DNA from: a virus
DNA: 64,000 nt
Direction: 5' to 3' (one strand)
IMG/VR virus record: IMGVR_UViG_3300030329_003436
Coordinates: 1-64,000 of that record
A model generated the notes under the pieces. The model was given only the letters and a program-made list of their open reading frames with translations. It was not told the origin of the DNA and ran no database searches. Positions within the stretch are counted from its first letter, which is position 1; the number at the start of each line of letters is the position of its first letter. Positions 1 to 64,000 of the stretch are shown here, in pieces. Both the position numbers and the translations under genes were made by a program.

Positions 1-72
1 TTCAGCGAATTGTATGATGACATGGACAAGGCCATAGACAAATTTTTTGAAATTAAAAAGAGATTGAGATGA
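1..72 (+). CDS. 3' end of an unidentified gene (partial)
   Basis: The left edge cuts a reading frame that runs 23 codons to a TGA overlapping the next ATG as ATGA. The visible tail is charged (ending in EIKKRLR) and probably helical. Too little remains to identify it. Its position just before an exonuclease and a headless DnaE fragment makes the missing N-terminal (PHP plus palm) half of the polymerase a reasonable guess, but nothing in these 23 residues proves that. Confidence 0.6.
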   Translation, partial: FSELYDDMDKAIDKFFEIKKRLR

Positions 73-752
73 ACTATAAAGACATAATTGTTTTCGACTT
101 TGAAACTGGGTCAAGAAACCCTCACAAAACACAACCAGTGCAGATTGCTGCCGTTGCTATACACGGTAGAAAGCTAACGATCCAACCCGGAGGTTATTTT
201 GAAAGCTTAATACGTCCAGAGCTGGATGATGAAAAGGCTATAGAGATGGGGGTTGATCCAATAGAAGACGAAGCACTTGCTGTCAACGGCAAGACAAGAG
301 AAGAACTGGCTAAAGCCCCTTCTGCCAAAACGGTATGGAAAAAGTTTGCTAACTTTGTAAACAAATACAACTGGAAAAAGACACCTTACTTTGCCCCTAT
401 ACCTGCTGGTTATAACATTATAGGGTTTGATCTTCCTATCGTTCAGAGGTTGTGCGAGCAGCACGGCCCTGTTGACAAAAAGACCGGAAAGCAGACCCTG
501 TTTAATAAAATCCACAAGATTGACATGTTGGATACCGTTTGGATGTGGATGGAAAACAATCCAGATATTAAATCCTTAAGCATGGATTCAATGAGAGACC
601 TGTTGGGTATGAGCAAAGAGAACGCTCACGATGCCATGCAAGATGTTAAAGACACGGCAAATCTAATGATTGCGTTTATGAAACTGCATCGTCGTATAGC
701 TCCCAAGGTAAAATTTGAAAAGGCGTTCGCAGATGGAAACATCCACCTTTGA
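69..752 (+). CDS. DnaQ-like DEDDh 3'-5' exonuclease
   Basis: A 227-residue protein of the DEDDh exonuclease superfamily, which removes nucleotides from 3' ends and often proofreads for a replicative polymerase. Exo I is D10-F-E12-T. Exo II is GYNIIGFD with the acidic residue at D121. Exo III is H187-D-A-x-x-D192, so all catalytic acids and the general-base histidine are present. The length is normal for a stand-alone epsilon-type subunit. The gene overlaps the preceding stop by ATGA and overlaps the downstream polymerase gene, so the two are translationally coupled and probably work as one replicase. An RNase T/oligoribonuclease-like role cannot be excluded, but the polymerase neighbour favours proofreading. 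Confidence 0.88.
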   Translation: MNYKDIIVFDFETGSRNPHKTQPVQIAAVAIHGRKLTIQPGGYFESLIRPELDDEKAIEMGVDPIEDEALAVNGKTREELAKAPSAKTVWKKFANFVNKYNWKKTPYFAPIPAGYNIIGFDLPIVQRLCEQHGPVDKKTGKQTLFNKIHKIDMLDTVWMWMENNPDIKSLSMDSMRDLLGMSKENAHDAMQDVKDTANLMIAFMKLHRRIAPKVKFEKAFADGNIHL

Positions 753-2307
753 TCCTATTGAAATAGACTTCAACAACCAAGATGCTTGGGACTTAATCTG
801 TGACGGAAAAACCAAGGGGGTTTTCCAGCTAGAAAGTAGTTTGGGTAGAGCTTGGTCAAAAAGAGTCAAACCAAGAAACATAGAAGACTTGGCCGCTCTT
901 GTTTCTATTATTAGACCCGGATGTCTTAAGGCGATTGTAGACGGAAAGTCTATGACGCAGCATTACGTAGACCGAAAAAACGGGTCAGAAGAAATAGTCT
1001 ATATTCACGACTCTCTTGAGCCAATACTTAAAAATACACAAGGGGTTTTGGTTTATCAAGAACAGTCTATGGAGATAGCCCAAAAGATAGCTGGATTCAA
1101 TCTCCAGCAAGCTGATGACTTAAGGAAGGCTATCGGTAAGAAAAAAGCCGATTTGATGGCCAAGATTAAAAAGAGGTTTGTACAAGGTGCCATAGATGCG
1201 GCCATTGTTTCTAAAGAAGCAGCAGAAGAGATATTCTCATGGATCGAGAAGTCCTCTCGTTACGCTTTTAATAAGTCCCATGCTGTTAGCTACGCTATTT
1301 GTGGTTATTGGAGCGCTTACGCTAAGTCTCATCATCCATTGGAGTTTTACTGTAACTACCTATATTACGCACATGGTAAGCCAGACCCTCAAGAAGAAAT
1401 AAGAGAGCTTGTACGTGACGCAAAGTCTGTCGGTGTTTCAATACACCCTCCTTCATTAAAAAGCCTTAATGAGACGACCAGTATAATAGATGAGAAAATT
1501 CACTTCGGACTTTCTGATCTGAAGACTATCGGCAAGAAACAGATAGATAAATTCAAAGATATTTTGCCAGAAGCCGAAAATTTAATCGGCAAAAAAATTC
1601 ACGAGATGTCTTGGTACGAGACGCTGGTTTCAATAGGAGATCTACTGTACTCCCCTTTGGCGATAGCCATGATATCCACGGGTATGTTTTCGCACACAAA
1701 ACTGTCTAGGCTGAAAATGCTAGACGACTTTGATACATGGCAAAAACTAACGTCGAAAGAGGTTGTCTGGATCAAAGAAAACTATAAGAACCATGACAAC
1801 ATTCTTGACCTCCTAAAAGCAGCGTCTCCTGTAAAGAAGGAAGGGGGAGCGGCTCATAACAGCAAAAGAACAGAGGTTATACTTGACTTGGTTCTGCATT
1901 TGGAAAACCCACCGTCCTCTCTTGAAGACGACCCTCGGTGGGTAATAGGTACAGAAGAAAACTATCTTGGGGTGGCGGTAACATACTCAAAGATAGAATC
2001 TAGTGACATCAGCATGTCTGACACCACCTGTAGAGATTGTCTAGAAGGCAAGAAAGGGAAGATGAAAATAGCTGTAACCCTCAACGCCATAAGAAAATGG
2101 ACAACAAAAGGCGGTAAAAACCCCGGCCAAGAAATGGCCTTTCTCTCAGTAGAAGATAACACCGGAGAGCTTGATAATGTGGCAATATTTAGCGAATCAT
2201 GGAAAGAATATAAAAATATACTATATGAGGGAAATAATGTCCTATTATTTTGTAATGCCTCTAAGAATAGGGACGGTTTTGTAGTCGATAAAGTTGTTGA
2301 GATTTGA
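733..2307 (+). CDS. DNA polymerase III alpha (DnaE-type), C-terminal half only
   Basis: A 524-residue protein that aligns by eye with bacterial DnaE from just after the palm to the C-terminus. VFQLES (30-35) followed by a DLAAL..IIRPG stretch matches the fingers. VYQEQSMEIAQ (from 107) and DDLRKAIGKKK match the conserved DnaE motifs, as does FNKSHAVSYA (from 179). The end (about 430-524) looks like the DnaE OB fold. The PHP domain and the three catalytic palm aspartates lie upstream of this region in normal DnaE and are absent here, so the protein cannot polymerise alone. ATG at 733 is preferred to an in-frame TTG at 715. It overlaps the exonuclease gene by 20 bases. A split polymerase is the likeliest explanation; a truncated accessory factor is the alternative. 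Confidence 0.85.
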   Translation: METSTFDPIEIDFNNQDAWDLICDGKTKGVFQLESSLGRAWSKRVKPRNIEDLAALVSIIRPGCLKAIVDGKSMTQHYVDRKNGSEEIVYIHDSLEPILKNTQGVLVYQEQSMEIAQKIAGFNLQQADDLRKAIGKKKADLMAKIKKRFVQGAIDAAIVSKEAAEEIFSWIEKSSRYAFNKSHAVSYAICGYWSAYAKSHHPLEFYCNYLYYAHGKPDPQEEIRELVRDAKSVGVSIHPPSLKSLNETTSIIDEKIHFGLSDLKTIGKKQIDKFKDILPEAENLIGKKIHEMSWYETLVSIGDLLYSPLAIAMISTGMFSHTKLSRLKMLDDFDTWQKLTSKEVVWIKENYKNHDNILDLLKAASPVKKEGGAAHNSKRTEVILDLVLHLENPPSSLEDDPRWVIGTEENYLGVAVTYSKIESSDISMSDTTCRDCLEGKKGKMKIAVTLNAIRKWTTKGGKNPGQEMAFLSVEDNTGELDNVAIFSESWKEYKNILYEGNNVLLFCNASKNRDGFVVDKVVEI

Positions 2308-2336
2308 TTGCAAAACATTGACTCTTTATGTATATT
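2308..2336 (+). promoter_or_regulatory. Candidate sigma70-type promoter before ssb
   Basis: A TTGCAA hexamer (2308-2313), a 17-base spacer and TATATT (2331-2336) lie in one of the few real gaps of the plus-strand operon, about 40 bases before the SSB start. The -35 box matches the consensus at 4 of 6 bases and the -10 box at 5 of 6. It would let SSB and the sigma-like gene be transcribed separately from the polymerase. Confidence 0.4.
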
Positions 2337-2378
2337 AGATGTAGGAACTTTACAACACCCTGCACTGAAGGATCACGG

Positions 2379-2753
2379 ATGTCTGCCAGCTCAATTTCCA
2401 ACTACTGTCGTTTTATCGGCAGGCTTGTAAGAGACCCGAAACTCATAAAACTAGAAAATACCGAGCTTGTTACCTTTACCCTTGCAATAACAGAGTATCG
2501 CAAAGAAAAAGGTGGCGAAAAGAAGAAGACAACAAATTACTTTGATTTTGAAGCTTGGGATAGCGGAGCCTCTACCATCAATAGGTATTGCAAGCAGGGA
2601 GATATTGTAGATGTTGTAACCTCCGCAAGGAATAATCAATGGACAGACAAGGAAGGCAAACAGAAGTTTTCGACTCGTTTTAGGGTTAAAGAATTCAAGC
2701 TCTTCAACCCACCCCCGTCAGATAGAGAAAATTCTCAACAAGAAGATGAGTGA
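2379..2753 (+). CDS. ssb: Single-stranded DNA-binding protein
   Basis: A 124-residue OB-fold protein that coats single-stranded DNA at the fork. It begins with the SSB-like strand SNYCRFIGRLVRDPKL. It then has a TFTLAI strand, a charged loop, FDFEAWD, and CKQGDIVDV (the usual KGD.V element of bacterial SSB), and ends in an acidic tail (SQQEDE). That tail resembles the protein-recruiting tip of SSB but lacks the classic final Pro-Phe. ATG at 2379 is chosen because GAAGGA precedes it and the SSB fold starts there; an in-frame ATG at 2328 would add 17 unrelated residues. It overlaps the next gene by 8 bases. Confidence 0.85.
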   Translation: MSASSISNYCRFIGRLVRDPKLIKLENTELVTFTLAITEYRKEKGGEKKKTTNYFDFEAWDSGASTINRYCKQGDIVDVVTSARNNQWTDKEGKQKFSTRFRVKEFKLFNPPPSDRENSQQEDE

Positions 2754-3261
2754 TGAATTAGACAGAGTAACTCAAAAAAATCAAGAAGAGCTTGAAGAAC
2801 AACTGATCCGTAATAATTACGGGCTGGTAGTTTCTCAAGCTCTTTTATTTTTTAAAGACACGTCAAAACACTATACACTAGAAGATTGTATTCAGGTTGG
2901 CTTAGTAGGGTTATTAAAATCTATAAGAAAACATGATCCTAAAAAGTCTAAGTTTCCAGTGTACGCAACGGTGTGTATAAAAAATGCAATATCCAGCTTT
3001 GTAAAAAAACATAGTAAAAAGAACAAGGTTGTGTTTGATACAAAAGCACTTAATAGCTCATTAAATGGCAGACACTATCTTGACAAAGATAATATTGCAA
3101 GCTATCTGACTAAACTGAATGAGCAGGAATTGTTCATAATAACCAAGAAGATGGAAAACTACACTAACTCTGAGATATGCGAGATACTGTCTTGCACTAG
3201 AAACGCCTTAAAGAATAAAATTACAGATATAATTAATAAGCTTGAAGAACATAACAAATGA
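2746..3261 (+). CDS. Sigma-70-family-like transcription factor
   Basis: A 171-residue protein with the outline of a small sigma factor. Residues about 45-95 (LEDCIQVGLVGLLKSIRKHD, then a PVYATVCIKNAISSFVKKHSK stretch) match sigma region 2, including the core-binding helix and the Y/W-A-x-x-x-I-x-x-x-I pattern of the -10 reading helix. The C-terminus (about 130-165) is a helix-turn-helix like region 4 (SEICEILSCTRNALKNKI). It would redirect host RNA polymerase, most likely to late phage promoters; the shared TGGTGTATAATA boxes before late genes are candidates. It overlaps ssb and, by ATGA, the first glycosyltransferase gene. Confidence 0.7.
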   Translation: MSDELDRVTQKNQEELEEQLIRNNYGLVVSQALLFFKDTSKHYTLEDCIQVGLVGLLKSIRKHDPKKSKFPVYATVCIKNAISSFVKKHSKKNKVVFDTKALNSSLNGRHYLDKDNIASYLTKLNEQELFIITKKMENYTNSEICEILSCTRNALKNKITDIINKLEEHNK

Positions 3262-4895
3262 GAAAAAAGAGAGTTCTATTCTGCTCAGAGGCTACCTACT
3301 TAAACACTGGCTATGCAACATACGCCAGAGAGGTTTTAAGCAGGCTACATGCTTCTGGAAAATATGAAATTGCTGAATTTGCTAGCTATGGAAAAGATGG
3401 CGACCCTCGCAATAATGACATTCTGTGGAAATTCTACCCCAACCAGCCTCATGATAGTGATTTAGCAGGCAACCAAGAATACGCTTCAGTTCCAACCAAT
3501 CAGTTTGGAGAATGGAGATTTGAAAACGTTCTTTTGGATTTTCAGCCAGATTTCGTTTGTGACATAAGAGATTTCTGGATGATAGATTACCAAGAAAGGT
3601 CTCCTTTTAGACGGTTGTTCAATTGGGTTATAATGCCAACCGTAGACGCCTCACCACAAAACGAACAGTGGATAGCTACGTATTCTAATGCAGATGCCGT
3701 TTTTAGTTATTCGGACTGGGGAGGTTCGGTATTAAAGAATGAGTCCAATGGCAAGGTCAATTACTTAGGCACTGCATCTCCTTCTGCTCACGCTATCTAT
3801 AGTCCAGTTGAAGACAAGCAAGCCCATAAAGAAAGAATGGGGTTCGACGCAGACACTCTTATACTTGGAACAGTGATGCGCAATCAAAGAAGAAAGCTGT
3901 TCCCAGACCTGTTTGAAGCCTTTAGAAAATTCTTAGATATGTACGACAAGAACGACGTGTTTTTGTATTGTCATACTAGTTATCCAGATTTGGGATGGGA
4001 TCTGCCTAAGCTGATAAATCGTTACGGGCTATCAAGCAAAATCCTAGTGACATATTCTTGCCCACAATGCAATTACGCCTTTCCTATGTATTTTTGTGAC
4101 GCCAAAACAAAATGCCCTCGCTGCGGAGGAAAGTCTGCTGGCCTATCCAACGTACAAAATGGTGTTGAATATGATTTTCTATCTGAAATATTTAATACCT
4201 TTGATTTGTATATACAGTATGCAAACAGTGAGGGTTTTGGGATGCCGCAGGTTGAAGCCGCCGCCTGTGGAGTACCTGTTGCTAGCGTAGATTACTCGGC
4301 AATGAGTAGCGTAGTGAGAAAGCTTGAGGGCTACCCAATCAAACCCCAAGCCCTATATAACGAACTAGAAACCGGCTGCAATAGAGCAGTTCCAAATAAC
4401 GATGCAGCCGCCAAGGTTATATATGATTTTTTCAATTTGTCTGAAGAAGAACGAAAAGAAAAAAGCAAGCAAACAAGGTCTGCTTTTGAAAAGCACTACC
4501 AGTGGGATGCGACCGCCAAGATGTGGTCTGATTATTTTGACTCTGTAGAAATTAGACCTCGTGAAGAAACATGGCTATCACCACCAAGAATACATAAGTT
4601 TCCTAGAGACGTTCCCGAACATCTTGACACTAGACAATTAGCCCAGTGGCTCATAGTCAACGTCCTTGGCGAACCAGAACGATTGAACTCTTATTTTGAA
4701 TCTAGATTAATGAGAGATCTTAACTGGGGTATACACATCCAAGGAACTGGAGAAATGTATCTGAACGAAGATTCTTATGCTTTTGTAAAACCGGACTATC
4801 AAAAATTTACAATTGAAGAGGCTTTCAATATGATGGCTGGTCTTTGTGCTAGAAGAAATGAATGGGAAAAAACAAGGGTGGAAATTGTAAGATGA
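3258..4895 (+). CDS. GT4-like glycosyltransferase with internal zinc ribbon
   Basis: A 545-residue GT-B glycosyltransferase. The N-terminal half opens with LFCSEATYLNTGYATYAREVL, a Rossmann start with a GT4-like acceptor loop. The donor half contains SEGFGMPQVEAAACGVPVAS, the GT4 E-x7-E signature, followed by an AMSSVV stretch. Between the two lies an unusual insert, C268-P-Q-C271 ... C286-P-R-C289-G-G, a four-cysteine zinc ribbon not found in ordinary GT4 enzymes. A C-terminal extension of about 120 residues (from about 430) has no recognised fold. It is the first gene of the glycan block and overlaps its neighbours by ATGA on both sides. The sugar donor and acceptor cannot be read from sequence. 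Confidence 0.8.
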   Translation: MRKKRVLFCSEATYLNTGYATYAREVLSRLHASGKYEIAEFASYGKDGDPRNNDILWKFYPNQPHDSDLAGNQEYASVPTNQFGEWRFENVLLDFQPDFVCDIRDFWMIDYQERSPFRRLFNWVIMPTVDASPQNEQWIATYSNADAVFSYSDWGGSVLKNESNGKVNYLGTASPSAHAIYSPVEDKQAHKERMGFDADTLILGTVMRNQRRKLFPDLFEAFRKFLDMYDKNDVFLYCHTSYPDLGWDLPKLINRYGLSSKILVTYSCPQCNYAFPMYFCDAKTKCPRCGGKSAGLSNVQNGVEYDFLSEIFNTFDLYIQYANSEGFGMPQVEAAACGVPVASVDYSAMSSVVRKLEGYPIKPQALYNELETGCNRAVPNNDAAAKVIYDFFNLSEEERKEKSKQTRSAFEKHYQWDATAKMWSDYFDSVEIRPREETWLSPPRIHKFPRDVPEHLDTRQLAQWLIVNVLGEPERLNSYFESRLMRDLNWGIHIQGTGEMYLNEDSYAFVKPDYQKFTIEEAFNMMAGLCARRNEWEKTRVEIVR

Positions 4896-6016
4896 AGGTT
4901 TTATACATAGGTCATTATAGAGAAGGTACGGGCTGGGGAAGAGCCGCTATAGACTACATACTGTCTATGGATGCCGCTGGCATCGAGGTTGTGCCTAGAG
5001 CCGTAAAACTTAACGACAGACAGCCGGAACTTCCTCGAAGGCTGTTGGAGTTAGAAAATCAGGAATCTTCCGGGTGCGATGTTTGCATACAGCATGTTCT
5101 TCCTCACTTAATGGATTTTCACCCAAAGTTCAAAAAGAACATAGCCTTGTATGCTACCGAAACAAGTAATTTCAAATATTCAACTTGGCCTAGAAAAATA
5201 AACCTGATGGACGAGGCTTGGGTTATCAATAATCAAATGGTTGAAGCTTCTGTTAATAGCGGGATCACAGTGCCTATAAAGGTAATTCCGCACGCGACAG
5301 ACTTTGAGAAATTTACACAGAGACATAAAAAGCTTGACCTTCCAATACCAGACGACAACTTTATATTTTATACGGTTGGCGAATTCAACAAGAGGAAAAA
5401 CTTAAGAGCTTTTGTTACGGCTTTTCATTTAGAGTTTGAGAGAAATGAACCGGTTTCAATTTTAATAAAGACAAACAAGGCTGGTCTAAGCGCAGACCAA
5501 TGCGCCGAACAAGTTCAGAGTCTTTGTAACGAAATTAAACAAGGGTTAAAACTGTACCCATCTTCCAATGACTACAAAGAGGATTTTATAATAACTGACT
5601 ATTTGTCCGAAAAAGATATAGAAAGGGTTCATCAGTCTTGTGACTGTTTTGTTATGCCAAGCCATGGGGAAGCATGGTGCATCCCTGCGTTTGACGCGAT
5701 GGGGTTTGGAAACACTCCTATATGCACTAATACTGGCGGTATGGCCGATTTTTTGCGGAAAAGCGCCAACATAGGAGCGGGCGGTGTTTTGGTGGATGCA
5801 AGATTAGAACCCGTCACAGGAGCATTAGATACGCTATCTGATATCTTCACAGGTAAGGAAGAGTGGGCGTCTATTGATATACAAAAACTTAGAAAAGCCA
5901 TGAGAGACATGTACGAGTCTGACAGAACAGACATGAAAACTCACGGTCTGGAACGAGCTATGAAATATTCCCATAGGGAGATTGGCAATGTAATAAAAGA
6001 GGCACTAAATGCTTAG
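4892..6016 (+). CDS. GT4 family glycosyltransferase
   Basis: A 374-residue GT-B enzyme. It begins KVLYIGHYREGTGWGRAAID, the nucleotide-fold start with the GxG loop of GT4. It continues through IPHATDFEKF and a TVGEFNKRKN donor-domain start to the HGEAWCIPAFDAMGFGNTP signature and GGMADFL. ATG at 4892 is preferred because the fold starts there and it makes the ATGA overlap usual in this operon; an in-frame ATG at 4862 would lie inside the previous gene. The next gene starts 8 bases before its stop. Confidence 0.82.
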   Translation: MKVLYIGHYREGTGWGRAAIDYILSMDAAGIEVVPRAVKLNDRQPELPRRLLELENQESSGCDVCIQHVLPHLMDFHPKFKKNIALYATETSNFKYSTWPRKINLMDEAWVINNQMVEASVNSGITVPIKVIPHATDFEKFTQRHKKLDLPIPDDNFIFYTVGEFNKRKNLRAFVTAFHLEFERNEPVSILIKTNKAGLSADQCAEQVQSLCNEIKQGLKLYPSSNDYKEDFIITDYLSEKDIERVHQSCDCFVMPSHGEAWCIPAFDAMGFGNTPICTNTGGMADFLRKSANIGAGGVLVDARLEPVTGALDTLSDIFTGKEEWASIDIQKLRKAMRDMYESDRTDMKTHGLERAMKYSHREIGNVIKEALNA

Positions 6017-7019
6017 TCCGGTATCCTCCATAACCAGAGCGTCTGCTAGAAAAATAAATGACCCTCTGAATATACTGACCTTTCCTACACACGAAAGGTA
6101 CGAAACGCTTTTATGTAAAACGGGGCATAATTTCTATGCCTATAGAGCAGAAGGTATAAAAGATTGGAATACGAACAATGCCGCTATTCCAGAAAACTAT
6201 ACTCTTTTAGATCCCACGCTGGGAGATAAACAAATACCGGCCTATCTGGATTTTGATCTAGTTTTGTCTCAAAACAAGTTTGGTCAATTCCAACTGGCCG
6301 AACCAATAGCGAAACGGTTTCATCTTCCTTTGGTTAGTCTTGAGCATACGCTTCCAGTCCCCTATTGGCCTCCCGAAGTTTTAGAGCAAACCAGAACAAT
6401 GCAGGGTGACATCAACGTATTCATTTCAAAATATAGTATTGGCGCTTGGGGGTGGGATGCGCCAAATACTAGTGTCATTACTCATGGGGTAGATACAACA
6501 TTATTTAAGCCAGCAGAAAAAGAAAGAGAGAACCATGCTCTGTCAGTGGTAAATGATTGGATCAACAGGGATTGGTGCTGCGGTTTTAACATATGGCAAA
6601 ACGTATCAAAAAAATATCCAACAAGAGTGATAGGCGACACGCCGGGATTATCGAAACCAGCATCCAGTATAGAGGAATTGGTGGATGCCTACCAAACCAG
6701 TAGAATATTTCTGAACACTTCTACAATATCACCTATTCCAACTTCTTTACTTGAAGCTATGGCTTGCGGATGTGCTGTTGTGTCTACAGCTACCTGTATG
6801 ATACCAGAAGTAGTAGAGCATGGAGTTAACGGCTTTTTAGGGGAGACGGAAGAAGAATTAGAAGAATATTTAGTAGAACTTCTGAATGATGAGGATTTGG
6901 CCACGAAATTAGGAAATGAGGCTAGAAAGACTATAGAAAGCAGATTTTCAGAAGATCAATTTGTTGGCAGATGGGAACATCTGCTTTATGAAGCGTCAAA
7001 AGTATGTTTTAGAGGTTAA
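6009..7019 (+). CDS. GT4 family glycosyltransferase
   Basis: A 336-residue GT-B protein. ITHGVDTTLFKP marks the domain linker, and SPIPTSLLEAMACGCAVVS with IPEVVEHGVNGFLGET is the textbook GT4 donor-binding end. The N-terminal half is short and divergent (VSLEHTLPVPYWPPE), so acceptor recognition probably differs from its two upstream GT4 neighbours. The C-terminus (RKTIESRFSEDQFVGRWEHL) is the usual closing helix. Confidence 0.82.
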   Translation: MLSPVSSITRASARKINDPLNILTFPTHERYETLLCKTGHNFYAYRAEGIKDWNTNNAAIPENYTLLDPTLGDKQIPAYLDFDLVLSQNKFGQFQLAEPIAKRFHLPLVSLEHTLPVPYWPPEVLEQTRTMQGDINVFISKYSIGAWGWDAPNTSVITHGVDTTLFKPAEKERENHALSVVNDWINRDWCCGFNIWQNVSKKYPTRVIGDTPGLSKPASSIEELVDAYQTSRIFLNTSTISPIPTSLLEAMACGCAVVSTATCMIPEVVEHGVNGFLGETEEELEEYLVELLNDEDLATKLGNEARKTIESRFSEDQFVGRWEHLLYEASKVCFRG

Positions 7020-7020
7020 G

Positions 7021-7485
7021 ATGAAAGTAAGCATAACTGTAGGTTCACCGTTCCGAAAAAATGGTTATCTAAATATAGACCCTATAACAAAACCGGATGG
7101 TCTAGATGTAGACATTAGAAATTTAGATGACGTAGTAGACGACGCAGAGTGTACCGAATTTATAGCCGAAGATGTTCTCGATTACCTTGAAAGCTCTGAA
7201 GCTGATAAGGTATTAAATCACTGGATAGGCAAGCTTAGAAGAGGTGGTAAGATTGTGATAGGAGGCACGGACGCATACGAAGCCTCTAAAATGTTTTATC
7301 AGCAAAAAATTGATTTAGAAGAGTTTAACAAATTAGTTCACGGGGCATTTTCTCAGCCGTGGGATGTAAGGTTACACAATGTAACGTTAGAATACATGCA
7401 ATCAAAGCTAGAAAATGCGGGATTAAAAGTAACAAAAAAAAGACTTGATGGTTATCGGATAGTCATAGAAGGAGAAAGAGAGTGA
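7021..7485 (+). CDS. Methyltransferase-like protein lacking a clear SAM-binding loop
   Basis: A 154-residue protein resembling the small SAM-dependent methyltransferases of polysaccharide clusters: GYLNIDP, DVDIRNLDDV, an AEDVLDYLES stretch where that family has the 'hvLEHl' element, then IGKLRRGGKIVIGG and a final LENAGLKV. The glycine-rich motif I that holds SAM is replaced by SITVGSPFRKNGY, so activity is doubtful. ATG at 7021 is chosen over an in-frame ATG at 6961, because the preceding gene ends at 7019 and the family fold starts here. The next gene begins at an overlapping GTGA. Confidence 0.55.
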   Translation: MKVSITVGSPFRKNGYLNIDPITKPDGLDVDIRNLDDVVDDAECTEFIAEDVLDYLESSEADKVLNHWIGKLRRGGKIVIGGTDAYEASKMFYQQKIDLEEFNKLVHGAFSQPWDVRLHNVTLEYMQSKLENAGLKVTKKRLDGYRIVIEGERE

Positions 7486-8291
7486 CATTTCAACAAAACC
7501 AGCCGCAGGGCTTGACAACATCATGTAAAGACTGTGTATTCTCAGAAAAAGAAGAAAAAACACAAACCGGATGCTCTCTTAATAGAATTGAAAAATTCAA
7601 AGATAGGGGTGTGTTTGTTGTAGAAGCAGAAGATCTCGAAGAAAACGAATTCTATGTCATCGAATCTTGGTGCGCAGCATATAGAGAAGAGCCATGGAAA
7701 GAGGGTGTGGACGATATCCACACCAAGGTTAGAGAAGAATACCAAGTAAGAGTTGGCTATCTTGTCATTGCAGACGAGGAGTCCGCGACTGACTACTCTA
7801 GTAAACTGCAAAAAACCCTAGATTCTATTTTGGCTCAATCTATTTCGCCCAGCTACATGCTTATGATTAACAAAATTCCAGACGAGCATGTAAATATTAT
7901 ACAATCTACGGTAACAGTAATGGATGGCGTAGATTTTGAATATAAAATTACCTCTATGTATGAAAAAGGCGCAACAGACGATGAAGCCATAGACGAAGTT
8001 TTTAATAAGGTTAAAAACGGATTTTACATGGTGGTCAAGGTCGGTCATGAATTGAGACCAGATCTTACGAAAAAATTAAATCAGTCCATAAATGAAGAAC
8101 TTCATAAAGTTGCTTACATAGATGGCTACGACGGCGTTAATGGAAGAACTGCTCAGGCAGCTATACATAAACACTTAAACGGTAATGTTGTTAAACCGTT
8201 AAAAGAAAAACTGAAAGAAGTCTCCAGTTTTGAAGAAAAGTCTAGCCTCACCTATACATGGGAAGACATTGACCAGCTATGCATAGAGTAA
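7482..8291 (+). CDS. Cysteine-containing protein with GT2-like region, function unknown
   Basis: A 269-residue protein starting at GTG in a GTGA overlap. The first 65 residues carry C14-x2-C17, C31 and C61, a plausible metal site (SCKDCVFSE ... TGCSLNR ... WCAAYRE). The middle (VRVGYLVIADEES, KLQKTLDSILAQSISPSYML) recalls the start of GT2 glycosyltransferases (Q...P...I), but no DxD motif follows, so catalysis is not supported. It overlaps a genuine GT2 gene by 13 bases and may act with it. No firm function is proposed. Confidence 0.6.
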   Translation: MTFQQNQPQGLTTSCKDCVFSEKEEKTQTGCSLNRIEKFKDRGVFVVEAEDLEENEFYVIESWCAAYREEPWKEGVDDIHTKVREEYQVRVGYLVIADEESATDYSSKLQKTLDSILAQSISPSYMLMINKIPDEHVNIIQSTVTVMDGVDFEYKITSMYEKGATDDEAIDEVFNKVKNGFYMVVKVGHELRPDLTKKLNQSINEELHKVAYIDGYDGVNGRTAQAAIHKHLNGNVVKPLKEKLKEVSSFEEKSSLTYTWEDIDQLCIE

Positions 8292-9055
8292 CAATCCTTA
8301 TAGCCTGCTATAACGACGAAGACTATATAGATAGTGCCATAGAAAGTGCCTTTAACCAAGATTACCAAGGCCCAATGACTATTTGTGTTATTGATGATGG
8401 TTCTACAGACAGGTCTCTGGAGATAGCCAAAGGCTATTTTAGCAAACCGCTTTCTGACAGCTACCGTGATAATGAAGTATGGTTTCAGGAAGACAGGGGA
8501 AGGTTTGGAAACACCAAATATGTTGTAATGACAAAGCCCAATGGTGGCCCCAGCGATGCAAGAAACTGGGGTATAGGCTATGCTTGGCCTCATACAGATA
8601 TCTATGCAGTACTCGACGCAGACGACCAGATGTACGAGAACAAAATATCTACATGTGAAAAAGTTATGTCTGAAGATATGGAAACGGTAGGAGTGGTATA
8701 TGCTGATTATGATACACACCATATCGACACAGACAAAATAATAAGAGAATTTAAAGAACCTTACAGCAGAAAAAGGCTAATAGAAGAATGCGTTGTTCAT
8801 AGCGGTTCTTTAATCAACAAAAAGGCTCTTGACAACACGCATGAAGACACGGGGTACTATGATTTTACCATGAGAACTTGCGAGGACTACGATCTGTGGA
8901 TGAGAATAAGTGAGAAGTTTATGCTGGTTCATGTTCCTCAGTCGCTAACGCTTGTTCGGGTAACTGGAGACAATTCCAGTTTTGTAGTTAATCAAGAAGT
9001 CTGGCAAAGAAACTGGTCTAGAGTAATGGAAAAAATGCAAGACAGGCTTCAATGA
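8279..9055 (+). CDS. GT2 family glycosyltransferase
   Basis: A 258-residue GT-A enzyme of family 2. Its start VTILIACYNDEDYIDSAIES, then VIDDGSTDRSLEIAK, is the canonical nucleotide-binding half. NGGPSDARNWGI and VLDADDQM provide the acceptor loop and the metal-binding DxD-type motif. CEDYDLWMRISEKF is the E/D-D base region usual in GT2. It has no membrane segment, so it is probably a soluble enzyme acting at the inner face of the membrane. Donor unknown. Confidence 0.88.
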   Translation: MHRVTILIACYNDEDYIDSAIESAFNQDYQGPMTICVIDDGSTDRSLEIAKGYFSKPLSDSYRDNEVWFQEDRGRFGNTKYVVMTKPNGGPSDARNWGIGYAWPHTDIYAVLDADDQMYENKISTCEKVMSEDMETVGVVYADYDTHHIDTDKIIREFKEPYSRKRLIEECVVHSGSLINKKALDNTHEDTGYYDFTMRTCEDYDLWMRISEKFMLVHVPQSLTLVRVTGDNSSFVVNQEVWQRNWSRVMEKMQDRLQ

Positions 9056-9768
9056 TAGTAAAAAATAGATTTGTAACTACAGCCCAGAAGAAGCTTTCTC
9101 CGGGTCAGGCTCAGGAAAGCCCTCTTACTGTAATCATCCCTATAGCGGGAGTTGGTCACAGAATGAAGTCTTATGGGCCTAAATGCCTTCTCCCGGCAAA
9201 CAAAAAAGAAAGCATAATACAAAAAAGCATATCTACAGTAAAAAAAGTTTTTCCATATGCAGAGATCATAGTGGTTGTTGGCTTTGAGGCCGACAAAGTA
9301 ATCAAATGCATACCGGAAGACGTTAGAATAGTAGAGAACCAATTTTATGAAACTACCAATGTGGTAGAAAGTTTGAGACTAGCATTAAACTGCTCAATCA
9401 ACACAAACATTTTAATATTGTATGGCGACTTAATTTATAACACACACACCATAAGCGATATATCAAAAGATGAATCCTGCATCGTTATAGACTCAAAAAA
9501 TCGTTTCAAGGCAGAAGAAGTTGGTGTAACGGTAGTCGAAGGATCTGTTACCAATTTTGCATACGGACTTCCAACTAAATGGTCTCACATTATATACATG
9601 GCCGAAAGAGAGTCTAGATTTTTTAAGAAGCTTTGTGGTGACAGAAAAAGAAACAAGATGTACCCCTTTGAGATATTTAATTATATGATATCCAAGGGGT
9701 TTAGTTTTAAAGCAGTAGAACCTAGCGGAATGAATATCCGAGAAATAGATTCTATGAAAGATTTGTAG
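9052..9768 (+). CDS. Nucleotidyltransferase (sugar- or choline-phosphate type)
   Basis: A 238-residue protein with the NTP-transferase signature IAGVGHRMKSYGPKCLLP (the G-x-G-x-R-M...P-K loop), IIVVVGFEADKV, and TTNVVESLRLAL, the segment resembling LicC-type cytidylyltransferases. ILYGDLIY stands at the metal-binding position. It would activate a phosphorylated sugar, phosphocholine or similar group to a CDP or NDP donor for the transferases around it. It overlaps the GT2 gene by ATGA. Confidence 0.75.
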   Translation: MIVKNRFVTTAQKKLSPGQAQESPLTVIIPIAGVGHRMKSYGPKCLLPANKKESIIQKSISTVKKVFPYAEIIVVVGFEADKVIKCIPEDVRIVENQFYETTNVVESLRLALNCSINTNILILYGDLIYNTHTISDISKDESCIVIDSKNRFKAEEVGVTVVEGSVTNFAYGLPTKWSHIIYMAERESRFFKKLCGDRKRNKMYPFEIFNYMISKGFSFKAVEPSGMNIREIDSMKDL

Positions 9769-9769
9769 A

Positions 9770-10813
9770 ATGAAAATACTTATATCTAGCGATGGCCCCC
9801 ACGCACATTACTATATTCGACTAGGCTGGGCTAGAGCCTTAGAAGCCTGCGGTCACGATGTTTATATTTGGGATATAGAGAGTATTCCAACGTTTGATAT
9901 GTTTGATGACTTTGAGCCAGACATATTTATGGGGCAGACGTACAATCTCAATAAGTCCGTTTATAAATGCATAAAGGAAAGACCACATTTAAAGGTGGTT
10001 ATGCGAGGTTCTGACTGGGGCGATATACAAAAAGAAATCGACAAAGAAAAATATCCAATACTAACAGCAAGAGATGATGAAATAAAGCTGGTAGAACAGC
10101 TCAAAAAAGAGACCCAAAAACCCGACTTTATCCACAACCACTACCATGACAATTGGATAACCAAGACGCATAATAAGTGGAACGACATAGGTGTTAGGCC
10201 AGTATCATTGATTCATGCAGCAGACGTGTTTGAGTACTGGGGCGGTCAAATCGTAGAGCATCTCAAAAGTGACGTATCATTTATCGGGGGGTATTGGCCA
10301 TACAAAGCTAAGTGTCTGGATAAATACATGCTCAGGCTATGCCATCCTGTTGGAAAGTACAATATAAAGATATGGGGTTCCAACTGGCCGGTTGTTCAGT
10401 ACATGGGCAGGATTGCTGGCGATCAAGCTAGGCATGTTTTTCGTTCTGCAACAGTATGTCCTAATGTTAGTGAGCCTCACTCTCAAGATTTTGGCTACGA
10501 CATAATTGAAAGACCGTTCAAGGTGTTAATGAGTGGTGGCTTCTGCATTTCTGATTATGTTGAATCCATGTCAAAAGATGTATTTAATAATGACGAGATA
10601 ATTTTTGCGAAAACACCAGAAGAGTTTGAAACCCTTATTAAGTATTATGCAGCTCACCCGGAAGAAAGAGAGCCTTATATACAGAGGGGTCAAAAGTGCG
10701 TTCTGGAAAAACACACCTACTTCCACAGAATGGCAACAATGTTTCATGAACTAGGGTTGGAGAATGAAGCCGTTAAAACAATTCAGGTTCTGGAAGGGAT
10801 GATTTCTGCATGA
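9770..10813 (+). CDS. CgeB-like glycosyltransferase
   Basis: A 347-residue GT-B protein. KILISSDGPHAHYYIRLGWA and an ALEACGHDVYIWD stretch form the first fold. The C-terminal half (KIWGSNWPVVQYM, CPNVSEPHSQDFGYDIIERP, LMSGGFCISDYVE, FAKTPEEFETLIKYY, then an ERGQKCV-type closing helix) matches the CgeB/Glyco_trans_1_2 family known from spore-coat and phage glycosylation loci. It overlaps the following SDR gene by ATGA. Confidence 0.78.
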   Translation: MKILISSDGPHAHYYIRLGWARALEACGHDVYIWDIESIPTFDMFDDFEPDIFMGQTYNLNKSVYKCIKERPHLKVVMRGSDWGDIQKEIDKEKYPILTARDDEIKLVEQLKKETQKPDFIHNHYHDNWITKTHNKWNDIGVRPVSLIHAADVFEYWGGQIVEHLKSDVSFIGGYWPYKAKCLDKYMLRLCHPVGKYNIKIWGSNWPVVQYMGRIAGDQARHVFRSATVCPNVSEPHSQDFGYDIIERPFKVLMSGGFCISDYVESMSKDVFNNDEIIFAKTPEEFETLIKYYAAHPEEREPYIQRGQKCVLEKHTYFHRMATMFHELGLENEAVKTIQVLEGMISA

Positions 10814-11754
10814 CCGTACTTATTACTGGCGCTCACGGATTTATAGGCAAGCATTTGGTCAAGAGACTGCAACACGAGCCTGATTTTGGAGATATTGTTT
10901 GCGTAGGAAGAAATCCGGTTTTCTCGAACGTTCTTGATCGCAACATAAAGCATTATGCTGTTGATTTAGGCGAAACCGATCCCGACGATTCAAACTTTCA
11001 TTTACTCTATGACATTTGTAAGACCCACAAGCCAAGCATAATTTTTCATTTGGCAAGCAAGGCTACGGTTAAAGAGTCTCATAACCCATACAGAATCATA
11101 CAAGACAATATAATTAGCACGCAGAAAGTTATCCATTCTGCTCCACGGGGCTGTAGAATAGTTTTGGCCTCTACGGTGATTGTGTACGGAGATTGGTGGG
11201 TTGATCGTCACCAGCAATGCAGAGAAAATCTAGCTACAATCCCAACATCCTCTTACGGGATAACAAAGAGAGCTTCAGAAAGTCTAATTGAAGCCCATAC
11301 TAACATGGGAGATGTGAACGGAGTTTCGGCTAGACTGTGCGCTACTGTCGGAGATGGTGTTACTCATGGCGTAATGAAGGACTTTATCCGTAAGCTTAAG
11401 AGTGACAATCCTAATCTAGAGGCGCTGGGGGCAGAGCCGGGGTCAACAAAGCCATATTGTCATATAAGCGATACAATATCTGCATTAGTTACCCTAGCAA
11501 AATCTGATGCCAACGGTGCATACAACGTCGCTCCTGATGATTCAATTAATATAGCGGAAGTTGCCAAGGCGGTTATGAACGGATGCGGCATACATAAGCC
11601 GATCAAATGGCTTGGTGAAGGTGCAAACTGGAAGGGTGACAATAGGGTGATATCTGTATCAAACATGAAGCTAAAAGATTTGGGATGGAAGCTTAAATTT
11701 CCTAAATCTTCGGACGCCATAGAAGATGCTGTTAAAAGGATAGAATCAAAATGA
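10810..11754 (+). CDS. Extended SDR sugar-nucleotide epimerase/dehydratase
   Basis: A 314-residue Rossmann enzyme with the NAD(P) loop VLITGAHGFIGKHL (GxxGxxG), IIFHLASKATV, LASTVIVYG and the catalytic Y-G-I-T-K (Y-x3-K). PYCHISDTISALV and the GAYNVAPDDSINIAE stretch complete the extended-SDR pattern. It would convert one nucleotide sugar to another. Which one is not evident. It overlaps both neighbours by 4 bases. Confidence 0.82.
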   Translation: MTVLITGAHGFIGKHLVKRLQHEPDFGDIVCVGRNPVFSNVLDRNIKHYAVDLGETDPDDSNFHLLYDICKTHKPSIIFHLASKATVKESHNPYRIIQDNIISTQKVIHSAPRGCRIVLASTVIVYGDWWVDRHQQCRENLATIPTSSYGITKRASESLIEAHTNMGDVNGVSARLCATVGDGVTHGVMKDFIRKLKSDNPNLEALGAEPGSTKPYCHISDTISALVTLAKSDANGAYNVAPDDSINIAEVAKAVMNGCGIHKPIKWLGEGANWKGDNRVISVSNMKLKDLGWKLKFPKSSDAIEDAVKRIESK

Positions 11755-12830
11755 AAGTCTTATATTTTCCATTAATATACCAAGACAAAATTCATTCCGA
11801 CCAAGTTGGTGACTATCAGTGTGACACTCTATTTCACGGCTTAAGGTCTATCTTAGGCGACCAGCTAATAGATGCATACAGAATGTGGCATGTTTACGAC
11901 GACGCTGATCCAGAAAAACTAAAAAACACTTGGGGTAAAGGGTTTAGTAGTTATGGAATTTTGCCAAACATGGAGCTTCCTAGAGATGAGCATGGGTATT
12001 ATGACGACCTTGTTCGTCGCATAGAAAATAGATATTTTAATTTTATTATCTGCCCCATACACCACACTCTAAACGGTAGATACAGCGAAATTCATCACGC
12101 TCTAACGTCTCTCCTCAAGACGTATGAGCCACACAGGATAGTTTTAGTTGACGGATGGGACAAGTTTGACCTAAATAGAAAAATAGCCCAAAAAGTACCC
12201 TACTTTAAAATGCAGTTTGCTGATGAGGATGCTGATGTTGCCACACCAATATCATTTTCCATACCAAAGCAAAAAATTCGCGAGCCGTCAGAAAAGTCTT
12301 TTGATTTTGCTCCGTTAGTCCCCGCCTATATGCACTTTGATGACCCACATCAAAAATCATATATCTATGAAGACGAGGATAGCTATTATCAAGATTACCA
12401 AAAAAGCTACTTCGCTTATGTTTGCAAAAAGGCAAGAGAGGATGACGAGAGGGCGGGATGGGTCACAATGAGACATTTCGAGATTCTTGCCAACGGATGT
12501 GTTCCCTTCTTTACTGACGTTGAAAAGTGTCCAAAAAATGCACTGTTTAATTACCCAAAAGAGCTTTGTGTTAGAGCTAAAAAGCTCAAGGGCGTATACC
12601 CCGGCACAAAAGAACCCTATAACCCTCAAGAAGACACTTTTATAGGAACCTCAAAACAAATACTACCGGGAGAAGACAGAGGATATATAGATTTTGATGA
12701 GTTCGACCTGAATGAGTATAACAATTTAAGGGATGAGTTTATTGAGTACACGCGACTGCATCTAACCACAGAATCTATGGCTAAATATTTCTTTGATAAG
12801 GTATTGGATTATGGTGTTAGGAATAGATAA
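11751..12830 (+). CDS. Putative GT-B-like glycosyltransferase
   Basis: A 359-residue protein starting KVLYFPLIYQDKIHSDQVGD. It has a Rossmann-like core (RIVLVDGWDKFD) and a C-terminal segment GWVTMRHFEILANGCVPFFTD that matches the donor-site end of exostosin/CgeB-like GT-B enzymes (E-x-x-A-x-G-x-x-P). The closing helix is DEFIEYTRLHLTTESMAKYF. The N-terminal half is not recognised. The setting within overlapping glycan genes supports a glycosyltransferase role. Confidence 0.6.
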   Translation: MKVLYFPLIYQDKIHSDQVGDYQCDTLFHGLRSILGDQLIDAYRMWHVYDDADPEKLKNTWGKGFSSYGILPNMELPRDEHGYYDDLVRRIENRYFNFIICPIHHTLNGRYSEIHHALTSLLKTYEPHRIVLVDGWDKFDLNRKIAQKVPYFKMQFADEDADVATPISFSIPKQKIREPSEKSFDFAPLVPAYMHFDDPHQKSYIYEDEDSYYQDYQKSYFAYVCKKAREDDERAGWVTMRHFEILANGCVPFFTDVEKCPKNALFNYPKELCVRAKKLKGVYPGTKEPYNPQEDTFIGTSKQILPGEDRGYIDFDEFDLNEYNNLRDEFIEYTRLHLTTESMAKYFFDKVLDYGVRNR

Positions 12831-13515
12831 GGCCGTATGCCTCTGCTTAGATAAAAGGCATGAGGAGTGGCATGAACTATGGAAAGAGTGTGAAAAAAGA
12901 GGGATAGAGTTTGAACCTTTTCTGGTTGGTGATGGTCAGATGTTTTCCGTTGAAAAATACGGCAGGATTGATGAGAGATACCCACCGATTGAAAATTTTG
13001 GGTGGGGAAACCCTGTGTCGGCCAGAAATCACTGCAACGCTCTTTTGTCACATCAGTCAATCGCCAGAAAGCTTCTTGACGAAGGAGTGGAAAGAGTCTT
13101 ATTTCTTGAAGACGACGCATATTTTACCGACCGCTATGAAGACGTATTAGAAAAACTGTCCGACCAAATTAAAGAGCTAGACTACGATATGCTGTATTTG
13201 GGTTGGTGGGTAGGAGACGAAGATGATGAATGGAACGAAGAAGTTGAGCGTTCCTATAATGAAGACGGAACAGTCGGCATAGATTATGTCAGAGATGCTC
13301 CAGACAAAAGAGTGGGAGGACTTCATGGGGTAGTTATCCATAGGCGTATACTAGAAGTCATTGCTACGCTGCCACCTCATGGGCCAGTTGATTCTCAGCT
13401 TAATAGACATTTACATTGGCGGGCGCAAACATACTTTGTAAAACCTAAAATTATTCATGACAAAGGCATTTTCAGCAACTGTGAACAGAATACCATAGAA
13501 AGGAAAAAGCTATGA
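12811..13515 (+). CDS. GT25-like glycosyltransferase
   Basis: A 234-residue GT-A protein resembling family 25 LPS glycosyltransferases. KAVCLCLDKRHEEW is the 'N/D-L-x-x-R' start. GWGNPVSARNHCNAL is the donor loop. VLFLEDDAYFTDRYEDVLEK carries the family's E-D-D metal motif, and DMLYLGWW follows. VGGLHGVVIHRRILEVI and GPVDSQLNRHL fit the C-terminal acceptor part. ATG at 12811 is preferred to an upstream TTG at 12793 that lies inside the previous gene. Confidence 0.7.
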   Translation: MVLGIDKAVCLCLDKRHEEWHELWKECEKRGIEFEPFLVGDGQMFSVEKYGRIDERYPPIENFGWGNPVSARNHCNALLSHQSIARKLLDEGVERVLFLEDDAYFTDRYEDVLEKLSDQIKELDYDMLYLGWWVGDEDDEWNEEVERSYNEDGTVGIDYVRDAPDKRVGGLHGVVIHRRILEVIATLPPHGPVDSQLNRHLHWRAQTYFVKPKIIHDKGIFSNCEQNTIERKKL

Positions 13516-14894
13516 TAAGGCTGATAGTTTTTGATTTAGATGGTGTTCTTGTAGAGGCTCGTGACTTTCATTACGAAGCAATGAATAGGGCGCTATCCTC
13601 TATTGATGAAAAGTATGTTATTGGAAGAGAAGAACATCTAGCTAAATATGACGGACTAAGCACGCGAAAAAAGCTGGCAATTCTAACAAAAGAAAAAGGT
13701 CTTCCAGAGGAATACTACGACACTATATGGGAAACCAAACAGCGAAGCACTCACGATATAATTAAAGAGCAGATAACGCCAGAAGACCATGGAGGTGTTA
13801 TCGCCTGCCTGCATTCACTGAAGTCTATGGGATATACGGTTTATTGTGCGTCTAATTCCATTAGGTCAACCGTCAAGCTCATGCTCTTATATGCTGGCTA
13901 TATGGAATACATAGATGCGTTTTTTTCAAACCAAGATGTTCGCGTTCCAAAGCCGCACCCTGAAATCTACATGAAAGCCATGCTTCATGCCGGAGTAAGT
14001 CCAAAAGAAACTCTGGTCATAGAAGACTCCCATATTGGAAGAAAAGCAGCTCATGAGTCTGGTGCGTATGTGATGGGAGTCAAGAATCCCGACGACGTAA
14101 ACATGGGAAATATCACAAGAGCTATTAGCACTGCATCAGAACAAAACGAAACAAGTCTTTTCAAACCAAAATGGCAGGGTGGAGATATGAAGGTTTTAAT
14201 TCCCATGGCGGGTGCTGGGTCACGTTTTGAGAAAGCTGGCTACACCTTTCCCAAGCCATTAATCGAAGTCAATGGCAAGCCCATGATTCAGGTTGTTGTG
14301 GAAAACATCAATGTTGATGCCGAACACATTTTTATTGTCCAAAAGAAACATTACGAAAAATACAACTTATCGTATCTCTTAAATCTGATAGCTCCAAACT
14401 GCAAGATAGTTCAGGTGGATGGAATGACAGAAGGGGCAGCTTGTACCACCCTACTGGCCAAAGAATATATTAACGATAACTGTCCTCTTCTCTTAGCAAA
14501 CTCAGACCAGTATGTGGATTGGGACAGTAATCAATTCCTTTACTCCATGCAGGCAGACGGAGTAGACGGAGGAATCCTTACCTTCCCTTCGGTTCACCCA
14601 AAATGGAGCTTTGCAAAAACAAACGAGCAGGGTTTTGTGACAGAGGTTGCTGAAAAAAGGCCGATATCTGACAAAGCCACTGTAGGTATATATTACTGGG
14701 CTAAAGGAAGTGACTATGTAAAATACGCTGAACAAATGGTCGCAAATGACACCCGTGTTAATGGTGAGTTTTATGTCTGTCCCGTGTTTAACGAAGCTGT
14801 GGCAGATAAGAAAAAAATCAAAACGTTCCATGTAGATAAAATGTGGGGTCTTGGAACACCAGAAGACCTAAAAGTATTTTTAGATAAGCAATAG
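13512..14894 (+). CDS. HAD phosphatase fused to sugar nucleotidyltransferase
   Basis: A 460-residue two-domain enzyme. Residues 1-205 are a HAD hydrolase of the beta-phosphoglucomutase/phosphatase type: VFDLDGVL with nucleophile and acid aspartates, CASNSIRSTV, KPHPEIYMKAM and VIEDSHIG. Residues 226-460 are an NTP-transferase: VLIPMAGAGSRFEKAGYTFP-K-P, IPMAG loop and PKP lysine, then LLANSDQYVDW near the metal site and a DKMWGLGTPEDL end. One polypeptide could therefore mutate or dephosphorylate a sugar phosphate and activate it. The second domain starts at a Met (14187) preceded by GGTGGAG, so separate translation is conceivable. It closes the first uninterrupted overlapping run; a 62-base gap follows. 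Confidence 0.83.
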   Translation: MIRLIVFDLDGVLVEARDFHYEAMNRALSSIDEKYVIGREEHLAKYDGLSTRKKLAILTKEKGLPEEYYDTIWETKQRSTHDIIKEQITPEDHGGVIACLHSLKSMGYTVYCASNSIRSTVKLMLLYAGYMEYIDAFFSNQDVRVPKPHPEIYMKAMLHAGVSPKETLVIEDSHIGRKAAHESGAYVMGVKNPDDVNMGNITRAISTASEQNETSLFKPKWQGGDMKVLIPMAGAGSRFEKAGYTFPKPLIEVNGKPMIQVVVENINVDAEHIFIVQKKHYEKYNLSYLLNLIAPNCKIVQVDGMTEGAACTTLLAKEYINDNCPLLLANSDQYVDWDSNQFLYSMQADGVDGGILTFPSVHPKWSFAKTNEQGFVTEVAEKRPISDKATVGIYYWAKGSDYVKYAEQMVANDTRVNGEFYVCPVFNEAVADKKKIKTFHVDKMWGLGTPEDLKVFLDKQ

Positions 14895-14956
14895 TTATAA
14901 TATTGGTGTACATATAACAAATCACTACAGTATAGGCATAGACACAAGGGAAGACT
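14895..14956 (+). promoter_or_regulatory. Intergenic gap with AT-rich promoter-like boxes
   Basis: This is one of only two gaps over 50 bases in the plus-strand operon. It holds TATAAT (14896-14901), TGGTGTA (14904-14910) and TATAA shortly after. The TGGTGTA part equals the first seven bases of the 12-base box found before two late minus-strand genes, but here TATAA follows after two extra bases. AAGGGAAG near the end is the ribosome site of the next gene. Promoter function is an inference. Confidence 0.35.
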
Positions 14957-15628
14957 ATGACAGGTTCACCTCTAAATATCTTTGTGGGTTGGGACTCCCG
15001 CGAGACACAGGCTTATGATGTTTGTGTAAAATCTCTACTTGAACACTCTTCTGTAGAACTAAATATTCAGCCAATTATCCGAAGCGTCTTAATGGATGCT
15101 GGGAAATATTTTAGAAAACAGCCGGAGGCAGGATCTGTAGAATTTACCTATACCAGATTCCTTACACCATACCTATCTGGTTTTAAAGGATGGTCACTCT
15201 TTATAGACTGTGACTTCCTGTTTACGAGAGATGTGGCGGAGTTGTTTTCTCTTGCTGACGATAAATATGCGATCATGTGCGCCAAACATGACTACGTTCC
15301 TAAAAATGCGGTCAAGATGGATGGTCAAAAACAGGTGGCCTACCCAAGAAAGAACTGGTCTAGCTGTATACTATGGAACTGCGAGCATTCATCAAACCGT
15401 ATTTTAACCCCGTATACAGCCAGCACGCAAACCGGGGCGTACCTCCATAGGTTTAAATTTCTAAAAGACTATATGATTGGCGACATCCCAATAGAATGGA
15501 ATTGGCTGGAGGGCGAATACGAGAAGCCGGAAGTTCCCCCGGCGGCTATTCACTTTACCAATGGTGGTCCGTGGTTTGAAGATTGGCAGGATGTTGATTA
15601 TGCAGACTTGTGGAGAAGTTATCTGTGA
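14957..15628 (+). CDS. GT8-like glycosyltransferase
   Basis: A 223-residue GT-A protein. NIFVGWDSRETQAYDVCVKS is its first strand and helix. FTYTRFLTPYL followed by SLFIDCDFLFTRDVAELF carries the D-C-D metal motif in the position typical of GT8-like enzymes. AAIHFTNGGPWF is the H-x3-G-x-x-W end that binds the donor pyrophosphate in such families. It has a strong AAGGGAAG ribosome site. It is the first gene after the internal gap and may start a new transcript. Confidence 0.75.
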   Translation: MTGSPLNIFVGWDSRETQAYDVCVKSLLEHSSVELNIQPIIRSVLMDAGKYFRKQPEAGSVEFTYTRFLTPYLSGFKGWSLFIDCDFLFTRDVAELFSLADDKYAIMCAKHDYVPKNAVKMDGQKQVAYPRKNWSSCILWNCEHSSNRILTPYTASTQTGAYLHRFKFLKDYMIGDIPIEWNWLEGEYEKPEVPPAAIHFTNGGPWFEDWQDVDYADLWRSYL

Positions 15629-16602
15629 AAATAGCGGTCGGTTATACAAAAATAGAAGGCGATCATATTCTAGACAGCTTTGCTAAGGGTGTAATTCAAT
15701 CCGGTGACGAAGTAGTTAAAATAAGGTCTAGAGAGGATGTCTGCAAAATAGACCAGTGCGACGTTATGATTCAGCTTGCCGAGGCGGGCAGATATGAAAT
15801 ATTAGATTATTGTGCTGGTAGCGATATGGTAGATGATTACCATTATATCAAAGTCTTCATGAAGCTAAAACAAATAGAGCTAAACAAACCAAGATTAATA
15901 ATTGACTGTGGATTGATAGAAGATGACAGATTTAAAGAGGATGAAAATAGATACTTTTCCGTTGGATTAAATGGTGTTAAAGGAAGAGCCGAATACTTCA
16001 ATGAAAACTCCCCTTCCGACAGATGGAGCAAAAGAGGTATAAGATTCAAAAATCTAAGAAGTCCTGATGGGCATGTTTTAATTATTGGACAGTCAAAAAA
16101 AGGCGCAGGATTAATGCATGTAGGGTGCAAAACGGCAGACGATAGGGAGAAATACTGGAATACCCCAATGGAATATTATGAAGATCTTCCAAACAGAATA
16201 AGAAAGTTTGCCCCAAACAGAAAAATTGTTTTTAGAACCCATATAACAGGAGCTTCTATTACACCCCTCAAATGCTTACCCAATATGGAGGTTGTTAACA
16301 CAAAAGAAAGCTACAAACCAATAGAGAACGATCTAAAGAACGCTTGGTGCGCCGTTACAAGAACCTCGAACGGGGCAATAGACGCTTTGCTTGCCGGGGT
16401 TCCCGTCATGACCGAAGACTCCGTATGTCTGGCGCATTCTGTAGCAGAACATTCGATAAAAAAAATAGACAGGATAAAATACCCAGAAACCAAAGACCTT
16501 ATGCAATGGCTTTATAATTTGTCTTATTGCGAATGGTCATTGGACGAAATGAGAAAGGGGTTGCCTTGGCAGCACTTTAGAGAAAAATGCAAACCGATAT
16601 AA
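15625..16602 (+). CDS. KpsS-like glycosyltransferase-like protein, copy 1 of 3
   Basis: A 325-residue protein starting at GTG in a GTGA overlap, with GGAGAAG six bases upstream; an in-frame GTG at 15610 is less likely. The C-terminal half contains KNAWCAVTRTSNGAIDALLA-G-V-P, the S-x-x-x-x-E/D-A...G-x-P element of capsule-type GT-B enzymes (KpsC/KpsS, CDP-glycerol transferases). It then has the ending YNLSYCEWSLDEMRKGLPW. The same ending occurs in two later genes (17963-18715 and 19289-20188), so the three are paralogues. SPSDRW in the middle recurs in copy 3. Donor unknown. Confidence 0.65.
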   Translation: MKIAVGYTKIEGDHILDSFAKGVIQSGDEVVKIRSREDVCKIDQCDVMIQLAEAGRYEILDYCAGSDMVDDYHYIKVFMKLKQIELNKPRLIIDCGLIEDDRFKEDENRYFSVGLNGVKGRAEYFNENSPSDRWSKRGIRFKNLRSPDGHVLIIGQSKKGAGLMHVGCKTADDREKYWNTPMEYYEDLPNRIRKFAPNRKIVFRTHITGASITPLKCLPNMEVVNTKESYKPIENDLKNAWCAVTRTSNGAIDALLAGVPVMTEDSVCLAHSVAEHSIKKIDRIKYPETKDLMQWLYNLSYCEWSLDEMRKGLPWQHFREKCKPI

Positions 16603-17216
16603 AGCTCTCTAAGTGGATTGAAAATAATATTTTTATCACCACATTAGACCATGAAGACATAGAAAAAAAATATCTTCAAAATAACATTGTTGTTATAGAT
16701 GGCTTTGTTTCCGAAGAAGATGTAGGCATATTTAATGATTTACAAGTCATGAATGTTGGATGGAACCCCAAATCTTGTCAAAATGGAGTAATGAGAAAGA
16801 TATGGTACGATGACGCAATAAAAAAACCCAGAAGATACTCTAACCATCCACAATTTAAAGCTGCGCTAATAAGACTGGAAGAAAAAATAAAGTACTTTGC
16901 CAAGGGGTTTAGCTTTATCAACAACTCTCATTATCAAGACGGCTGGTTGGACTACGATGCAACACTTAGGGTTTCAGAAATTGCAAACGAGGAGATGCAT
17001 CTAGATCAGTACAAATTCAATCCTTTGCGGGTGTTTGTAAACATAGATAATACTCACAGGATATGGAAAACAACATCAAAGAATGAAGATTTTAAAAGTG
17101 GCGAAAAACACTTAATAGCATTTGCCCCCGGAACCCTGTGGTGCTGCAACACAAAAGAAGTTCCTCACCAAATCAGTTATGGCAAGAGGGCCGCACTGTT
17201 TACGTTTTATTTTTAA
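16587..17216 (+). CDS. 2OG-Fe(II) oxygenase-like protein
   Basis: A 209-residue protein with the outline of a 2-oxoglutarate/Fe(II)-dependent hydroxylase. NIVVIDGFVSEEDV is the usual start. The iron ligands would be H138-x-D140 (EEMHLDQYK) and H194 (VPHQISYGKRAALF), with R201 as the 2OG-binding arginine. Spacing between the HxD and distal His fits the family. The substrate may be a sugar or a protein; its place between glycan genes favours a sugar or lipid group. It overlaps the previous gene by 16 bases. Confidence 0.6.
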   Translation: MQTDIKLSKWIENNIFITTLDHEDIEKKYLQNNIVVIDGFVSEEDVGIFNDLQVMNVGWNPKSCQNGVMRKIWYDDAIKKPRRYSNHPQFKAALIRLEEKIKYFAKGFSFINNSHYQDGWLDYDATLRVSEIANEEMHLDQYKFNPLRVFVNIDNTHRIWKTTSKNEDFKSGEKHLIAFAPGTLWCCNTKEVPHQISYGKRAALFTFYF

Positions 17217-17220
17217 TGAC

Positions 17221-17985
17221 ATGAATATTTTATATACAACCACATTTAACGACAAGTTATTCAATGCCACTGGACGAGGCATGATTACATCCTTTGTTCG
17301 TTGTAAAACAGAGGGTGAAATGCTTATTGCCCACGAGGGGGTTGAGCTTCCCAAGCATAGAAAATTTATAGAATACGACCTGTCACAAGACGAGTTTCTT
17401 AATCGCTGGTTAAAAGAAAACGAAGACGTGATACCTGTAGACTTGGGTGGCAAGTTTGAAGGCGTATTTGAAAATAAGTTTAGATACAGGGCTAGTCAAT
17501 GGTTTAGAAAAATACCAACCCTTAAAAAGGCATTGGAACATGACTATGATGCCATAGTCTTTGTAGACTCTGATGTAATATTTAAGTTCGGGACATACAA
17601 AGAGAATAAATCCGCCCTCACCTCAAACATTATCTCAGAGGTTTTTGGAGACTGCGGGGTCTTTTGTCACTACGGAAAGGGAAGAAGGGCAAGAGGTCTC
17701 GGTGTAGAATGTGGCTTTGTTGGGTTTCATATGACCAATGGTGGTAGGGAGTTTCTTGAGATTGTAATAGACATATTCGACAGCGGAAAATTTCGAGAAT
17801 ATGAAAGATGGGACGATAGCTACATATTTGGAGAGGTTATAAAATCTCACCCGGAGATAAAAGTAAACGATTTGGTAGAAAACGAACTGGAGTGCGATGT
17901 GGTTGAAAGAGGGGTTTTTGATTCCTTTATCACCCACGACAAGGGAGTACACTGGAGAGAGCATGGTTTTGAAAGCCCCGGTTAG
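17221..17985 (+). CDS. GT-A-like glycosyltransferase, family unclear
   Basis: A 254-residue protein starting MNILYTTTFNDKLFNATGRG. AIVFVDSDVIFKFGTY holds a D-S-D metal-binding motif after a run of hydrophobic residues, as in GT8/GT-A enzymes. GVECGFVGFHMTNGGREFLE resembles the acceptor region, and FITHDKGVHWREHG ends with a possible His/Asp donor site. ATG at 17221 follows the previous stop by 4 bases and gives a natural fold start; an upstream in-frame ATG lies inside the previous gene. Confidence 0.62.
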   Translation: MNILYTTTFNDKLFNATGRGMITSFVRCKTEGEMLIAHEGVELPKHRKFIEYDLSQDEFLNRWLKENEDVIPVDLGGKFEGVFENKFRYRASQWFRKIPTLKKALEHDYDAIVFVDSDVIFKFGTYKENKSALTSNIISEVFGDCGVFCHYGKGRRARGLGVECGFVGFHMTNGGREFLEIVIDIFDSGKFREYERWDDSYIFGEVIKSHPEIKVNDLVENELECDVVERGVFDSFITHDKGVHWREHGFESPG

Positions 17986-18715
17986 CATAATAAACAAGAG
18001 CTACAATCAGCGCAGTTCTGTTGTTTGCGGGGCTTTTGCCAAAGGCTGTTGTGGATCAACCATGTCATTAAAGATGTGGTTTGATTTATGGATGAAGCGT
18101 CAAAACCCTCCGAGAATAGCCGCTTATGGAGTTCTGTATGGTGGAGAGACGGTAATTCAGAACACGCCAAAATACTGGCATATTGATCATGGATATTTTG
18201 GACGTTCTACAGACCCAGACTTATATGATGGATATTATAGAATAACCCACAATAATTTTTGGCACAACGGCTCTGGAGACCATACTTGGGATAGATTTAA
18301 CGGCCTAAATGTAGAGCTAAAAAACTGGAGGAAGTCTGGAAGTCATATTGTAATAGTTCCACCCTCAAAACACATGGCTTCAGTACTAAACTTACAGACA
18401 TGGCTAGAAGAAACGATTTTTAAAATTAAAAAACATACGGATCGAAAGATCTTGGTTTCCACAAAATATAAAAACCCGATGTCAAAGGTTATAAAAAACG
18501 CTTGGTGCGTCGTGGCGGATCATTCAAATTCCGCAATAGACGCTATGGTACAAGGCATTCCCGCAATTTTCACGAACCCAGCCAGAAAGCTAGGCTCAAT
18601 AGAGGGTATAGAAAATCCCCCTATGGACAGAGAGTTTTTTAAGAACCTAGCTCATCAGCAATGGACTCTGGATGAAATTAAATCAGGAAGAGCATGGGAG
18701 AATTTAAATGAGTAG
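17963..18715 (+). CDS. KpsS-like glycosyltransferase-like protein, copy 2 of 3
   Basis: A 250-residue paralogue of the proteins at 15625 and 19289. IKNAWCVVADHSNSAIDAMV-Q-G-I-P corresponds to the capsule-type GT-B donor site. KNLAHQQWTLDEIKSGRAW is the shared ending. HTWDRFNGLNVELKNWR lies where copies 1 and 3 have SPSDRW/F. It is shorter than its relatives at the N-terminus. ATG at 17963 follows GGAGAGA; the gene overlaps the previous one by 23 bases. Confidence 0.62.
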   Translation: MVLKAPVSIINKSYNQRSSVVCGAFAKGCCGSTMSLKMWFDLWMKRQNPPRIAAYGVLYGGETVIQNTPKYWHIDHGYFGRSTDPDLYDGYYRITHNNFWHNGSGDHTWDRFNGLNVELKNWRKSGSHIVIVPPSKHMASVLNLQTWLEETIFKIKKHTDRKILVSTKYKNPMSKVIKNAWCVVADHSNSAIDAMVQGIPAIFTNPARKLGSIEGIENPPMDREFFKNLAHQQWTLDEIKSGRAWENLNE

Positions 18716-19292
18716 ACAAGATAGATACAATTATATAACAGAAGAAATACATAAATGCAAACCGTCAACAATACTGGAGATTGGAACTCATGTGGGTCTT
18801 ACGGCTAGAATAATGATAGAAGCCGCAATGGTTCATAAAGACGACGTTTTCTATTACGGGTTTGACATGTTCGATTTTATGACCGAAGAAATAGCTGTAG
18901 AAGAGTATCATGGCAAAAGCCTTCCTACGCTACAAACAGCGTCAAAAAGACTTCGTGGTTTTCCACATAAACTAAAAATGGGAAACACGCAGAAAACACT
19001 ACCTAAATTTAAACCAGACAGACCCATAGACTTTGTTTTTATTGACGGGGGACATTCTGTAGAAACAATCCAAAGCGACTGGGACAGCATAAAAAAATTG
19101 ATCCACAAAGATACAGTTGTTATATTTGACGATTATTATAATGAAACAGAAGAGGTAGGATGCAAACCTGTCGTAGATTGCTTGGGTGATGAATACGTTG
19201 TAGAAAAATTATACACTTGGGAGAGAACCGACGAAGAAAAGTTTACTAAGGAAGTTTTCGACCTTACTCTCATTAAAGTTACACTAAGATGA
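18708..19292 (+). CDS. Class I SAM-dependent methyltransferase (Methyltransf_24 type)
   Basis: A 194-residue methyltransferase. STILEIGTHVGLTARIM supplies the glycine-rich SAM loop (E-I-G-x-x-x-G). IDFVFIDGGHSVETIQSDW with VVIFDDYYNE is the signature of the Methyltransf_24 group common in polysaccharide clusters. It would methylate a sugar hydroxyl or a related acceptor. It lies between KpsS-like copies 2 and 3 and overlaps both, so its product is probably made with theirs. Confidence 0.8.
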   Translation: MSRQDRYNYITEEIHKCKPSTILEIGTHVGLTARIMIEAAMVHKDDVFYYGFDMFDFMTEEIAVEEYHGKSLPTLQTASKRLRGFPHKLKMGNTQKTLPKFKPDRPIDFVFIDGGHSVETIQSDWDSIKKLIHKDTVVIFDDYYNETEEVGCKPVVDCLGDEYVVEKLYTWERTDEEKFTKEVFDLTLIKVTLR

Positions 19293-20188
19293 TAGGAATA
19301 TTTCAGAACACGGGTAAAGACGCCCTACACAAACAGACCGTGACAATGGATGCCGTAAAAAACGGAATAAGAAATCTAGGGCATGAGTATTTTTCCACTA
19401 CCATCGAAGAGTACAGACGGTGTGATATTGCAATAGTTTGGGGTTCTCCCAAAAACATTAGAGCAGACTCCTACTTCTTAAAGAACATATACGATTGCCA
19501 AAAACGAAATGGCGGTAAAATTATTGTTCTTGAGAGAGGGTTTCTCAAAAGAGAGGATTACTATTTGATTGGGTGGGATTGTCCGGGGGGATGTGGAGAT
19601 TATAAAAACGATAACATGCCCTCCGACAGATTTGAAGAGCTTGACATTCAAGTAAAGCCTTGGAAACAAGAGCAGGGTGAAAATCTCAGCGTTCTTGTGT
19701 GCGGACAAATTCCTTGGGATCAAAATATACAAGACATAAGCCTAAGAAGCTGGTGCAGATTTGTTTCACACCAACTAAACACAAAGGTTGATAAAAATTG
19801 TAAAATTAGATATAAACCGCACCCAAAAATAATATCACATAAGGGGTATGGACGCCGTTACGACAAGGCAATAGACATGACTTCTTTTGGTATGGCGAAC
19901 GTAGAAGAAGAAAATCTATCAAAGGCAATAGAAGAAAAGAAGATTGATATTGTTATCTGTTATAGTTCAAATTCTGCTGTTGAGGCCGTGATCAATGGAA
20001 CGCCAGCCATTACCTTTAGTGAATCTTCCATGGCTTGGGATGTAACTTCTCATGAAATTAACCATCAAACTATAACAAACCCCTTTATGCCAGATAGAAC
20101 ACAATGGCTAAACAATCTGGCGTATACTCAATGGAATTTAGAAGAGATATCACAGGGTCTTCCGTTTAAACACTTAGGAATAATTTAG
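19289..20188 (+). CDS. KpsS-like glycosyltransferase-like protein, copy 3 of 3
   Basis: A 299-residue paralogue of the proteins at 15625 and 17963. It has IDIVICYSSNSAVEAVINGT-P-A-I, the clearest capsule-type donor motif of the three, and the ending NNLAYTQWNLEEISQGLPF. IRYKPHPKI in the middle is the R-x-K-x-H-P element typical of KpsS/CDP-glycerol transferase folds. MPSDRFEEL matches the middle motif of copy 1. It overlaps the methyltransferase gene by ATGA. Confidence 0.68.
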   Translation: MIGIFQNTGKDALHKQTVTMDAVKNGIRNLGHEYFSTTIEEYRRCDIAIVWGSPKNIRADSYFLKNIYDCQKRNGGKIIVLERGFLKREDYYLIGWDCPGGCGDYKNDNMPSDRFEELDIQVKPWKQEQGENLSVLVCGQIPWDQNIQDISLRSWCRFVSHQLNTKVDKNCKIRYKPHPKIISHKGYGRRYDKAIDMTSFGMANVEEENLSKAIEEKKIDIVICYSSNSAVEAVINGTPAITFSESSMAWDVTSHEINHQTITNPFMPDRTQWLNNLAYTQWNLEEISQGLPFKHLGII

Positions 20189-20200
20189 AGGAATTATGCA

Positions 20201-20578
20201 ATGGGTCATAAAACATTAACAGGTGCTATTCAGGGAAAATTTTGGGGTACAACACGCTGCTTTTTTGAGAACTGCACAAGCGAGGTGCATTACATCGAAG
20301 CGGTAAAGGGTGGATACTGCTCTCGACATCATCACGAGAATAAATGGAACCGTTTTATTGTGCTTGAAGGCGCTCTTAAGGTTATTATATATAAGCAGGA
20401 TAGTGAGGATGAGACAATTTTAACAGACGGGATGTTTTCGGATGTTCCGCCCGGAGTAGACCATCGTTTTGAGGCTTTAGAAGATACGAAAGCGTTAGAA
20501 GTTTATTGGATTGATGGACTAGACCCTTCAGATATAGTGAGAAAAGATACGGGTGGACTTAACAAGCCTGAAAATTGA
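20201..20578 (+). CDS. Cupin-domain protein
   Basis: A 125-residue single-domain cupin. Motif 1 is GGYCSRHHHENKWNRFIVLE-G with H-x-H and E metal ligands, and motif 2 is PPGVDHRF with the last histidine. This resembles the metal-binding C-terminal domain of mannose-6-phosphate isomerase/mannose-1-phosphate guanylyltransferase and small sugar isomerases, so sugar-phosphate or nucleotide-sugar isomerisation is plausible. GAGGAATTATGCA precedes the ATG. A signalling or storage cupin is the alternative. Confidence 0.78.
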   Translation: MGHKTLTGAIQGKFWGTTRCFFENCTSEVHYIEAVKGGYCSRHHHENKWNRFIVLEGALKVIIYKQDSEDETILTDGMFSDVPPGVDHRFEALEDTKALEVYWIDGLDPSDIVRKDTGGLNKPEN

Positions 20579-21248
20579 TAAGCCTGTTCTTTTAATTGGT
20601 TCGTCAAACAGTATAGAAAAGTTTGATGGTTATCAGGACTACTTCACTTTGTCTACCGGAAAATCACTTTATGCCATCGACAAGGTTGACATTGTGGTTT
20701 CTTTGGATCTGATTCGGATTATACATAATATATCGAACTTTAGAAAAAGATGGCGACATCACCTAATTCCACATTGCATATCACATCACCTATGGGGGGA
20801 AAGGCAAAAGGAAACGGAGATACTAAACCCTTCTTTTGGTGTCTTTCTCTATACCAGAAGACCCGCATATTCAAATATGTTCTTCAATCTAGAGGACTTC
20901 TGTTCATTCAAAGAAAGCAAGGGTGTATATGAAGGACTGAACATATCCCATCCAATTGTATCCTTTGAAAAAGCAGACACAATTATTGACTTTCAAAGAT
21001 TCAATACTGTAAGATTTTTAAGAGAAGATGTTGATAACATTCAAGCAATGAAGAATAACGATGGCGTATTAAGAAATATGTCTAGTAGTTTACACTTTCT
21101 TATCAATCTTCTTTGGTTGAACGGCGTACAACAAATTAAAACAATAGGCATAACAGAAGAGCATAAAAGTTGGAAAGACACCGAAAGCATGTTCTCACTG
21201 TACAACATAAAATACGAAAGGCTCGAAGATGAAATTGATCTCTCATAG
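20553..21248 (+). CDS. Unknown protein of the glycan block
   Basis: A 231-residue protein starting at GTG, overlapping the cupin gene by 26 bases; no ATG start is available near the fold start. VLLIGSSNSIEKFDG and VDIVVSLDLIRII recall DUF115/MptE-like and sialyltransferase-like proteins that begin with a glycine-rich 'G-x-S/G-x-S' loop and a later D. MSSSLHFLINLLWLNGVQQI followed by KTIGIT is a buried helix and strand of a Rossmann-type fold. The likeness is weak, so no function is assigned. Confidence 0.6.
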   Translation: MDLTSLKIDKPVLLIGSSNSIEKFDGYQDYFTLSTGKSLYAIDKVDIVVSLDLIRIIHNISNFRKRWRHHLIPHCISHHLWGERQKETEILNPSFGVFLYTRRPAYSNMFFNLEDFCSFKESKGVYEGLNISHPIVSFEKADTIIDFQRFNTVRFLREDVDNIQAMKNNDGVLRNMSSSLHFLINLLWLNGVQQIKTIGITEEHKSWKDTESMFSLYNIKYERLEDEIDLS

Positions 21249-21699
21249 AGGTAACATTAGAGGCCGACACCCAGATTTAGAAAATGACCCCGCGTATATC
21301 AAGCAGGCTCTGTCTCTTGGGTATGACGTAGAGATTGACGTATGGAAAATAAATGGTAACTGGTTTTTAGGACATGACGATCCGTCTTATCCGATTTATC
21401 TTAACTTCCTAATGAACCCCAAGCTTCTCTGTCATGCAAAAAACCTATCCGCTTTAGATGGGATGTTAGTGCATACAAATATTCATTGCTTCTATCATGC
21501 GGACGACCCATATACGCTTACTAGTAATGGGTACATAGTTAGTTACCCCGGATACGAGGTTACAAACAGGACTATATGCATGAAACCAGAGTTGGCCAGA
21601 CCCAATTTAAACTGCTATGCAATTTGTTCTGATTATATTGAACTGTTTAAGAAAATGGATACGGGTTCTGTAAGCGTGGGCTTCAATGAAACACGATGA
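21229..21699 (+). CDS. GDPD/PI-PLC-like phosphodiesterase, short form
   Basis: A 156-residue protein with the signature of glycerophosphodiester phosphodiesterases: ISHRGN with the first catalytic His, then GYDVEIDVWKINGNWFLGHD, giving the E-x-D metal pair and second His. The family is usually about 230-250 residues; this one ends after a HTNIHCF segment and NCYAICSDYIELF, so part of the barrel is short. It could release or process glycerophospho-groups used on the glycan. It overlaps the previous gene by 20 bases and the next by 14. Confidence 0.68.
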   Translation: MKLISHRGNIRGRHPDLENDPAYIKQALSLGYDVEIDVWKINGNWFLGHDDPSYPIYLNFLMNPKLLCHAKNLSALDGMLVHTNIHCFYHADDPYTLTSNGYIVSYPGYEVTNRTICMKPELARPNLNCYAICSDYIELFKKMDTGSVSVGFNETR

Positions 21700-22360
21700 T
21701 GTAACAATAGTACTACAGGGGCCATTGCACACCAAAGGAGGGTCGTTGTGTCGGGGTATACATAACATACCCACGTACATGAAGTTTGTTGGCGCTTCAA
21801 TTATATCGACTTGGAAAAACGACGGCATTAAACCGACCAAAAGGTTTTTAGCCAGCAACAACACGACCTACATTGAAGATGACCCAGAAAAGTATTCCAA
21901 AGTTTTTAACTGGATGAACGTAAATTTTCAGGTGGCGTCTTCATTAAATGGAATGAGAAAAGTAAAAACAAAATATGTTATAAAAGTAAGGTGTGATGAA
22001 AAGTATGAAGACATGTCTGTTTTTATAAAAACGATGAAAGAAAATCCAGAAATGTTGACTACACAGGAACCATTTTATAGGGATGTTACGGAGAAGAAAT
22101 ACATTTCTGATCATGTTATGGGTGGATTGACAACAAAAATGACGGACATGTTTGAAGAAGCCTATGAGATATGCGAAAAGTTCGACGTTCCAAAAAAAGA
22201 TTACGCCCCCGAAAATATATTGAAAAAGAGTTTTGATGGCGATAATGTTTGGGTGTCAATATTTGATTTTGGCGACTTCTTATTCAAAATGAATACCGAG
22301 AGAATAACAAGAGCAGCGATTAAAAAAATGAAGGGAAATTTTAAATGGCAAAAATCCTAG
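21686..22360 (+). CDS. WavE-like lipopolysaccharide synthesis protein
   Basis: A 224-residue protein resembling the WavE family of LPS core synthesis. DVTIVLQGPLH is the 'I-x-Q-G-P' start. IISTWKND is the conserved S-T-W. QVASSLNGMRKVKTKYVIKV followed by RCDEKYEDM provides the R-x-D/E motif. This points to work on an LPS-like surface glycan. It overlaps both neighbours. Confidence 0.68.
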   Translation: MKHDDVTIVLQGPLHTKGGSLCRGIHNIPTYMKFVGASIISTWKNDGIKPTKRFLASNNTTYIEDDPEKYSKVFNWMNVNFQVASSLNGMRKVKTKYVIKVRCDEKYEDMSVFIKTMKENPEMLTTQEPFYRDVTEKKYISDHVMGGLTTKMTDMFEEAYEICEKFDVPKKDYAPENILKKSFDGDNVWVSIFDFGDFLFKMNTERITRAAIKKMKGNFKWQKS

Positions 22361-23280
22361 TAACGGGCGGTGGCGGATATGTAGGCAATGTCTTGTGTCG
22401 CCATCTTCTCGATAAAGGGTATCGGGTAAAATGTGTTGACAATTTTCATAAGGGTCAATGCGATGCTATTATACCCCTAGCTACAAACCCCAATTTTGAG
22501 TTTGAGTATGGGGATGTTACAAGACTAGAACAAATGAAGGAGGCTATCCTTGGGTGTGACGCTGTTATTCACCTTGCTGCTATTGTTGGCTTTCCGGCTT
22601 GCAAATCCCAGCCCTCGCTCGCCACGGCGGTAAACATAGATGGCACAAAAAACATGCTGGAAGCCCGCAAATCCTATAATCCCAAAATGCCATTCGTTTA
22701 CGCCTCCACAGGCAGCGTCTACGGCAAAGTGGAGGGTATTTGCACAGAAGAGTCCCCACTAAATGCCGTGTCGCTCTACGGCGTAAATAAGCGTGTTGCA
22801 GAGGAAATGGTGGCCGCACAAGATAATACAGTCTCATTTAGGTTTGCTACAGGGTTTGGTGTTAGCCCATGTATGCGGGTGAACTTGCTCGTAAACGATT
22901 TTGTTTATCAGGCAATCACAAATAAGATACTTACTATTTTTCAAGCAGACTTCCGGCGAACTTTTATCCATGTAAGAGATATGGCAAAGGCTTTTACTAT
23001 GGGCGTTGAGCATATGGGTAACTGGAAACATAAGGTTTATAACTGCGGGGCAAACGACCTAAATTGGACAAAAAGGGAGCTTGCGGAATATGTCAAGGAA
23101 AAAACAGAATGCTTTGTACATTATGAAGAAATTGGAAAAGATGCTGACCAAAGAGACTACGAAGTGAGTTATGATAAGTTAGAAGCCGAGGGGTTTAACT
23201 GCGACGTAGACATGAAGACCGGCATCAACGAATTAATCAAAGTAGCACCAATATTACAGATTAGGCATCAGTATTCATGA
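22345..23280 (+). CDS. Extended SDR nucleotide-sugar epimerase (GalE/WbpP-like)
   Basis: A 311-residue enzyme with KILVTGGGGYVGNVLCRHLL (GxxGxxG), DAVIHLAAIVG, YASTGSVYG and the catalytic Y-G-V-N-K. The gene's middle (about 22575-22840) is visibly richer in G and C than its neighbours, with many GCC and CTC codons, which hints at recent acquisition of this segment. It overlaps the WavE-like gene by 16 bases and the next SDR gene by 4. Confidence 0.83.
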   Translation: MAKILVTGGGGYVGNVLCRHLLDKGYRVKCVDNFHKGQCDAIIPLATNPNFEFEYGDVTRLEQMKEAILGCDAVIHLAAIVGFPACKSQPSLATAVNIDGTKNMLEARKSYNPKMPFVYASTGSVYGKVEGICTEESPLNAVSLYGVNKRVAEEMVAAQDNTVSFRFATGFGVSPCMRVNLLVNDFVYQAITNKILTIFQADFRRTFIHVRDMAKAFTMGVEHMGNWKHKVYNCGANDLNWTKRELAEYVKEKTECFVHYEEIGKDADQRDYEVSYDKLEAEGFNCDVDMKTGINELIKVAPILQIRHQYS

Positions 23281-24230
23281 TTGATATCAAAGACTCAAAA
23301 GTTTTAGTTACGGGCGGCGAAGGCTTTTTTGGTCGTGCTATTTGCGATCAGGTTCGACAAAGAGACGCAGAGCCTATAGTCTTAAGTCATAATAAAGTAA
23401 ATCTAACCGACTTAGAGCAGGCCATTCGTTTTCTAGACGAAACACGTCCAGACTACTGCATTCATGCCGCAGGATATAACGGGGGTATTGAATTTAATAG
23501 AATGTACCCCGCAGATATCCTGTATGCTAACGCGGTTATGGGGTTAAACATTCACCATGCTTGCGAATACATGCAGGTCAAGAAGCTTGTTTCTATAATG
23601 ACATCCTGTGCCTATCCAGATACCGGAATGGAAGTGCTGGAAGAAAACACTTTTTGGGACGGCCTTCCTAATGGAACAATACGCGCGCATGGTTTAGCCA
23701 AGCGAATGCTACAAGCTGCGGCAGAAGCCTATAACAAACAATATGATTTTAAAAGTGTGGCTGTCTGTGTCACAAATCTTTATGGAAGGTATGATACGTT
23801 TAATTTAACTCGCACAAAAGTCGTAGGTGCGCTTATTCGCAAATTCGTAGAAGCCAAACAGGACGAGCATGATTCTGTAGAATGCTGGGGAACCGGCGAT
23901 CCTATGAGAGAATTTATGTATGTCGATGACGCAGCAAACGCTGTTGTCCAAGCGTTAGAAAAATACGATGACGTTACCCTTCCATTAAATATAGGAACTG
24001 GCAGTGACATATCAATCAAACAACTGGTAGAATATATTGTAGCTATAGTAGGATATGAAGGTGAGGTAGTCTGGAATACAGACAAACCCGATGGACAAAT
24101 GAAAAAGCTCTTAAGTGTAGATAGGATGAAAGAGCTTATAGAATTAGATCCTATGAATATCCGAGATGGTCTTACTGCAACCATTAAATGGTATGTTGAC
24201 AATAAAGAAAAAGCTGATGCAAAAGCGTAA
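23277..24230 (+). CDS. GDP-L-fucose synthase-like SDR with altered active site
   Basis: A 317-residue SDR of the GMER/WcaG type: VLVTGGEGFFGRAI, AAGYNGGIEFNRMYPADIL, MTSCAYPDTG and CVTNLYGRYDTFN are all typical. The catalytic Y-x3-K is H138-G-L-A-K142, so the tyrosine is a histidine. The later active-site histidine of GMER falls on K181 (TRTKVVGALIRKF). The serine and neighbouring cysteine are kept. The protein may have changed chemistry, or may bind nucleotide sugar without full activity. It overlaps both neighbours. Confidence 0.75.
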   Translation: MIDIKDSKVLVTGGEGFFGRAICDQVRQRDAEPIVLSHNKVNLTDLEQAIRFLDETRPDYCIHAAGYNGGIEFNRMYPADILYANAVMGLNIHHACEYMQVKKLVSIMTSCAYPDTGMEVLEENTFWDGLPNGTIRAHGLAKRMLQAAAEAYNKQYDFKSVAVCVTNLYGRYDTFNLTRTKVVGALIRKFVEAKQDEHDSVECWGTGDPMREFMYVDDAANAVVQALEKYDDVTLPLNIGTGSDISIKQLVEYIVAIVGYEGEVVWNTDKPDGQMKKLLSVDRMKELIELDPMNIRDGLTATIKWYVDNKEKADAKA

Positions 24231-24693
24231 AAAAACAGGTATAATTTTAGAAGACCTGAATGCCAGTCAGGTTTCTTATTACGCCATAAAGAATATAAAT
24301 AAATATTTAGAAGATAGCTTAGATGATTTTGTATTGTTCTTTGAGAGCGCTGGGAACTCAGTTATACAACCCCAATGCTCTTCTATGGGAATAAATGAGT
24401 TGTGGAGCTTTGACGGTACTGCAATAGCAACTACTGTATCAACCTGCCTTTCTCTAGCACAAAGTCATTCGACATTAGACAAATATTTTTATGTATGGGA
24501 CTTAGAATGGTCTAGACCTCGTGGTGTAGACTATGATTACATAGTGACGGCTTTTAACAATCCTGAAATCAAGCTAATAGCAAGAAGCAAGGATCATGCG
24601 AAAGCCATAAAAAACTATTGTAATAGAGATGTTTGCGGAGTGGTTCCAAACTTTTGTGTAGAAAATTTAATGAAAGTAATTAATAATGAGTAG
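24217..24693 (+). CDS. Small GT-B-like fragment of unknown function
   Basis: A 158-residue protein starting KRKKTGIILEDLNASQVSYY. Its alternation of strands and helices (FVLFFES, KYFYVWDLEW, IKLIARSKDHAKAI, GVVPNFCVENLMKVI) recalls half of a GT-B glycosyltransferase, as if a donor or acceptor domain alone were encoded. No catalytic motif is visible. ATG at 24217 overlaps the previous gene by 14 bases; an upstream in-frame ATG at 24166 is inside that gene. It is the last gene of the glycan block. Confidence 0.6.
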   Translation: MQKRKKTGIILEDLNASQVSYYAIKNINKYLEDSLDDFVLFFESAGNSVIQPQCSSMGINELWSFDGTAIATTVSTCLSLAQSHSTLDKYFYVWDLEWSRPRGVDYDYIVTAFNNPEIKLIARSKDHAKAIKNYCNRDVCGVVPNFCVENLMKVINNE

Positions 24694-25474
24694 TCAATTC
24701 CTGCAAAAACATAAAGAGTTTATTATAGACCAATATATGAATAAGAATAAGAGTACATATGAGATCGCTCAAGAACTCAAAACGTACCCTAACAAGATTC
24801 GGCGGGCTTTAAAAACTTTGGGGGTTGATCTCAGAGACAGAAGCACTGCCCAAACGGTCGCTATTGCCAGCGGTAGGCACGAGCATCCCACAAAAGGAAA
24901 GAAAAGAACAGAAGCGGAAAAGATCGCTATTAGTGACGGCATGTCAAAGTTCTGGGATGACATGGAAGATGCGGAACGAGACCGTCGATCAAAGCTTTCA
25001 AAGAAGCAGTGGGACGAAATGCCAGAAGAGGAAAAGGCCAACCTACGAAAACTTGCAGCGGCTGCTGTAAGGAAGGCTAGTAAGGAAGGCTCGAAAATTG
25101 AAAAATTTATTCACGAAGGCTTGACCGCCGCTGGCTATGAGGTTATATTCCATAAGCGTGGTCTTATTGCCAACGACAAAATGGAAGTAGATTTGTTCCT
25201 TCCGGCTTTGAAAACTGCAATCGAGATAGATGGCCCCGCTCATTTCCTCCCTATTTGGGGAGAGGCGAACTTACAAAAGCATATTAGGGCAGATGCACAG
25301 AAAGCTGGTCTTCTTATCAACAGAGGGTATGCAGTCTTACGAGTCAAAAATATAATTAGAAATCTTTCTTCTAAAAATATGCGAGATGCTCTAAATGCGG
25401 TTATTGTAGAATTACAAAAGATAGAAAAGAAATTTCCAGCCCCGTCTAAAAGACTTATTGAAATTGAGACATAA
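24686..25474 (+). CDS. PD-(D/E)XK/EDxHD-like endonuclease, possibly homing type
   Basis: A 262-residue protein in three parts. Residues 1-55 form a helix-turn-helix (STYEIAQELKTYPNKIRRAL). Residues 60-150 carry a NUMOD-like basic stretch (HEHPTKGKKRTEAEKIA) and charged helices. Residues 155-250 form a nuclease core with E167-V-D169 and IEID-G-P-A-H (E180, D182, H186), a Vsr/I-Bth0305I-like active site. Such proteins are free-standing phage homing endonucleases, or in some cases repair or resolvase nucleases. It sits between the glycan block and the recombination pair, as an inserted mobile gene might, but its ends overlap its neighbours cleanly. Confidence 0.65.
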   Translation: MSSQFLQKHKEFIIDQYMNKNKSTYEIAQELKTYPNKIRRALKTLGVDLRDRSTAQTVAIASGRHEHPTKGKKRTEAEKIAISDGMSKFWDDMEDAERDRRSKLSKKQWDEMPEEEKANLRKLAAAAVRKASKEGSKIEKFIHEGLTAAGYEVIFHKRGLIANDKMEVDLFLPALKTAIEIDGPAHFLPIWGEANLQKHIRADAQKAGLLINRGYAVLRVKNIIRNLSSKNMRDALNAVIVELQKIEKKFPAPSKRLIEIET

Positions 25475-26295
25475 TGGAACCTGCGACAAAAATTGAATCA
25501 AGTGAAGGACAATTGGAATTATTTGATATGGCAGAAGAAGAAGAATTTTTTGAAGAAGAAAAAGACGACGGCGTAATGGGTGCTTCCGGCGAAGGCGCTA
25601 TTTATGATAGCGAAGCCCCAAGCATGTTTTCCCCAGAATGGCATGACTATGCAATGTCACACTTTGAGGATAACGAGCTTATTGATGGCAACCCTATTTG
25701 TGCTGGACTAAGAAGGGTGTCTGAGCTTCTTCTTGGAACCATTATAGAGAGTGGCCCATGTGATGTGTTCCCGTCTACTGACGGTAATGGGCCGGGAAGA
25801 GCCACTGTCGTGTATAAGGTTGTGTTCGACTGGAAGAACAGTGGGTATATAAAAACATTTAAAGAGGTGGCCGATGTATGGCATGGCAATACTGACGACC
25901 TCTTTTGCGCTCATCCTGTCGCTACTGCGTCTACACGGGCTGAAGGACGAGCCTTAAGAAAGGCGCTTAAGATTAGAGCTTTGGCCGCAGAAGAACTGGC
26001 AAGAAAAGATATTGTAGAAATAGTACAGAAAAGTGTATCAAAGTCTACTGATGGAGAGTATGATCCTGACGATAGGATTACACCTCAGCAAATTCAGTTC
26101 ATTGACAAACGATGCTCTCTTTTGGATGTTAACGTAATGAACTTTATAAACTGTGGTGAAAATACCTATAGGAGCATAAACGATGTAAAGAGAGATCGTG
26201 CAAAGAGTATGATAAAATTATTGAATCAATATCAAAATGAAACTAAGTCAGTACCAGAATCTCTTGCTGGATACAATGAAGATTGGAGAAATTAA
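25474..26295 (+). CDS. Rad52/Erf-like single-strand annealing protein
   Basis: A 273-residue protein with an acidic N-terminus (1-45), then a core containing ATASTRAEGRALRKALKIRA (about 150-168), the S/T-R/K-A-x-G-R-A-L element of phage annealing proteins. The C-terminal segment ITPQQIQFIDKRCSLLDVNV followed by a SINDVKRDRAKSMIKLLN stretch is the accessory tail seen on many RecT/Erf/Rad52 relatives. It would anneal complementary strands in recombination-dependent replication. It overlaps the endonuclease stop by one base. The family call is tentative. Confidence 0.5.
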   Translation: MEPATKIESSEGQLELFDMAEEEEFFEEEKDDGVMGASGEGAIYDSEAPSMFSPEWHDYAMSHFEDNELIDGNPICAGLRRVSELLLGTIIESGPCDVFPSTDGNGPGRATVVYKVVFDWKNSGYIKTFKEVADVWHGNTDDLFCAHPVATASTRAEGRALRKALKIRALAAEELARKDIVEIVQKSVSKSTDGEYDPDDRITPQQIQFIDKRCSLLDVNVMNFINCGENTYRSINDVKRDRAKSMIKLLNQYQNETKSVPESLAGYNEDWRN

Positions 26296-26297
26296 TC

Positions 26298-26633
26298 ATG
26301 AGACTTAACTACACCACTAACAATGGCCGCATTTCTGTAGAGCTTGAGGGCGAAACACAGGTTGATCTTTTTGCTCAACTTGGCGCTTTTCAAGAGGTTT
26401 TTGATGAAACCGAATGTGGCAAATGTCAGAGCGAGAACTTGCGGTTTCAAGTTCGCAATGTAGATGACAATCTGTACTACGAATTAAAGTGTATGGATTG
26501 TGGCGCACGACTTTCCTTTGGTGTCATGAAGAAGGGTGGAAGACTCTTCCCAAGACGGAAGGATAAGGAAGGCAACTGGCTACCGGATCGTGGCTGGGTT
26601 AAATGGAACCCTGATACGAAACAAGAAGAATAA
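26298..26633 (+). CDS. Zinc-ribbon protein next to the annealing protein
   Basis: A 111-residue protein with four cysteines, C40-x2-C43 and C65-x2-C68, forming a zinc ribbon, followed by a basic GGRLFPRRKDKEGNWLPDRG tail. GGAGAA seven bases before the ATG at 26298 decides the start. It is the last gene of the plus-strand block and is directly followed by the terminator. It probably binds DNA or the annealing protein; this rests only on context and the ribbon. Confidence 0.75.
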   Translation: MRLNYTTNNGRISVELEGETQVDLFAQLGAFQEVFDETECGKCQSENLRFQVRNVDDNLYYELKCMDCGARLSFGVMKKGGRLFPRRKDKEGNWLPDRGWVKWNPDTKQEE

Positions 26634-26656
26634 ATCTTCTTATAAGTCAGTGGACA

Positions 26657-26694
26657 AAAAAACCCCCGTTTCAGTGATGAGGCGGGGGTTTTTT
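26657..26694. terminator. Bidirectional intrinsic terminator
   Basis: A perfect 12-base inverted repeat, AAAAAACCCCCG / CGGGGGTTTTTT, with a 14-base loop. Read on either strand it gives a GC hairpin followed by a U-run. It lies 23 bases past the last plus-strand stop and 43 bases past the last minus-strand stop, so it ends both converging transcripts. Confidence 0.93.
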
Positions 26695-26737
26695 ATTGCG
26701 TGGCATGAGCTAAACCACTTAACTTGAACACCAATGA

Positions 26738-27451
26738 TTACAGATATTCAAGCTCCACATAAAGGCCGTACTGTGTCTTGCTACCCACACTATCAGGTGA
26801 AGCACTAATACCAACATACCAGTCATGCTGAGTGTATTGGCCAGTATTGGTATTGCCTCCACCAGCATAGAAACCGCTAGGTCCGGGTGATTGCGCAAGC
26901 GGCACAATGATACCACTACCACCTACGGTATTTACACCAGCAGCAAGTCTTGCGCTTGGATTGGGAGACCCTTGCATACTTGAGAATACATCTGTTCCAT
27001 CATGAGTAGAACTACCCCACCATTTGGCATCTCCAGAACCTTCTACAGTACCATAAGTTAATCGTGGGTTAAGTAATTCAAACACCCTTGTAATCACACC
27101 ACTTGCGGGGTGGTTCTTATTAGCACGATCAAAGACTCTCAAACGAACGTTCTGTGTCTTTACCGCTGTAGCGTTTGTGAAACGAACATTGCAAGTAGCA
27201 TACTTATTTGGTATATATTTAAGACCCGTAGCTGGAGTTACACCCACGGCATACGCAGTAGTGTCACTAGCATACTTTACATTGTTAGCAGTTCCACCGT
27301 TGGTACTACCAGTACCATTAGTGATAAAAGTGCTACCCTGCCAAGAGTTTATCTCTACAGACTGACCAAACGACCCGCCAAAAAAGCCCAAGCCTGAGCC
27401 TGACAAGTTGTTGATAGCAGTCGTGCCTGCATAAAATGAGATTGTTGCCAT
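26738..27451 (-). CDS. Probable virion surface or structural protein
   Basis: A 237-residue Gly-, Ser-, Thr- and Asn-rich protein (for example SGSGLGFFGGSFGQSVEIN, TNGTGSTNGGTANNVKY). It has low charge and ends in a beta-rich YGLYVELEYL, a composition usual for phage decoration or fibre proteins. AAGGAG precedes the ATG, and the 12-base late box lies just upstream, so it is probably expressed strongly from its own promoter. No family is recognised. Confidence 0.7.
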   Translation of the reverse strand: MATISFYAGTTAINNLSGSGLGFFGGSFGQSVEINSWQGSTFITNGTGSTNGGTANNVKYASDTTAYAVGVTPATGLKYIPNKYATCNVRFTNATAVKTQNVRLRVFDRANKNHPASGVITRVFELLNPRLTYGTVEGSGDAKWWGSSTHDGTDVFSSMQGSPNPSARLAAGVNTVGGSGIIVPLAQSPGPSGFYAGGGNTNTGQYTQHDWYVGISASPDSVGSKTQYGLYVELEYL

Positions 27452-27473
27452 AATTATCTCCTTAAAACCATAT

Positions 27474-27485
27474 TATTATACACCA
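27474..27485 (-). promoter_or_regulatory. Late promoter candidate TGGTGTATAATA
   Basis: On the minus strand the box TGGTGTATAATA ends 22 bases before the ATG of the probable surface protein, with AAGGAG in between. The identical 12-mer occurs before the tail-tube gene (61459-61470). It contains a perfect TATAAT, and no -35 TTGACA is visible upstream, as would fit a phage-encoded sigma-like factor. Confidence 0.6.
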
Positions 27486-28028
27486 TTATTCAAAAAAGCC
27501 TTTGGTTTTCTTTGGTTGACCACCGTATGGGAGAAACCTATTTAAAGCTGCCTGTCTCTCTGAGCAGCCGCAATTTTCCCCTACTACTTTTTTGACTAAT
27601 TTTTTTATTCCAGTAACCTTAGTAAATTTAGCTAAGGTATCTCCCAGACCCCTAGACTTCTTGGGTATTTCTTTATCCCCCATAAAATACTCACCATCTT
27701 CAAAAAATCCTTTTTCTGGTTCCGGTTGATCTTCCTCCTCAAAAAACCCCGTCATATTATTTCCGGCTTCATTGCTTAGAAGATTTGCCGTAGGCATGGT
27801 AACTTTTCTGTCGTCCTTGACTGTTAATGCCGGATGGTTTTGGTTTGGCCCTTCACCCCTTTCCCACAAGGCAAAATATTTTGGATTTCTTTGACACAAG
27901 GAGTGCATGTGCTTGCTTTTTAAGCATTTATGCCTATCGCAAAATACGGAGGCTTCTCCATCAGAAATAGAACATTGACATCCAGTGTTACTATTTGGCT
28001 CAAAAAAGCCTTTAGTTTGTGCTGACAT
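27486..28028 (-). CDS. GFFE-repeat cysteine protein, unknown function
   Basis: A 180-residue protein with the tetrapeptide GFFE at residues 7-10, 94-97, 107-110 and 177-180; the first and last copies are both TKGFFE, at the two ends. Between them lie a Cys cluster (GCQCSISDG, FCDRHKCLKSKHMHSLC) and a basic amphipathic stretch (LAKFTKVTGIKKLVKKVV) running into CGCSERQAALNRFLPY. The GFFE copies look like docking peptides spaced along a flexible chain. A ribosome site AAGGAAT precedes the ATG. It sits just downstream of the 3096-residue protein and may bind it. Confidence 0.75.
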   Translation of the reverse strand: MSAQTKGFFEPNSNTGCQCSISDGEASVFCDRHKCLKSKHMHSLCQRNPKYFALWERGEGPNQNHPALTVKDDRKVTMPTANLLSNEAGNNMTGFFEEEDQPEPEKGFFEDGEYFMGDKEIPKKSRGLGDTLAKFTKVTGIKKLVKKVVGENCGCSERQAALNRFLPYGGQPKKTKGFFE

Positions 28029-28046
28029 TACTTTATTCCTTCCAAA

Positions 28047-31000
28047 TTATTCCTCGTATGAAGACCCTGAAGACTCTGTTACTGTAATCTTAAACACAGC
28101 CCCTTCTTCGTCGTAGGGTAGTCCTCTCCAAGGCCCATATCCTTCATAACAACCACTCTGGCATTCATAAAGAACTGTGGGTTGGAAAATATTACAACAA
28201 GACTCATGTGCAGTAACATAATACGTCAAATTAACTGGGGTTGTGCTATTCATTTGATGTGCGTTATTCGTTGGTTCTTTTGACCCTACTGTTATATCAA
28301 ATAACCCGCCATGACGACTCCATATAGCCTCGTTTTCATTATCACTAAACTTATGATAGGTTTCAGAACAACCCAAACCCTCAATTGCCTCGCAGTCATC
28401 AATGATTTTTCCGTATATATTCCTGTCATCTACATTCTTGTTGTAAAGAATATCCTTATATAAATCCTTTGCTGGACCAATGGCTATTTCATGACCAAAA
28501 TTCCTAGCCATAATATTGTCTTCAAAAGCCCCTCCTCCAGCAGATGTGGTTGTGCTTTGTGGATATCTTCCAAGACAATCACCGCTGGTAGTTTGACCAG
28601 TACTAATATAGCAAAACTCGTTGTCGGTACACACGCTTTCAATTCTTGAACAGGTGGAACCGTCCCATTCGCATCCATTTAACCCATGCACCTTACCAGC
28701 TTCTATACAGTCTTCTTCTAGTCTTTGCACATCACAATTTAAATCGTTGTACTTTTGACATGTCTTATAGTTTTCATCAAGCATGGGGTCAAAGGTTTCT
28801 ACGGATTCGCTATGAGCGCTTCCAGTCCCGGTGCCTATCGTGGAATCGTAAGGTGTTTTTGCGGCGGTCGATCCCGAAACGCCATGAGGAGTTCTTTTTG
28901 TGTTCTCAAGATCTTCAAAATGTATTGTTGACTCGTAATGAATACTAAACGTTGTTGAGCTATGAGTTTTGGCTACATGCTCATTATCAAATATGGATTC
29001 AGCTATCTTATACTCTGGGTCGTTCCCCTCGCCCTTGTCAATAAAGAGAGTTTCTTGGCAGTGACCTCCTTCGTCGCCTCCCATTGGAGTACAATTCAAG
29101 CCGCTCTTGTCTGTAAAACTGCTTAAACGACAATGTGCTGAACAACCCTCGTTGAACTCATGCCACTTACTCTTTGTTAGAAATTTACCTTGATAATCAT
29201 TCTCACAAATATGCTCATCAACTTTTACTCCTTCTGGTAGTCTGGAATCCCATACACCTCTTGGGCCGCACCATTTTCCTCCCATACCTTGACAATCGGT
29301 TGGGTCAGTAACAGTATCATCCCTAGACCCGTTTACTATGCAAAACTCAGATTCGCATTGTAATTTTGTCATACCTTCGATGACCGGCCCTTTAACCTCA
29401 CCCGTTGCATCAATACCAACACATTCGCCCGGAGGAGCGTCTTCGTCAAACTGATCAACACACTCTGCTTCATAAGTGACAGCTCCACTAATAACTATTT
29501 TTTCACCGTCTTGTAAGTCGTGTGGGTGTGTCGTTGTAAACAATGTGTGAAGAAAGTTTCCTTCTTGATCATATTCGTTTTCAATGGAACTAATAGCGAG
29601 TCTTCTTTTGTATAAATGCTCTAAAGTATCTGAGTCATACATTGTAGATGGTATCTTACCAATCACAACGGTTTCAGGAATTTCAGGGATGCTTTCGGTT
29701 TCTGTTCCTGTGTCATCAACTATACCACTAGATCCATCGTCACTTTGGCCACCGCCACTATCATCTTGTGGTGGGTCTTCTGAAGGAATTTGGCTAGCCA
29801 GTGCCTCGTCAGCTATTTCCTGCATTGTTTCCGCGTTAGGTATTAATCCAATTCTTCCGGGCGCGATATACCCAGTAACCCAAAGATCGGTCTTAAAAGG
29901 CTCTCTTAAGCTTTCAAGCCTATAGCCTGAGCTTTGGTGAGCCACCGGCCAAGGATTCAATCCGTATGGCGAAGGCTCATTTCTAACAAATCCTCCGTCC
30001 ATATACCGAAATCTGTTATTGGAAAAGACATCGTGCATCCATACGTTATTTTCGTTTCTTGTTCTTCTTTGTAGTTTCCTATCTAGTGCAGCATTTCCGG
30101 TTCTTAGTAACGTAGCGTCTTCTACACGAATTTCTATAAAACCACTATGATGCCTGTCTCCTCCCATGGGAATGGCTTCAGTAAGACTTGTGTACCCAAG
30201 ACCCATGGCCGGATTCTTGGATGTGTTATTTCTGGGGTAGTCACCAAGATTTCCTAATTCCGCCTCTATTCTATCAGCCCTACCTGTCGTGACTTTAGTT
30301 GGATACCATACGGCTCCTTGGTATGCTTCACAGTCATCCTTTGTATCAAAACGATTATTGCTACAATAACCTGTGGGCCAGTCTGGTGGGCCTCCAGCAC
30401 AACATTTTGTATTGCTAGTTCTTACTGTTAAAATGTCGTAACCACGCTCTCTCTTCCATTCGCCTCCCGCAGATTTTGCATCCCAATACTCTGCGTCCAT
30501 ATCTACATGATAAACGGTCATTTTTTCACCGTTGTACCACCAGTCTGGGAGCAGATCTTCTAGGCTTTGCGCCGTACCCCAGCATGTCGGAAAAGTATCG
30601 CTTCTGTGTGGCGGAACACCTTGAATAGGACATGTGGCGTAGCCATCTGTATTAATCCTACAGCAGGATACGCATGGCGGTGTGCCATCGCAATCTACCG
30701 TTGGTATACTAGAGCATTTCCCACATTCGGTTTCGCCGCAGCCACCATGCTTGTTGACACAATCATTGGAGTCTGTACATCCCGTACAACCAAAGTCCCA
30801 ATCATAAGGAGTCTTAGTAAGGCGTGTAGTCCAAGTACCATCGGCTGCTTCACAAGATTCTTGGTTAGGTTGGTCAATTGTTTCACCGTCTTCTCGGACA
30901 CATACTTCCTCTTGTACATTTTCGCGTGGACAGGGTGGTTTATAAGCATCGTCTCCACATGCGGGGAATGAACAAGTGGTAATTTCCCAAGCTAAACCTA

Positions 31001-34000
31001 GCTGATTATTATGATAATAATCTCCGGTTAGATTAAATTTAGCGCTACCGGAAGCAGCCATGCCATCGCCCGGAATTGGAGCGCCGTTGGAACATGCCAA
31101 ATTCATTCTTATCCAATGTCCATCTTGTGCTGGTTTAGGGAGAGGCGCTCTGGACGACCCAACACCAAAATCTCTTACGTCGTTCTTTGTTTCGCAAGCA
31201 CCGCAATCACATTCGTAACAAGTTTGAGACTTCCTATCTTTCTTGAAAGTCCATCCCTGTTCAGTACACCAATCCTTATATGATTGAAGCATCTGGGTAG
31301 CGTTGTGGGGATGTCTCAATACACCACAGTCATCAATACATTTACCTCCACCAAGACAGCAGCTTGGCCACTCATGGTGACTGCAAGAATATCCCCAACC
31401 AACACAGCCGTTACAACTCACACCCCCAACATAACGTTTGCTTGTATCAAAAGGACTGTATACACTGTCACTAAGAATTGCTGGATGACCCATAAACAGC
31501 CAGTCGGAAGCCCAGTAACCACCGTTATAAACAAGTGGTATATCTATCGGTTGGTCCAGTCCGGGGCAACCATCTCTTACGTCGTAATGTGTTTTGTAAC
31601 AATTTATGCCAGTTGCGGTGCTTGGTGGAAATTCTGCGCCGCCTTCGTTTTCGCATTTATGTGCTATACAGGTAGCCGACGTATCATCCCAAATACACTT
31701 ATTCGTCGCATTACAGTCTTGATTATTAGTTTTCTGTGCGCATATGGCGCTAGTTTTATTGTCCCTTCCCCATACTCCATTTCTGAAAGAACCATTAGGT
31801 GAACGCTCACAAGCGTCTCCACACCACGCGCCGTCACCCAGATTGGTAAACTGCTGATCACAAGTTATAAAATCTGTTTCACATAGGTCATCTCTTCCTT
31901 TTGGGTAGCCGGTACATGGCTCACATTCGCAATGTCCAGCCATAGGTGTTGGTTCACAATCAGCAATCGCCTGACCCCCGTTATCTTGACATTCATCGGG
32001 AAAGCCATCACCATCCGTATCAACCGGTGTCGCGTTTGCGGGATCGGCGCAGGTCGCGATAACAGCGAAGTCCGTACTACTGCCTGTGTAAGAACACTGA
32101 TATACGTCGGCCACCATGCGACACTTCATGTGATCACACCCCTTCGTCGGATGACACTGCCAGCTACCATCCGTTCCGCAGCCTCCACATTTTTGCACAA
32201 ATTCCTCAATTGTGGGGTTTTCTGGACAGCCGGAATCACACGCTCTTCCAGCAGCATTTTTGTCCATGCTCGTACATTCACAGTTACAGCATGGGTCAGT
32301 TAGTTTACCATGAGTTTGAAGCCAATCAATTGGGAGGCGGTCGTCATCAATGTAACTTTTTCTTGCATCAATCGGATGGAAAGCGCAATCGTCACAACAC
32401 TGTTTATTACAATGTTCTGTAAGACAAACACCAGAAGGAAGCGTGTCTGGATCGGTATCTTCCATGCAATCTGCTAAACAGGCTCCGTGTGTTTTGCCAC
32501 AGTGTTCGTTCTGCATAACGCTACAAGTCTTACCGTCAGCATACGGTTTTAAATGCCCAGTCCATACGCCATCCTCTGTGTAATCACGATTACATCGACT
32601 ATAACCAGCTTTTAACAGTCTAAATATAGAAGTATCTTGTGGGTGTACAGTGGCAACCAAATTTTCAGGCATAAAATGGTCAGCGCAAACAGGACAGTTC
32701 TCTTTTTGTTCTATTTGCACATAGTAATTGTCTGACATATTGGGCAAATCATACCTTGCCATGCCAGTGCCGTCCCAACCATCTCTATACTCATTTGAAA
32801 AATGATCGTAAGGTGTTGAGCTTTGGGTTTCAGGAGATATGTACCACATACCGGTATAAGGACATGTTTTATACGCTTCGACTCCCGATGTTCCTGTTGC
32901 TGGGTCGCCTATATCACCAACTATGAAATCATGGGGATTATCCCATGAAAACTGCTGCCAACACCCTGTTCCGTCAATGTCGCCAAAGATGTTTAACTCT
33001 GCGCACGGGGCAATTTGACCAGCAACAGCGTCTGCATATTTATGACCATTATCTTCATCGTATGAAACATAGACCTCCGCCAATTTACGACAATCCTCCA
33101 AGCTCATTATCGCTTCCGGCTGGGTTCCGGGCGGGTTTCCTCCAGCAACAATTTCACATCCACCATACGTAATACATGACTCTTCGCTTTCGAGAAAAAC
33201 TTCAGGGCTTGAAATAACAGTCGTGCTTAGTCCAGTTCCATCAACTGTTTGGCATGGGCATGCGGGTCTCAACCCATTGTGAGTAGCTACATAGCTTCCG
33301 CAAACCTTTTTTGTGCCATCAGTGAGGTCGCAAGATGTAAATCCTGTTGCAGTAACTTTGCCGTCTAAAGGCTCTCCATCACATGTAAATAGCTTGAAAT
33401 AATTTTCATCGTATTTTTCTACAACAACCCATGGGGCCGGAAGCGGATTCCCCTCGTCATCTTTGCCGCTGTAACAAGTGTCTATAGAAGTGCCATCCGA
33501 AAATGTTACTTGATAATTACAAGTACCATCGTCTTCTGGAGGGCATTTTGCTTCTGGCCATGCTTGTTTGTCACAATGTTCGCCCTTGCATTTTCCACCG
33601 TCTTTGTCTTCCCATACGGTTTCATTCCATTCCCTATTGGTCATTCTGTTTGCTTTAAAATTACCCAATACACCATTTATCTCAATCTGATCACCATTCT
33701 TAAGCAGGTGATTTCTTGACTTGATAATAACAGGACTGGTATTGCTTGCTATTTCAACCCTGCCAGATCTGGTTGTGCCTACGCAACTGTCTGCTACATA
33801 ACTAATTCCTTCTTCATCTGGGTTTGGGTAAAGACCAGTTCTTCCCCAATAATCTAAACTGTCTCCAGCGCTATTAGGCTGTATTAATTTAGTTCCGTTA
33901 TGACTGTACCCATAAACTAAATCTTTTAGTTCCGAGGGTATTTCTACTGTACTCTTGCAGCCAACACAATTACTAGAACCACACATGCCTAGCTCCTGAC

Positions 34001-37000
34001 AGGAGCCTTGAATCCACTCAAGAACCGGCCCCACACAGTCTGCTTCCGAATGACTTGTTGTTGTCTGGTCACTCGTTGTTCTACAGTAGCCTCCTTCGTT
34101 AATATCCCACTTACACTGTTCACTGTTACACTCTCCCGGCGTTTTGTTGCCTTCGCATGGGCAATTACTTCCGGGCAGATTCAGAGAATTCCATGAAAAA
34201 TCTGCGGCCAAGCAGTCTGCTTCATTATCATAAGGTTGCGGATTACCGTCCACGTCTACACATTCTGTAAGGTCACATCCAAGCTCTGATTTCCCCCATC
34301 CACAACCTATCCAATAACCACCAAGGACCAATTCACAATCGTCCCTGCCAGTGTCTCTACCTATGATATTAGGAGAGGGCAGTCCTGATGCGGGCGGTCT
34401 AGATGACAAACATACGCCTCTTCCTTCGCATTCACTTGGAGTAACCAGAATAGGCTCCTGCATCGCGTCTAATTCCATACATTCTGGATCTTCACAGGGG
34501 AACCAAGTTTTCCAGTTTGGCCCAACCTCTCCCGGCATACCAGTGCCGTTACATCTGCCGCCACACTGTGTTTCGCCGTAATGAGCAATTGTCCAATCGA
34601 GAACCTGTCTACCAATAGTTCGACACGGACCTCCAGCGGCGTGCATATTGTCAGCGGCGGTATAGGCAAAATCATTCTTAAACCAGAAATCATAACCCTG
34701 TGTCATGTCCCAGTTACAAAAAGCACCGCCCATCCCTGCGCCACAATCTTGATCACAATTTTCATGCGTGTCGCCTTCAGCTATGCATCCGTCATAGCAT
34801 CGCCAATAACTCACTCCAGAATCTATACAGGCGCTAAACATAGCAGCGTCTGTAACCGCTTCATCATATGTCTTATGCTTTTTCTGTTCTTGCTCTGTAG
34901 CCTTGAATGGCTGTGGGTGTATATTTAAAGCCCTTAACTTATAATGCCCTTTGGGATTGTCAATGCGGGCAAAACCGTTGGTATAACTGCTTTCGTAGTA
35001 GACATATTTACCACACCAACTTATCACGTCGCCTTCATGATTGTGTTCGTAATCTGGATCTCCGTCTAGATCTTCATCCCATATTGAACACCAAGATTTA
35101 TAGTCTCTAGAGCTATAATTATATGTTCCGGGGTAGAATCCTGCCGGATTACCATCTATATCCCCTCTACTATCTAACCATCTTGCCTGACCCCATTTTC
35201 CATCTTCACTGCCTTTAGCTCCAGCTATTGGGGTTTTTACGGTTAGGTCAAAGTTGGAACAATTGAGCATTTGATCAACAGGTATAAACAATACTGTTTC
35301 AAGACCCGGAGCGCCCTGTTTATGAGAAAGTTTTTCTAATTCTGCCGCCCATTGGTTTTGAGTCCATGTATGTATCGGATTACCATTATCATCTTTATAT
35401 GACAAACAGTCTTCTTGCGTAACATAGCCAGTATCTTGACCCTCTTTGTCTATACAAGCACCATCAGCAATACAGTCTTCACGATTATCATGTGTTGTTT
35501 CTTCAGGAGGAGTTGTTTGCTTCTGACAAACAGACGCCGGTCTTGATGAACAATCACCGTAGTAGTCACAACCCCTCAATATCAATGTAAAGTAATTGCC
35601 TCCGGTCATAGCGTCACCGGCTAAGGAGGTTCGCATGTGTGCGTTTTGTATTGAAGAGCAGGAGCTTGACGCGCCTAACATTGCTCCTCCCGACGCAATA
35701 TTTTCAGCGCCGGGGATAAGAATGGCTTCTCTATATGGGGTTATACAGGTGCCTTGGAGTCTTTCCTTGGTTAGCCCCGGTCCTCCAGCATTCATTTGTG
35801 ATGGCCCAGTTAGGTTGGGTTGGTGATTAGGCCCATCGTCTGAAATAGCATACCCACTACAACAGGCCGAAGGGTTGAAGCCACGATCCACCCACTTAGG
35901 ATACCAATCTCCACCGCAAGCCATACACTGCAATTCACCAACATTCCTACCCTCACCGTAGCATGTTCCGGTACTTGAATTCCACATACAGCCTTCTACA
36001 CCCAAGCAAGCGACTGGATCTGTGGTTGCTGCGCAGATATCGTCACAATCAGAGTGTAGTGGTATTTCATCACCGTTTTCGTCTAACTGTTCGCTACAAG
36101 TGGCCGCAGCTAAACATTCACTCTCTGTACATCCTTTTTCTGGAATCCAATCAAAACCGTTGTTGGTACACGTCTGTTCATCTTTAATTTGTGTATTTGT
36201 ACATACTCCACCACAATCTTTAAAAGCAGTCCCGTCTTTGTTTAAGCATCTACCAGACAATTGCGGAGCGATTTCACCATCTCTAAGACATCCAGTACGT
36301 ATAACATTGCTATCTTCGTTCCTACCTCCATAAACAGGAACGTCATTAAAATCTCCATAAATATTAGAGGAGTTTATTCTCCGGCCATCTGGACCTTGCG
36401 CCAAACTATCAATAGAGTCATAGACACCCTTAATACCGGAATAATTACAGTTAGATCGTTTTGAAATGGATTTTCCCGGCCATGGGTATGGTCTCCATTC
36501 TATTATTTTTTCGCCCCGCTGCATTGCTTCTAGAGCGCGAATCGACCGTTCGTTGAGTTCGTTTTTACCTCCAAAGTATGCATGTAGCGTATCTCGACAC
36601 GTTTCAGTGGTAGGGAGTATCGCGCTAATTGCAGGGCCAACCAGTGGAATCCTGCTGATGACAGCACCAGTGACCCACCCACATAATTCATATAGATTCT
36701 CTGCATGGTTTGCCGCTTCAATAAGCCTGTCTCTTACGTCATCGCAGTCTGTTTTTGTGGTGTAATTTGTCATCTCCTTATTTTCAAGAAGAAGCATGCA
36801 CTTTCCGTTAGTTTCTTCCCACGCTACTCTAGCCTGACTATCCGAAGTGTCTATAACGTCAATCGTAGTTACATCACATGGGTCGCAGTTAGGGTATAGA
36901 AGAACATCTTCATATTCATTGCCATTATAAATCTGTCCTCTACTCTTGGATGTTCCACCATCACAACATTTTCTACCACGCCAAGCGCCGTTATGATATC

Positions 37001-37337
37001 GCAAAAAGAACGTGTCGTTACCGTGTTCTTTCTCGTCACCAATAACTTCTCTAGCATACCAACGACCTTGTTTGTCTTGAACCACGCTTATAAGAAGTTC
37101 CTCTGGAAGATAGCATGGTCTACCTTCGGTTTCGGGAGTGGCAAATTCCGAACAAACACTATGACACCCACACCCTACGTTACAAGGATGGCCACCATTA
37201 TAGAAATAATTGAGGACACTTTGTTCATGATAGCCGTCTTCATAAAACGAAGCTCCGGCGACCTTGCCCGAATACCGGCCAGTCTTCTGGTTTTGTAGTC
37301 CCCCAGAGGAGGTGTCAAAATTGTCCCCAATTCCCAT
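28047..37337 (-). CDS. Giant Cys/Trp-module distal-tail or fibre protein (3096 aa)
   Basis: A 3096-residue hydrophilic protein rich in Cys, Gly, Trp and Asp. At least 13 copies of a mini-module, roughly T/D-x-x-D/E-C-x(3-8)-(G)-x-W with a later Cys, are scattered through it (for example DEQTCTNNGFDWIPEKGC, DPVACLGVEGCMWN, NNQDCNATNKCIWDD, DPTDCQGMGGKWCG). Three segments look like a common phage beta-domain 'H-x-L-x-x-G-D-x-x-x-I-x-G' (about residues 1210, 1465, 2610). In the first, a Cys-rich stretch separates the start (HLLKNGDQIEINGVLGNF) from the end (YFKLFTCDG). DTDGDGFPDE (about 1770) resembles a thrombospondin-type calcium site. It has no signal peptide or membrane helix. By position it is a baseplate, tip or fibre component. 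AGGAAC precedes the ATG. Confidence 0.75.
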   Translation of the reverse strand: MGIGDNFDTSSGGLQNQKTGRYSGKVAGASFYEDGYHEQSVLNYFYNGGHPCNVGCGCHSVCSEFATPETEGRPCYLPEELLISVVQDKQGRWYAREVIGDEKEHGNDTFFLRYHNGAWRGRKCCDGGTSKSRGQIYNGNEYEDVLLYPNCDPCDVTTIDVIDTSDSQARVAWEETNGKCMLLLENKEMTNYTTKTDCDDVRDRLIEAANHAENLYELCGWVTGAVISRIPLVGPAISAILPTTETCRDTLHAYFGGKNELNERSIRALEAMQRGEKIIEWRPYPWPGKSISKRSNCNYSGIKGVYDSIDSLAQGPDGRRINSSNIYGDFNDVPVYGGRNEDSNVIRTGCLRDGEIAPQLSGRCLNKDGTAFKDCGGVCTNTQIKDEQTCTNNGFDWIPEKGCTESECLAAATCSEQLDENGDEIPLHSDCDDICAATTDPVACLGVEGCMWNSSTGTCYGEGRNVGELQCMACGGDWYPKWVDRGFNPSACCSGYAISDDGPNHQPNLTGPSQMNAGGPGLTKERLQGTCITPYREAILIPGAENIASGGAMLGASSSCSSIQNAHMRTSLAGDAMTGGNYFTLILRGCDYYGDCSSRPASVCQKQTTPPEETTHDNREDCIADGACIDKEGQDTGYVTQEDCLSYKDDNGNPIHTWTQNQWAAELEKLSHKQGAPGLETVLFIPVDQMLNCSNFDLTVKTPIAGAKGSEDGKWGQARWLDSRGDIDGNPAGFYPGTYNYSSRDYKSWCSIWDEDLDGDPDYEHNHEGDVISWCGKYVYYESSYTNGFARIDNPKGHYKLRALNIHPQPFKATEQEQKKHKTYDEAVTDAAMFSACIDSGVSYWRCYDGCIAEGDTHENCDQDCGAGMGGAFCNWDMTQGYDFWFKNDFAYTAADNMHAAGGPCRTIGRQVLDWTIAHYGETQCGGRCNGTGMPGEVGPNWKTWFPCEDPECMELDAMQEPILVTPSECEGRGVCLSSRPPASGLPSPNIIGRDTGRDDCELVLGGYWIGCGWGKSELGCDLTECVDVDGNPQPYDNEADCLAADFSWNSLNLPGSNCPCEGNKTPGECNSEQCKWDINEGGYCRTTSDQTTTSHSEADCVGPVLEWIQGSCQELGMCGSSNCVGCKSTVEIPSELKDLVYGYSHNGTKLIQPNSAGDSLDYWGRTGLYPNPDEEGISYVADSCVGTTRSGRVEIASNTSPVIIKSRNHLLKNGDQIEINGVLGNFKANRMTNREWNETVWEDKDGGKCKGEHCDKQAWPEAKCPPEDDGTCNYQVTFSDGTSIDTCYSGKDDEGNPLPAPWVVVEKYDENYFKLFTCDGEPLDGKVTATGFTSCDLTDGTKKVCGSYVATHNGLRPACPCQTVDGTGLSTTVISSPEVFLESEESCITYGGCEIVAGGNPPGTQPEAIMSLEDCRKLAEVYVSYDEDNGHKYADAVAGQIAPCAELNIFGDIDGTGCWQQFSWDNPHDFIVGDIGDPATGTSGVEAYKTCPYTGMWYISPETQSSTPYDHFSNEYRDGWDGTGMARYDLPNMSDNYYVQIEQKENCPVCADHFMPENLVATVHPQDTSIFRLLKAGYSRCNRDYTEDGVWTGHLKPYADGKTCSVMQNEHCGKTHGACLADCMEDTDPDTLPSGVCLTEHCNKQCCDDCAFHPIDARKSYIDDDRLPIDWLQTHGKLTDPCCNCECTSMDKNAAGRACDSGCPENPTIEEFVQKCGGCGTDGSWQCHPTKGCDHMKCRMVADVYQCSYTGSSTDFAVIATCADPANATPVDTDGDGFPDECQDNGGQAIADCEPTPMAGHCECEPCTGYPKGRDDLCETDFITCDQQFTNLGDGAWCGDACERSPNGSFRNGVWGRDNKTSAICAQKTNNQDCNATNKCIWDDTSATCIAHKCENEGGAEFPPSTATGINCYKTHYDVRDGCPGLDQPIDIPLVYNGGYWASDWLFMGHPAILSDSVYSPFDTSKRYVGGVSCNGCVGWGYSCSHHEWPSCCLGGGKCIDDCGVLRHPHNATQMLQSYKDWCTEQGWTFKKDRKSQTCYECDCGACETKNDVRDFGVGSSRAPLPKPAQDGHWIRMNLACSNGAPIPGDGMAASGSAKFNLTGDYYHNNQLGLAWEITTCSFPACGDDAYKPPCPRENVQEEVCVREDGETIDQPNQESCEAADGTWTTRLTKTPYDWDFGCTGCTDSNDCVNKHGGCGETECGKCSSIPTVDCDGTPPCVSCCRINTDGYATCPIQGVPPHRSDTFPTCWGTAQSLEDLLPDWWYNGEKMTVYHVDMDAEYWDAKSAGGEWKRERGYDILTVRTSNTKCCAGGPPDWPTGYCSNNRFDTKDDCEAYQGAVWYPTKVTTGRADRIEAELGNLGDYPRNNTSKNPAMGLGYTSLTEAIPMGGDRHHSGFIEIRVEDATLLRTGNAALDRKLQRRTRNENNVWMHDVFSNNRFRYMDGGFVRNEPSPYGLNPWPVAHQSSGYRLESLREPFKTDLWVTGYIAPGRIGLIPNAETMQEIADEALASQIPSEDPPQDDSGGGQSDDGSSGIVDDTGTETESIPEIPETVVIGKIPSTMYDSDTLEHLYKRRLAISSIENEYDQEGNFLHTLFTTTHPHDLQDGEKIVISGAVTYEAECVDQFDEDAPPGECVGIDATGEVKGPVIEGMTKLQCESEFCIVNGSRDDTVTDPTDCQGMGGKWCGPRGVWDSRLPEGVKVDEHICENDYQGKFLTKSKWHEFNEGCSAHCRLSSFTDKSGLNCTPMGGDEGGHCQETLFIDKGEGNDPEYKIAESIFDNEHVAKTHSSTTFSIHYESTIHFEDLENTKRTPHGVSGSTAAKTPYDSTIGTGTGSAHSESVETFDPMLDENYKTCQKYNDLNCDVQRLEEDCIEAGKVHGLNGCEWDGSTCSRIESVCTDNEFCYISTGQTTSGDCLGRYPQSTTTSAGGGAFEDNIMARNFGHEIAIGPAKDLYKDILYNKNVDDRNIYGKIIDDCEAIEGLGCSETYHKFSDNENEAIWSRHGGLFDITVGSKEPTNNAHQMNSTTPVNLTYYVTAHESCCNIFQPTVLYECQSGCYEGYGPWRGLPYDEEGAVFKITVTESSGSSYEE

Positions 37338-37345
37338 GTCTGTTC

Positions 37346-39172
37346 CTACCTAATTGCGGTCAGCGGGTAATCATCGTCTGGCCCGCAGTCTTCTCCAGTA
37401 ACAAAACCTTGAGCAAAAAACTTTCTTGTACAAGATGACATTTCACCCTGTTCGCAACCGGCATGGCTTACTATTTCCATCCCAAAGAATTCAGCTTGTA
37501 GTATTATATGAATAGGTATAACTTCTTTAACTGATATTGCTTCCTGATCAGTTACCGTACAAACCGTATCGCTTTTAGATCTACTATATTCGACTACAAT
37601 TCTTCTACCTGTATCATAACTTAAAAAGTTATCTCCTAGCATAAGTCCTTGATTTAATGGATTTTCAATAATTATTTTTTGGTATAAAAGCGGGAGGGCT
37701 GTTTCGCTGAAGGTTGGTTCGGATTTTGTGCCATCATCTTTTTGTTTTCCAAGAACCTTATCAACTAATTTTTCACCTTCTGTTTCGTAATCTTTTGTAG
37801 AACCCCATCCATGACACGGATCTCCTAATCTACGAGCATAAGGATTTCCACCAGCAGCTTTATAAAATTTGTCTCCACAGTTAATTCTTGAATTTTTTCC
37901 ATCTACTACATGATCTGTAGACCTTAGTATAACTGCATCATAAAAAGGGACGCACGCTCTTACAAATTCATTACAGTTTGCGTACAAGTTGTCGTTAGAA
38001 TCTTTTTTGGCCAGACATTGACCACACCAGTTTTCATCTTCTGGGTCGTAAATTTCTATGTCTGGGTATAAAGAGCTTTTAGGAAAGTACATAAAATAGT
38101 CACATTCATCCGATGGACAAGGGTTTCTATAAAGTCTACCCAAAGAAGCTATATTATTATTTATACCAAAATTAAAACTATTACTTCCATCTATTCCAGC
38201 TTTCGGTAGTATACACTTAGTTGCTTTGCATAAATAAATTCCATTATGTCTACCGCCAACCCATACTTTTCTATCTCTATCCCATCTTAGGTCAATGGGA
38301 CCGCTTTTCCATTGATCAGTTCTTTGCAGATGATGAGGGAGAAAGTGTATTTTGGGATTTTTCTGCGCGTAGTTAGCCGGTTCGTTTCTGGGAGATCCCC
38401 AAAAATCTGATTCTCTATCACCAACTCTTTGCACTGCATCATATTTAGCATTTGGGACGGGCATACCATGCGTGTCATACCCCCATCCCGTAAGAACAGC
38501 CGGTCCTCTTAGTCCAACAGGTCTTCCGGCTCCTCCCAACGCTTGATTCTCAGCGGTTATTCCTCCCAGTTTAGGATATGCAGTGCCTTCACCACCGTGC
38601 GTAAACTTAAGCTGACCCTTAACATCTTCTGTGCTTTCTCCACGAACCATGTAATTGACATTATGTCCCGATGGATATGGATATAAGGTTGATGAATTAA
38701 CCGTGCCAGAACCAATATGCCCCCAATCGGAAAGAACGATTTCTTCACCCTTTTCGTCTACAAAACTATAGGGCTTCTCAAAATGAGGCATCGCCTTTTG
38801 GCCGTCTACAATAAACCCTGTGGATGTAGCTGATTCACCCGCCGCGTTTCTTTTTGCAAAAGCGGCACTATAAGGAATAAAAAGACCATCAAGACTCATC
38901 CCCGACTGACTCTTCCAATGGTCGGCAGACTTATCATGATGCTTGTCTAAAAACTTGGTCTTAAAGTTGTTCTGTGTTGTGTATACAACTTGTGCAGTGA
39001 CATCCAAGTTGTCTATTGTCTCACCATCGTGACCTATCAAAGGAGACCCTGTTGGGTCAAGACTTGCTCCCCCTAAGTTCCTGTACAGAGTGCCGCCGAT
39101 CATATTGATAGATATGTCAGGGTTGTGTTTTTTACTGACATTTACGTCAGGATCTTTTCTTGGTTCTACCAT
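37346..39172 (-). CDS. Distal tail structural protein (608 aa)
   Basis: A 608-residue protein. DVSINMIGG-like N-terminal segments, then GPIDLRWDRDRKVWVGG (about 290-306), which resembles a recurrent element of marine-phage tail proteins, then a Cys-containing middle (CKATKCILPKAG, CGQCLAKK, CNEFVRACVPF), and a beta-rich end with LMLGDNFLSYDTGRRIVVEY. It lies between the two giant proteins, ends 8 bases before the 3096-residue gene, and is preceded by AGAGGAT. A baseplate or tip component is inferred from context. Confidence 0.68.
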   Translation of the reverse strand: MVEPRKDPDVNVSKKHNPDISINMIGGTLYRNLGGASLDPTGSPLIGHDGETIDNLDVTAQVVYTTQNNFKTKFLDKHHDKSADHWKSQSGMSLDGLFIPYSAAFAKRNAAGESATSTGFIVDGQKAMPHFEKPYSFVDEKGEEIVLSDWGHIGSGTVNSSTLYPYPSGHNVNYMVRGESTEDVKGQLKFTHGGEGTAYPKLGGITAENQALGGAGRPVGLRGPAVLTGWGYDTHGMPVPNAKYDAVQRVGDRESDFWGSPRNEPANYAQKNPKIHFLPHHLQRTDQWKSGPIDLRWDRDRKVWVGGRHNGIYLCKATKCILPKAGIDGSNSFNFGINNNIASLGRLYRNPCPSDECDYFMYFPKSSLYPDIEIYDPEDENWCGQCLAKKDSNDNLYANCNEFVRACVPFYDAVILRSTDHVVDGKNSRINCGDKFYKAAGGNPYARRLGDPCHGWGSTKDYETEGEKLVDKVLGKQKDDGTKSEPTFSETALPLLYQKIIIENPLNQGLMLGDNFLSYDTGRRIVVEYSRSKSDTVCTVTDQEAISVKEVIPIHIILQAEFFGMEIVSHAGCEQGEMSSCTRKFFAQGFVTGEDCGPDDDYPLTAIR

Positions 39173-39173
39173 G

Positions 39174-42100
39174 TTATCCTCTGTAGTTACTACGGAACTG
39201 TTGTGGGTCTGGAAGTCTGCTTCTTCTCAGGTCTTCCTCCTGTTTTGTACGAATATCCCTTATCTGCTTTGCTTGTTCTCGAATACGTTGCTCTTGTATT
39301 TCTTGCAGATTTCCAAACTTTGGTTGTAGCTGCATGTTATAAGTTGTACTCATTCCATCCGGCCCTACATCAACCGACATATCTGTGATTATCGGACCAA
39401 AATACGGAGTCGCAGGTGGCCCAACAGCGTATAACGCTTGTAAATGTGGTGGGATTCTCGCCGGAATAGGTAAAGTACCAAAAGAAACATGGGTTCCTAA
39501 ATCATAAAAAGGTGGACCATCTAGCGTTACACTTCCCCTTTCGGTCTCTTGATTGATTTTAAATTGGTCTACATCTGCCAAGCATTTAGCTCTCGCAGCA
39601 AAAGCCATTTCGCTTTCTGCACCAAAGATTCCGGGGTGATAAGATGAGTCGTTAATATATAAAATCTTGCCCCAGTCTTTACCCTTAGACCACGGACCCC
39701 AATAGTAAATCCGACTCTCCATAGGAACCCCGGCATAGTAAGGCTTAAACGCAGCAGAAACCATAGGGGCTTTATTTATATCGGCACCCATTCTCATATG
39801 AACTGGATGATGGAAATAGTTGTTCAAAGCAGCCTTTAGATAAGCGTCTGCTGTTCTTGAGTCGCCAACCTTTGTAAGAGGGATGCATAGACTCGTTCCT
39901 TGAACCAGTTTTCGCCCAGACGTATCAACCCAATTATGCATCGGTATTGCTTCACACGCCGCTTTATCTAATATCGGCACGCTCGTGGCTGGATGAACTC
40001 TAACAACTCTTCCAGTAACTAAATCTTCACAATAACCACTACCTGCGGGGGTTACATTGTCAGCAGTGCATCTACCACCACTTATCCATGCAAATAATGG
40101 AGCTAAACATTCATCTTTTGGCCTGTCAACAACCTTGTCGGTGGATCTTTCTATACAAACCGCTGTCTCCCAGTGGCATCCTTCAGAATCGGGACCGGTC
40201 TGACATTCGTGTCTCGCAACCTTGTCAACCCATGTTCCACCATTGTCTAAACATAGTTCAGGCGTTCCCCATGTGGGATCGTTGTGGTCACGTTTGGCTA
40301 TACCGGCGCCTGTATCACAGTAAGGTATTCTATCACCAGCATCACAGTTATCATCAAACTCTTCTCCATCAGGAAACAGTTGGGCGCGTTTGTCATTGTA
40401 GGTATCAGGTAGGTCATATCTCGCGGCTCCACCTTCTATACTTATGAGAGCGTAAGGTTTTAAGAATGAACTTCGGACACTTCTCCCTTTCCATTCATGA
40501 TTAGCAGACCCTACAGTATTGAGAGCTAAACATTCCGCCTTGCTTTTTGGTGGTGGGTCGATAGCGTAATAAGGATCAGCCATTGGCTCGCCATCTTTAA
40601 AGCATTCTTTTTTTTCCGACTCATTGGTAAGAGTTTCTATATAACTAATCTCTGGCAACCAGTATATCTTAGGATCTACGCTAGCCTTAACAAATACGGT
40701 TCCATCTTGAGAAGCATCGCCAGCTATATCGGAATAGAATTGTTCTATATAGGTCTCAGGGTTAAATTCCCTAAAACTTAATTTGTGCGGCTGGTGGCTT
40801 AGTCTTTGAATTTCTGTATTAGGAAATGCTACAAAAGCTTCTAAATTACCATCAGAATTCCAGAAGTTTTGATTAGCGGGATATCTTAGGTTTTCTTTGC
40901 TATTTATTCTTGGTTCATCTTCTATCCATTCCACGGTGACATTATTATCAATACCATAAATATAACAATCGTTAAGCCTTCTAATTTCTATGAGTTCTTG
41001 TAAGTTGGTTGTATCTACGCATACCCCCACATCGTTAAATGGCCATCCGGCACTTGCTATGTCCCACCTATTGTCTACAATAATAACTTCGCCGTCCTTT
41101 TTAGAGACAACAGCCTGCCATTCACTTTGTATTCCGTAAGTAGACCACTTATGACCGTCATCTTCGCAGTCGGATATACTGTTATATTTATTCCAAGTGG
41201 CAGTAAAATTGACACAGTCTGTTTCGTTATCAATGGGCTTCCCGCCGTCTTCGCATGGAGATTCAAAGATGGCTGTTACCGACTTAGCCTTTTCCTCGCA
41301 TCCCGCTCTGGTCGATACGTCCACGGAATTGCCAGCAACGGTGATCAGGCCAGTATGTAGATTGCCATTTTCGTCTTTGCAGCATTGACATGTAGGACTT
41401 GCCGAGCATCCAACCTCAAGAGGTGGAGCAAACGGAAGCTGCATCAAATAAGTTCTTCCGTAATACTTGGTAGCTACTTCGTTGACAACTCTCCAAGAGA
41501 AATTCTTCTCCATCTTCTTGTGTTCTTCTGGAGTTAAATCAGCCCTTGTTCCCTTGCAGAGAAATGGAACACCTTCGTTATGCTCATCAACAGAAGTGTC
41601 GCCACTTTCGGATGGTTTTAGTACAGGGGGAATCGCCGGATACTCTGGACGGCCAACACCAAAGAATGCCTCCATAGCATGTTTCAAACCACCCTGCGTA
41701 CTATCGTTCATTATGCACTCTTTCCATTCCATCTTGCATGGAAGCCAAGAGTCATAATTTCTCATATATTTAAACCACGCATCCTGACTGGTAGCAGCGT
41801 GTCGCAATTCGGTAACTGTCGCTAGATAGTGGTTTTCAGCCACCCCGTCTACTAAAATGTCTTCGCCGCTAGGTCCATGAATAAACCCAGCCAAATGGAG
41901 ATTGATAGGAATTGTAGCGGTGTCAGGACGAACCAAATCTCCGGTGCCGGGATTCCAACCAGTCCACTTATGAGGCTCCCATCGTGTTTTACAGGTATTG
42001 TCACCAGCATGCTCCCTGCAACAATAGTCCCTACATCCTTGTTCGTCGCCTGCGGTTACTTCGCTTTCAACGTCAGCACCTGTAGACGGATCTACCTCAA

Positions 42101-45100
42101 TTTTTACACAAGTCCCTTCGTTTGCACATTCGCCAGCGGTCAGCCCTGATACTCCAGCGGGTGCAGCAGTACTCGGATCAACATGGTAAGGTTCACATTT
42201 TGCGTTTTCGTCACAGTCCTGTTTGTTATTATGATCCGTGTTTATACACCCACCCTCTTGAGCTTGTCTCATTCCGGTGATAAAATTATAAGGATCTGGT
42301 TCGTCGTGGAATGTGCATCTTGAAAATGTAACATCAACCTCTTCTGCTGTTACAATAGCGTTCCCCGTTCTTACCCAGCTACCACCCAATTTTTCGCAAC
42401 ATAGTTTGCTTTCTGGGTCACATTCAGGATCGGTGTCAGGACAGGTCATTCCCGTACAAGATCCTTCTTGCGAGCTTGTCATGACAACTTCTTTTCTTCC
42501 GTAAGGATCATGGCAAAACAATGTATAACTGTATCCAGTAGCTACTTTCTTTTTCCTCTTCTCTCCATTCTCTACTATAGTTACAGTATCATAGAGACAT
42601 GTGTCCATCTCGTGGCGTGAATCTTTATAACCAATGTTATGAAAGTTAAGATTGGAGGGTGATGGAATATGGACCGAACTACATTTTCCTTCGTATCTGT
42701 CGAAAAATTCCTTATTGCTATAAATTCCGTCTTCTGAATCAAAATCTCTGTATGGGTCGTCATCATTAAATGCGCCTTTGATCGGGTTTCCTCTAGTTGT
42801 ATTTTTTACAAACCCATCAGAAGGAGTATTGATTAGCTGCTGATCGCTTATTGACCACCCCCACATCGGATACAGATCTATGTAACCATCCCCTTCTTCA
42901 AAAGAATTGGACAACCAAACCGCTCCACGGTTGCCGCTAGAGTCTGTCCATGCAGCACAGTTTACTCTACTCGATTCGTCAATCTTAGTCCAAGTACCAA
43001 GAGGGGAAGCTGGAGGTGTATCACAACTAACCTTACTGCTTCTTCCGGCTATAACATCACCAGCACCATCAAGGCACGCATAACAATTTCCACCAAAATC
43101 TATTCCTTCACAGGACTCATCGCCGTTGTGGTTATTTTCGTCAGATTCTTCCGAAGCATCAGCGTGCGGAGTACAATTGCCTCTTGCGGCCTCATTAAGC
43201 CTGCCCATGTCAGCCTTTATAATGCCTTCATCATCGTCAAAAGGATGAAAATGATTTTGCCAAGCTCGATATTCATCGCTTGACCAGCCAAGAGTGTATG
43301 TCCACTTCTCCCATTTTTTACCAGCGGCAATACAAGCAGCTTCTGTTGTGTGTGCCGGATCGTCACATTGTCCTGTGCATGTAGCAGGATACCCTCTTTG
43401 AGTCCCCGGAGCCTCATGACCTTCTGGGGTTAGACATATACCACCCCTAGCTCTCGCTTTGCCTCTTTCATCGTAAGTGTCTATAGGTTGACTTCCAGTA
43501 ACATAACCCAGACTTGCTCCATCTAATTCTGTACTGGGTAAGTATTCCATAGGCCATTCGTCGGGAATACCATCGCCATCCTTATCAACATATTCGTCGT
43601 ATCTGGGTTTTCGCTTACCTAATGGAGTTACGCCAACAACTCTTGTTCTTGGCCCTCCAAGCATAAATACGCCAGTATAAACATCGTTGTATTCATAGCC
43701 GACATTTGTATTGCGGATGATAGGTTCAGAGTAGCCTAATGATGTACCATCCCACTTGAACTGTTCTTCCGTCCACCATGCGGTTGGGCTTCTTTTTACC
43801 AAAGCGTCATCAATACTGTCTGAAACAATATGAGGAACAATCTTATCTGCTTGGTTTCTTGGAATTGCCCATACTTTAATAATTCCAGCATAGGTACTAT
43901 CTTGAACAGTGGGTGCAGCAACACGCGAGGGTCCATACCAATTATTATATGCAATCCCGGCAAACGGGGTTACGCTTCCGGGTTCTGGGTCACGAATTAA
44001 CTCAACAAAAAAATCTGCTCCGGCGGCTTCACAAATGGTTTGGATAAGAGAAAGTAGACTGACATGATTTTCGTTTATACGAAGACTCGAATCTAGATTT
44101 CCTCCCCCCCAAGGACGTTGACTACCCGGAATTTTAGAAGGGGGATTTTTAACCTTATGAAGATTATATAAATCAGTCAGATCTACTTTATATCTATACG
44201 GGCCTTCTTTTCTGTCAGAAGTCCTGCCTCTACCAGCGATAACCACGGGTTCATCGTCTGGACTAAAAGTATTTCTGTTGTCTGTGACATAATACGATGG
44301 GCCACCCATAGGCTCATTTGCTCTTTTATAACATTCGTCTCCACCCATGAGCATAAAATTAAGAGCTGGTAGAATACCAAATTCCTGTTTTTCAAAAGGC
44401 GTGCCGCTAAGTCCTAGTGCGGCACCACCCCAAGTGCCACCGGGATCACACCCAAAAGGAGGATCAATTTTGACATCGGGATCGTACCATACCATCCCAG
44501 CTTCTTTCATTTCAGCGTTTCCAAACCTTCCGTTTGGATTGGCTCCGCTATTACCCAACTCTTCAAAAATACCGCCGGGAGGAGCAAGGTAATCAGATGC
44601 GGTAGGTGTTAAATCTGCAAACCCGTCAATATCCGGTCTAAACTGAGAGAACTCATAGTACCCAAACACGTTCAATATATTATAATAGCCGCTATACCCT
44701 TTTTCCATAGCCCTCATGTTGGGGATATCTCTGGTGTTTGCTGGTTCCGTCCCAGAATAGCCACTGATTAAATCATTACCGTCATAGAACCCTTCTACCG
44801 CATCTGGGTAATCAATATCTGCTGGCGCCACGGGGTTTATAAATCTTTCCCCTAACAACACTATGGTGTCTTCCAGAACAACTCTTGGGTCTACTACCTC
44901 TACCTGATAGGTTATTCCACGTTCGCTATAGTCTTTTTTTACATTTTTGATAATACCATTAAATTCAAAAATAGAGCTATCTTGGTAATCATATTGATCT
45001 GCACCAGTAGCCGGTGGTGGTTTATGATTAGGATGCGTTACCCCCCACTCGCGTAATCTATAATTAAAATAGACCGGCGCGCCAGCCCTTGGTTTAAAAA

Positions 45101-45509
45101 AGTAATCGCCGTTCTGTAAGTAGTCTGGTACTTCGTCAACAACTCTCCTGCTACTTGCATTAATAGCGGCACAGTCGCAGTTTTCCCAAGGTCGGATATC
45201 AGTTACGCAATTGGGCGCGCAAGGCTGTCCAACTTTAACACCAGTAGAACGTTCTGCATCATAAAGTTCTAGTGGAAATGCCTGAGTATCCCAAGGATGA
45301 TATCCTTCCTTAACAGCGTTTGGATTTCTTAGAAACTTATCATCTTCCACTAAAGACACATTTAGCGTAGAGGGCTGGCTATTTAGCCCTAAATTAACGC
45401 TAAAGTTTGTAATAGACGCACCAAGAAAAGACTGTTGAAATATTTCTTGGTTAATTTTATTTTTTGCGTTACTGGGAAGAGTAACTGGATTGTTTTGTGG
45501 TTTAGGCAT
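39174..45509 (-). CDS. Baseplate hub-like giant protein with Cys/Trp modules (2111 aa)
   Basis: A 2111-residue protein. Its ends look like a phage hub protein: an N-terminal LGASITNFSVNLGLNSQPST, FEFNGIIKNVKKDYSERGIT then YQVEVVDPRVVLE, a core ENHVSLLSLIQTICEAAGAD followed by FFVEL, and a C-terminal ITDMSVDVGPDGMSTTYNMQ with FGNLQEIQEQRIREQAKQ. Between them are long Cys-rich insertions with at least nine Cys/Trp mini-modules (TEAACIAAGKKWEKW, NETDCVNFTATWNKY, SISDCEDDGHKWST, TPELCLDNGGTWVDK) and DKDGDGIPDEW (about 640), a likely calcium site. An ordinary hub is several times shorter, so insertion has enlarged it. The ribosome site is AGGAT. Confidence 0.75.
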   Translation of the reverse strand: MPKPQNNPVTLPSNAKNKINQEIFQQSFLGASITNFSVNLGLNSQPSTLNVSLVEDDKFLRNPNAVKEGYHPWDTQAFPLELYDAERSTGVKVGQPCAPNCVTDIRPWENCDCAAINASSRRVVDEVPDYLQNGDYFFKPRAGAPVYFNYRLREWGVTHPNHKPPPATGADQYDYQDSSIFEFNGIIKNVKKDYSERGITYQVEVVDPRVVLEDTIVLLGERFINPVAPADIDYPDAVEGFYDGNDLISGYSGTEPANTRDIPNMRAMEKGYSGYYNILNVFGYYEFSQFRPDIDGFADLTPTASDYLAPPGGIFEELGNSGANPNGRFGNAEMKEAGMVWYDPDVKIDPPFGCDPGGTWGGAALGLSGTPFEKQEFGILPALNFMLMGGDECYKRANEPMGGPSYYVTDNRNTFSPDDEPVVIAGRGRTSDRKEGPYRYKVDLTDLYNLHKVKNPPSKIPGSQRPWGGGNLDSSLRINENHVSLLSLIQTICEAAGADFFVELIRDPEPGSVTPFAGIAYNNWYGPSRVAAPTVQDSTYAGIIKVWAIPRNQADKIVPHIVSDSIDDALVKRSPTAWWTEEQFKWDGTSLGYSEPIIRNTNVGYEYNDVYTGVFMLGGPRTRVVGVTPLGKRKPRYDEYVDKDGDGIPDEWPMEYLPSTELDGASLGYVTGSQPIDTYDERGKARARGGICLTPEGHEAPGTQRGYPATCTGQCDDPAHTTEAACIAAGKKWEKWTYTLGWSSDEYRAWQNHFHPFDDDEGIIKADMGRLNEAARGNCTPHADASEESDENNHNGDESCEGIDFGGNCYACLDGAGDVIAGRSSKVSCDTPPASPLGTWTKIDESSRVNCAAWTDSSGNRGAVWLSNSFEEGDGYIDLYPMWGWSISDQQLINTPSDGFVKNTTRGNPIKGAFNDDDPYRDFDSEDGIYSNKEFFDRYEGKCSSVHIPSPSNLNFHNIGYKDSRHEMDTCLYDTVTIVENGEKRKKKVATGYSYTLFCHDPYGRKEVVMTSSQEGSCTGMTCPDTDPECDPESKLCCEKLGGSWVRTGNAIVTAEEVDVTFSRCTFHDEPDPYNFITGMRQAQEGGCINTDHNNKQDCDENAKCEPYHVDPSTAAPAGVSGLTAGECANEGTCVKIEVDPSTGADVESEVTAGDEQGCRDYCCREHAGDNTCKTRWEPHKWTGWNPGTGDLVRPDTATIPINLHLAGFIHGPSGEDILVDGVAENHYLATVTELRHAATSQDAWFKYMRNYDSWLPCKMEWKECIMNDSTQGGLKHAMEAFFGVGRPEYPAIPPVLKPSESGDTSVDEHNEGVPFLCKGTRADLTPEEHKKMEKNFSWRVVNEVATKYYGRTYLMQLPFAPPLEVGCSASPTCQCCKDENGNLHTGLITVAGNSVDVSTRAGCEEKAKSVTAIFESPCEDGGKPIDNETDCVNFTATWNKYNSISDCEDDGHKWSTYGIQSEWQAVVSKKDGEVIIVDNRWDIASAGWPFNDVGVCVDTTNLQELIEIRRLNDCYIYGIDNNVTVEWIEDEPRINSKENLRYPANQNFWNSDGNLEAFVAFPNTEIQRLSHQPHKLSFREFNPETYIEQFYSDIAGDASQDGTVFVKASVDPKIYWLPEISYIETLTNESEKKECFKDGEPMADPYYAIDPPPKSKAECLALNTVGSANHEWKGRSVRSSFLKPYALISIEGGAARYDLPDTYNDKRAQLFPDGEEFDDNCDAGDRIPYCDTGAGIAKRDHNDPTWGTPELCLDNGGTWVDKVARHECQTGPDSEGCHWETAVCIERSTDKVVDRPKDECLAPLFAWISGGRCTADNVTPAGSGYCEDLVTGRVVRVHPATSVPILDKAACEAIPMHNWVDTSGRKLVQGTSLCIPLTKVGDSRTADAYLKAALNNYFHHPVHMRMGADINKAPMVSAAFKPYYAGVPMESRIYYWGPWSKGKDWGKILYINDSSYHPGIFGAESEMAFAARAKCLADVDQFKINQETERGSVTLDGPPFYDLGTHVSFGTLPIPARIPPHLQALYAVGPPATPYFGPIITDMSVDVGPDGMSTTYNMQLQPKFGNLQEIQEQRIREQAKQIRDIRTKQEEDLRRSRLPDPQQFRSNYRG

Positions 45510-45528
45510 TTTTATCCTGTGTCCATTT

Positions 45529-48027
45529 TTATGGCGTATCTACTCTAGTGTTGTTAGCATCAATTACATTTCCAAATGGGTATCTCAATGGAACGGTAGG
45601 ACTAGATATTCCATTAGTGGTATTAAACCATGTAGGATTATTTGTTTGAGTAGGCGCAGCGGCAGGCCAAACCCCTGCACCACCTACAGGCGGAACCCCA
45701 CCATTGGTTGCTTGAGTATAAGGCTCTTCAATCTCATAAACCCAAGATATGTCAAGCGTATAAGCTCCAGTTCTTGGATTCCAAGACTCCGTAGGGGAGT
45801 TCATGAATACTTTTGTCACGCCGTCTATTCCGGGTATTGGTCTAAACATATTCACCACCCTCATTAATGAGGTTTTCTGGCCAATGCTATTAGATGGCTT
45901 CTCTTTCATTGCATCAAGATATCCTACTTTGTACTTTTCTCCTGTAACTGGATGCACCTTTTCTGAAAAGCGAGGAACTCTAAGCTCTCCAGCTAGTTGT
46001 TCTTCACCCCATAAGTTTGTATCTCCAATCCTTGTCTTATCAAGACCTTCAACTTGGTTCGGGTTTGCGCTTCTAACAATTGAGATGTCATCATGTTGTC
46101 TGTCATCAAAAACAAATTCACTTATAGTATCTACTATACAGCTTATACTTAACCTTCTTTCCCATTGTGTTTGAGTATTTATATTTTGGAAAACCGGACC
46201 TCTTGTTCTACCGAGAACTAGATGGCTACCATAAACCTCTCCCGGCATCGTGTCGTTTACACTGATGTCCTCCGATAAGGCAAACGGTAAATATGTTTCG
46301 GGACCATTATTAAATGAGAACCCGTATGTTATAACACCCGTCAGTGGACTTAGACTGTTGCTAACGCTGGTCGGTTTTGGGTTAATTTTAACATCATATC
46401 TTCCAAGCCTATTAACAGAAGATTGTACAGTTTGATATAATGTTCTTTGGTAAAAGTTAAATCTTGCTTCTGCCGCTTGATATTTAGACTGGAATGTTGG
46501 TGCTAATGCAATTGTGGTTTGATTTCCGGGGTTTGTTGTTTTTGGAGCATCTGTATGGTCTCCTGTTGCACCCAAGTTATAATCAACATCGTCATCAGCC
46601 TCATAGTTCCAGTATATATCTTGTCTGTTTCCGTAGCTATCAATCCAAGAGGCGTTGTCAACAAGTCCTTCAATAGTGCCATTTATTGACACTTCAATAA
46701 TTGGACTGTCGCCTGACTCGTTTACAGACATTTCCATTGTTTCTAAAGCTATACTGTCTGCGGGTGCAACTATCCAATTTTCTGTTACAGTGAAACCACC
46801 TCCTAATTTGTCTACCTGTTGACTTCTTGTATAATTAAATCCTTTAAACGCATCTATACCTAGACCGTCTAAATTAATACCGCCTTTATCAAGGTCGTCA
46901 TTATCAAGGGTCATTAAACCAGACCCAAAACCCGGACCAAAAGACGTAGTATTTCCTTCTATCTGATTCATGCCTTTCAAGAACCAGTCTCCATACCTTA
47001 ATGTATCATACACAAAACCCCTAGCTTGTTGCCAAGCTTCTCTATTATATGTATCGTTTGGATTATAAGCCTTCCAAAAATGTACAGGTGTTGCAACAGT
47101 TGGATTATCTCCTCTAGAGACATCAGTATAATAGTCTGATGCGACTGCGGGTGTAACAGCCTCGGAAGCAAATTGTCCCTTGCCTACCGCACTAACAGTT
47201 CTAGTCATTTGATAAACTTTATGTGTTTTAAATATAGACTCCTCTAAGACATCTCCAAATGTACCTGAAGAAAATCCTGTTTCAAAGTCAACTACATTTC
47301 CATCCGCGTCTGTGTTTACAGCAGCGCTAGCAGTTCCGTCGCCAGCACCCCTCTCTGGATTGTCGGACCTTCTAATGGTTCTGCTTTCTGTTTCTTGTAT
47401 ATCCCAGCTTTCTTGAGCGTCTGATATCATCCAAGCAACTTCTTTGGCAGTGGCATGTCTCTGACCATTAATAAAACTGTCGTAATCACGCCAGTGCTGA
47501 TATAACAGTGTTTCCGCTGGCCCCCAGATAGTATCTGCTTCTAACTGAATGGTATACTGTGATATGTTTGGATTACCGGGATCATGAGAGGGAAAATCTA
47601 GACTCACAAATCTGGGATAGATAATCATCCCGTCAAAGCTTTGATTGTTGGGTGGGATTATATGTAATAAGCCACCCTCATTTCTTTTGGAGAAGAGATT
47701 CATTAAAAGCTTTTGCTTCGCCTGTATTGCTCTATACTCCCTTCCTTCTAGTTTGCCCCACGTAATTCTGTCATCACCCTTATCTCCGGTATCTAGAGAA
47801 CTTTTATCATCACTAAAAATTGCTCGCATCTCGCCTGTTGCGTCATCAAACGCAATATAGGGCGACCCCATGCCCGCCATGAGAGTTCCTTCAAGAGTAA
47901 TGCTGTAAGTTACTCCTAGTATTTCTCCACTACCTGATTTCGCAAAGTTTTTTGTTATATTTACAAATGGGGTGGGATGTATGAAATGCACCTCTGATGA
48001 ATTTGGATTTTGATATGATAGTGGCAT
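45529..48027 (-). CDS. Distal tail structural protein (832 aa)
   Basis: An 832-residue protein without the Cys/Trp modules. N-terminal FIHPTPFVNITKNF and LGVTYSITLEGTLMAGMGSP resemble a tail-tip beta-domain. The middle has KLLMNLFSKRNEGGLLHIIP. The C-terminus (NMFRPIPGIDGVTKVFMNSP, AYTLDISWVYEIEEPYT) ends in a Pro- and Asn-rich tail. It lies between the hub-like gene and the LamG-like gene; a distal-tail or baseplate role follows from position. AGGGGAT precedes the ATG. Confidence 0.68.
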   Translation of the reverse strand: MPLSYQNPNSSEVHFIHPTPFVNITKNFAKSGSGEILGVTYSITLEGTLMAGMGSPYIAFDDATGEMRAIFSDDKSSLDTGDKGDDRITWGKLEGREYRAIQAKQKLLMNLFSKRNEGGLLHIIPPNNQSFDGMIIYPRFVSLDFPSHDPGNPNISQYTIQLEADTIWGPAETLLYQHWRDYDSFINGQRHATAKEVAWMISDAQESWDIQETESRTIRRSDNPERGAGDGTASAAVNTDADGNVVDFETGFSSGTFGDVLEESIFKTHKVYQMTRTVSAVGKGQFASEAVTPAVASDYYTDVSRGDNPTVATPVHFWKAYNPNDTYNREAWQQARGFVYDTLRYGDWFLKGMNQIEGNTTSFGPGFGSGLMTLDNDDLDKGGINLDGLGIDAFKGFNYTRSQQVDKLGGGFTVTENWIVAPADSIALETMEMSVNESGDSPIIEVSINGTIEGLVDNASWIDSYGNRQDIYWNYEADDDVDYNLGATGDHTDAPKTTNPGNQTTIALAPTFQSKYQAAEARFNFYQRTLYQTVQSSVNRLGRYDVKINPKPTSVSNSLSPLTGVITYGFSFNNGPETYLPFALSEDISVNDTMPGEVYGSHLVLGRTRGPVFQNINTQTQWERRLSISCIVDTISEFVFDDRQHDDISIVRSANPNQVEGLDKTRIGDTNLWGEEQLAGELRVPRFSEKVHPVTGEKYKVGYLDAMKEKPSNSIGQKTSLMRVVNMFRPIPGIDGVTKVFMNSPTESWNPRTGAYTLDISWVYEIEEPYTQATNGGVPPVGGAGVWPAAAPTQTNNPTWFNTTNGISSPTVPLRYPFGNVIDANNTRVDTP

Positions 48028-48028
48028 T

Positions 48029-50569
48029 TTAATCCCCTTTGATTAATATTTTTAATATACCGCTTGGAGAAGCGATTGTATTTGGTATTGACAAATTCAT
48101 TGTTCCTGACGGTCTTGCAAGTCCAGTGGTAAATAGATTCATGCTATCGTTTGTGGTAATTGCGGGTAGTCCAGCAACAGAACCTATACCAGCCAAATCT
48201 CTTTGGTTCAAATATAGATTCATTATACCACTTGCATTTTGTCTAATTGGAGAATCAATAAAGAGTTTTATACTATTGTTTATAGCTGTAGTACTTTGTT
48301 GTGCAAAAAGATTAAGTGTGGCAGTTGGTTTTGTACCTTCCGTATACAGCAGTCTTCTATTATTTATAGTTCCAATACCAACGTTAGGCATAGCTAATAT
48401 CATTGTCCCGCTAGGAGTGCCTCTTCCGGGCGGTCCTAGTATATACAGATCTCTTGTGCTATTTAGGAATGGGTAGGATACAGTTGCGCCTAAAGTGTAT
48501 AAATCTGCCGTGCGTCTTGTTGATGTAAAATCGTCAACTTTTGCATACAGATTCATAGCGGCGGCACTCATACCACCCTTGGAGAACAAGTTCATTGTTC
48601 TATTTGTAATTACAGACGCGCCAGCCGTGATAAAACCATGGCCAGTATCTCCTAATGCCGAAGATGATTCCTTCTTCACAAAGAGGTTCATACTTGCGGC
48701 GGCAACATCGGCGTCTACAAATAGATTCATATCACTGTTGATTGCCGTGACAGTTGTACCTCTAGTAAATAGATTCGGGCCATTTAGACTTAAACTATTA
48801 AAAGTTTCAAAACTACTGTATTTTACTCTTGTTGAATATATCTTAAATTCGCCGTCATATGGAAAATCAGCTTTTGGGTATACTACAGTAAGGTTTAGTT
48901 TATGATTTGCAAAAGCGTTAAAGAAAGATAAACCATCTTTACCATATATAACGTCAGGCATATCAGCGCTAAACGTAAGCTTGGTCTTTCCTCCAGAAGG
49001 AACATACTTATAGCCGCCAGCCCAATTAACGTTAAGACCAGACGCTGCTGTAGCTGTTTTGTTTGTTATTGATGCGTAAATATCCGCACCACTTGGATGA
49101 TTAGTTGAGTTCTCTACCCAAGCCTCTACGGTTAAACCGGTAAGCTGGAAAAAATTTGTTGGAGGATTAACAAGATCAAAACTGAGTACGGAAGATACGG
49201 CGTTCTTGGTAGGTGTTCTTACAAGACTGCCACAGTCACCACTTGCCTTATTGTAGTTATATAGAGCAAAAGCACCGCCTTTGGTATTGGTGCCATCTAC
49301 TCCAGACTCCACAGAGAGTTCAATATACTCAGTATCTAAAGCGTCAAATGCGCCCGTTCCTGTCTCGGTGGTTGGCCAGAAATCGTCACTTCCACCAAAA
49401 GCCTGACCGTCAAATGCCCCACCTGTTGGCGAACCAAGTTCCTCAACAAAGTTTCCAAGACGATAGATAGAGTTATAGAAGTTCTTAATGTCTTTATCTT
49501 TTAGGCCACTACCCATGACAGCAAGTTCGTCAAACCATCCACGGAAACCCTGCTCCAAGAAGGGGCGATGTTTCTTGCCTACCATAATCTCAGTATGGGC
49601 GCACGAGGAAGTGTCTCTGGAAAAACTCCCTGATGAACCTTCCAGATTGCCATTAACATAGATCCTCAGTTGTCCTTCGTCATATTTTCCTATGACATGG
49701 GTTGGGAACCTGTAGGAATCAAACCTATTAAGGGTTCTGGCATATCTTGCGGTGTTTACCCCGGACACGCTTTGATCCGCGCGAATATAATACCTTCCGT
49801 CGTAATCACACCCCATTATAATGTTGGCTGGGTCTTCTTTGTGTTGCGACATGAAGATGGAGTTAGTGGGTTCGCCACTGGGGAGAATCTTTGCGTAAGC
49901 TGTGTAATCACCACAAAGGTTAACACCACTACCGAGATTAAGGTGGGCATCTTTAGAAAGGTACAAGGCTCTTGCGGGGATTGCATCTCTACCCACTTCA
50001 CATCTTAAAGCACCGCCTTCGTACCATTGGGCATGTCCACCCGTGGTGGTATACTGGATTGTGGTAGCCGACCCTACGCATGTTCCTGCGTCCGTATCCG
50101 AGTCTGACTCCCCGATACGTGTTGGAGCAACCGGATTACATCCTACCGCTGCCGAACATTCACTTGTTAGCGCGGACCATTCTCCCGACCATGTTCCACC
50201 ACAAGCGTCACACTCTGTTTTTGTGGTTTCTGACCCCATACAGGTTCCACCTGAACAAGAACTGCCTGTCCATTGCCAATCGCCATCCTTACCAGAGCAG
50301 TCGTCACCTTCTGATGCAGTTCCACTACCCGGAATACTGACAACAGGACTTCCGCCATAGACACCACTACCTTCTAGCGGTAAAAACCTTCCACCAGCTT
50401 CACTAAACTTAGACTTTATTTCTTTGTAATAATTGCCTCGCCAGTAACCATAGTCGCGGTTTTTCTCACCGGCATCATTAATAGTTCCGCTAGGTGCGAG
50501 CGCCTTCTCACCGGCGTTTGACACACCGGCTAGAATGACTAATCCTACATTACCATTTATTGATGCCAT
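48029..50569 (-). CDS. Tail protein with LamG-like domain and MNLF repeats (846 aa)
   Basis: An 846-residue protein in four parts. Residues 1-80 are a conserved-looking start (NVGLVILAGVSNAGEKALAP, DYGYWRGNYYKEIKSKFSEA). Residues about 85-180 are Cys-rich and include one Cys/Trp module (TKTECDACGGTWSGEWS). Residues about 200-380 are a LamG/concanavalin-like carbohydrate-binding fold (VIGKYDEGQLRIYVNGNLEG, GWFDELAVM). Residues about 580-846 are a run of short beta repeats (xMNLFxxx). It probably adheres to a surface sugar at the tail tip. It begins 15 bases after the tape-measure stop. Confidence 0.75.
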   Translation of the reverse strand: MASINGNVGLVILAGVSNAGEKALAPSGTINDAGEKNRDYGYWRGNYYKEIKSKFSEAGGRFLPLEGSGVYGGSPVVSIPGSGTASEGDDCSGKDGDWQWTGSSCSGGTCMGSETTKTECDACGGTWSGEWSALTSECSAAVGCNPVAPTRIGESDSDTDAGTCVGSATTIQYTTTGGHAQWYEGGALRCEVGRDAIPARALYLSKDAHLNLGSGVNLCGDYTAYAKILPSGEPTNSIFMSQHKEDPANIIMGCDYDGRYYIRADQSVSGVNTARYARTLNRFDSYRFPTHVIGKYDEGQLRIYVNGNLEGSSGSFSRDTSSCAHTEIMVGKKHRPFLEQGFRGWFDELAVMGSGLKDKDIKNFYNSIYRLGNFVEELGSPTGGAFDGQAFGGSDDFWPTTETGTGAFDALDTEYIELSVESGVDGTNTKGGAFALYNYNKASGDCGSLVRTPTKNAVSSVLSFDLVNPPTNFFQLTGLTVEAWVENSTNHPSGADIYASITNKTATAASGLNVNWAGGYKYVPSGGKTKLTFSADMPDVIYGKDGLSFFNAFANHKLNLTVVYPKADFPYDGEFKIYSTRVKYSSFETFNSLSLNGPNLFTRGTTVTAINSDMNLFVDADVAAASMNLFVKKESSSALGDTGHGFITAGASVITNRTMNLFSKGGMSAAAMNLYAKVDDFTSTRRTADLYTLGATVSYPFLNSTRDLYILGPPGRGTPSGTMILAMPNVGIGTINNRRLLYTEGTKPTATLNLFAQQSTTAINNSIKLFIDSPIRQNASGIMNLYLNQRDLAGIGSVAGLPAITTNDSMNLFTTGLARPSGTMNLSIPNTIASPSGILKILIKGD
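48041..48830 (-). repeat. MNLF-type short beta repeats in the LamG-like protein
   Basis: About a dozen degenerate units built on x-M-N-L-F/Y or a variant (NLF, DLY, ILA, KLF), separated by 10-25 residues rich in Ser, Thr, Ala and Gly: SDMNLFVD, ASMNLFVK, RTMNLFSK, AAMNLYAK, TADLYTLG, TRDLYILG, GTMILAMP, ATLNLFAQ, NSIKLFID, GIMNLYLN, DSMNLFTT, GTMNLSIP, GILKILIK. On the plus strand this appears as recurring AGATTCAT. The periodicity suggests a stacked beta fold. Confidence 0.75.
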
Positions 50570-50584
50570 TTAATGATCCTGCTA

Positions 50585-53500
50585 TTATTGCCCCATTGGT
50601 CCCAAGGGGGTTTTAGTGAACGTGCTTTGTCTTCCTATTTGGGGGAAGTGTTTTGCGAGCATGTCATTGATACCCTTTGTAATCTGATTATCTACCATGT
50701 TCCCAACACTGCCTTTTATATTGGCGAGTGTTTCTGCGGCAGGTATATGTACAACAACATCAACTTTTCCTCCTACCTGTACACTAAACCCTTTGCCTAA
50801 TACTTCGCCCAGTCTATCTATGTGTCCAGAAAATCTGTTTACACTTGCATCAAAAGCGCTACTATCAAGAGACACACCCATGCCTCCATTTGCAAGATAT
50901 GCAGTCCCACCCTTACTAAAACCTTTTGCCATGCCTTTTGCACCTTGAGAATTTAAAGCCTTCAAGAATGGAATACCGACAGACTTAACTGCTTGTCTCC
51001 TTACAACAAACTCTCCCGGTGTTAACATGGCAGGAACCGTGTCAGTTCCTCGTGGTATAAATCTTCCGCCGCTTGCATATACTACACCGCCACTAGCCTT
51101 GTTTTGCGTAAATTTCTCGGCTCTCTGTTCAGCTTGTTTTGCGGTTTCTTTACTTTTGTTAATATTTTGCGTAGCCTCTTCTATCCTCTCTGCCGCATCT
51201 TCAACGGACTCTTTCAATTTTCCAAAACTATCATTCATGGATATTTTTTCTAAATCTTCATATATGTCGGCTGCAAATTTTTCATTTCTAAATTTCGCCA
51301 TTTCTCCCCGTTTGAAACCAGCATCTCCCATGTCGCGTTGAAAATTTTCCTTCGCCGTTTCTAATTCTTCCTTAACATCAGTAGCTCTCCCCGCCATAAA
51401 TGTTTCAAAGTGTTCAAAAATTTCATCCATTTCTTCATTCATGCTTGCCAGCCCTTGCGCGCCGCCAACACCAGTTGTTTTCCATTTCTCGAAGCCTGCC
51501 ATAACTTCATCAACTACCTTCTGCTGCTCGTCTCCAGTAGTACCCTGCGCAGATAACCTATTTCTAGTTTGAAGTTCTAAATCTTTCTCCATAGTTTCTA
51601 AGAATCTACTAGCTTCGGAAATGTCACCGATGTTGTTGTCATCCATCCAGCCGAAACCGAAAGCACCTTGATTGTCACCATAAGCGTCCTTTGTATAATC
51701 AAAGAAGTTTTTGCCGCCCTTAACAACTTCAGCCGCTCCCTCAGCAGTCCGAATCCGTTCTGATGCATTGGCAAACATGTCAATATTTTCCTGTTGACCT
51801 TTCATCGCCTTTATTGCAGCAGTTCTATCTGCGTCACTCATTGCATCGAACCTGTCTTTTCCAACGACCTTTTTGAGGGTTTCTGACATACGCTCCATTC
51901 TGTCGTTTGCGTCACCCATCGCTGCTTCTTGCGAAGCCTTCTCTTTTTGCTCTCTTGTTTGGAATTTCTCTTCAAGTATTTTTTGGAATTTTACAAGGAA
52001 GTTTTCGTGTATAGTAGTTAAAACTTTATTTAACTCATCACGATCTTGCTTAAGAGGTTCAATAAGCGCATCAGCAGCAGTTTCACCCTCTCGCATGATA
52101 CCTTTAGCCTCCTCAATTTTGTCCTTTTCTTCTTGTGTGGCCTCAAGACCCATCCTACCTCTGGCTTGTGAAGTTCCCCATGAAGGTCCACCAACGCCTG
52201 TAGCAAAGTTTCCTAATAATTGCTCCATCATCTGTTGTCTAGTTTGACCGGTAGCAGCAAAGATTTGGTTTTCATTCATAGAATTTAATAACTGCTGCAC
52301 TCCACGCCTATCTTCTCCAGATAGGGCTTCTAGTCCTCTAGGATCAGATAATGCTCTTTGCAGATTATTAACACTGTCTGCCCACTTTTCACGGTCTTCA
52401 TCAGTACCAAAAGCAAGATCTTCCATGGTCTTTTCTTTAGAAGCTCGTATTTCTTGAAGTCGAGTAAGTTCCTCTGTTACTGCACTAAGCCGTTCTTGAA
52501 TATTGGTATAGCTTTTAAGCGCGCCTTCTACCTGCTTGTATTGCTTTTTAAGGTTATCATTTTCTTTTTGTGCTTCAGCAAACTTGTCACCAAGCTTCTC
52601 AGTCTCTTCCCCTGTTGAGCCTGTTGTAGCACCAAAGTTTGAAAGTCTATTATTAGATTCATTTATACGCTGTTTTAATGATAGCAACTCTTGACCTAGA
52701 TCATCAGCCCCAACCAATCCTGTTCCGCCTTTAGCTTTAGCTATATCAGTTCCGCCAAGCTGAATCTGCTGTTTTCTAATTTCGACAGCTCGGAAGTCTG
52801 CTTGCGTGATATCTCTGCCCTCCATTTTGGCGAGCCTTTTTTCGTTAGACCACTGCATGCTTACAACGCCCTTTTGGGCTTCGATGATATCCATTTCAAC
52901 TTTTCTACGTTCTGCATAAGCTTGGGCTAATTGCGTATTAAACGTATCAAATAACTTGGCCGTCTCTTCAAAAGCCTGTCGCATTGGTTCAAAACCACTA
53001 GCCAGATCCTCTTGTATTGAGGCACCAGCCTCCTCAAAAGCTTCATTGAAGTCTTTACCACCTTCAACCTCTGCTGTAGCAGCGTCCAGTCTAGCCTTAA
53101 TTTTCTTCTTGAGGTGTTGCGGAAGTTCGTCAAACGTACCTCCTCCAAATTGTAGATCAATATCGTCTTTAAGCCTGTCCATGACCCGCTTGCCCATAGA
53201 TTGGCCTTCAATCTTTCCACGGTCTTTTTCAGCCCCCAAAGCGCCGGTTATATTACTCATTATTTTTTGCGCGCCAAGCATGTCTGTTGCCATGGCCCCG
53301 CCACCGGTTCCCATTTCACCAGCGATATTCTTGACCCTTTCCTCAAAAGCTGCTTGTTCACTTTTTGTGCTAATAGCGGCAACTTCAGCGGAAGAGAACC
53401 TACCTCCCATCTTTCCAGCGGTAACAGCTCCGTCCATGTTAGAAGACAGGTTAGCCATTCTGTTATCAACAGCTTCAACAGAAGCTCCCATGCTCGTAAC

Positions 53501-56500
53501 GGCATCAGAAACCTCAATGGATTTCATAAGATTTTCAGTAGACGCTTTAACAGCCTCGTCAAATTCCTTCATAGCCTGAGTGACTTTATAGTGAGCTTCA
53601 GCCTCTGCCATTACCTGAGACCTAAGTTCAGCCGTGGTTTTGCCTTGCATCCTTGCGTGGTCACTGAGAGTTGTTCCGCTCTTTTCAAGATTGCTTTCAA
53701 AGTCTTTAAAACTTTGCTGTGCAAATCTTACTGAAGCAGCATCTTCTCCTTCTACTTCTTCCTGAATAACCCTGCCTGTTGCTGTTGTTTTTACTCTTAT
53801 TGCCGTTCCTTCTTCACTTCTTTTAATTTCCGCATCTTGTTTTTCAAAAGCGGCAGCTTGTGCAAATGCTACAATCTGAGGGCTGGCTTCTTTTAAAGCA
53901 ATTTTAAATTCTTCAAGAGCCTGAACAGATTCCTCAGAAGCATGTTTATCCCAGAACCAACCATTCTGCACAAGCTCCCCAGCTCTTTTAGAGGCAGCAT
54001 CATTGGCTCTACTATAATCCCTAAGAACCGATTCTGTAGTCTTCAAGCCTTTTTCATGATCGGTTAATGATTTTTCCCAAGCTGTGGCTGCGGCGTTAAA
54101 TTCTAGTCTTGAAATGTCTTCTAGCGCTTGCGAAGTTCCATTTATTGCACTTGTGAACCAACCGAATGCTCCGCCCACCGCTGAACCAACAGCAGCGCCA
54201 ACCGCTGCCCCAAGGGGGCCACCAATCATCCCTACAAGACCACCAACAATCCCTCCAACTGTCGATCCAGTAGAAGCATCGCTTACCTTCTCCTGTGTTA
54301 TTAGAGCCTGCTGCTCACCTGCGGTTAAAGCCCTACCACTCTCCTCTGCCTGTGTCATCATTGCTTGCGCTTGATTTTTTAGCGATCCAGCGTAGCTTGC
54401 TAAAGCAATATCTGCTATAGCAGCCGCCGCTCCTAATGCGCTTAAAGCTTTTGCCGCTTTTGGCCCCACGTTGGCCATTGTACGAGCAAATTTACCCATG
54501 CCCTGAGCGGTTTTTTGTGTTGCTGTATTTAATCCGTGTAATATTTTGCTACTACCCCTTGTGTGGCCAAGTCTTCCGGCCTCAGAAGCGGCAAAGCCTG
54601 CCCGCCCCGAAACTGATTTTATATTTGGGCCGAACCTGCCGTACAACTTCCTCGCTTCACCTCGTCGAACGATCTTTCCGGGCGAGTCGCCCATACCCAT
54701 AGCAATATTAGGACCGCCGCTTCTACCGGCACGGAAAGATTCTAGGGTTCCTCTTCCATAACCACCAATCCTTTGTCCAAACCCAGTCATTGCACCTCTG
54801 GCTTTTTTTGCAGCAACTCCAGCTCCACCCACTCCAGCACCAGTAAGTAGAGCTTTACCCCAACCAAAAGTTCCTGCTGCTATGTCAGCCAGTTTGCCAC
54901 CAAACATTTTAAGACCGCTCATGAGACCCGCCATGTCCATTTCCCGCACAATGCTAAACATCTGCATCGCGGTAGCGGCCATAACGGTTGAGTCAATTAA
55001 AAAATGCATAGAATCTGAGGCGCCAAATACACTGTCGGCAAATTGAGTGGCTATTCCACCAAGAACAGACCATTTCGTATAAACCATCAGTCCTGTTTGA
55101 GCTATATTGCCCAATACGGGTAGCATTTCTCCCATAGCATGTTTTATGCCACCAGCAGAATCTTTAACACCGTCTAAAGCTTCAGTACCCTCTTTAGCCG
55201 TGCCACTAAATCCCCCCATCACCCCTTGGAGCATAGCAAACTGCATTATAATGCTAGTTAGGTCTAAACCACCGCCGCCACCTCCGACTTCTAGGAATCC
55301 ACCACCACCAACAACGCCGCCATCGGCCATCTTGTTCATACTATATAGATTGCCGTAGCCTATACTTTGGGCTGACTTCTTATTGATTACAAACTCGCCG
55401 GGAGTTAGAAGAGAAGGAACGGTGTCTGTGCCATGACCAGTTATCCCACCCGCAGCGTTATGTTGAGTGCCTCGCACGCCGCCGGTTGTTTTCGGCTGCA
55501 CCGTAAAAGCGTCTATATGTCTTAATGTTGCAGCAGTAGGAATAAATTCAGCAACTGAGCCGATTCTAAAATGATCGTCTCCATGAGTGGCTTTTTTACC
55601 TGTAAGAAAGCCTTCCTCGTTTAAAAATCTATGTCTGTATAGCTTATTGGCCATAAGAGAATCGCTGTGAGACTTCGCACTAATTGCTGCGTCTCCAATT
55701 GCACCACCAAGAGTGCCATCCAAAGGAGGACTTGATCCTTTGAATTTGGTTAGTTTTTTCGACCCAGCTAACAGGGCTTCCCAAGCTCGACCCTGTTCCG
55801 TTAGGTCTCCCGTCTTTCTTGCTTGTTTATAGCGAGTTGCAAGAGCTGGATATTTCTGCAATGTTGAGGCATGAAAACCGACAGGTTTGTGAGTGTTCTG
55901 TGCGGTAAAAGTATCATCAAGACCAAATTGATTAATTAGATCACCGCTTTTTTTCCAAGGCACCCCTCTTTCTTTATCCCAATCTCTACCAGCTTTACGG
56001 TTGAATAAGTCTCCAACACCTCTACGATAAGGACGAAGATCGCTTCCCTTAGCGGTTACAGAACCGCCTTTGGCATACCTATTCATGCTAGCAAGTCTGC
56101 CAGCACCAATACTATTAACAGCACTTTTACGAAGAACAAACTCACCACTTTCTAATAGCGCCGGAACCGTATCGCCATTACCCTTGCCCGGAACCAATCC
56201 ACCACTAGAAAAACGACTAACCCTACCGCCAAATTGTTTACCGGCAGCTCCATCGCCGCCGCCAAAAATCCTCCCAAAGCCAAATTTAGCTATCTTAACC
56301 GCGCCCAATGTAGCAAGCATGGGAAGGATGGGGGCGAGCGTGTCTCCGATTTTAACCAACGCATCAGCTAACTTAAGAGCGCCGCTAGCAAGAACCTGAA
56401 AAGCTTTGGATTCAACGATGCTACGGAATAGTTCTTTTACGTCTTCAGTGAGTTTTTGAATTTGTATCGCTAATGAGGCTTGGGCGGTAATAGCGTCCCT

Positions 56501-57598
56501 ACTTAAACTACCGCTCTCTTTTTGGGCAACATTAAGCGCAGCTTGGGCCGTGCTAAATTGCTGGATTAATGGAATTACCTTAGAAACCTGTCTAAAACCA
56601 CCAAGCTGTTCAACAATTTGAGAATAGCGAACATCTCTAGGGTCTAAACCAGCAAGCGCTTTATTAAGCCTGTTAACGGCTTCATATGGACCAACAAACT
56701 TTCCTTCTAAATCTTGCAACTCAATACCAAAGGTTCTTAAGAACTCAATTGTTTCAGGTCTTTGCATACGTGTAAAGATAGTACGAAAACCGGTAGCAAT
56801 AGTTTCAGCAGTTTCACGAGTCGTACTACGTACAGAAGTGAACAACGCAATAAGTTCTTCTAATTCACCACCAGCAGATTTAAACGCGCCACCAGCACGT
56901 CTAATGGCTACACCAATATCACCGGCTTCAACAGCAAATTTTCCAGCAACAGAGTTGATTTGGCCAAGAACTCTATCTAGATCTTTGGCTTCCAATTTGA
57001 ACTGCCGCATAGCAGCAATAGCGGTTTCCGTGGTATCTGTAATGTCATCAAAAGTAGGAGCTAGACTGGTTTTAGCCAAGGACTCTAATGCAATTTTAAC
57101 ATCCTTAGCACTTAAACCTGTCTGTGCTAAAACACGAGATGTTTTAACTAAAGAGGCTGACGAAACACCCAAGTTGGTAGACAGTCTTGATATTTCGTTC
57201 TGAAGGTCTTTAAGAGCGCTCATGCTCTGGTTAGTAACCTGAGCAACTTTGATCATTTCTCGCTCAAAATCTATAGCAGCTCTTACATTGTCCTCAAGAG
57301 TGCGACGAAAAGTATTTAAAATGGCTCTAGCAATATCATATCTAAACACTTGTTTAAGAGCCTTACCAAGAGCAAGGTCCATTTTTCTTACGCCACCAGC
57401 AGACTTTTCCATCTCCTTGCCCATCTGCTTAGTGGCATCTGCTGCTGCCTTGATATCTTTTTGAGCTTTTGCAGCACCTTTAACATCAATATCTACATGC
57501 ACGCCCTTCAGTTGTTTATTGATGTCACGAACAACAGATCGAACGTTTTTGGGTGCTTGCAGTTGAAGCTGGGCGGTTAATACGAATTTTTGTGCCAT
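50585..57598 (-). CDS. Tail tape measure protein
   Basis: A 2337-residue protein. The first 90 residues begin AQKFVLTAQLQLQAPKNVRS. Residues about 95-430 match the PhageMin_Tail core (QVTNQSMSALKDLQNEISRL, TFDDITDTTETAIAAMRQF, TVRSTTRETAETIATGFRTI). Three copies of 'GxDTVPxLLxxGEFVxxxxAxxSIG ... MN ... GG' (about 56.07-56.19, 55.32-55.44 and 50.90-51.06 kb) are typical of these proteins. A glycine-zipper segment (GGIVGGLVGMIGGPLGAAVG) and other hydrophobic stretches could help DNA entry. The rule of about 0.15 nm of tail per residue gives roughly 350 nm. The ATG at 57598 is preferred: one at 57625 lies inside a hairpin. Confidence 0.92.
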   Translation of the reverse strand: MAQKFVLTAQLQLQAPKNVRSVVRDINKQLKGVHVDIDVKGAAKAQKDIKAAADATKQMGKEMEKSAGGVRKMDLALGKALKQVFRYDIARAILNTFRRTLEDNVRAAIDFEREMIKVAQVTNQSMSALKDLQNEISRLSTNLGVSSASLVKTSRVLAQTGLSAKDVKIALESLAKTSLAPTFDDITDTTETAIAAMRQFKLEAKDLDRVLGQINSVAGKFAVEAGDIGVAIRRAGGAFKSAGGELEELIALFTSVRSTTRETAETIATGFRTIFTRMQRPETIEFLRTFGIELQDLEGKFVGPYEAVNRLNKALAGLDPRDVRYSQIVEQLGGFRQVSKVIPLIQQFSTAQAALNVAQKESGSLSRDAITAQASLAIQIQKLTEDVKELFRSIVESKAFQVLASGALKLADALVKIGDTLAPILPMLATLGAVKIAKFGFGRIFGGGDGAAGKQFGGRVSRFSSGGLVPGKGNGDTVPALLESGEFVLRKSAVNSIGAGRLASMNRYAKGGSVTAKGSDLRPYRRGVGDLFNRKAGRDWDKERGVPWKKSGDLINQFGLDDTFTAQNTHKPVGFHASTLQKYPALATRYKQARKTGDLTEQGRAWEALLAGSKKLTKFKGSSPPLDGTLGGAIGDAAISAKSHSDSLMANKLYRHRFLNEEGFLTGKKATHGDDHFRIGSVAEFIPTAATLRHIDAFTVQPKTTGGVRGTQHNAAGGITGHGTDTVPSLLTPGEFVINKKSAQSIGYGNLYSMNKMADGGVVGGGGFLEVGGGGGGLDLTSIIMQFAMLQGVMGGFSGTAKEGTEALDGVKDSAGGIKHAMGEMLPVLGNIAQTGLMVYTKWSVLGGIATQFADSVFGASDSMHFLIDSTVMAATAMQMFSIVREMDMAGLMSGLKMFGGKLADIAAGTFGWGKALLTGAGVGGAGVAAKKARGAMTGFGQRIGGYGRGTLESFRAGRSGGPNIAMGMGDSPGKIVRRGEARKLYGRFGPNIKSVSGRAGFAASEAGRLGHTRGSSKILHGLNTATQKTAQGMGKFARTMANVGPKAAKALSALGAAAAIADIALASYAGSLKNQAQAMMTQAEESGRALTAGEQQALITQEKVSDASTGSTVGGIVGGLVGMIGGPLGAAVGAAVGSAVGGAFGWFTSAINGTSQALEDISRLEFNAAATAWEKSLTDHEKGLKTTESVLRDYSRANDAASKRAGELVQNGWFWDKHASEESVQALEEFKIALKEASPQIVAFAQAAAFEKQDAEIKRSEEGTAIRVKTTATGRVIQEEVEGEDAASVRFAQQSFKDFESNLEKSGTTLSDHARMQGKTTAELRSQVMAEAEAHYKVTQAMKEFDEAVKASTENLMKSIEVSDAVTSMGASVEAVDNRMANLSSNMDGAVTAGKMGGRFSSAEVAAISTKSEQAAFEERVKNIAGEMGTGGGAMATDMLGAQKIMSNITGALGAEKDRGKIEGQSMGKRVMDRLKDDIDLQFGGGTFDELPQHLKKKIKARLDAATAEVEGGKDFNEAFEEAGASIQEDLASGFEPMRQAFEETAKLFDTFNTQLAQAYAERRKVEMDIIEAQKGVVSMQWSNEKRLAKMEGRDITQADFRAVEIRKQQIQLGGTDIAKAKGGTGLVGADDLGQELLSLKQRINESNNRLSNFGATTGSTGEETEKLGDKFAEAQKENDNLKKQYKQVEGALKSYTNIQERLSAVTEELTRLQEIRASKEKTMEDLAFGTDEDREKWADSVNNLQRALSDPRGLEALSGEDRRGVQQLLNSMNENQIFAATGQTRQQMMEQLLGNFATGVGGPSWGTSQARGRMGLEATQEEKDKIEEAKGIMREGETAADALIEPLKQDRDELNKVLTTIHENFLVKFQKILEEKFQTREQKEKASQEAAMGDANDRMERMSETLKKVVGKDRFDAMSDADRTAAIKAMKGQQENIDMFANASERIRTAEGAAEVVKGGKNFFDYTKDAYGDNQGAFGFGWMDDNNIGDISEASRFLETMEKDLELQTRNRLSAQGTTGDEQQKVVDEVMAGFEKWKTTGVGGAQGLASMNEEMDEIFEHFETFMAGRATDVKEELETAKENFQRDMGDAGFKRGEMAKFRNEKFAADIYEDLEKISMNDSFGKLKESVEDAAERIEEATQNINKSKETAKQAEQRAEKFTQNKASGGVVYASGGRFIPRGTDTVPAMLTPGEFVVRRQAVKSVGIPFLKALNSQGAKGMAKGFSKGGTAYLANGGMGVSLDSSAFDASVNRFSGHIDRLGEVLGKGFSVQVGGKVDVVVHIPAAETLANIKGSVGNMVDNQITKGINDMLAKHFPQIGRQSTFTKTPLGPMGQ

Positions 57599-57610
57599 GT
57601 TGGGAACCCC

Positions 57611-57655
57611 AAAAAAAATGGGCATACCGATAGCGCAGAGCTACGCGATACACCC
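57611..57655 (-). terminator. Hairpin plus U-run before the tape measure gene
   Basis: In the minus-strand RNA, GGGUGUAUC (57655-57647) pairs fully with GGUAUGCCC (57628-57620), three pairs being G-U. An inner GUAGC/GCUAU stem makes it longer. One A and then eight U follow (57618-57611). This looks like an intrinsic terminator or attenuator between the small assembly genes and the tape measure gene, which would reduce transcription of the latter. It also covers the alternative start at 57625. Confidence 0.6.
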
Positions 57656-57670
57656 ACTATCTTTTATAAA

Positions 57671-58603
57671 CTAACCTTGGGAGACTTCTTTTTCCGTGGT
57701 GGCCTTCTTAGTAGTCCTTTTCCTTGTAGTGGTCTTTTTTCTTGCAACAGTTTTCTTCTTGGGGGCTTCTGCTTCCGGTTTCTTGCCCGGAATTGGAATT
57801 GGGTTGCCGTCATCGTCTAAAAATACCGCTTCTTCATCACCAATATAGTTTCCTTCTTCGTCAACTTTTCTTCCTTCATAGTCAACAAAGTATTGGGCGC
57901 CATCTTCGTCAAATTCAATAAACCTACCGCTATCATCTACATATCTTCCAGAAGCGTCAACTTTTCTGCCTTCATCATCCACTAAATGAAAGTCTTCATC
58001 GACCAACTCATACTTTTTCAAAAATGTGTTTTCTGGAAGATTTTTATCATAATCTGGATCTAATCCATAAAGCCTTTTGGCTAAAGCAGAGGCTGCATCA
58101 ACAACATACGGTTGAGCATCTGCATTTTCATATTCGTCAAAAGTTTCAAAAATTCTTTCTCCATTTTCATCTCTTAGACATGCAAAAACTAAAAAAGCAA
58201 ATCTGGCATTGTCAGCCTGACCCTCTACGGTGTTTGCATCCATAGATGTTTTTTGAGCAACCAAACTTCTAAAACTAACCCTAGCCCTTCTCATCCTGAT
58301 TGCAATTTGTTTGGCTTCCTCCAGTTTGATGCCGCCGGTAGCAAGCTGTCTCTCCCATTCAGTAATGTTCGTTATAAGGTCATAGTGGAGAGCTTCTTTA
58401 TCGCTATCCCACAAGCCCTGTTCTTCCATTACATCACCGAGTTTTTGTCTAAGGATGGCGCCGGAATCGAGCGCGTCTCTAAAAGCCCTATTGTAAACCA
58501 ACTGAGCCTCTTTATTAATTTGCGCGTCAGGCAAAACCAAAAACGCAATCTTTTCTTTGCCGTCGTTGTCCTTACCTTTAATTTCAATCCTATTCGTTGC
58601 CAT
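57671..58603 (-). CDS. Tail assembly chaperone-like protein with acidic repeats and Lys-rich tail
   Basis: A 310-residue protein. The N-terminal half (AFRDALDSGAILRQKLGDVM, a GLWDSDKEA stretch and an ERQLATGGI helix) resembles the N-terminal half of the 338-residue protein at 58999-60015. ALAKRLYGLDPDYDKNLPEN leads into acidic repeats of about ten residues (VDDEGRKVDASGRYVDDSGR, about 57825-57990), then a Lys/Thr/Arg tail like that of histone H1 (TTTRKRTTKKATTEK). ATG at 58603 has AAGGAG six bases upstream; an ATG at 58609 abuts it. It lies directly before the tape measure gene, where tail chaperones lie. Confidence 0.62.
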   Translation of the reverse strand: MATNRIEIKGKDNDGKEKIAFLVLPDAQINKEAQLVYNRAFRDALDSGAILRQKLGDVMEEQGLWDSDKEALHYDLITNITEWERQLATGGIKLEEAKQIAIRMRRARVSFRSLVAQKTSMDANTVEGQADNARFAFLVFACLRDENGERIFETFDEYENADAQPYVVDAASALAKRLYGLDPDYDKNLPENTFLKKYELVDEDFHLVDDEGRKVDASGRYVDDSGRFIEFDEDGAQYFVDYEGRKVDEEGNYIGDEEAVFLDDDGNPIPIPGKKPEAEAPKKKTVARKKTTTRKRTTKKATTEKEVSQG

Positions 58604-58985
58604 CTTCATCTCCTTGGGTATTAATGTCGTCTAATTTCTTGACGGGTAATTCCATCTTATATCTATTCCAGCTTATATCGTAACTAGCAAACTCCGCTTC
58701 AAGATTTCTACTCTGAGCATTCCCTCTGTCTAAAATCTCAGAGCGAACCTCGTCATATAGGTCTCTTAAGTGTTGCTGTTCTGGTGTAAGCTGTTCCTCT
58801 GTACCATGACCCCACAAAAAACCAAATTGTTTTTCAATAGTGCTTAATGCACCAATCATAGTCGTTTGTATTTTCTTCTTTGATATTTTTAATAGTCTAT
58901 CTTTTGAAACATCTTTGTACTTGGCGTCTTTTGCCGCCTTGAACTGTTCATGTTTCCTGACTAGTTCTTCGTAAGATTCTTCCAT
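58590..58985 (-). CDS. Small protein of the tail-assembly group
   Basis: A 131-residue, highly charged, helical protein (YEELVRKHEQFKAAKDAKYK, LRDLYDEVRSEILDRGNAQS, SRNLEAEFASYDISWNRYKM). ATG at 58985 is preferred, with AAGGA seven bases upstream and the start lying past the previous stop; in-frame ATGs at 58991 and 59027 are poorer. It overlaps the next gene by 14 bases. No family is recognised. Its position between two chaperone-like genes suggests tail assembly. Confidence 0.6.
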   Translation of the reverse strand: MEESYEELVRKHEQFKAAKDAKYKDVSKDRLLKISKKKIQTTMIGALSTIEKQFGFLWGHGTEEQLTPEQQHLRDLYDEVRSEILDRGNAQSRNLEAEFASYDISWNRYKMELPVKKLDDINTQGDEDGNE

Positions 58986-58998
58986 TTTCATGTCCTTT

Positions 58999-60015
58999 TT
59001 AGTTTGCCATTCTTTCACTATTAACACGCATTTTCACGTCAGAAAACTGTGAATAGTTAAGTTCTTTTATCTTTTCTAGAGACTTTATTCTGCTTTTCCT
59101 GATCATTTCACCTCCGCCATCATTTAATTCATACACCCTTTTGGCGTCTTCAGAAGTTTCAGCGGGTATGAATACTTCTTGAGCGCCCGGATGTACGTTC
59201 ATTAATTCGTCTGCGGCTTTTTGACCTCTTTGTTTGTCTCGTTTTCTTCTTTGGTCTATCAAATAACCATCACAAGCATCATCATCATTAATCACGTCAT
59301 CAGGAGGTGCTTCGTATGATTCCCTTATACTATCATATATAGATGACCACGCCATTAGCACTTGTTGTTCTCTCGTTAACGAAAAAGTTTCCTCTCTAAA
59401 TAAAATGCCTGTTTTTTTACTCGTAGCCCAAATGTTTGTCCAAGGTGATTCTCTTGCTATATCTCTTATCTTTTTTTCACTTAACTGCATACGATCTTTT
59501 TTTTGTAGTATCTCATGAGAAGTAAAATGCGAAAAGTCATAAGGACTACCGTCTTTCAGTTTTGTGGACTTTTCAATTATCCAATTTAGTTTTGCGTAAT
59601 TGGCTACTCCCTCGGCATCCACATGATCATATGTGTGTTTTTTGCTTAGTAAATCAGAATACTCTCGTTCCTGTAATCTTAAATCTTGTCTCGCTTTTTC
59701 TCTACTAACCGACTTGAAATAAAGACTGTATATATCAATCTTATACTGCTCCATGTCTTTTTCAAGCTGTTTGACTCTTGCTTCTTCTTCTGTACTCCAA
59801 ACTCCTGTTTCCAGCATTTTTTCATAAGACTCTTTTCGGCTCATGACGCCTGTGTCTAGAGCCTCCATCAAAGCCTCCTGAAAAATTTCAGTCGCTTCAA
59901 ACGCCTCGTCCCGTGTCAACGGATTCACATACACAACAACATCAGGGCTAACCTTGATCTTGTAATATCCTGTGCTTATCCTAGCTATAAAAAATTCCCG
60001 CTCATGCAGTTCCAT
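58999..60015 (-). CDS. Tail assembly chaperone-like protein (338 aa)
   Basis: A 338-residue, mostly helical protein. Its start EREFFIARISTGYYKIKVSP is a beta-domain, then EALMEALDTGVMSRKESYEK, GVWSTEEEARVKQLEKDMEQ, which parallel the 310-residue protein (A-L-D-x-G...R-x...M-x-E-x-G-x-W...E-A). The rest is helical and charged and ends in a basic segment. Tail tube and tape measure genes flank the group as they do chaperones in long-tailed phages. The ribosome site is weak. Two tiny open frames precede it. Confidence 0.62.
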   Translation of the reverse strand: MELHEREFFIARISTGYYKIKVSPDVVVYVNPLTRDEAFEATEIFQEALMEALDTGVMSRKESYEKMLETGVWSTEEEARVKQLEKDMEQYKIDIYSLYFKSVSREKARQDLRLQEREYSDLLSKKHTYDHVDAEGVANYAKLNWIIEKSTKLKDGSPYDFSHFTSHEILQKKDRMQLSEKKIRDIARESPWTNIWATSKKTGILFREETFSLTREQQVLMAWSSIYDSIRESYEAPPDDVINDDDACDGYLIDQRRKRDKQRGQKAADELMNVHPGAQEVFIPAETSEDAKRVYELNDGGGEMIRKSRIKSLEKIKELNYSQFSDVKMRVNSERMAN

Positions 60016-60158
60016 AGAACTTTACCAACGGGAAAATTGAATTGTGTACCATAAACTATCCTTTATAAGGGGTCAGCACGTTCACTCGCCATCTATCCTT
60101 CTCAATCCTACGGCAAATATATAGACAAATCTGGCTATCGCAACACGTACTGACAAAA
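60016..60158 (-). other. Leader region before the 338-residue gene
   Basis: Between the tube-gene terminator and the 338-residue gene lie about 140 bases. On the minus strand they hold an AGAAGGAT ribosome-like site before a nine-codon frame (MASERADPL) and another AGGATAG before a frame of 16 codons that overlaps the next start. TATAAA occurs twice in AT-rich stretches. A promoter or leader-peptide control is possible, but none is certain. Confidence 0.3.
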
Positions 60159-60182
60159 CGGGGGCCGGGAATCCGACCCCCG
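60155..60182 (-). terminator. Intrinsic terminator after the tail tube gene
   Basis: In the minus direction, CGGGGGTCGG (60182-60173) and CCGGCCCCCG (60168-60159) pair around a short loop with one mismatch and run into TTTT, 30 bases past the tube stop. It would cap a separate, abundant tube-protein message. Confidence 0.85.
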
Positions 60183-60211
60183 CAATTATCAGTTAATCAT
60201 TAACTATTATC

Positions 60212-61414
60212 CTACGGCTGGTTCATTTCCATATCAGTGTCAGGAAGCATCGGCATTTTCGACTTAACTGTCAAATCGTTAAAGTTACGATATGAATAAG
60301 TGACAGTCGAGTTAGCACCACCAGTATCACCACCACCCCAAGTTACCGAAGTAAGCTTGTTTTTGACACCAAGGTCAAAGTGGGCAACCGCGTTGGTGGA
60401 TTCCGTGTTGCCACCAGCACTGTTGTCATAAGTTGCAATTGGTGTCTTCAACTCATCAGTCGGCTCAATAAAGAACTCAATCCGTCTTTCGTTAACATTG
60501 TCTGCTTCTGGAAGGGCGTCAACATTATCTCCACCACGAGCCAAGACTTCAATTTCACACGTTACTTCAACTGGGAAGGTAACATATCTGAAGTATGGAA
60601 GCTTCTGACCAAGAACGTTAATTTGTTCACGACCAAAGTCAACACTAATGGTTGCGCTTGTGATCTTGGCTTCATTGTCCGCAGTCGGTTGACCATCAAC
60701 ATCACTCCATGCGGTGGTATAGCCGGAAATATCTCTATGGACATTGGTTAAGTTATTCGCATCCGTATCTTGTGTATAAAGACGAACATTTTGGCGTCTT
60801 TGAACACGACCAGAGTGTAATCCCTGCTTTGAACCCGTAGTGGTAGTCTTGTCTTTACTAGGCACGCCATGGATGTGTTTGGCGGGCGTTGCATACCATT
60901 TTTTGTGGTTTCCAACAAGCGTGATGGATTCAGTCAGGTTTCCGTCTGTTGACAGACTAAATGAGGCGGAAGACATGTACAACCCCGACATCCATACGGC
61001 GGTTGTGGGTTCAGCGTCACCAGCATTATTATGCGCATCGCTTGTTAAACTAAACCAAGCATCAACTTTGTTGTTTTGCATCTGCGGAATTGTTTTTGCA
61101 GCATCGGCATCATTGAAATCTGCACATCTACTGTATAGAAGCTTGTGACTATCAATAACGCGCTCAATAGAAACTTCCACGTCGGGAACTTCTTCTACGT
61201 CTTGATAGATAGAAAGTTGACCCATTTCAAATACCTGTTCTAGGTTGAAAGTGGTCGTAATACCAACGCTCTGAACGCCGGGAACATAGACGGCATTCAT
61301 TATGTTTTGACCGCCGTTGGGGTCAGCGATACGCGCACCAGCGCCGTCTACGCTGCCTTCTCGCCCGATTCCAAGAGCCTGAATCGCCCAATAAATTCTA
61401 TTATAATCAGCCAT
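60212..61414 (-). CDS. Major tail tube protein
   Basis: A 400-residue protein with the tail-tube element GVQSVGITTTFNLEQ followed by a VFEMGQLSIYQ stretch and DVEEVPDVEVSIERVIDSHK, which match long-tailed phage tube proteins. ISVDFGREQINVLGQKLPYF and the KLTSVTWGGGDTGGANSTV stretch are later beta parts. AGGAGAG stands nine bases before the ATG, with the 12-base late box upstream and a terminator immediately downstream, so it is its own strong transcription unit, as expected for a protein made in hundreds of copies. Confidence 0.86.
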   Translation of the reverse strand: MADYNRIYWAIQALGIGREGSVDGAGARIADPNGGQNIMNAVYVPGVQSVGITTTFNLEQVFEMGQLSIYQDVEEVPDVEVSIERVIDSHKLLYSRCADFNDADAAKTIPQMQNNKVDAWFSLTSDAHNNAGDAEPTTAVWMSGLYMSSASFSLSTDGNLTESITLVGNHKKWYATPAKHIHGVPSKDKTTTTGSKQGLHSGRVQRRQNVRLYTQDTDANNLTNVHRDISGYTTAWSDVDGQPTADNEAKITSATISVDFGREQINVLGQKLPYFRYVTFPVEVTCEIEVLARGGDNVDALPEADNVNERRIEFFIEPTDELKTPIATYDNSAGGNTESTNAVAHFDLGVKNKLTSVTWGGGDTGGANSTVTYSYRNFNDLTVKSKMPMLPDTDMEMNQP

Positions 61415-61458
61415 GTAATTTCTCTCCTATGGGATTTAGGTAAGTTATTTTACCAATG

Positions 61459-61470
61459 TATTATACACCA
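61459..61470 (-). promoter_or_regulatory. Late promoter candidate TGGTGTATAATA
   Basis: The same 12-mer as at 27474-27485, here ending 44 bases before the tail tube start, in a gap of about 70 bases. A run of A and T precedes it, but no TTGACA. It is likely recognised by phage-modified RNA polymerase. Confidence 0.65.
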
Positions 61471-61484
61471 ATTGTTATTTTTTT

Positions 61485-62543
61485 TTACTTAACTACCTCA
61501 GCAGTTAAGCGTACTGTTCCATGATATAGATTATGACTAATAGTTTCATGCTGCTGTATTTTTGCATCTTTTAGCAAGATACTGCCATCATAATAGTTAT
61601 GCCTATATCCACCATCCCCGCTTGGCTGAACCAATTCTGGGTATCTTATGGAATTGACAATATTTCCATCCTTATCTGTATTTTTAGTAGATCCACGATA
61701 ATCCAAGGGAAAAACACCACTTCTCCCGATCCTGTCGCTGTCAAACATACGGATTGTTTTTTCATCTTGGTATGAAATAATGTCCAGAAGCTTGTCTCTT
61801 GTGTAGTCATCTTCGGCCAAGACATGAAATAAAAGATCACTTTGTATGTAATGCCCCCCACCAAGCTGGTAAGGCTCTAAAGTTCTTCTATTTACAAATT
61901 CAACAGCAATAGCGGGAAGTTGAAGTCTAGTTTCTCCTAATTGCGTGTAATCTCCAGATCCTGTCAAATTAAAATCTTGTGGAGCTTCCTCTACCCTATA
62001 CTGTATTTCTCTGAAAAATCTACTGTCCGCAGGCACAACGTTAACATTTTTAAAGCTATACGAACTGGTGACATCGCTGGTTGTACTAATCGCAGTATCA
62101 AAAACAACGCGACCGTTTGGGTAATCAATGTAGTGAGCGTAGGTTCCATCACCGGACGTGGGCTGAAATACGTTATTAACATATACGCCGGAAATTCCGG
62201 GTAGCCTTCTTTGGTTTGGATAGTTAGTGTGGTCTGGTCTAAGGTTGGTCATAACCAATGGCTGATGTGTTGTCCCTAAACCGCTTTGCCACACCCAGTT
62301 AGAATGAAATGCCTCCCACACCTGCCCACTGTTAAAGTTGGGGTCGTTGACCGGACGTAAGTTTGCCCTGTAGTCACCGTATATACCGGAGCCAGCATGA
62401 ATAGAGTTTGTTACATTTGTATAGCCACCGGCTTCAAGAAAGGCCCAATCAAAGAACTCAATAATGTTGTCCCTCAGAAGTGGGCCAACGGTACTATTTC
62501 CGATGTTGGTTATTTTGTTAAATGTTGTATATGAGTATGACAT
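61485..62543 (-). CDS. Tail or neck structural protein (352 aa)
   Basis: A 352-residue protein. NIGNSTVGPLLRDNIIEFFD and WAFLEAGGYTNVTNSIHAGS open it. FQPTSGDGTYAHYIDYPNGR resembles virion connector domains. SDLLFHVLAEDDYTRDKLLD, then IISYQDEKTIRMF, are the last conserved-looking parts. It lies between neck genes and the tube gene; it does not look like a sheath protein, though that cannot be excluded by eye. GGGGAT precedes the ATG. Confidence 0.65.
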   Translation of the reverse strand: MSYSYTTFNKITNIGNSTVGPLLRDNIIEFFDWAFLEAGGYTNVTNSIHAGSGIYGDYRANLRPVNDPNFNSGQVWEAFHSNWVWQSGLGTTHQPLVMTNLRPDHTNYPNQRRLPGISGVYVNNVFQPTSGDGTYAHYIDYPNGRVVFDTAISTTSDVTSSYSFKNVNVVPADSRFFREIQYRVEEAPQDFNLTGSGDYTQLGETRLQLPAIAVEFVNRRTLEPYQLGGGHYIQSDLLFHVLAEDDYTRDKLLDIISYQDEKTIRMFDSDRIGRSGVFPLDYRGSTKNTDKDGNIVNSIRYPELVQPSGDGGYRHNYYDGSILLKDAKIQQHETISHNLYHGTVRLTAEVVK

Positions 62544-62546
62544 TTT

Positions 62547-63215
62547 TTATCCCCAGAACTTTTTCATGCTTTGTTCTAGTATTGAATTTATTCTGGTTTT
62601 TACCTTATCGTCGAATGCTCTAGTAATAAAGTTATCTTCTATGGTTCCAGAAATACTTGGTGGAACTCTCCACCCACCTACCGCCTTTTTCATTCTCCCC
62701 TGACCGCTTCTACCTCTTCCCGGCTCAACAGCAAACTCAAATTTTCCCACAATAATTGAATCGCCTTTTGTTAAAAGCCACTCAAGCCAATCTAATTTTA
62801 CAGAAGTTTTATATGTTGAAGATTTATAACTAAGCTCTCCCGAAGACAAAGATAAAACGTTCCTCAGTTGTGCCGGTTGTACATTTACAGTAATTCCTCC
62901 GGTAATTTTTGTACCCGATTTCTTAAATTTTTTAACCACAATTTCAGTTGATTCTGAGATTGACGCGGCAATGTCATTAATGGCACTGTTCAGCATCGAC
63001 TCTTTTAAGCCCAACTCCCCTCTTATGTTACCCCTCTTCAAGGTTTGTATTTCGGAGCTTTGTTTGATTGTTTCTTCAATCAAGCCAACAATTTTATCTC
63101 TGGCATCAGCAGATACGTCAGATACAATACTGTTTAGCTCTTTGATTAAAAGACCATCAACAACTCTTTGTATATCTTTTGGGTTGTCTTTAAGCTCCAA
63201 AGTCACCTTTAGCAT
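62547..63215 (-). CDS. Neck/tail-completion-like protein (222 aa)
   Basis: A 222-residue protein. ATG at 63215 forms TAATG with the previous stop, with GGGAGAGGG upstream; an in-frame ATG at 63230 lies inside the previous gene. It is helical in its first third (VVDGLLIKELNSIVSDVSAD, KIVGLIEETIKQSSEI) and has a Gly/Arg-rich segment (VEPGRGRSGQGRMKKAVGGW), as in HK97 gp10-like tail-completion proteins. That match is tentative; position supports a neck role. Confidence 0.6.
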   Translation of the reverse strand: MLKVTLELKDNPKDIQRVVDGLLIKELNSIVSDVSADARDKIVGLIEETIKQSSEIQTLKRGNIRGELGLKESMLNSAINDIAASISESTEIVVKKFKKSGTKITGGITVNVQPAQLRNVLSLSSGELSYKSSTYKTSVKLDWLEWLLTKGDSIIVGKFEFAVEPGRGRSGQGRMKKAVGGWRVPPSISGTIEDNFITRAFDDKVKTRINSILEQSMKKFWG

Positions 63216-63706
63216 TAGACCCTCTCCCAAAATATGACCATATACTGGGTGGGATTTTGCTTAAATCCTTGAACAAAAGGTTCGGTAAGCCTCTTATACC
63301 TAAGCTGATTATGCTTGCCAACATCGACAAGTATCTCTTTTGCTTTGGCTATCTTCTCGTAATCATCCATGTAACAAACTGTCTGAATGGTTCCTTGCGG
63401 GATATCAACCTGAAGACCAATATCCACAAATTCCTTTCTATTATGGTAAACCCTCATTTGCACCGTCTCTTTCGATTCGGTGTATTTGAAACCGTCGCCC
63501 CCACAATATGGACATAGAGAACCTCGCCTAAAAGGTATTGGTCCACCAGTCTTATAAAAATTGACCCCTCTTCCACCTATAGTGTTTTGGAAACAGTTAG
63601 GACACTTTTCCTTCTTCTCTGGATATACCAGAGTAACAGTCTTATTAAATAATAAGATAGCTTCGTTAAGAAGCGTAAATACGTCTGATGGAATTTTAAG
63701 AGCCAT
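63215..63706 (-). CDS. Neck/head-closure-like protein with zinc ribbon
   Basis: A 163-residue protein with four cysteines, C35-P-N-C38 and C65-P-Y-C68-G-G, forming a zinc ribbon, then a beta part (TVQMRVYHNRKEFVDIGLQV) and YMDDYEKIAKAKEIL. AAGGGG precedes the ATG. The order in the neck cluster and the head-closure-like size suggest a connector; the zinc ribbon is an addition often seen in large phages. Confidence 0.65.
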   Translation of the reverse strand: MALKIPSDVFTLLNEAILLFNKTVTLVYPEKKEKCPNCFQNTIGGRGVNFYKTGGPIPFRRGSLCPYCGGDGFKYTESKETVQMRVYHNRKEFVDIGLQVDIPQGTIQTVCYMDDYEKIAKAKEILVDVGKHNQLRYKRLTEPFVQGFKQNPTQYMVIFWERV

Positions 63707-63716
63707 TAGTCACCCC

Positions 63717-63911
63717 TTAACCTACGGCGTCACCTGCATAATAACGAGGATCATCGAATCTGTTTGTATACTTTGTTTCTAAAGCGGCAGCATCTTGAGC
63801 GTCGTTTTGTACTGCATCAATAGTTTTATAGTTACCATGAACGTCAACCGCAGTTACTATGGTGCCGTTCTTTTCTGTGGTGCCTTTTGCATTTGTAGCT
63901 ACATCGGCCAT
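63717..63911 (-). CDS. Small protein upstream of the neck genes
   Basis: A 64-residue protein (ADVATNAKGTTEKNGTIVTA ... YKTIDAVQNDAQDAAALETK). AAGGAG stands seven bases before the ATG, and 10 bases separate its stop from the next start, so it is probably real. It is not recognised; a minor virion component is possible. Confidence 0.65.
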   Translation of the reverse strand: MADVATNAKGTTEKNGTIVTAVDVHGNYKTIDAVQNDAQDAAALETKYTNRFDDPRYYAGDAVG

Positions 63912-63922
63912 TGTTTATCTCC

Positions 63923-64000
63923 TTATGAAGATTCTAAATCTGAAATTCTAGTTAAAGCTGCATCAAGTTGTGTTTTTAGTTCTTGCACAGCGGCAACTAA
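63923..64000 (-). CDS. 3' end of a coiled-coil gene (partial)
   Basis: The right edge cuts a minus-strand frame whose last 25 residues (QELKTQLDAALTRISDLESS near the end) form a leucine-spaced helix and stop at TAA (63925-63923). The stop TAA merges into AAGGAG, the ribosome site of the next gene. It probably encodes a small coiled-coil virion protein. Confidence 0.6.
   Translation of the reverse strand, partial: LVAAVQELKTQLDAALTRISDLESS

Follow-up and report, generated by a model that had tools for sequence, protein, structure and literature searches.

DnaE is normally one long chain, in which the palm and the fingers jointly make the active site. The window analysed here, a stretch of 64,000 nucleotides corresponding to positions 1 to 64,000 of a 97,582-base IMG/VR virus record (IMGVR_UViG_3300030329_003436), begins at the cut end of that record, and its left edge carries a DnaE-like gene of about half the usual extent, directly preceded by an exonuclease gene. 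The locus therefore raises two questions: where the catalytic half of this polymerase is encoded, and what role the exonuclease plays in front of the remaining half. The features concerned are as follows.

1..72, plus strand: 3' end of a 71-aa ORF (whole in contig L003:6080-6295)
69..752, plus strand: DEDDh 3'-5' exonuclease, 227 aa, likely proofreading subunit (RNase_T, E 3.5e-15; PHROG 192)
733..2307, plus strand: C-half of a DnaE-type polymerase, 524 aa, with fingers, HhH region and OB (PF17657, TIGR00594)
2328..2753, plus strand: SSB, the next gene of the replication operon (PF00436, E 1.7e-17)

A palm-less polymerase gene and its upstream counterpart

The C-half matches DNA_pol3_finger (PF17657, E 1.3e-47) with no match to the palm (PF07733), and its structure model, described below, includes the OB part. 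All five DEDDh residues (D10, E12, D121, H187 and D192) are present in the exonuclease, whose gene overlaps that of the C-half by 20 nt. The original prediction, of a DnaE-like gene that starts past the palm aspartates with fingers and OB intact and follows an intact DEDDh exonuclease in an overlapping operon, is thus borne out. ATG 733 is a likelier start of the C-half than TTG 715, because the conserved sequence starts near ATG 733. A sigma-like factor gene follows SSB in the window, and at least four glycosyltransferase-like genes lie downstream of the replication operon (3258-10813). The whole 97,582-base record has no palm gene, because it is cut at the left edge of the window; its last 33.6 kb are also without the stretch upstream of the exonuclease.

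An IMG/VR scan with the C-half retrieved L003, part of a 20-kb contig that reaches 6.2 kb further upstream than the window and is 99.8% identical to it over 10.3 kb (22 mismatches; L003 position = window position + 6223). The N-half, as seen in L003 and not in the window's own record, is a protein of 639 aa (L003:4174-6093) whose gene ends ~130 bases left of the window. It comprises a PHP domain (PF02811, E 1e-40) and a palm (PF07733, E 6.3e-71) with all three catalytic aspartates. The operon in L003 runs from a DnaB-like helicase through a TOPRIM primase, a dNMP kinase, a 187-aa ORF and a PD-(D/E)XK nuclease to the N-half (4174-6093), followed by the 71-aa ORF (6080-6295), the exonuclease (6292-6975), the C-half (6956-8530), SSB and the sigma-like factor. 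Hence the upstream search for PHP and palm sequences proposed at the outset succeeded, and the suggested order of N-half, exonuclease and C-half is found in L003 and in all relatives with both halves. The small ORF between N-half and exonuclease, which has no Pfam or PHROG match, is an addition not visible from the window. Successive genes overlap by 14 nt (N-half and 71-aa ORF), 4 nt (71-aa ORF and exonuclease) and 20 nt (exonuclease and C-half), which suggests translational coupling; such coupling would probably yield matched amounts of the proteins.

The cut lies in the linker between palm and fingers

The two halves together account for a complete DnaE. On TIGR00594 (length 1022) the N-half covers 2-574 and the C-half 580-1020; against Taq DnaE the profile alignments span 4-629 and 641-956, respectively, plus part of the OB region. 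AlphaFold2 models, in which each half was folded separately from 37-row alignments (rows L420, L423 and L434 left out), reached a mean pLDDT of 91.5 for the N-half and 91.4 for the C-half, indicating confident folds on their own. The N-half model aligns with E. coli alpha over residues 4-579 (Z 44.1, rmsd 3.6 over 570), and residues 1-524 of the C-half model align with residues 569-1073 of alpha, OB included (Z 22.4, rmsd 9.0 over 457, the latter value probably being an effect of domain placement). Taken together, the profile and model alignments place the cut in the palm/fingers linker, past the third catalytic aspartate, with all domains kept. At the cut, a conserved helix is followed by just a few more N-half residues, and the conserved fingers likewise begin a few residues into the C-half; a short leader with a CxC motif precedes the fingers in 23 of 37 C-halves and is absent from that of the window. 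The span from the third-aspartate motif to the FQLE motif, 46-55 residues in bacterial DnaE, amounts to 32-104 residues (median 68) in the split proteins when both ends are summed. With PHP and a palm bearing three aspartates in the N-half, and fingers and OB in the C-half, the protein has the make-up of DnaE, except that its catalytic domains are distributed over two genes in 186/186 loci listed. Since DnaE splits are already known, we regard it as a variant of DnaE and not as a non-member.

The split is the rule in an uncultured phage lineage

IMG/VR was scanned with the N-half, the C-half, the exonuclease and divergent members, keeping the best 80 matches per scan. At least 186 distinct loci with both halves were collected; all 186 are split, and in all 186 the exonuclease lies between the halves. 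The scan anchored on the exonuclease gave a split polymerase in 78 of the 79 matches listed, the other being a contig without the N-half. The halves are separated by 1-4 complete ORFs, and frequent insertion of further genes makes their spacing variable. Two insertions deserve mention: an SIS-domain amidotransferase-like protein, metabolic and unrelated, lies between the polymerase halves at L068:10214-11875, and at L151:2832-5033 there are three ORFs between the halves that appear, by eye, nucleotide-sugar enzyme-like. As the clade was judged among the matches listed, an intact sister lineage may have escaped.

In a tree of 71 rows (quick method, SH-aLRT support, no bootstrap), the 43 split rows form one clade with an SH-aLRT of 100 on a stem of 0.77 changes/site. 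For the sampled loci, this branching most likely reflects a single ancient split, in the ancestor shared by a large uncultured phage group. Among 50,697 phage records there was no match to the exonuclease and nothing similar enough to count as a clade member, the best long N-half matches being 33-36% identical. The original prediction expected this gene order to be uncommon, and none of the cultured phages examined has it, yet in the present uncultured lineage it is standard. Intact polymerases were found in the three top-ranking unannotated fecal records that were inspected. A Myxococcales contig, L227, also scored as split; given its two overlapping frames and the lack of an exonuclease, a frameshift is the probable cause. 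The same split occurs in seven MAG contigs labelled Flavobacteriales, SAR202, Chitinophagia, Alphaproteobacteria and Lokiarchaeota, probably because phage contigs ended up in cellular bins. Among the split operons with such labels, L182 and L183 (Lokiarchaeota-labelled MAG) and L179 (SAR202, Chloroflexota MAG) are probably binned viruses and may hint at hosts.

Several features are consistent with the split protein being the replicase. Neither family A (PF00476) nor family B (PF00136) polymerases were found in 19 relatives (records of 20-230 kb, most of them incomplete contigs), each of which has one palm ORF and one fingers ORF, apart from one record with two sets. That record, G007 (206,326 bases, holding L067), carries its split-polymerase sets at ~52-56 kb and 198-202 kb; the contig may have been joined from two phages, or the duplication may be real. 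The palm triad is kept in 37/37 representatives. No bacterial-type sliding clamp was found in 14 long relatives. In a mirror-tree analysis, N-half and C-half distances correlate at 0.60 (permuted maximum 0.21), a value that carries no weight for binding because genes sharing a genome correlate regardless.

The intervening exonuclease is a candidate proofreading subunit

From its place beside the polymerase genes, the intervening exonuclease is most likely a 3'-5' proofreading subunit, an analogue of epsilon that would bind the PHP/palm half. The DEDDh residues are kept in 39 of 40 representatives; the one exception is a row that begins beyond the positions of the first two. Of 37 representatives, 28 have an intact PHP metal site, and the other nine have lost it but still carry the exonuclease. 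Because it persists where the PHP site is lost, the DEDDh enzyme would be the constant editing activity of the operon, and we infer that it edits for this split polymerase. L139, L147, L170, L177, L323, L327, L328, L331 and L421 retain their palm and exonuclease residues, but little is left of their nine PHP metal-ligand positions.

In a stronger form of this assignment, the C-family replicase would be a heterotrimer in which the exonuclease, as an indispensable third subunit, bridges the palm half and the fingers half. We hold this to be rather unlikely. If it were true, the gene order would be fixed in every member because the exonuclease bridges the halves, no polymerase could assemble without its proofreader, and proofreading and catalysis would be coupled by assembly.

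Conversely, the exonuclease could be a mere neighbour, a passenger of the insertion that cut the gene, with any editing left to the PHP domain. Proofreading by a PHP domain is established for Mtb DnaE1 (PMC5636811), the PHP metal site is intact in the 28 representatives mentioned above, and the exonuclease is distant from solved proofreaders, its best match being a PolC-type chain (E 1.1e-8). Yet a passenger would hardly be expected between the halves in every one of the 186 loci listed, with its active site kept even in the nine representatives whose PHP site is lost, and PHROG 192, to which it belongs, is labelled 'DNA polymerase exonuclease subunit'. We therefore judge the passenger reading unlikely, and return to the exonuclease as the probable proofreader.

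The halves are most likely reassembled non-covalently

A different alternative is covalent rejoining of the halves, with a split intein at the cut acting on the protein or an intron on the RNA. A few relatives do carry split inteins at other places in this polymerase. In L149:1576-4340 and L163:2346-4311 the palm is broken by an apparent split intein between GRG and SAAGC, with a weak Hint match in the first piece, and in L149 a 291-aa ORF with weak TnsA-like/DUF7487 matches lies between the intein pieces. In L066:8786-11781 (L067 alike) a split intein sits in the fingers of the C-half, directly before SHSSAYGF, with a TIGR01445 match above cut-off; the ORF between its pieces, of 309 aa, weakly resembles Vsr endonuclease. 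At the palm/fingers cut, however, the termini leave just a few residues beyond the conserved helix and ahead of the fingers, neither half has a match to an intein family, Rfam introns are absent from L003, L009 and L066, and complete genes stand between the halves. Covalent rejoining is accordingly very improbable.

That the C-half is an orphan lent to a palm half of the host, as originally considered, is less probable still: the window alone has no palm half, but L003 has one upstream with an intact triad, as does every relative with a contig that is long enough, so that the phage lineage encodes its own and the lending is not needed. An assembly or frameshift artefact, including the frameshift to an upstream palm that the original prediction named as refuting it, might be feared for metagenomic contigs and a window cut at its edge, but is refuted, like a chance arrangement, by the same order in at least 186 distinct, diverged loci with 1-4 complete ORFs between the halves, and has a negligible probability.

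Altogether, we consider it highly probable that the locus encodes an anciently split C-family replicase, non-covalently reassembled, with the exonuclease between its halves as proofreader. Under this model, the gene would have been cut at the palm/fingers linker in the common ancestor of a large phage group, and the N-half (PHP and palm) and the C-half (fingers, HhH and OB) would most likely dock non-covalently, rebuilding the active site. A mobile cassette inserted at the linker is the likely cause of the cut, and the exonuclease gene may have arrived then or later. An endonuclease VII-like gene lies between the exonuclease and the C-half in L149; this gene and the split inteins with their nuclease-like ORFs mark the locus as a target of mobile endonucleases. 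No tandem repeats were found in L003.

Comparison with known polymerases

The present system resembles bacterial DnaE with epsilon (DnaQ) in the order of PHP, palm, fingers, HhH and OB, in its aspartates and in having a separate DEDDh exonuclease, but the single bacterial chain is here two, with the exonuclease gene inside the palm/fingers gap. The same palm/fingers cut is seen in Mycobacterium phage Cuke, whose gp86 and gp87, both annotated DnaE, overlap by 4 nt; unlike the present lineage, Cuke is cultured and plaque-forming and has no exonuclease between the two genes. In the 71-row tree Cuke is nested among intact actinophage polymerases, which argues that its cut is an independent event and that the cut arose at least twice among the phages sampled. 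In another cultured phage, Gordonia phage Madi, DnaE is split between PHP and palm into adjacent genes (gp64/gp65, L263:5001-8392).

The cut in cyanobacterial DnaE lies further along the chain than the present one. There, too, DnaE comes from two genes, but intein halves splice the protein back together (PMC3919608), and no intein is found at the cut here. Jumbo phages of group 2.2 have a split minimal PolIII-alpha, encoded by distant genes and with a family B partner, according to Iyer et al. 2021 (PMC7824862). That system likewise has a C-family catalytic module in two proteins, but its genes are far apart, it lacks PHP and other PolIII domains, and its cut falls within the catalytic module (PMC7824862), whereas here one operon holds both halves, PHP and OB are present and PF00136 is absent from the 19 relatives.

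The T4-like gp43A/gp43B of Aeromonas phages 25 and 44RR are also a phage replicase in two polypeptides, and the phage 25 pair was shown to co-purify and to be active as a DNA polymerase (PMC2988022). It is by analogy with this pair that we argue for reassembly of the present halves, whose physical association and polymerase activity would follow suit. The T4-like enzymes differ in that they belong to family B, have either an endonuclease gene or untranslated sequence at the split, and occur in a few phages and not lineage-wide; they have no exonuclease inside the split, which is a feature of the present lineage.

In the literature searched, which covers few subscription papers, there was no report of this arrangement or lineage. 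The lineage-wide cut suggests that an active site shared by two proteins, with the palm on one and the fingers on the other, is viable over long evolutionary times, and it offers structural work and engineering a natural split C-family replicase with a candidate proofreader in the same operon. It also cautions against throwing out half-size 'DNA polymerase' genes of metagenomic phages as fragments. Against that literature, the C-family replicase and the split DnaE are known; what is new is a lineage with a likely proofreader encoded between the halves.

Follow-up and report, generated by a model that had tools for sequence, protein, structure and literature searches.

What a phage builds with a long run of sugar-transfer genes, and whether the product is destined for the host surface or for the virion, is the question raised by a locus in the IMG/VR record IMGVR_UViG_3300030329_003436, of which positions 1 to 64,000 (the window) were analysed. 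The source contig is a genuine tailed phage of 97.6 kb, recognised by its tape measure protein, its large terminase and a weak match for the major head protein. Its DNA matched no known phage in the collection searched, and the terminase is at most ~30% identical to that of any catalogued phage, the nearest being SPbeta-like, Bacillus and Microcystis phages (23-30%). The lineage carrying the glycan locus is uncultured, largely marine and widespread; a literature search with incomplete journal coverage did not find a description of it.

Organisation and gene content of the block

The glycan block described in the initial annotation was confirmed at 3258-24693 as 26 co-directional, nearly gapless plus-strand ORFs (Table 1). 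Neighbouring ORFs touch or overlap, except at a 62-bp gap (14895-14956) and a 12-bp gap (20189-20200). The overlaps of more than ~30 bp (ORFs starting at 6961, 12793, 17122, 17897 and 24166) are probably longest-ORF artefacts, and internal ATGs exist. Internal promoters and terminators showed no clear excess in the block relative to shuffled sequences. The block sits with the replication genes and is co-directional with them, and the structural genes are on the opposite strand.

The block encodes at least ten glycosyltransferases (GTs), two nucleotidyltransferases, three sugar SDRs (Pfam Epimerase, E down to 4.1e-47), one methyltransferase and one cupin. The earlier count of at least six kinds of transferase is fair because of the Pfam support (Glycos_transf_1 three times, GT2, Glyco_trans_1_2, GT25, Capsule_synth and WavE). 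The presence of both donor-making and transfer steps also held; that the block could build "a whole oligosaccharide" is plausible.

Table 1. Predicted genes of the glycan block and its flanks (positions in the window)
Part	Position	Strand	Product	Evidence and occurrence
Left flank	69..752	+	RNase_T-type exonuclease	Pfam RNase_T 3.5e-15; syntenic in relatives
Left flank	715..2307	+	DnaE-like finger/HhH part of Pol III alpha, 530 aa	Pfam DNA_pol3_finger 6.2e-48
Left flank	2328..2753	+	SSB	Pfam 1.7e-17
Left flank	2746..3261	+	Sigma-70-like factor	Pfam Sigma70_r2 1.6e-11
Core	3258..4895	+	GT4a, GT-B fold with Cys4 insertion	Pfam Glycos_transf_1 2.9e-10; 60/61 loci
Core	4862..6016	+	GT4b	Pfam Glycos_transf_1 2e-14; 59/61 loci
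Core	6009..7019	+	GT4c	Pfam Glycos_transf_1 2.7e-19; 54/61 loci
Core	6961..7485	+	Small protein, methyltransferase-like by eye	No Pfam match; 46/61 loci
Core	7482..8291	+	Cys4 module and truncated GT-A (GT2-like) fold	Invariant C15, C18, C31, C64
Core	8279..9055	+	GT2	Pfam 6.4e-21; 45/61 loci
Core	9052..9768	+	LicC-like nucleotidyltransferase (NTPa)	Pfam NTP-transferase 1.1e-9; 60/61 loci
Core	9770..10813	+	GT-B (Glyco_trans_1_2)	Pfam 3.1e-26; 45/61 loci
Block	10810..11754	+	SDR1, NDP-sugar epimerase/dehydratase	Pfam Epimerase 2.2e-30
Cargo	11751..12830	+	ORF	No Pfam match; 18/61 loci
Cargo	12793..13515	+	GT25	Pfam 2.9e-6
Cargo	13512..14894	+	HAD phosphatase and sugar-1-P nucleotidyltransferase fusion	Pfam HAD_2 5.3e-26
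Cargo	14957..15628	+	GT8-like by eye only	No Pfam match; 6/61 loci
Cargo	15610..16602	+	Capsule_synth-like GT paralogue	BLAST to the gene at 19289, E 3.5e-17
Cargo	16587..17216	+	Weakly 2OG/Kdo-hydroxylase-like	Pfam Kdo_hydroxy 6.5e-5, below cut-off; only this locus
Cargo	17122..17985	+	GT-A-like by eye only; start likely ~17221	No Pfam match; 5/61 loci
Cargo	17897..18715	+	Capsule_synth-like GT paralogue	BLAST to the gene at 15610, E 1.4e-12
Cargo	18708..19292	+	Methyltransferase	Pfam Methyltransf_24 7.1e-15
Cargo	19289..20188	+	Capsule_synth-like GT-B	Pfam 4.9e-4
Cargo	20201..20578	+	WbuC-like cupin	Pfam Cupin_2 3.8e-9; 75-93% identity among carrier relatives
Cargo	20553..21248	+	ORF	No Pfam match; 6/61 loci
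Cargo	21229..21699	+	GDPD/PI-PLC-like by eye only	No Pfam match; 8/61 loci
Cargo	21686..22360	+	WavE-like	Pfam 1.2e-10
Block	22345..23280	+	SDR2 (GalE/RmlB-like)	Pfam 1.6e-40; unusually conserved, median 85%
Block	23277..24230	+	SDR3, GDP-fucose-synthase-like, altered active site	PDB 1e6u, E 3.5e-56
Block	24166..24693	+	Last block gene, short conserved protein	47/61 loci
Right flank	24686..25474	+	HNH/homing-endonuclease-like	PHROG 559 2.3e-9; syntenic
Right flank	25474..26295	+	Putative Erf-like, by label	97 relatives in IMG/VR

The 5' core set consists of GT4a, GT4b, GT4c and the LicC-like cytidylyltransferase, usually together with GT2 and a second GT-B. The predicted structure of GT4a (AF2 pLDDT 89) had the chlorovirus NY-2A protein B736L as its best PDB fold (E 7.8e-19). 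GT4 folds are common to many acceptor types, and we know of no proven acceptor for B736L. The product of 7482..8291 (AF2 pLDDT 93.8) was matched to GT-A enzymes by Foldseek (E ~2e-6). The best PDB match of the NTPa profile was a CTP:phosphocholine cytidylyltransferase (1jyk, E 8.7e-13), and its substrate is putative. Of the two components of LicC/LicD phosphocholine decoration, the LicC-like cytidylyltransferase is present, but its partner, the LicD transferase (PF04991), was found in 0/33 contigs.

A fixed locus with a conserved core and variable cargo

The comparison covered 61 loci, comprising 48 IMG/VR relatives with both flanks and 13 further, mostly smaller, loci. In all 48 of the IMG/VR relatives measured, the locus lies between the exonuclease/DnaE/SSB module and the HNH/Erf-like module, and DnaE and Erf are 10.6-30.5 kb apart; the DnaE-like gene itself was present in 50/50 relatives searched. 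The identity of GT4a to the source phage tracks that of DnaE (Pearson r 0.87; mean 52% vs 50%, n=58), and this divergence in step indicates that core and phage have been inherited together. All genes compared are under purifying selection, with dN/dS of ~0.01-0.26 in close pairs.

Downstream of the core lies hypervariable cargo, with 146 families in the 61 loci and a count that is still rising rather than saturating. Its genes, for glycosyltransferases and enzymes that modify sugars, are gained, lost and exchanged at a fast rate while the flanks remain constant; in one phage pair, ~95% identical over the aligned DNA, a 9-kb cargo stretch was the sole difference. This lineage-wide arrangement was overlooked in the initial annotation, as was a GDP-mannose 4,6-dehydratase (GMD) gene beside the terminase.

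Of 778 bacterial genomes drawn from two classes, 776 gave no match to the GT4a profile at E<=1e-40; the other two are MAGs containing contigs of the phage lineage. An attempt to find the host by a terminase scan of bacterial genomes was discarded, having matched four unrelated MAGs (SAR202, Alphaproteobacteria, Flavobacteriales and Gemmataceae), probably through binning noise. Two contigs of the SAR202 MAG carry GT4a, which is no more than a hint of a host.

Genes of these kinds are usual in bacterial surface loci, and an assembly artefact or the recent capture of a bacterial glycan locus by a phage contig might be supposed; we find this hardly credible. A mis-joining of bacterial DNA to a phage contig, which the initial annotation had named as a finding that would overturn it, is excluded by the syntenic relatives, whose junctions are the same in 48/48; a chance arrangement is excluded too. 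The left junction is also spanned by a separate IMG/VR contig (L086) with 100% identity at the protein level, and the divergence of the locus matches that of phage genes, with dN/dS well below 1.

Glycan genes outside the block

Further glycan genes lie beyond 3258-24693, elsewhere in the record (C1:70189-73451 and C1:88698-91637). The former is a small GT/methyltransferase/sulfotransferase group adjoining a tail-spike-like gene. GMD (C1:89823-90884) adjoins the terminase (TerL) in 27/27 relatives; it matches 1n7g with E 6.2e-89, and its active-site SSE and YxxxK are intact. A complete GDP-L-fucose pathway in the source phage was nevertheless rejected. While GMD is sound, SDR3 carries Tyr136 to His and His179 to Lys changes in 17/17 members of the source phage's clade, and the complete pathway is left unclaimed because this alteration runs throughout the clade. 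In the other clade, the catalytic residues Ser/Thr107, Cys109, Tyr136, Lys140 and His179 are all kept in 26/27.

A GT10 fucosyltransferase was seen in 13 loci, only where the SDR3 homologue is intact. This association is weak because both are confined to one clade.

Export and initiation functions

The earlier remark that no exporter is recognisable in the block was borne out, as 0/1059 proteins from the 61 loci had two or more predicted transmembrane segments; multi-pass membrane proteins, Wzy polymerases included, are thus missing from this set. A Wzx-type flippase (PF01943) was found in 0/33 contigs, with 13/14 controls positive, and PF02397-type initiating phosphoglycosyl transferases were likewise found in 0/33. 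The block is therefore without a step to flip, polymerise or start a lipid-linked glycan.

Discussion

We tentatively favour, as the best explanation, a phage-encoded soluble assembly line that attaches a conserved stem with a variable tip to an unchanging acceptor, which may be a virion protein. The stem would be made by the core enzymes, would include a 6-deoxy sugar derived from GDP-mannose and would sit on an acceptor shared across the lineage; the cargo enzymes would add variable terminal sugars. We count in its favour the fixed locus, the prevalence of the core, the tracking of DnaE by GT4a, the missing multi-pass, Wzx and PF02397 proteins, the near-absence of GT4a profile matches from the bacterial genomes scanned, the viral B736L fold, the constant pairing of GMD with TerL, the cargo turnover and the chlorovirus precedent. 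The weakest step is that the acceptor would be a virion protein glycosylated in the cytoplasm, which, by analogy with chloroviruses, might give each phage its own surface glycotype. The locus probably gives each phage, or its infected cell, an individual sugar coat. The fuller version, a lineage-wide glycotype locus in which a vertically inherited core places a conserved stem on a virion protein while cassettes exchanged by recombination yield different outer glycans, and so a serotype-like diversity of virions independent of tail-fibre change, is possible but somewhat doubtful.

The close rival is host-surface remodelling, in which host LPS, capsule or lipid-linked precursors would be lengthened or altered by the phage enzymes, with the help of host flippase and ligase, and superinfection by competing phages thereby blocked, cargo diversity reflecting a receptor arms race. 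We take it seriously, though we lean away from it. P-SSM2 (PMC2984593), jumbo cyanophages (PMC7824862) and pelagimyophages (PMC7029224) have been interpreted in this way in the literature, and the gene kinds (WavE, GT25, Capsule_synth) resemble those of LPS and capsule loci. The position of the block with replication genes, on the opposite strand to the structural genes, might point to early, host-directed expression; competition at the host surface would easily explain rapid cargo turnover against otherwise near-identical DNA; and the host could supply flippase and ligase. The breadth of acceptors served by GT4 folds, and a LicC-like enzyme with no recognised LicD partner, likewise count against the best explanation. 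However, core GTs as conserved as DNA polymerase would be odd if a host-glycan acceptor changed with the host, and no initiating (PF02397), flipping, polymerising or membrane protein was found across the 61 loci and 33 contigs. Glycosylation of phage DNA bases, either T4-like or as TET/JBP-type hypermodification, with the core GTs acting on DNA and the cargo extending the sugar, is improbable. The block adjoins replication genes, and virus-encoded DNA glycosyltransferases exist according to work cited in PMC12619734. Against this, the thymidylate-synthase/hydroxymethylase family (PF00303) was found in 0/33 contigs, which may be fragments; Tet/JBP (PF12851) gave one weak 11-bit match, below cut-off, the controls including no positive for this family; and the methyltransferase, aminotransferase and capsule-type cargo is better suited to a surface glycan.

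Large phage glycan clusters are already known. Cyanophage LPS clusters (PMC2984593, PMC7824862) likewise bring together many GTs, epimerases, nucleotidyltransferases and cupins in a phage genome; the cyanomyovirus P-SSM2 has 24 LPS genes (PMC2984593), and such clusters are polymorphic between related viruses (PMC7824862). The Synechococcus cyanophages S-CAM9 and S-PRM1 share the HAD and NTP-transferase fusion with the 13512..14894 product at 56-58% identity. The carriers of these clusters, however, are T4-like myoviruses, unlike the source phage with its unmatched DNA and divergent terminase; here the locus has replication genes on one side and recombination genes on the other, and its GT core can be traced lineage-wide. 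The pelagimyophage host recognition cluster (PMC7029224) is also a hypervariable island with several glycosyltransferases and a proposed role in host-surface change, but it sits among tail-fibre and structural genes; here the main block does not, and only the C1:70189-73451 group adjoins a tail-spike-like gene. Bacterial O-antigen and capsule loci share the conserved ends, the variable middle and the GT, epimerase, aminotransferase and methyltransferase content, whereas the phage block has no Wzx, PF02397 initiating transferase or multi-pass protein.

Chloroviruses glycosylate autonomously with virus-encoded GTs and GMD, attaching a common core oligosaccharide with strain-specific sugars to the capsid protein (PMC9614988). 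The same pattern, a conserved core with variable outer genes, was found in the phage lineage across the 61 loci, although chloroviruses are eukaryotic algal viruses with known glycan structures and the phage lineage is known from genes alone. Mycobacteriophages (Freeman 2023, as cited in PMC12619734) offer a phage-encoded route to a glycosylated virion, as may be the case here; according to that source, glycans were seen on both their capsid and their tail tube.

Phage glycan clusters have hitherto been seen mostly as scattered auxiliary genes, and here one is a fixed part of a widespread lineage. The locus makes the old question of host-surface change versus virion coating directly testable. 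A virion target would give tailed phages a diversifying surface comparable to O-antigens.

Organisation of the glycan locus

The virus record is 97,582 bp long, with the window covering its initial 64 kb. The genes of interest lie on the + strand across 69-26633, in the order exonuclease, DnaE-like gene, SSB, sigma-like factor, glycan block, HNH-like gene and Erf-position gene (Erf-like by label only). The - strand genes begin at 26738 and include a 2346-aa tape measure within the window and, in the run past its end, the large terminase and a weak major-head match. Neighbouring block genes overlap or abut almost throughout, and the base composition of the block was not distinguishable from that of the left flank. 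Functions with profile support were kept apart from labels assigned by eye without it. As the DnaE-like gene of the window is confined to finger and HhH parts, and some relatives have longer frames (894-1158 aa), most members of the lineage may carry a split polymerase.

Features of the window and of the remaining record (prefix C1; L004 and L005 are stretches of the record)
Feature	Position	Strand	Remarks
DnaE-like gene	715-2307	+	Finger and HhH parts; 530 aa
Glycan block	3258-24693	+	26 genes
Cys-rich core protein	7482-8291	+	Four-cysteine module, truncated GT-A fold
Cupin	20201-20578	+
SDR2	22345-23280	+
SDR3	23277-24230	+	GDP-fucose-synthase-like; 1e6u, E 3.5e-56
HNH/homing-endonuclease-like gene	24686-25474	+	Right edge of locus in nearly all relatives
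Erf-position gene	25474-26295	+
180-aa protein	27486-28028		Four GFFE repeats, cysteine clusters, C-terminal KTKGFFE; weakly conserved among relatives
Giant protein, 3' of block	28047-37337		3096 aa
Giant protein, 3' of block	39174-45509		2111 aa
Second glycan group	C1:70189-73451 (L004 6189-9451)	-	GT34, two methyltransferases, sulfotransferase; immediately adjoins 1876-aa tail-spike-like gene
GDP-mannose 4,6-dehydratase (GMD)	C1:89823-90884	-	PDB 1n7g, E 6.2e-89
GMD neighbourhood, by terminase	C1:88698-91637 (L005 4698-7637)	-	Adjoining GT-B-like and sulfotransferase-like proteins, both labelled by eye

Conserved core and variable cargo

Searches of IMG/VR found 15 relatives with the DnaE-like protein and 97 with the Erf-position protein. 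The DnaE-like gene was present in 50/50 contigs searched, and in 48/48 contigs with both flanks mapped it shared a strand with the Erf-position gene at a distance of 10.6-30.5 kb (23.2 kb in the window). Co-directional ORFs were called in 61 loci (47 of these 48, the window and 13 others) and the 1059 proteins were clustered. The blocks spanned 4.6-27.5 kb and 6-32 genes.

The core, in a single constant order at the 5' part of the loci, included GT4a (60 of 61 loci), GT4b (59), GT4c (54), GT2 (45), the LicC-like NTPa (60) and the second GT-B, GT1_2 (45). The last block gene (24166) was found in 47/61 loci, and 146 cargo families lay between it and the core. Singletons made up 67 of the 160 families overall, core and cargo, and the family count still grew as loci were added. 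The cargo comprised FkbM and other methyltransferases, DegT aminotransferases, GT2, GT8, GT10, GT25, GT47, formyltransferases, sulfotransferases, the CTP_transf_3 family and PIG-L. The identity of GT4a to the window (average 52%) was correlated with that of DnaE (average 50%; r 0.87), so the core genes belong to the phage by inheritance. Among 778 bacterial genomes from two classes, a GT4a profile matched strongly in none but two MAGs holding contigs of the same phage lineage. GT4a of this lineage lies on two separate contigs in a SAR202 MAG, which hints at SAR202 as the host without proving it.

The related contigs G030 and G031 aligned along the entire 57.9 kb of G030 at ~95-96%, save for ~9 kb within the cargo (35.5-44 kb of G030), where genes were missing, replaced or diverged. 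The reverse was seen between G023 and G024, in which the core was mostly 76-83% identical in nucleotides (GT4a 95%) and some cargo genes 98-100%, pointing to exchange. Cargo turnover thus proceeds in cassettes, between flanks that remain in place. The dN/dS was ~0.01-0.26 for the sequences compared between close pairs. The HNH/homing-endonuclease-like gene might help cassette exchange. SDR2 and the cupin showed a median identity of 85% between relatives, compared to 63-69% for the core GTs, reflecting either strong constraint or recent exchange.

Donor synthesis and transfer

GMD was directly upstream of the terminase in 27/27 IMG/VR loci with sufficient flank, and in four MAG contigs. In SDR3 of the window clade, the catalytic Tyr136 is replaced by His and His179 by Lys (17/17), whereas the sister clade retains all five active-site residues (26/27); these clade-fixed substitutions suggest changed chemistry and not decay. 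Given the GMD match and this active-site pattern, GDP-4-keto-6-deoxymannose is a likely product, and GDP-fucose is likely in the clade with canonical residues but unproven in that of the window. The closest match of NTPa was CTP:phosphocholine cytidylyltransferase; LicD was found in 0/33 contigs. The predicted GT4a structure (pLDDT 89) best matched chlorovirus B736L (E 7.8e-19, target TM 0.78), which binds GDP-mannose (PMC9614988) and has no proven acceptor.

No block protein in any of the 61 loci (1059 proteins) had two or more predicted membrane segments. Wzx and PF02397 were found in 0/33 contigs; PF00303 was not found, and Tet/JBP gave no match above the cut-off, in the contigs searched. 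As the records may be fragments, absences outside the block are provisional.

Acceptor and relation to known systems

From the gene content, soluble enzymes probably build a conserved stem, the tip of which would be varied by the cargo. The stem-building core matches the DNA polymerase in its degree of conservation, which suggests that the acceptor does not change with the host. By analogy with chloroviruses, which have a common core glycan with variable sugars (PMC9614988), a phage virion protein would fit best as the acceptor. The best explanation as a whole, held tentatively, is a soluble assembly line placing a conserved stem with a variable tip on a virion protein. Nearly as likely, the phage enzymes may alter the host surface, such as LPS, against superinfection; this is the published reading of similar clusters (PMC7029224, PMC2984593, PMC7824862), and is favoured by the early-type placement of the block and its arms-race-like cargo.

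Large phage glycan clusters are already known, including the 24 LPS genes in two clusters of P-SSM2 (PMC2984593) and the hypervariable GT-rich island of pelagimyophages (PMC7029224). As far as the literature searched shows, what is new is the fixed locus, the core inherited across the lineage, the finding that near-identical phages differ, within the DNA compared, in cargo alone, the constant presence of GMD by the terminase, and the clade-fixed active-site change in the fucose-synthase-like enzyme.
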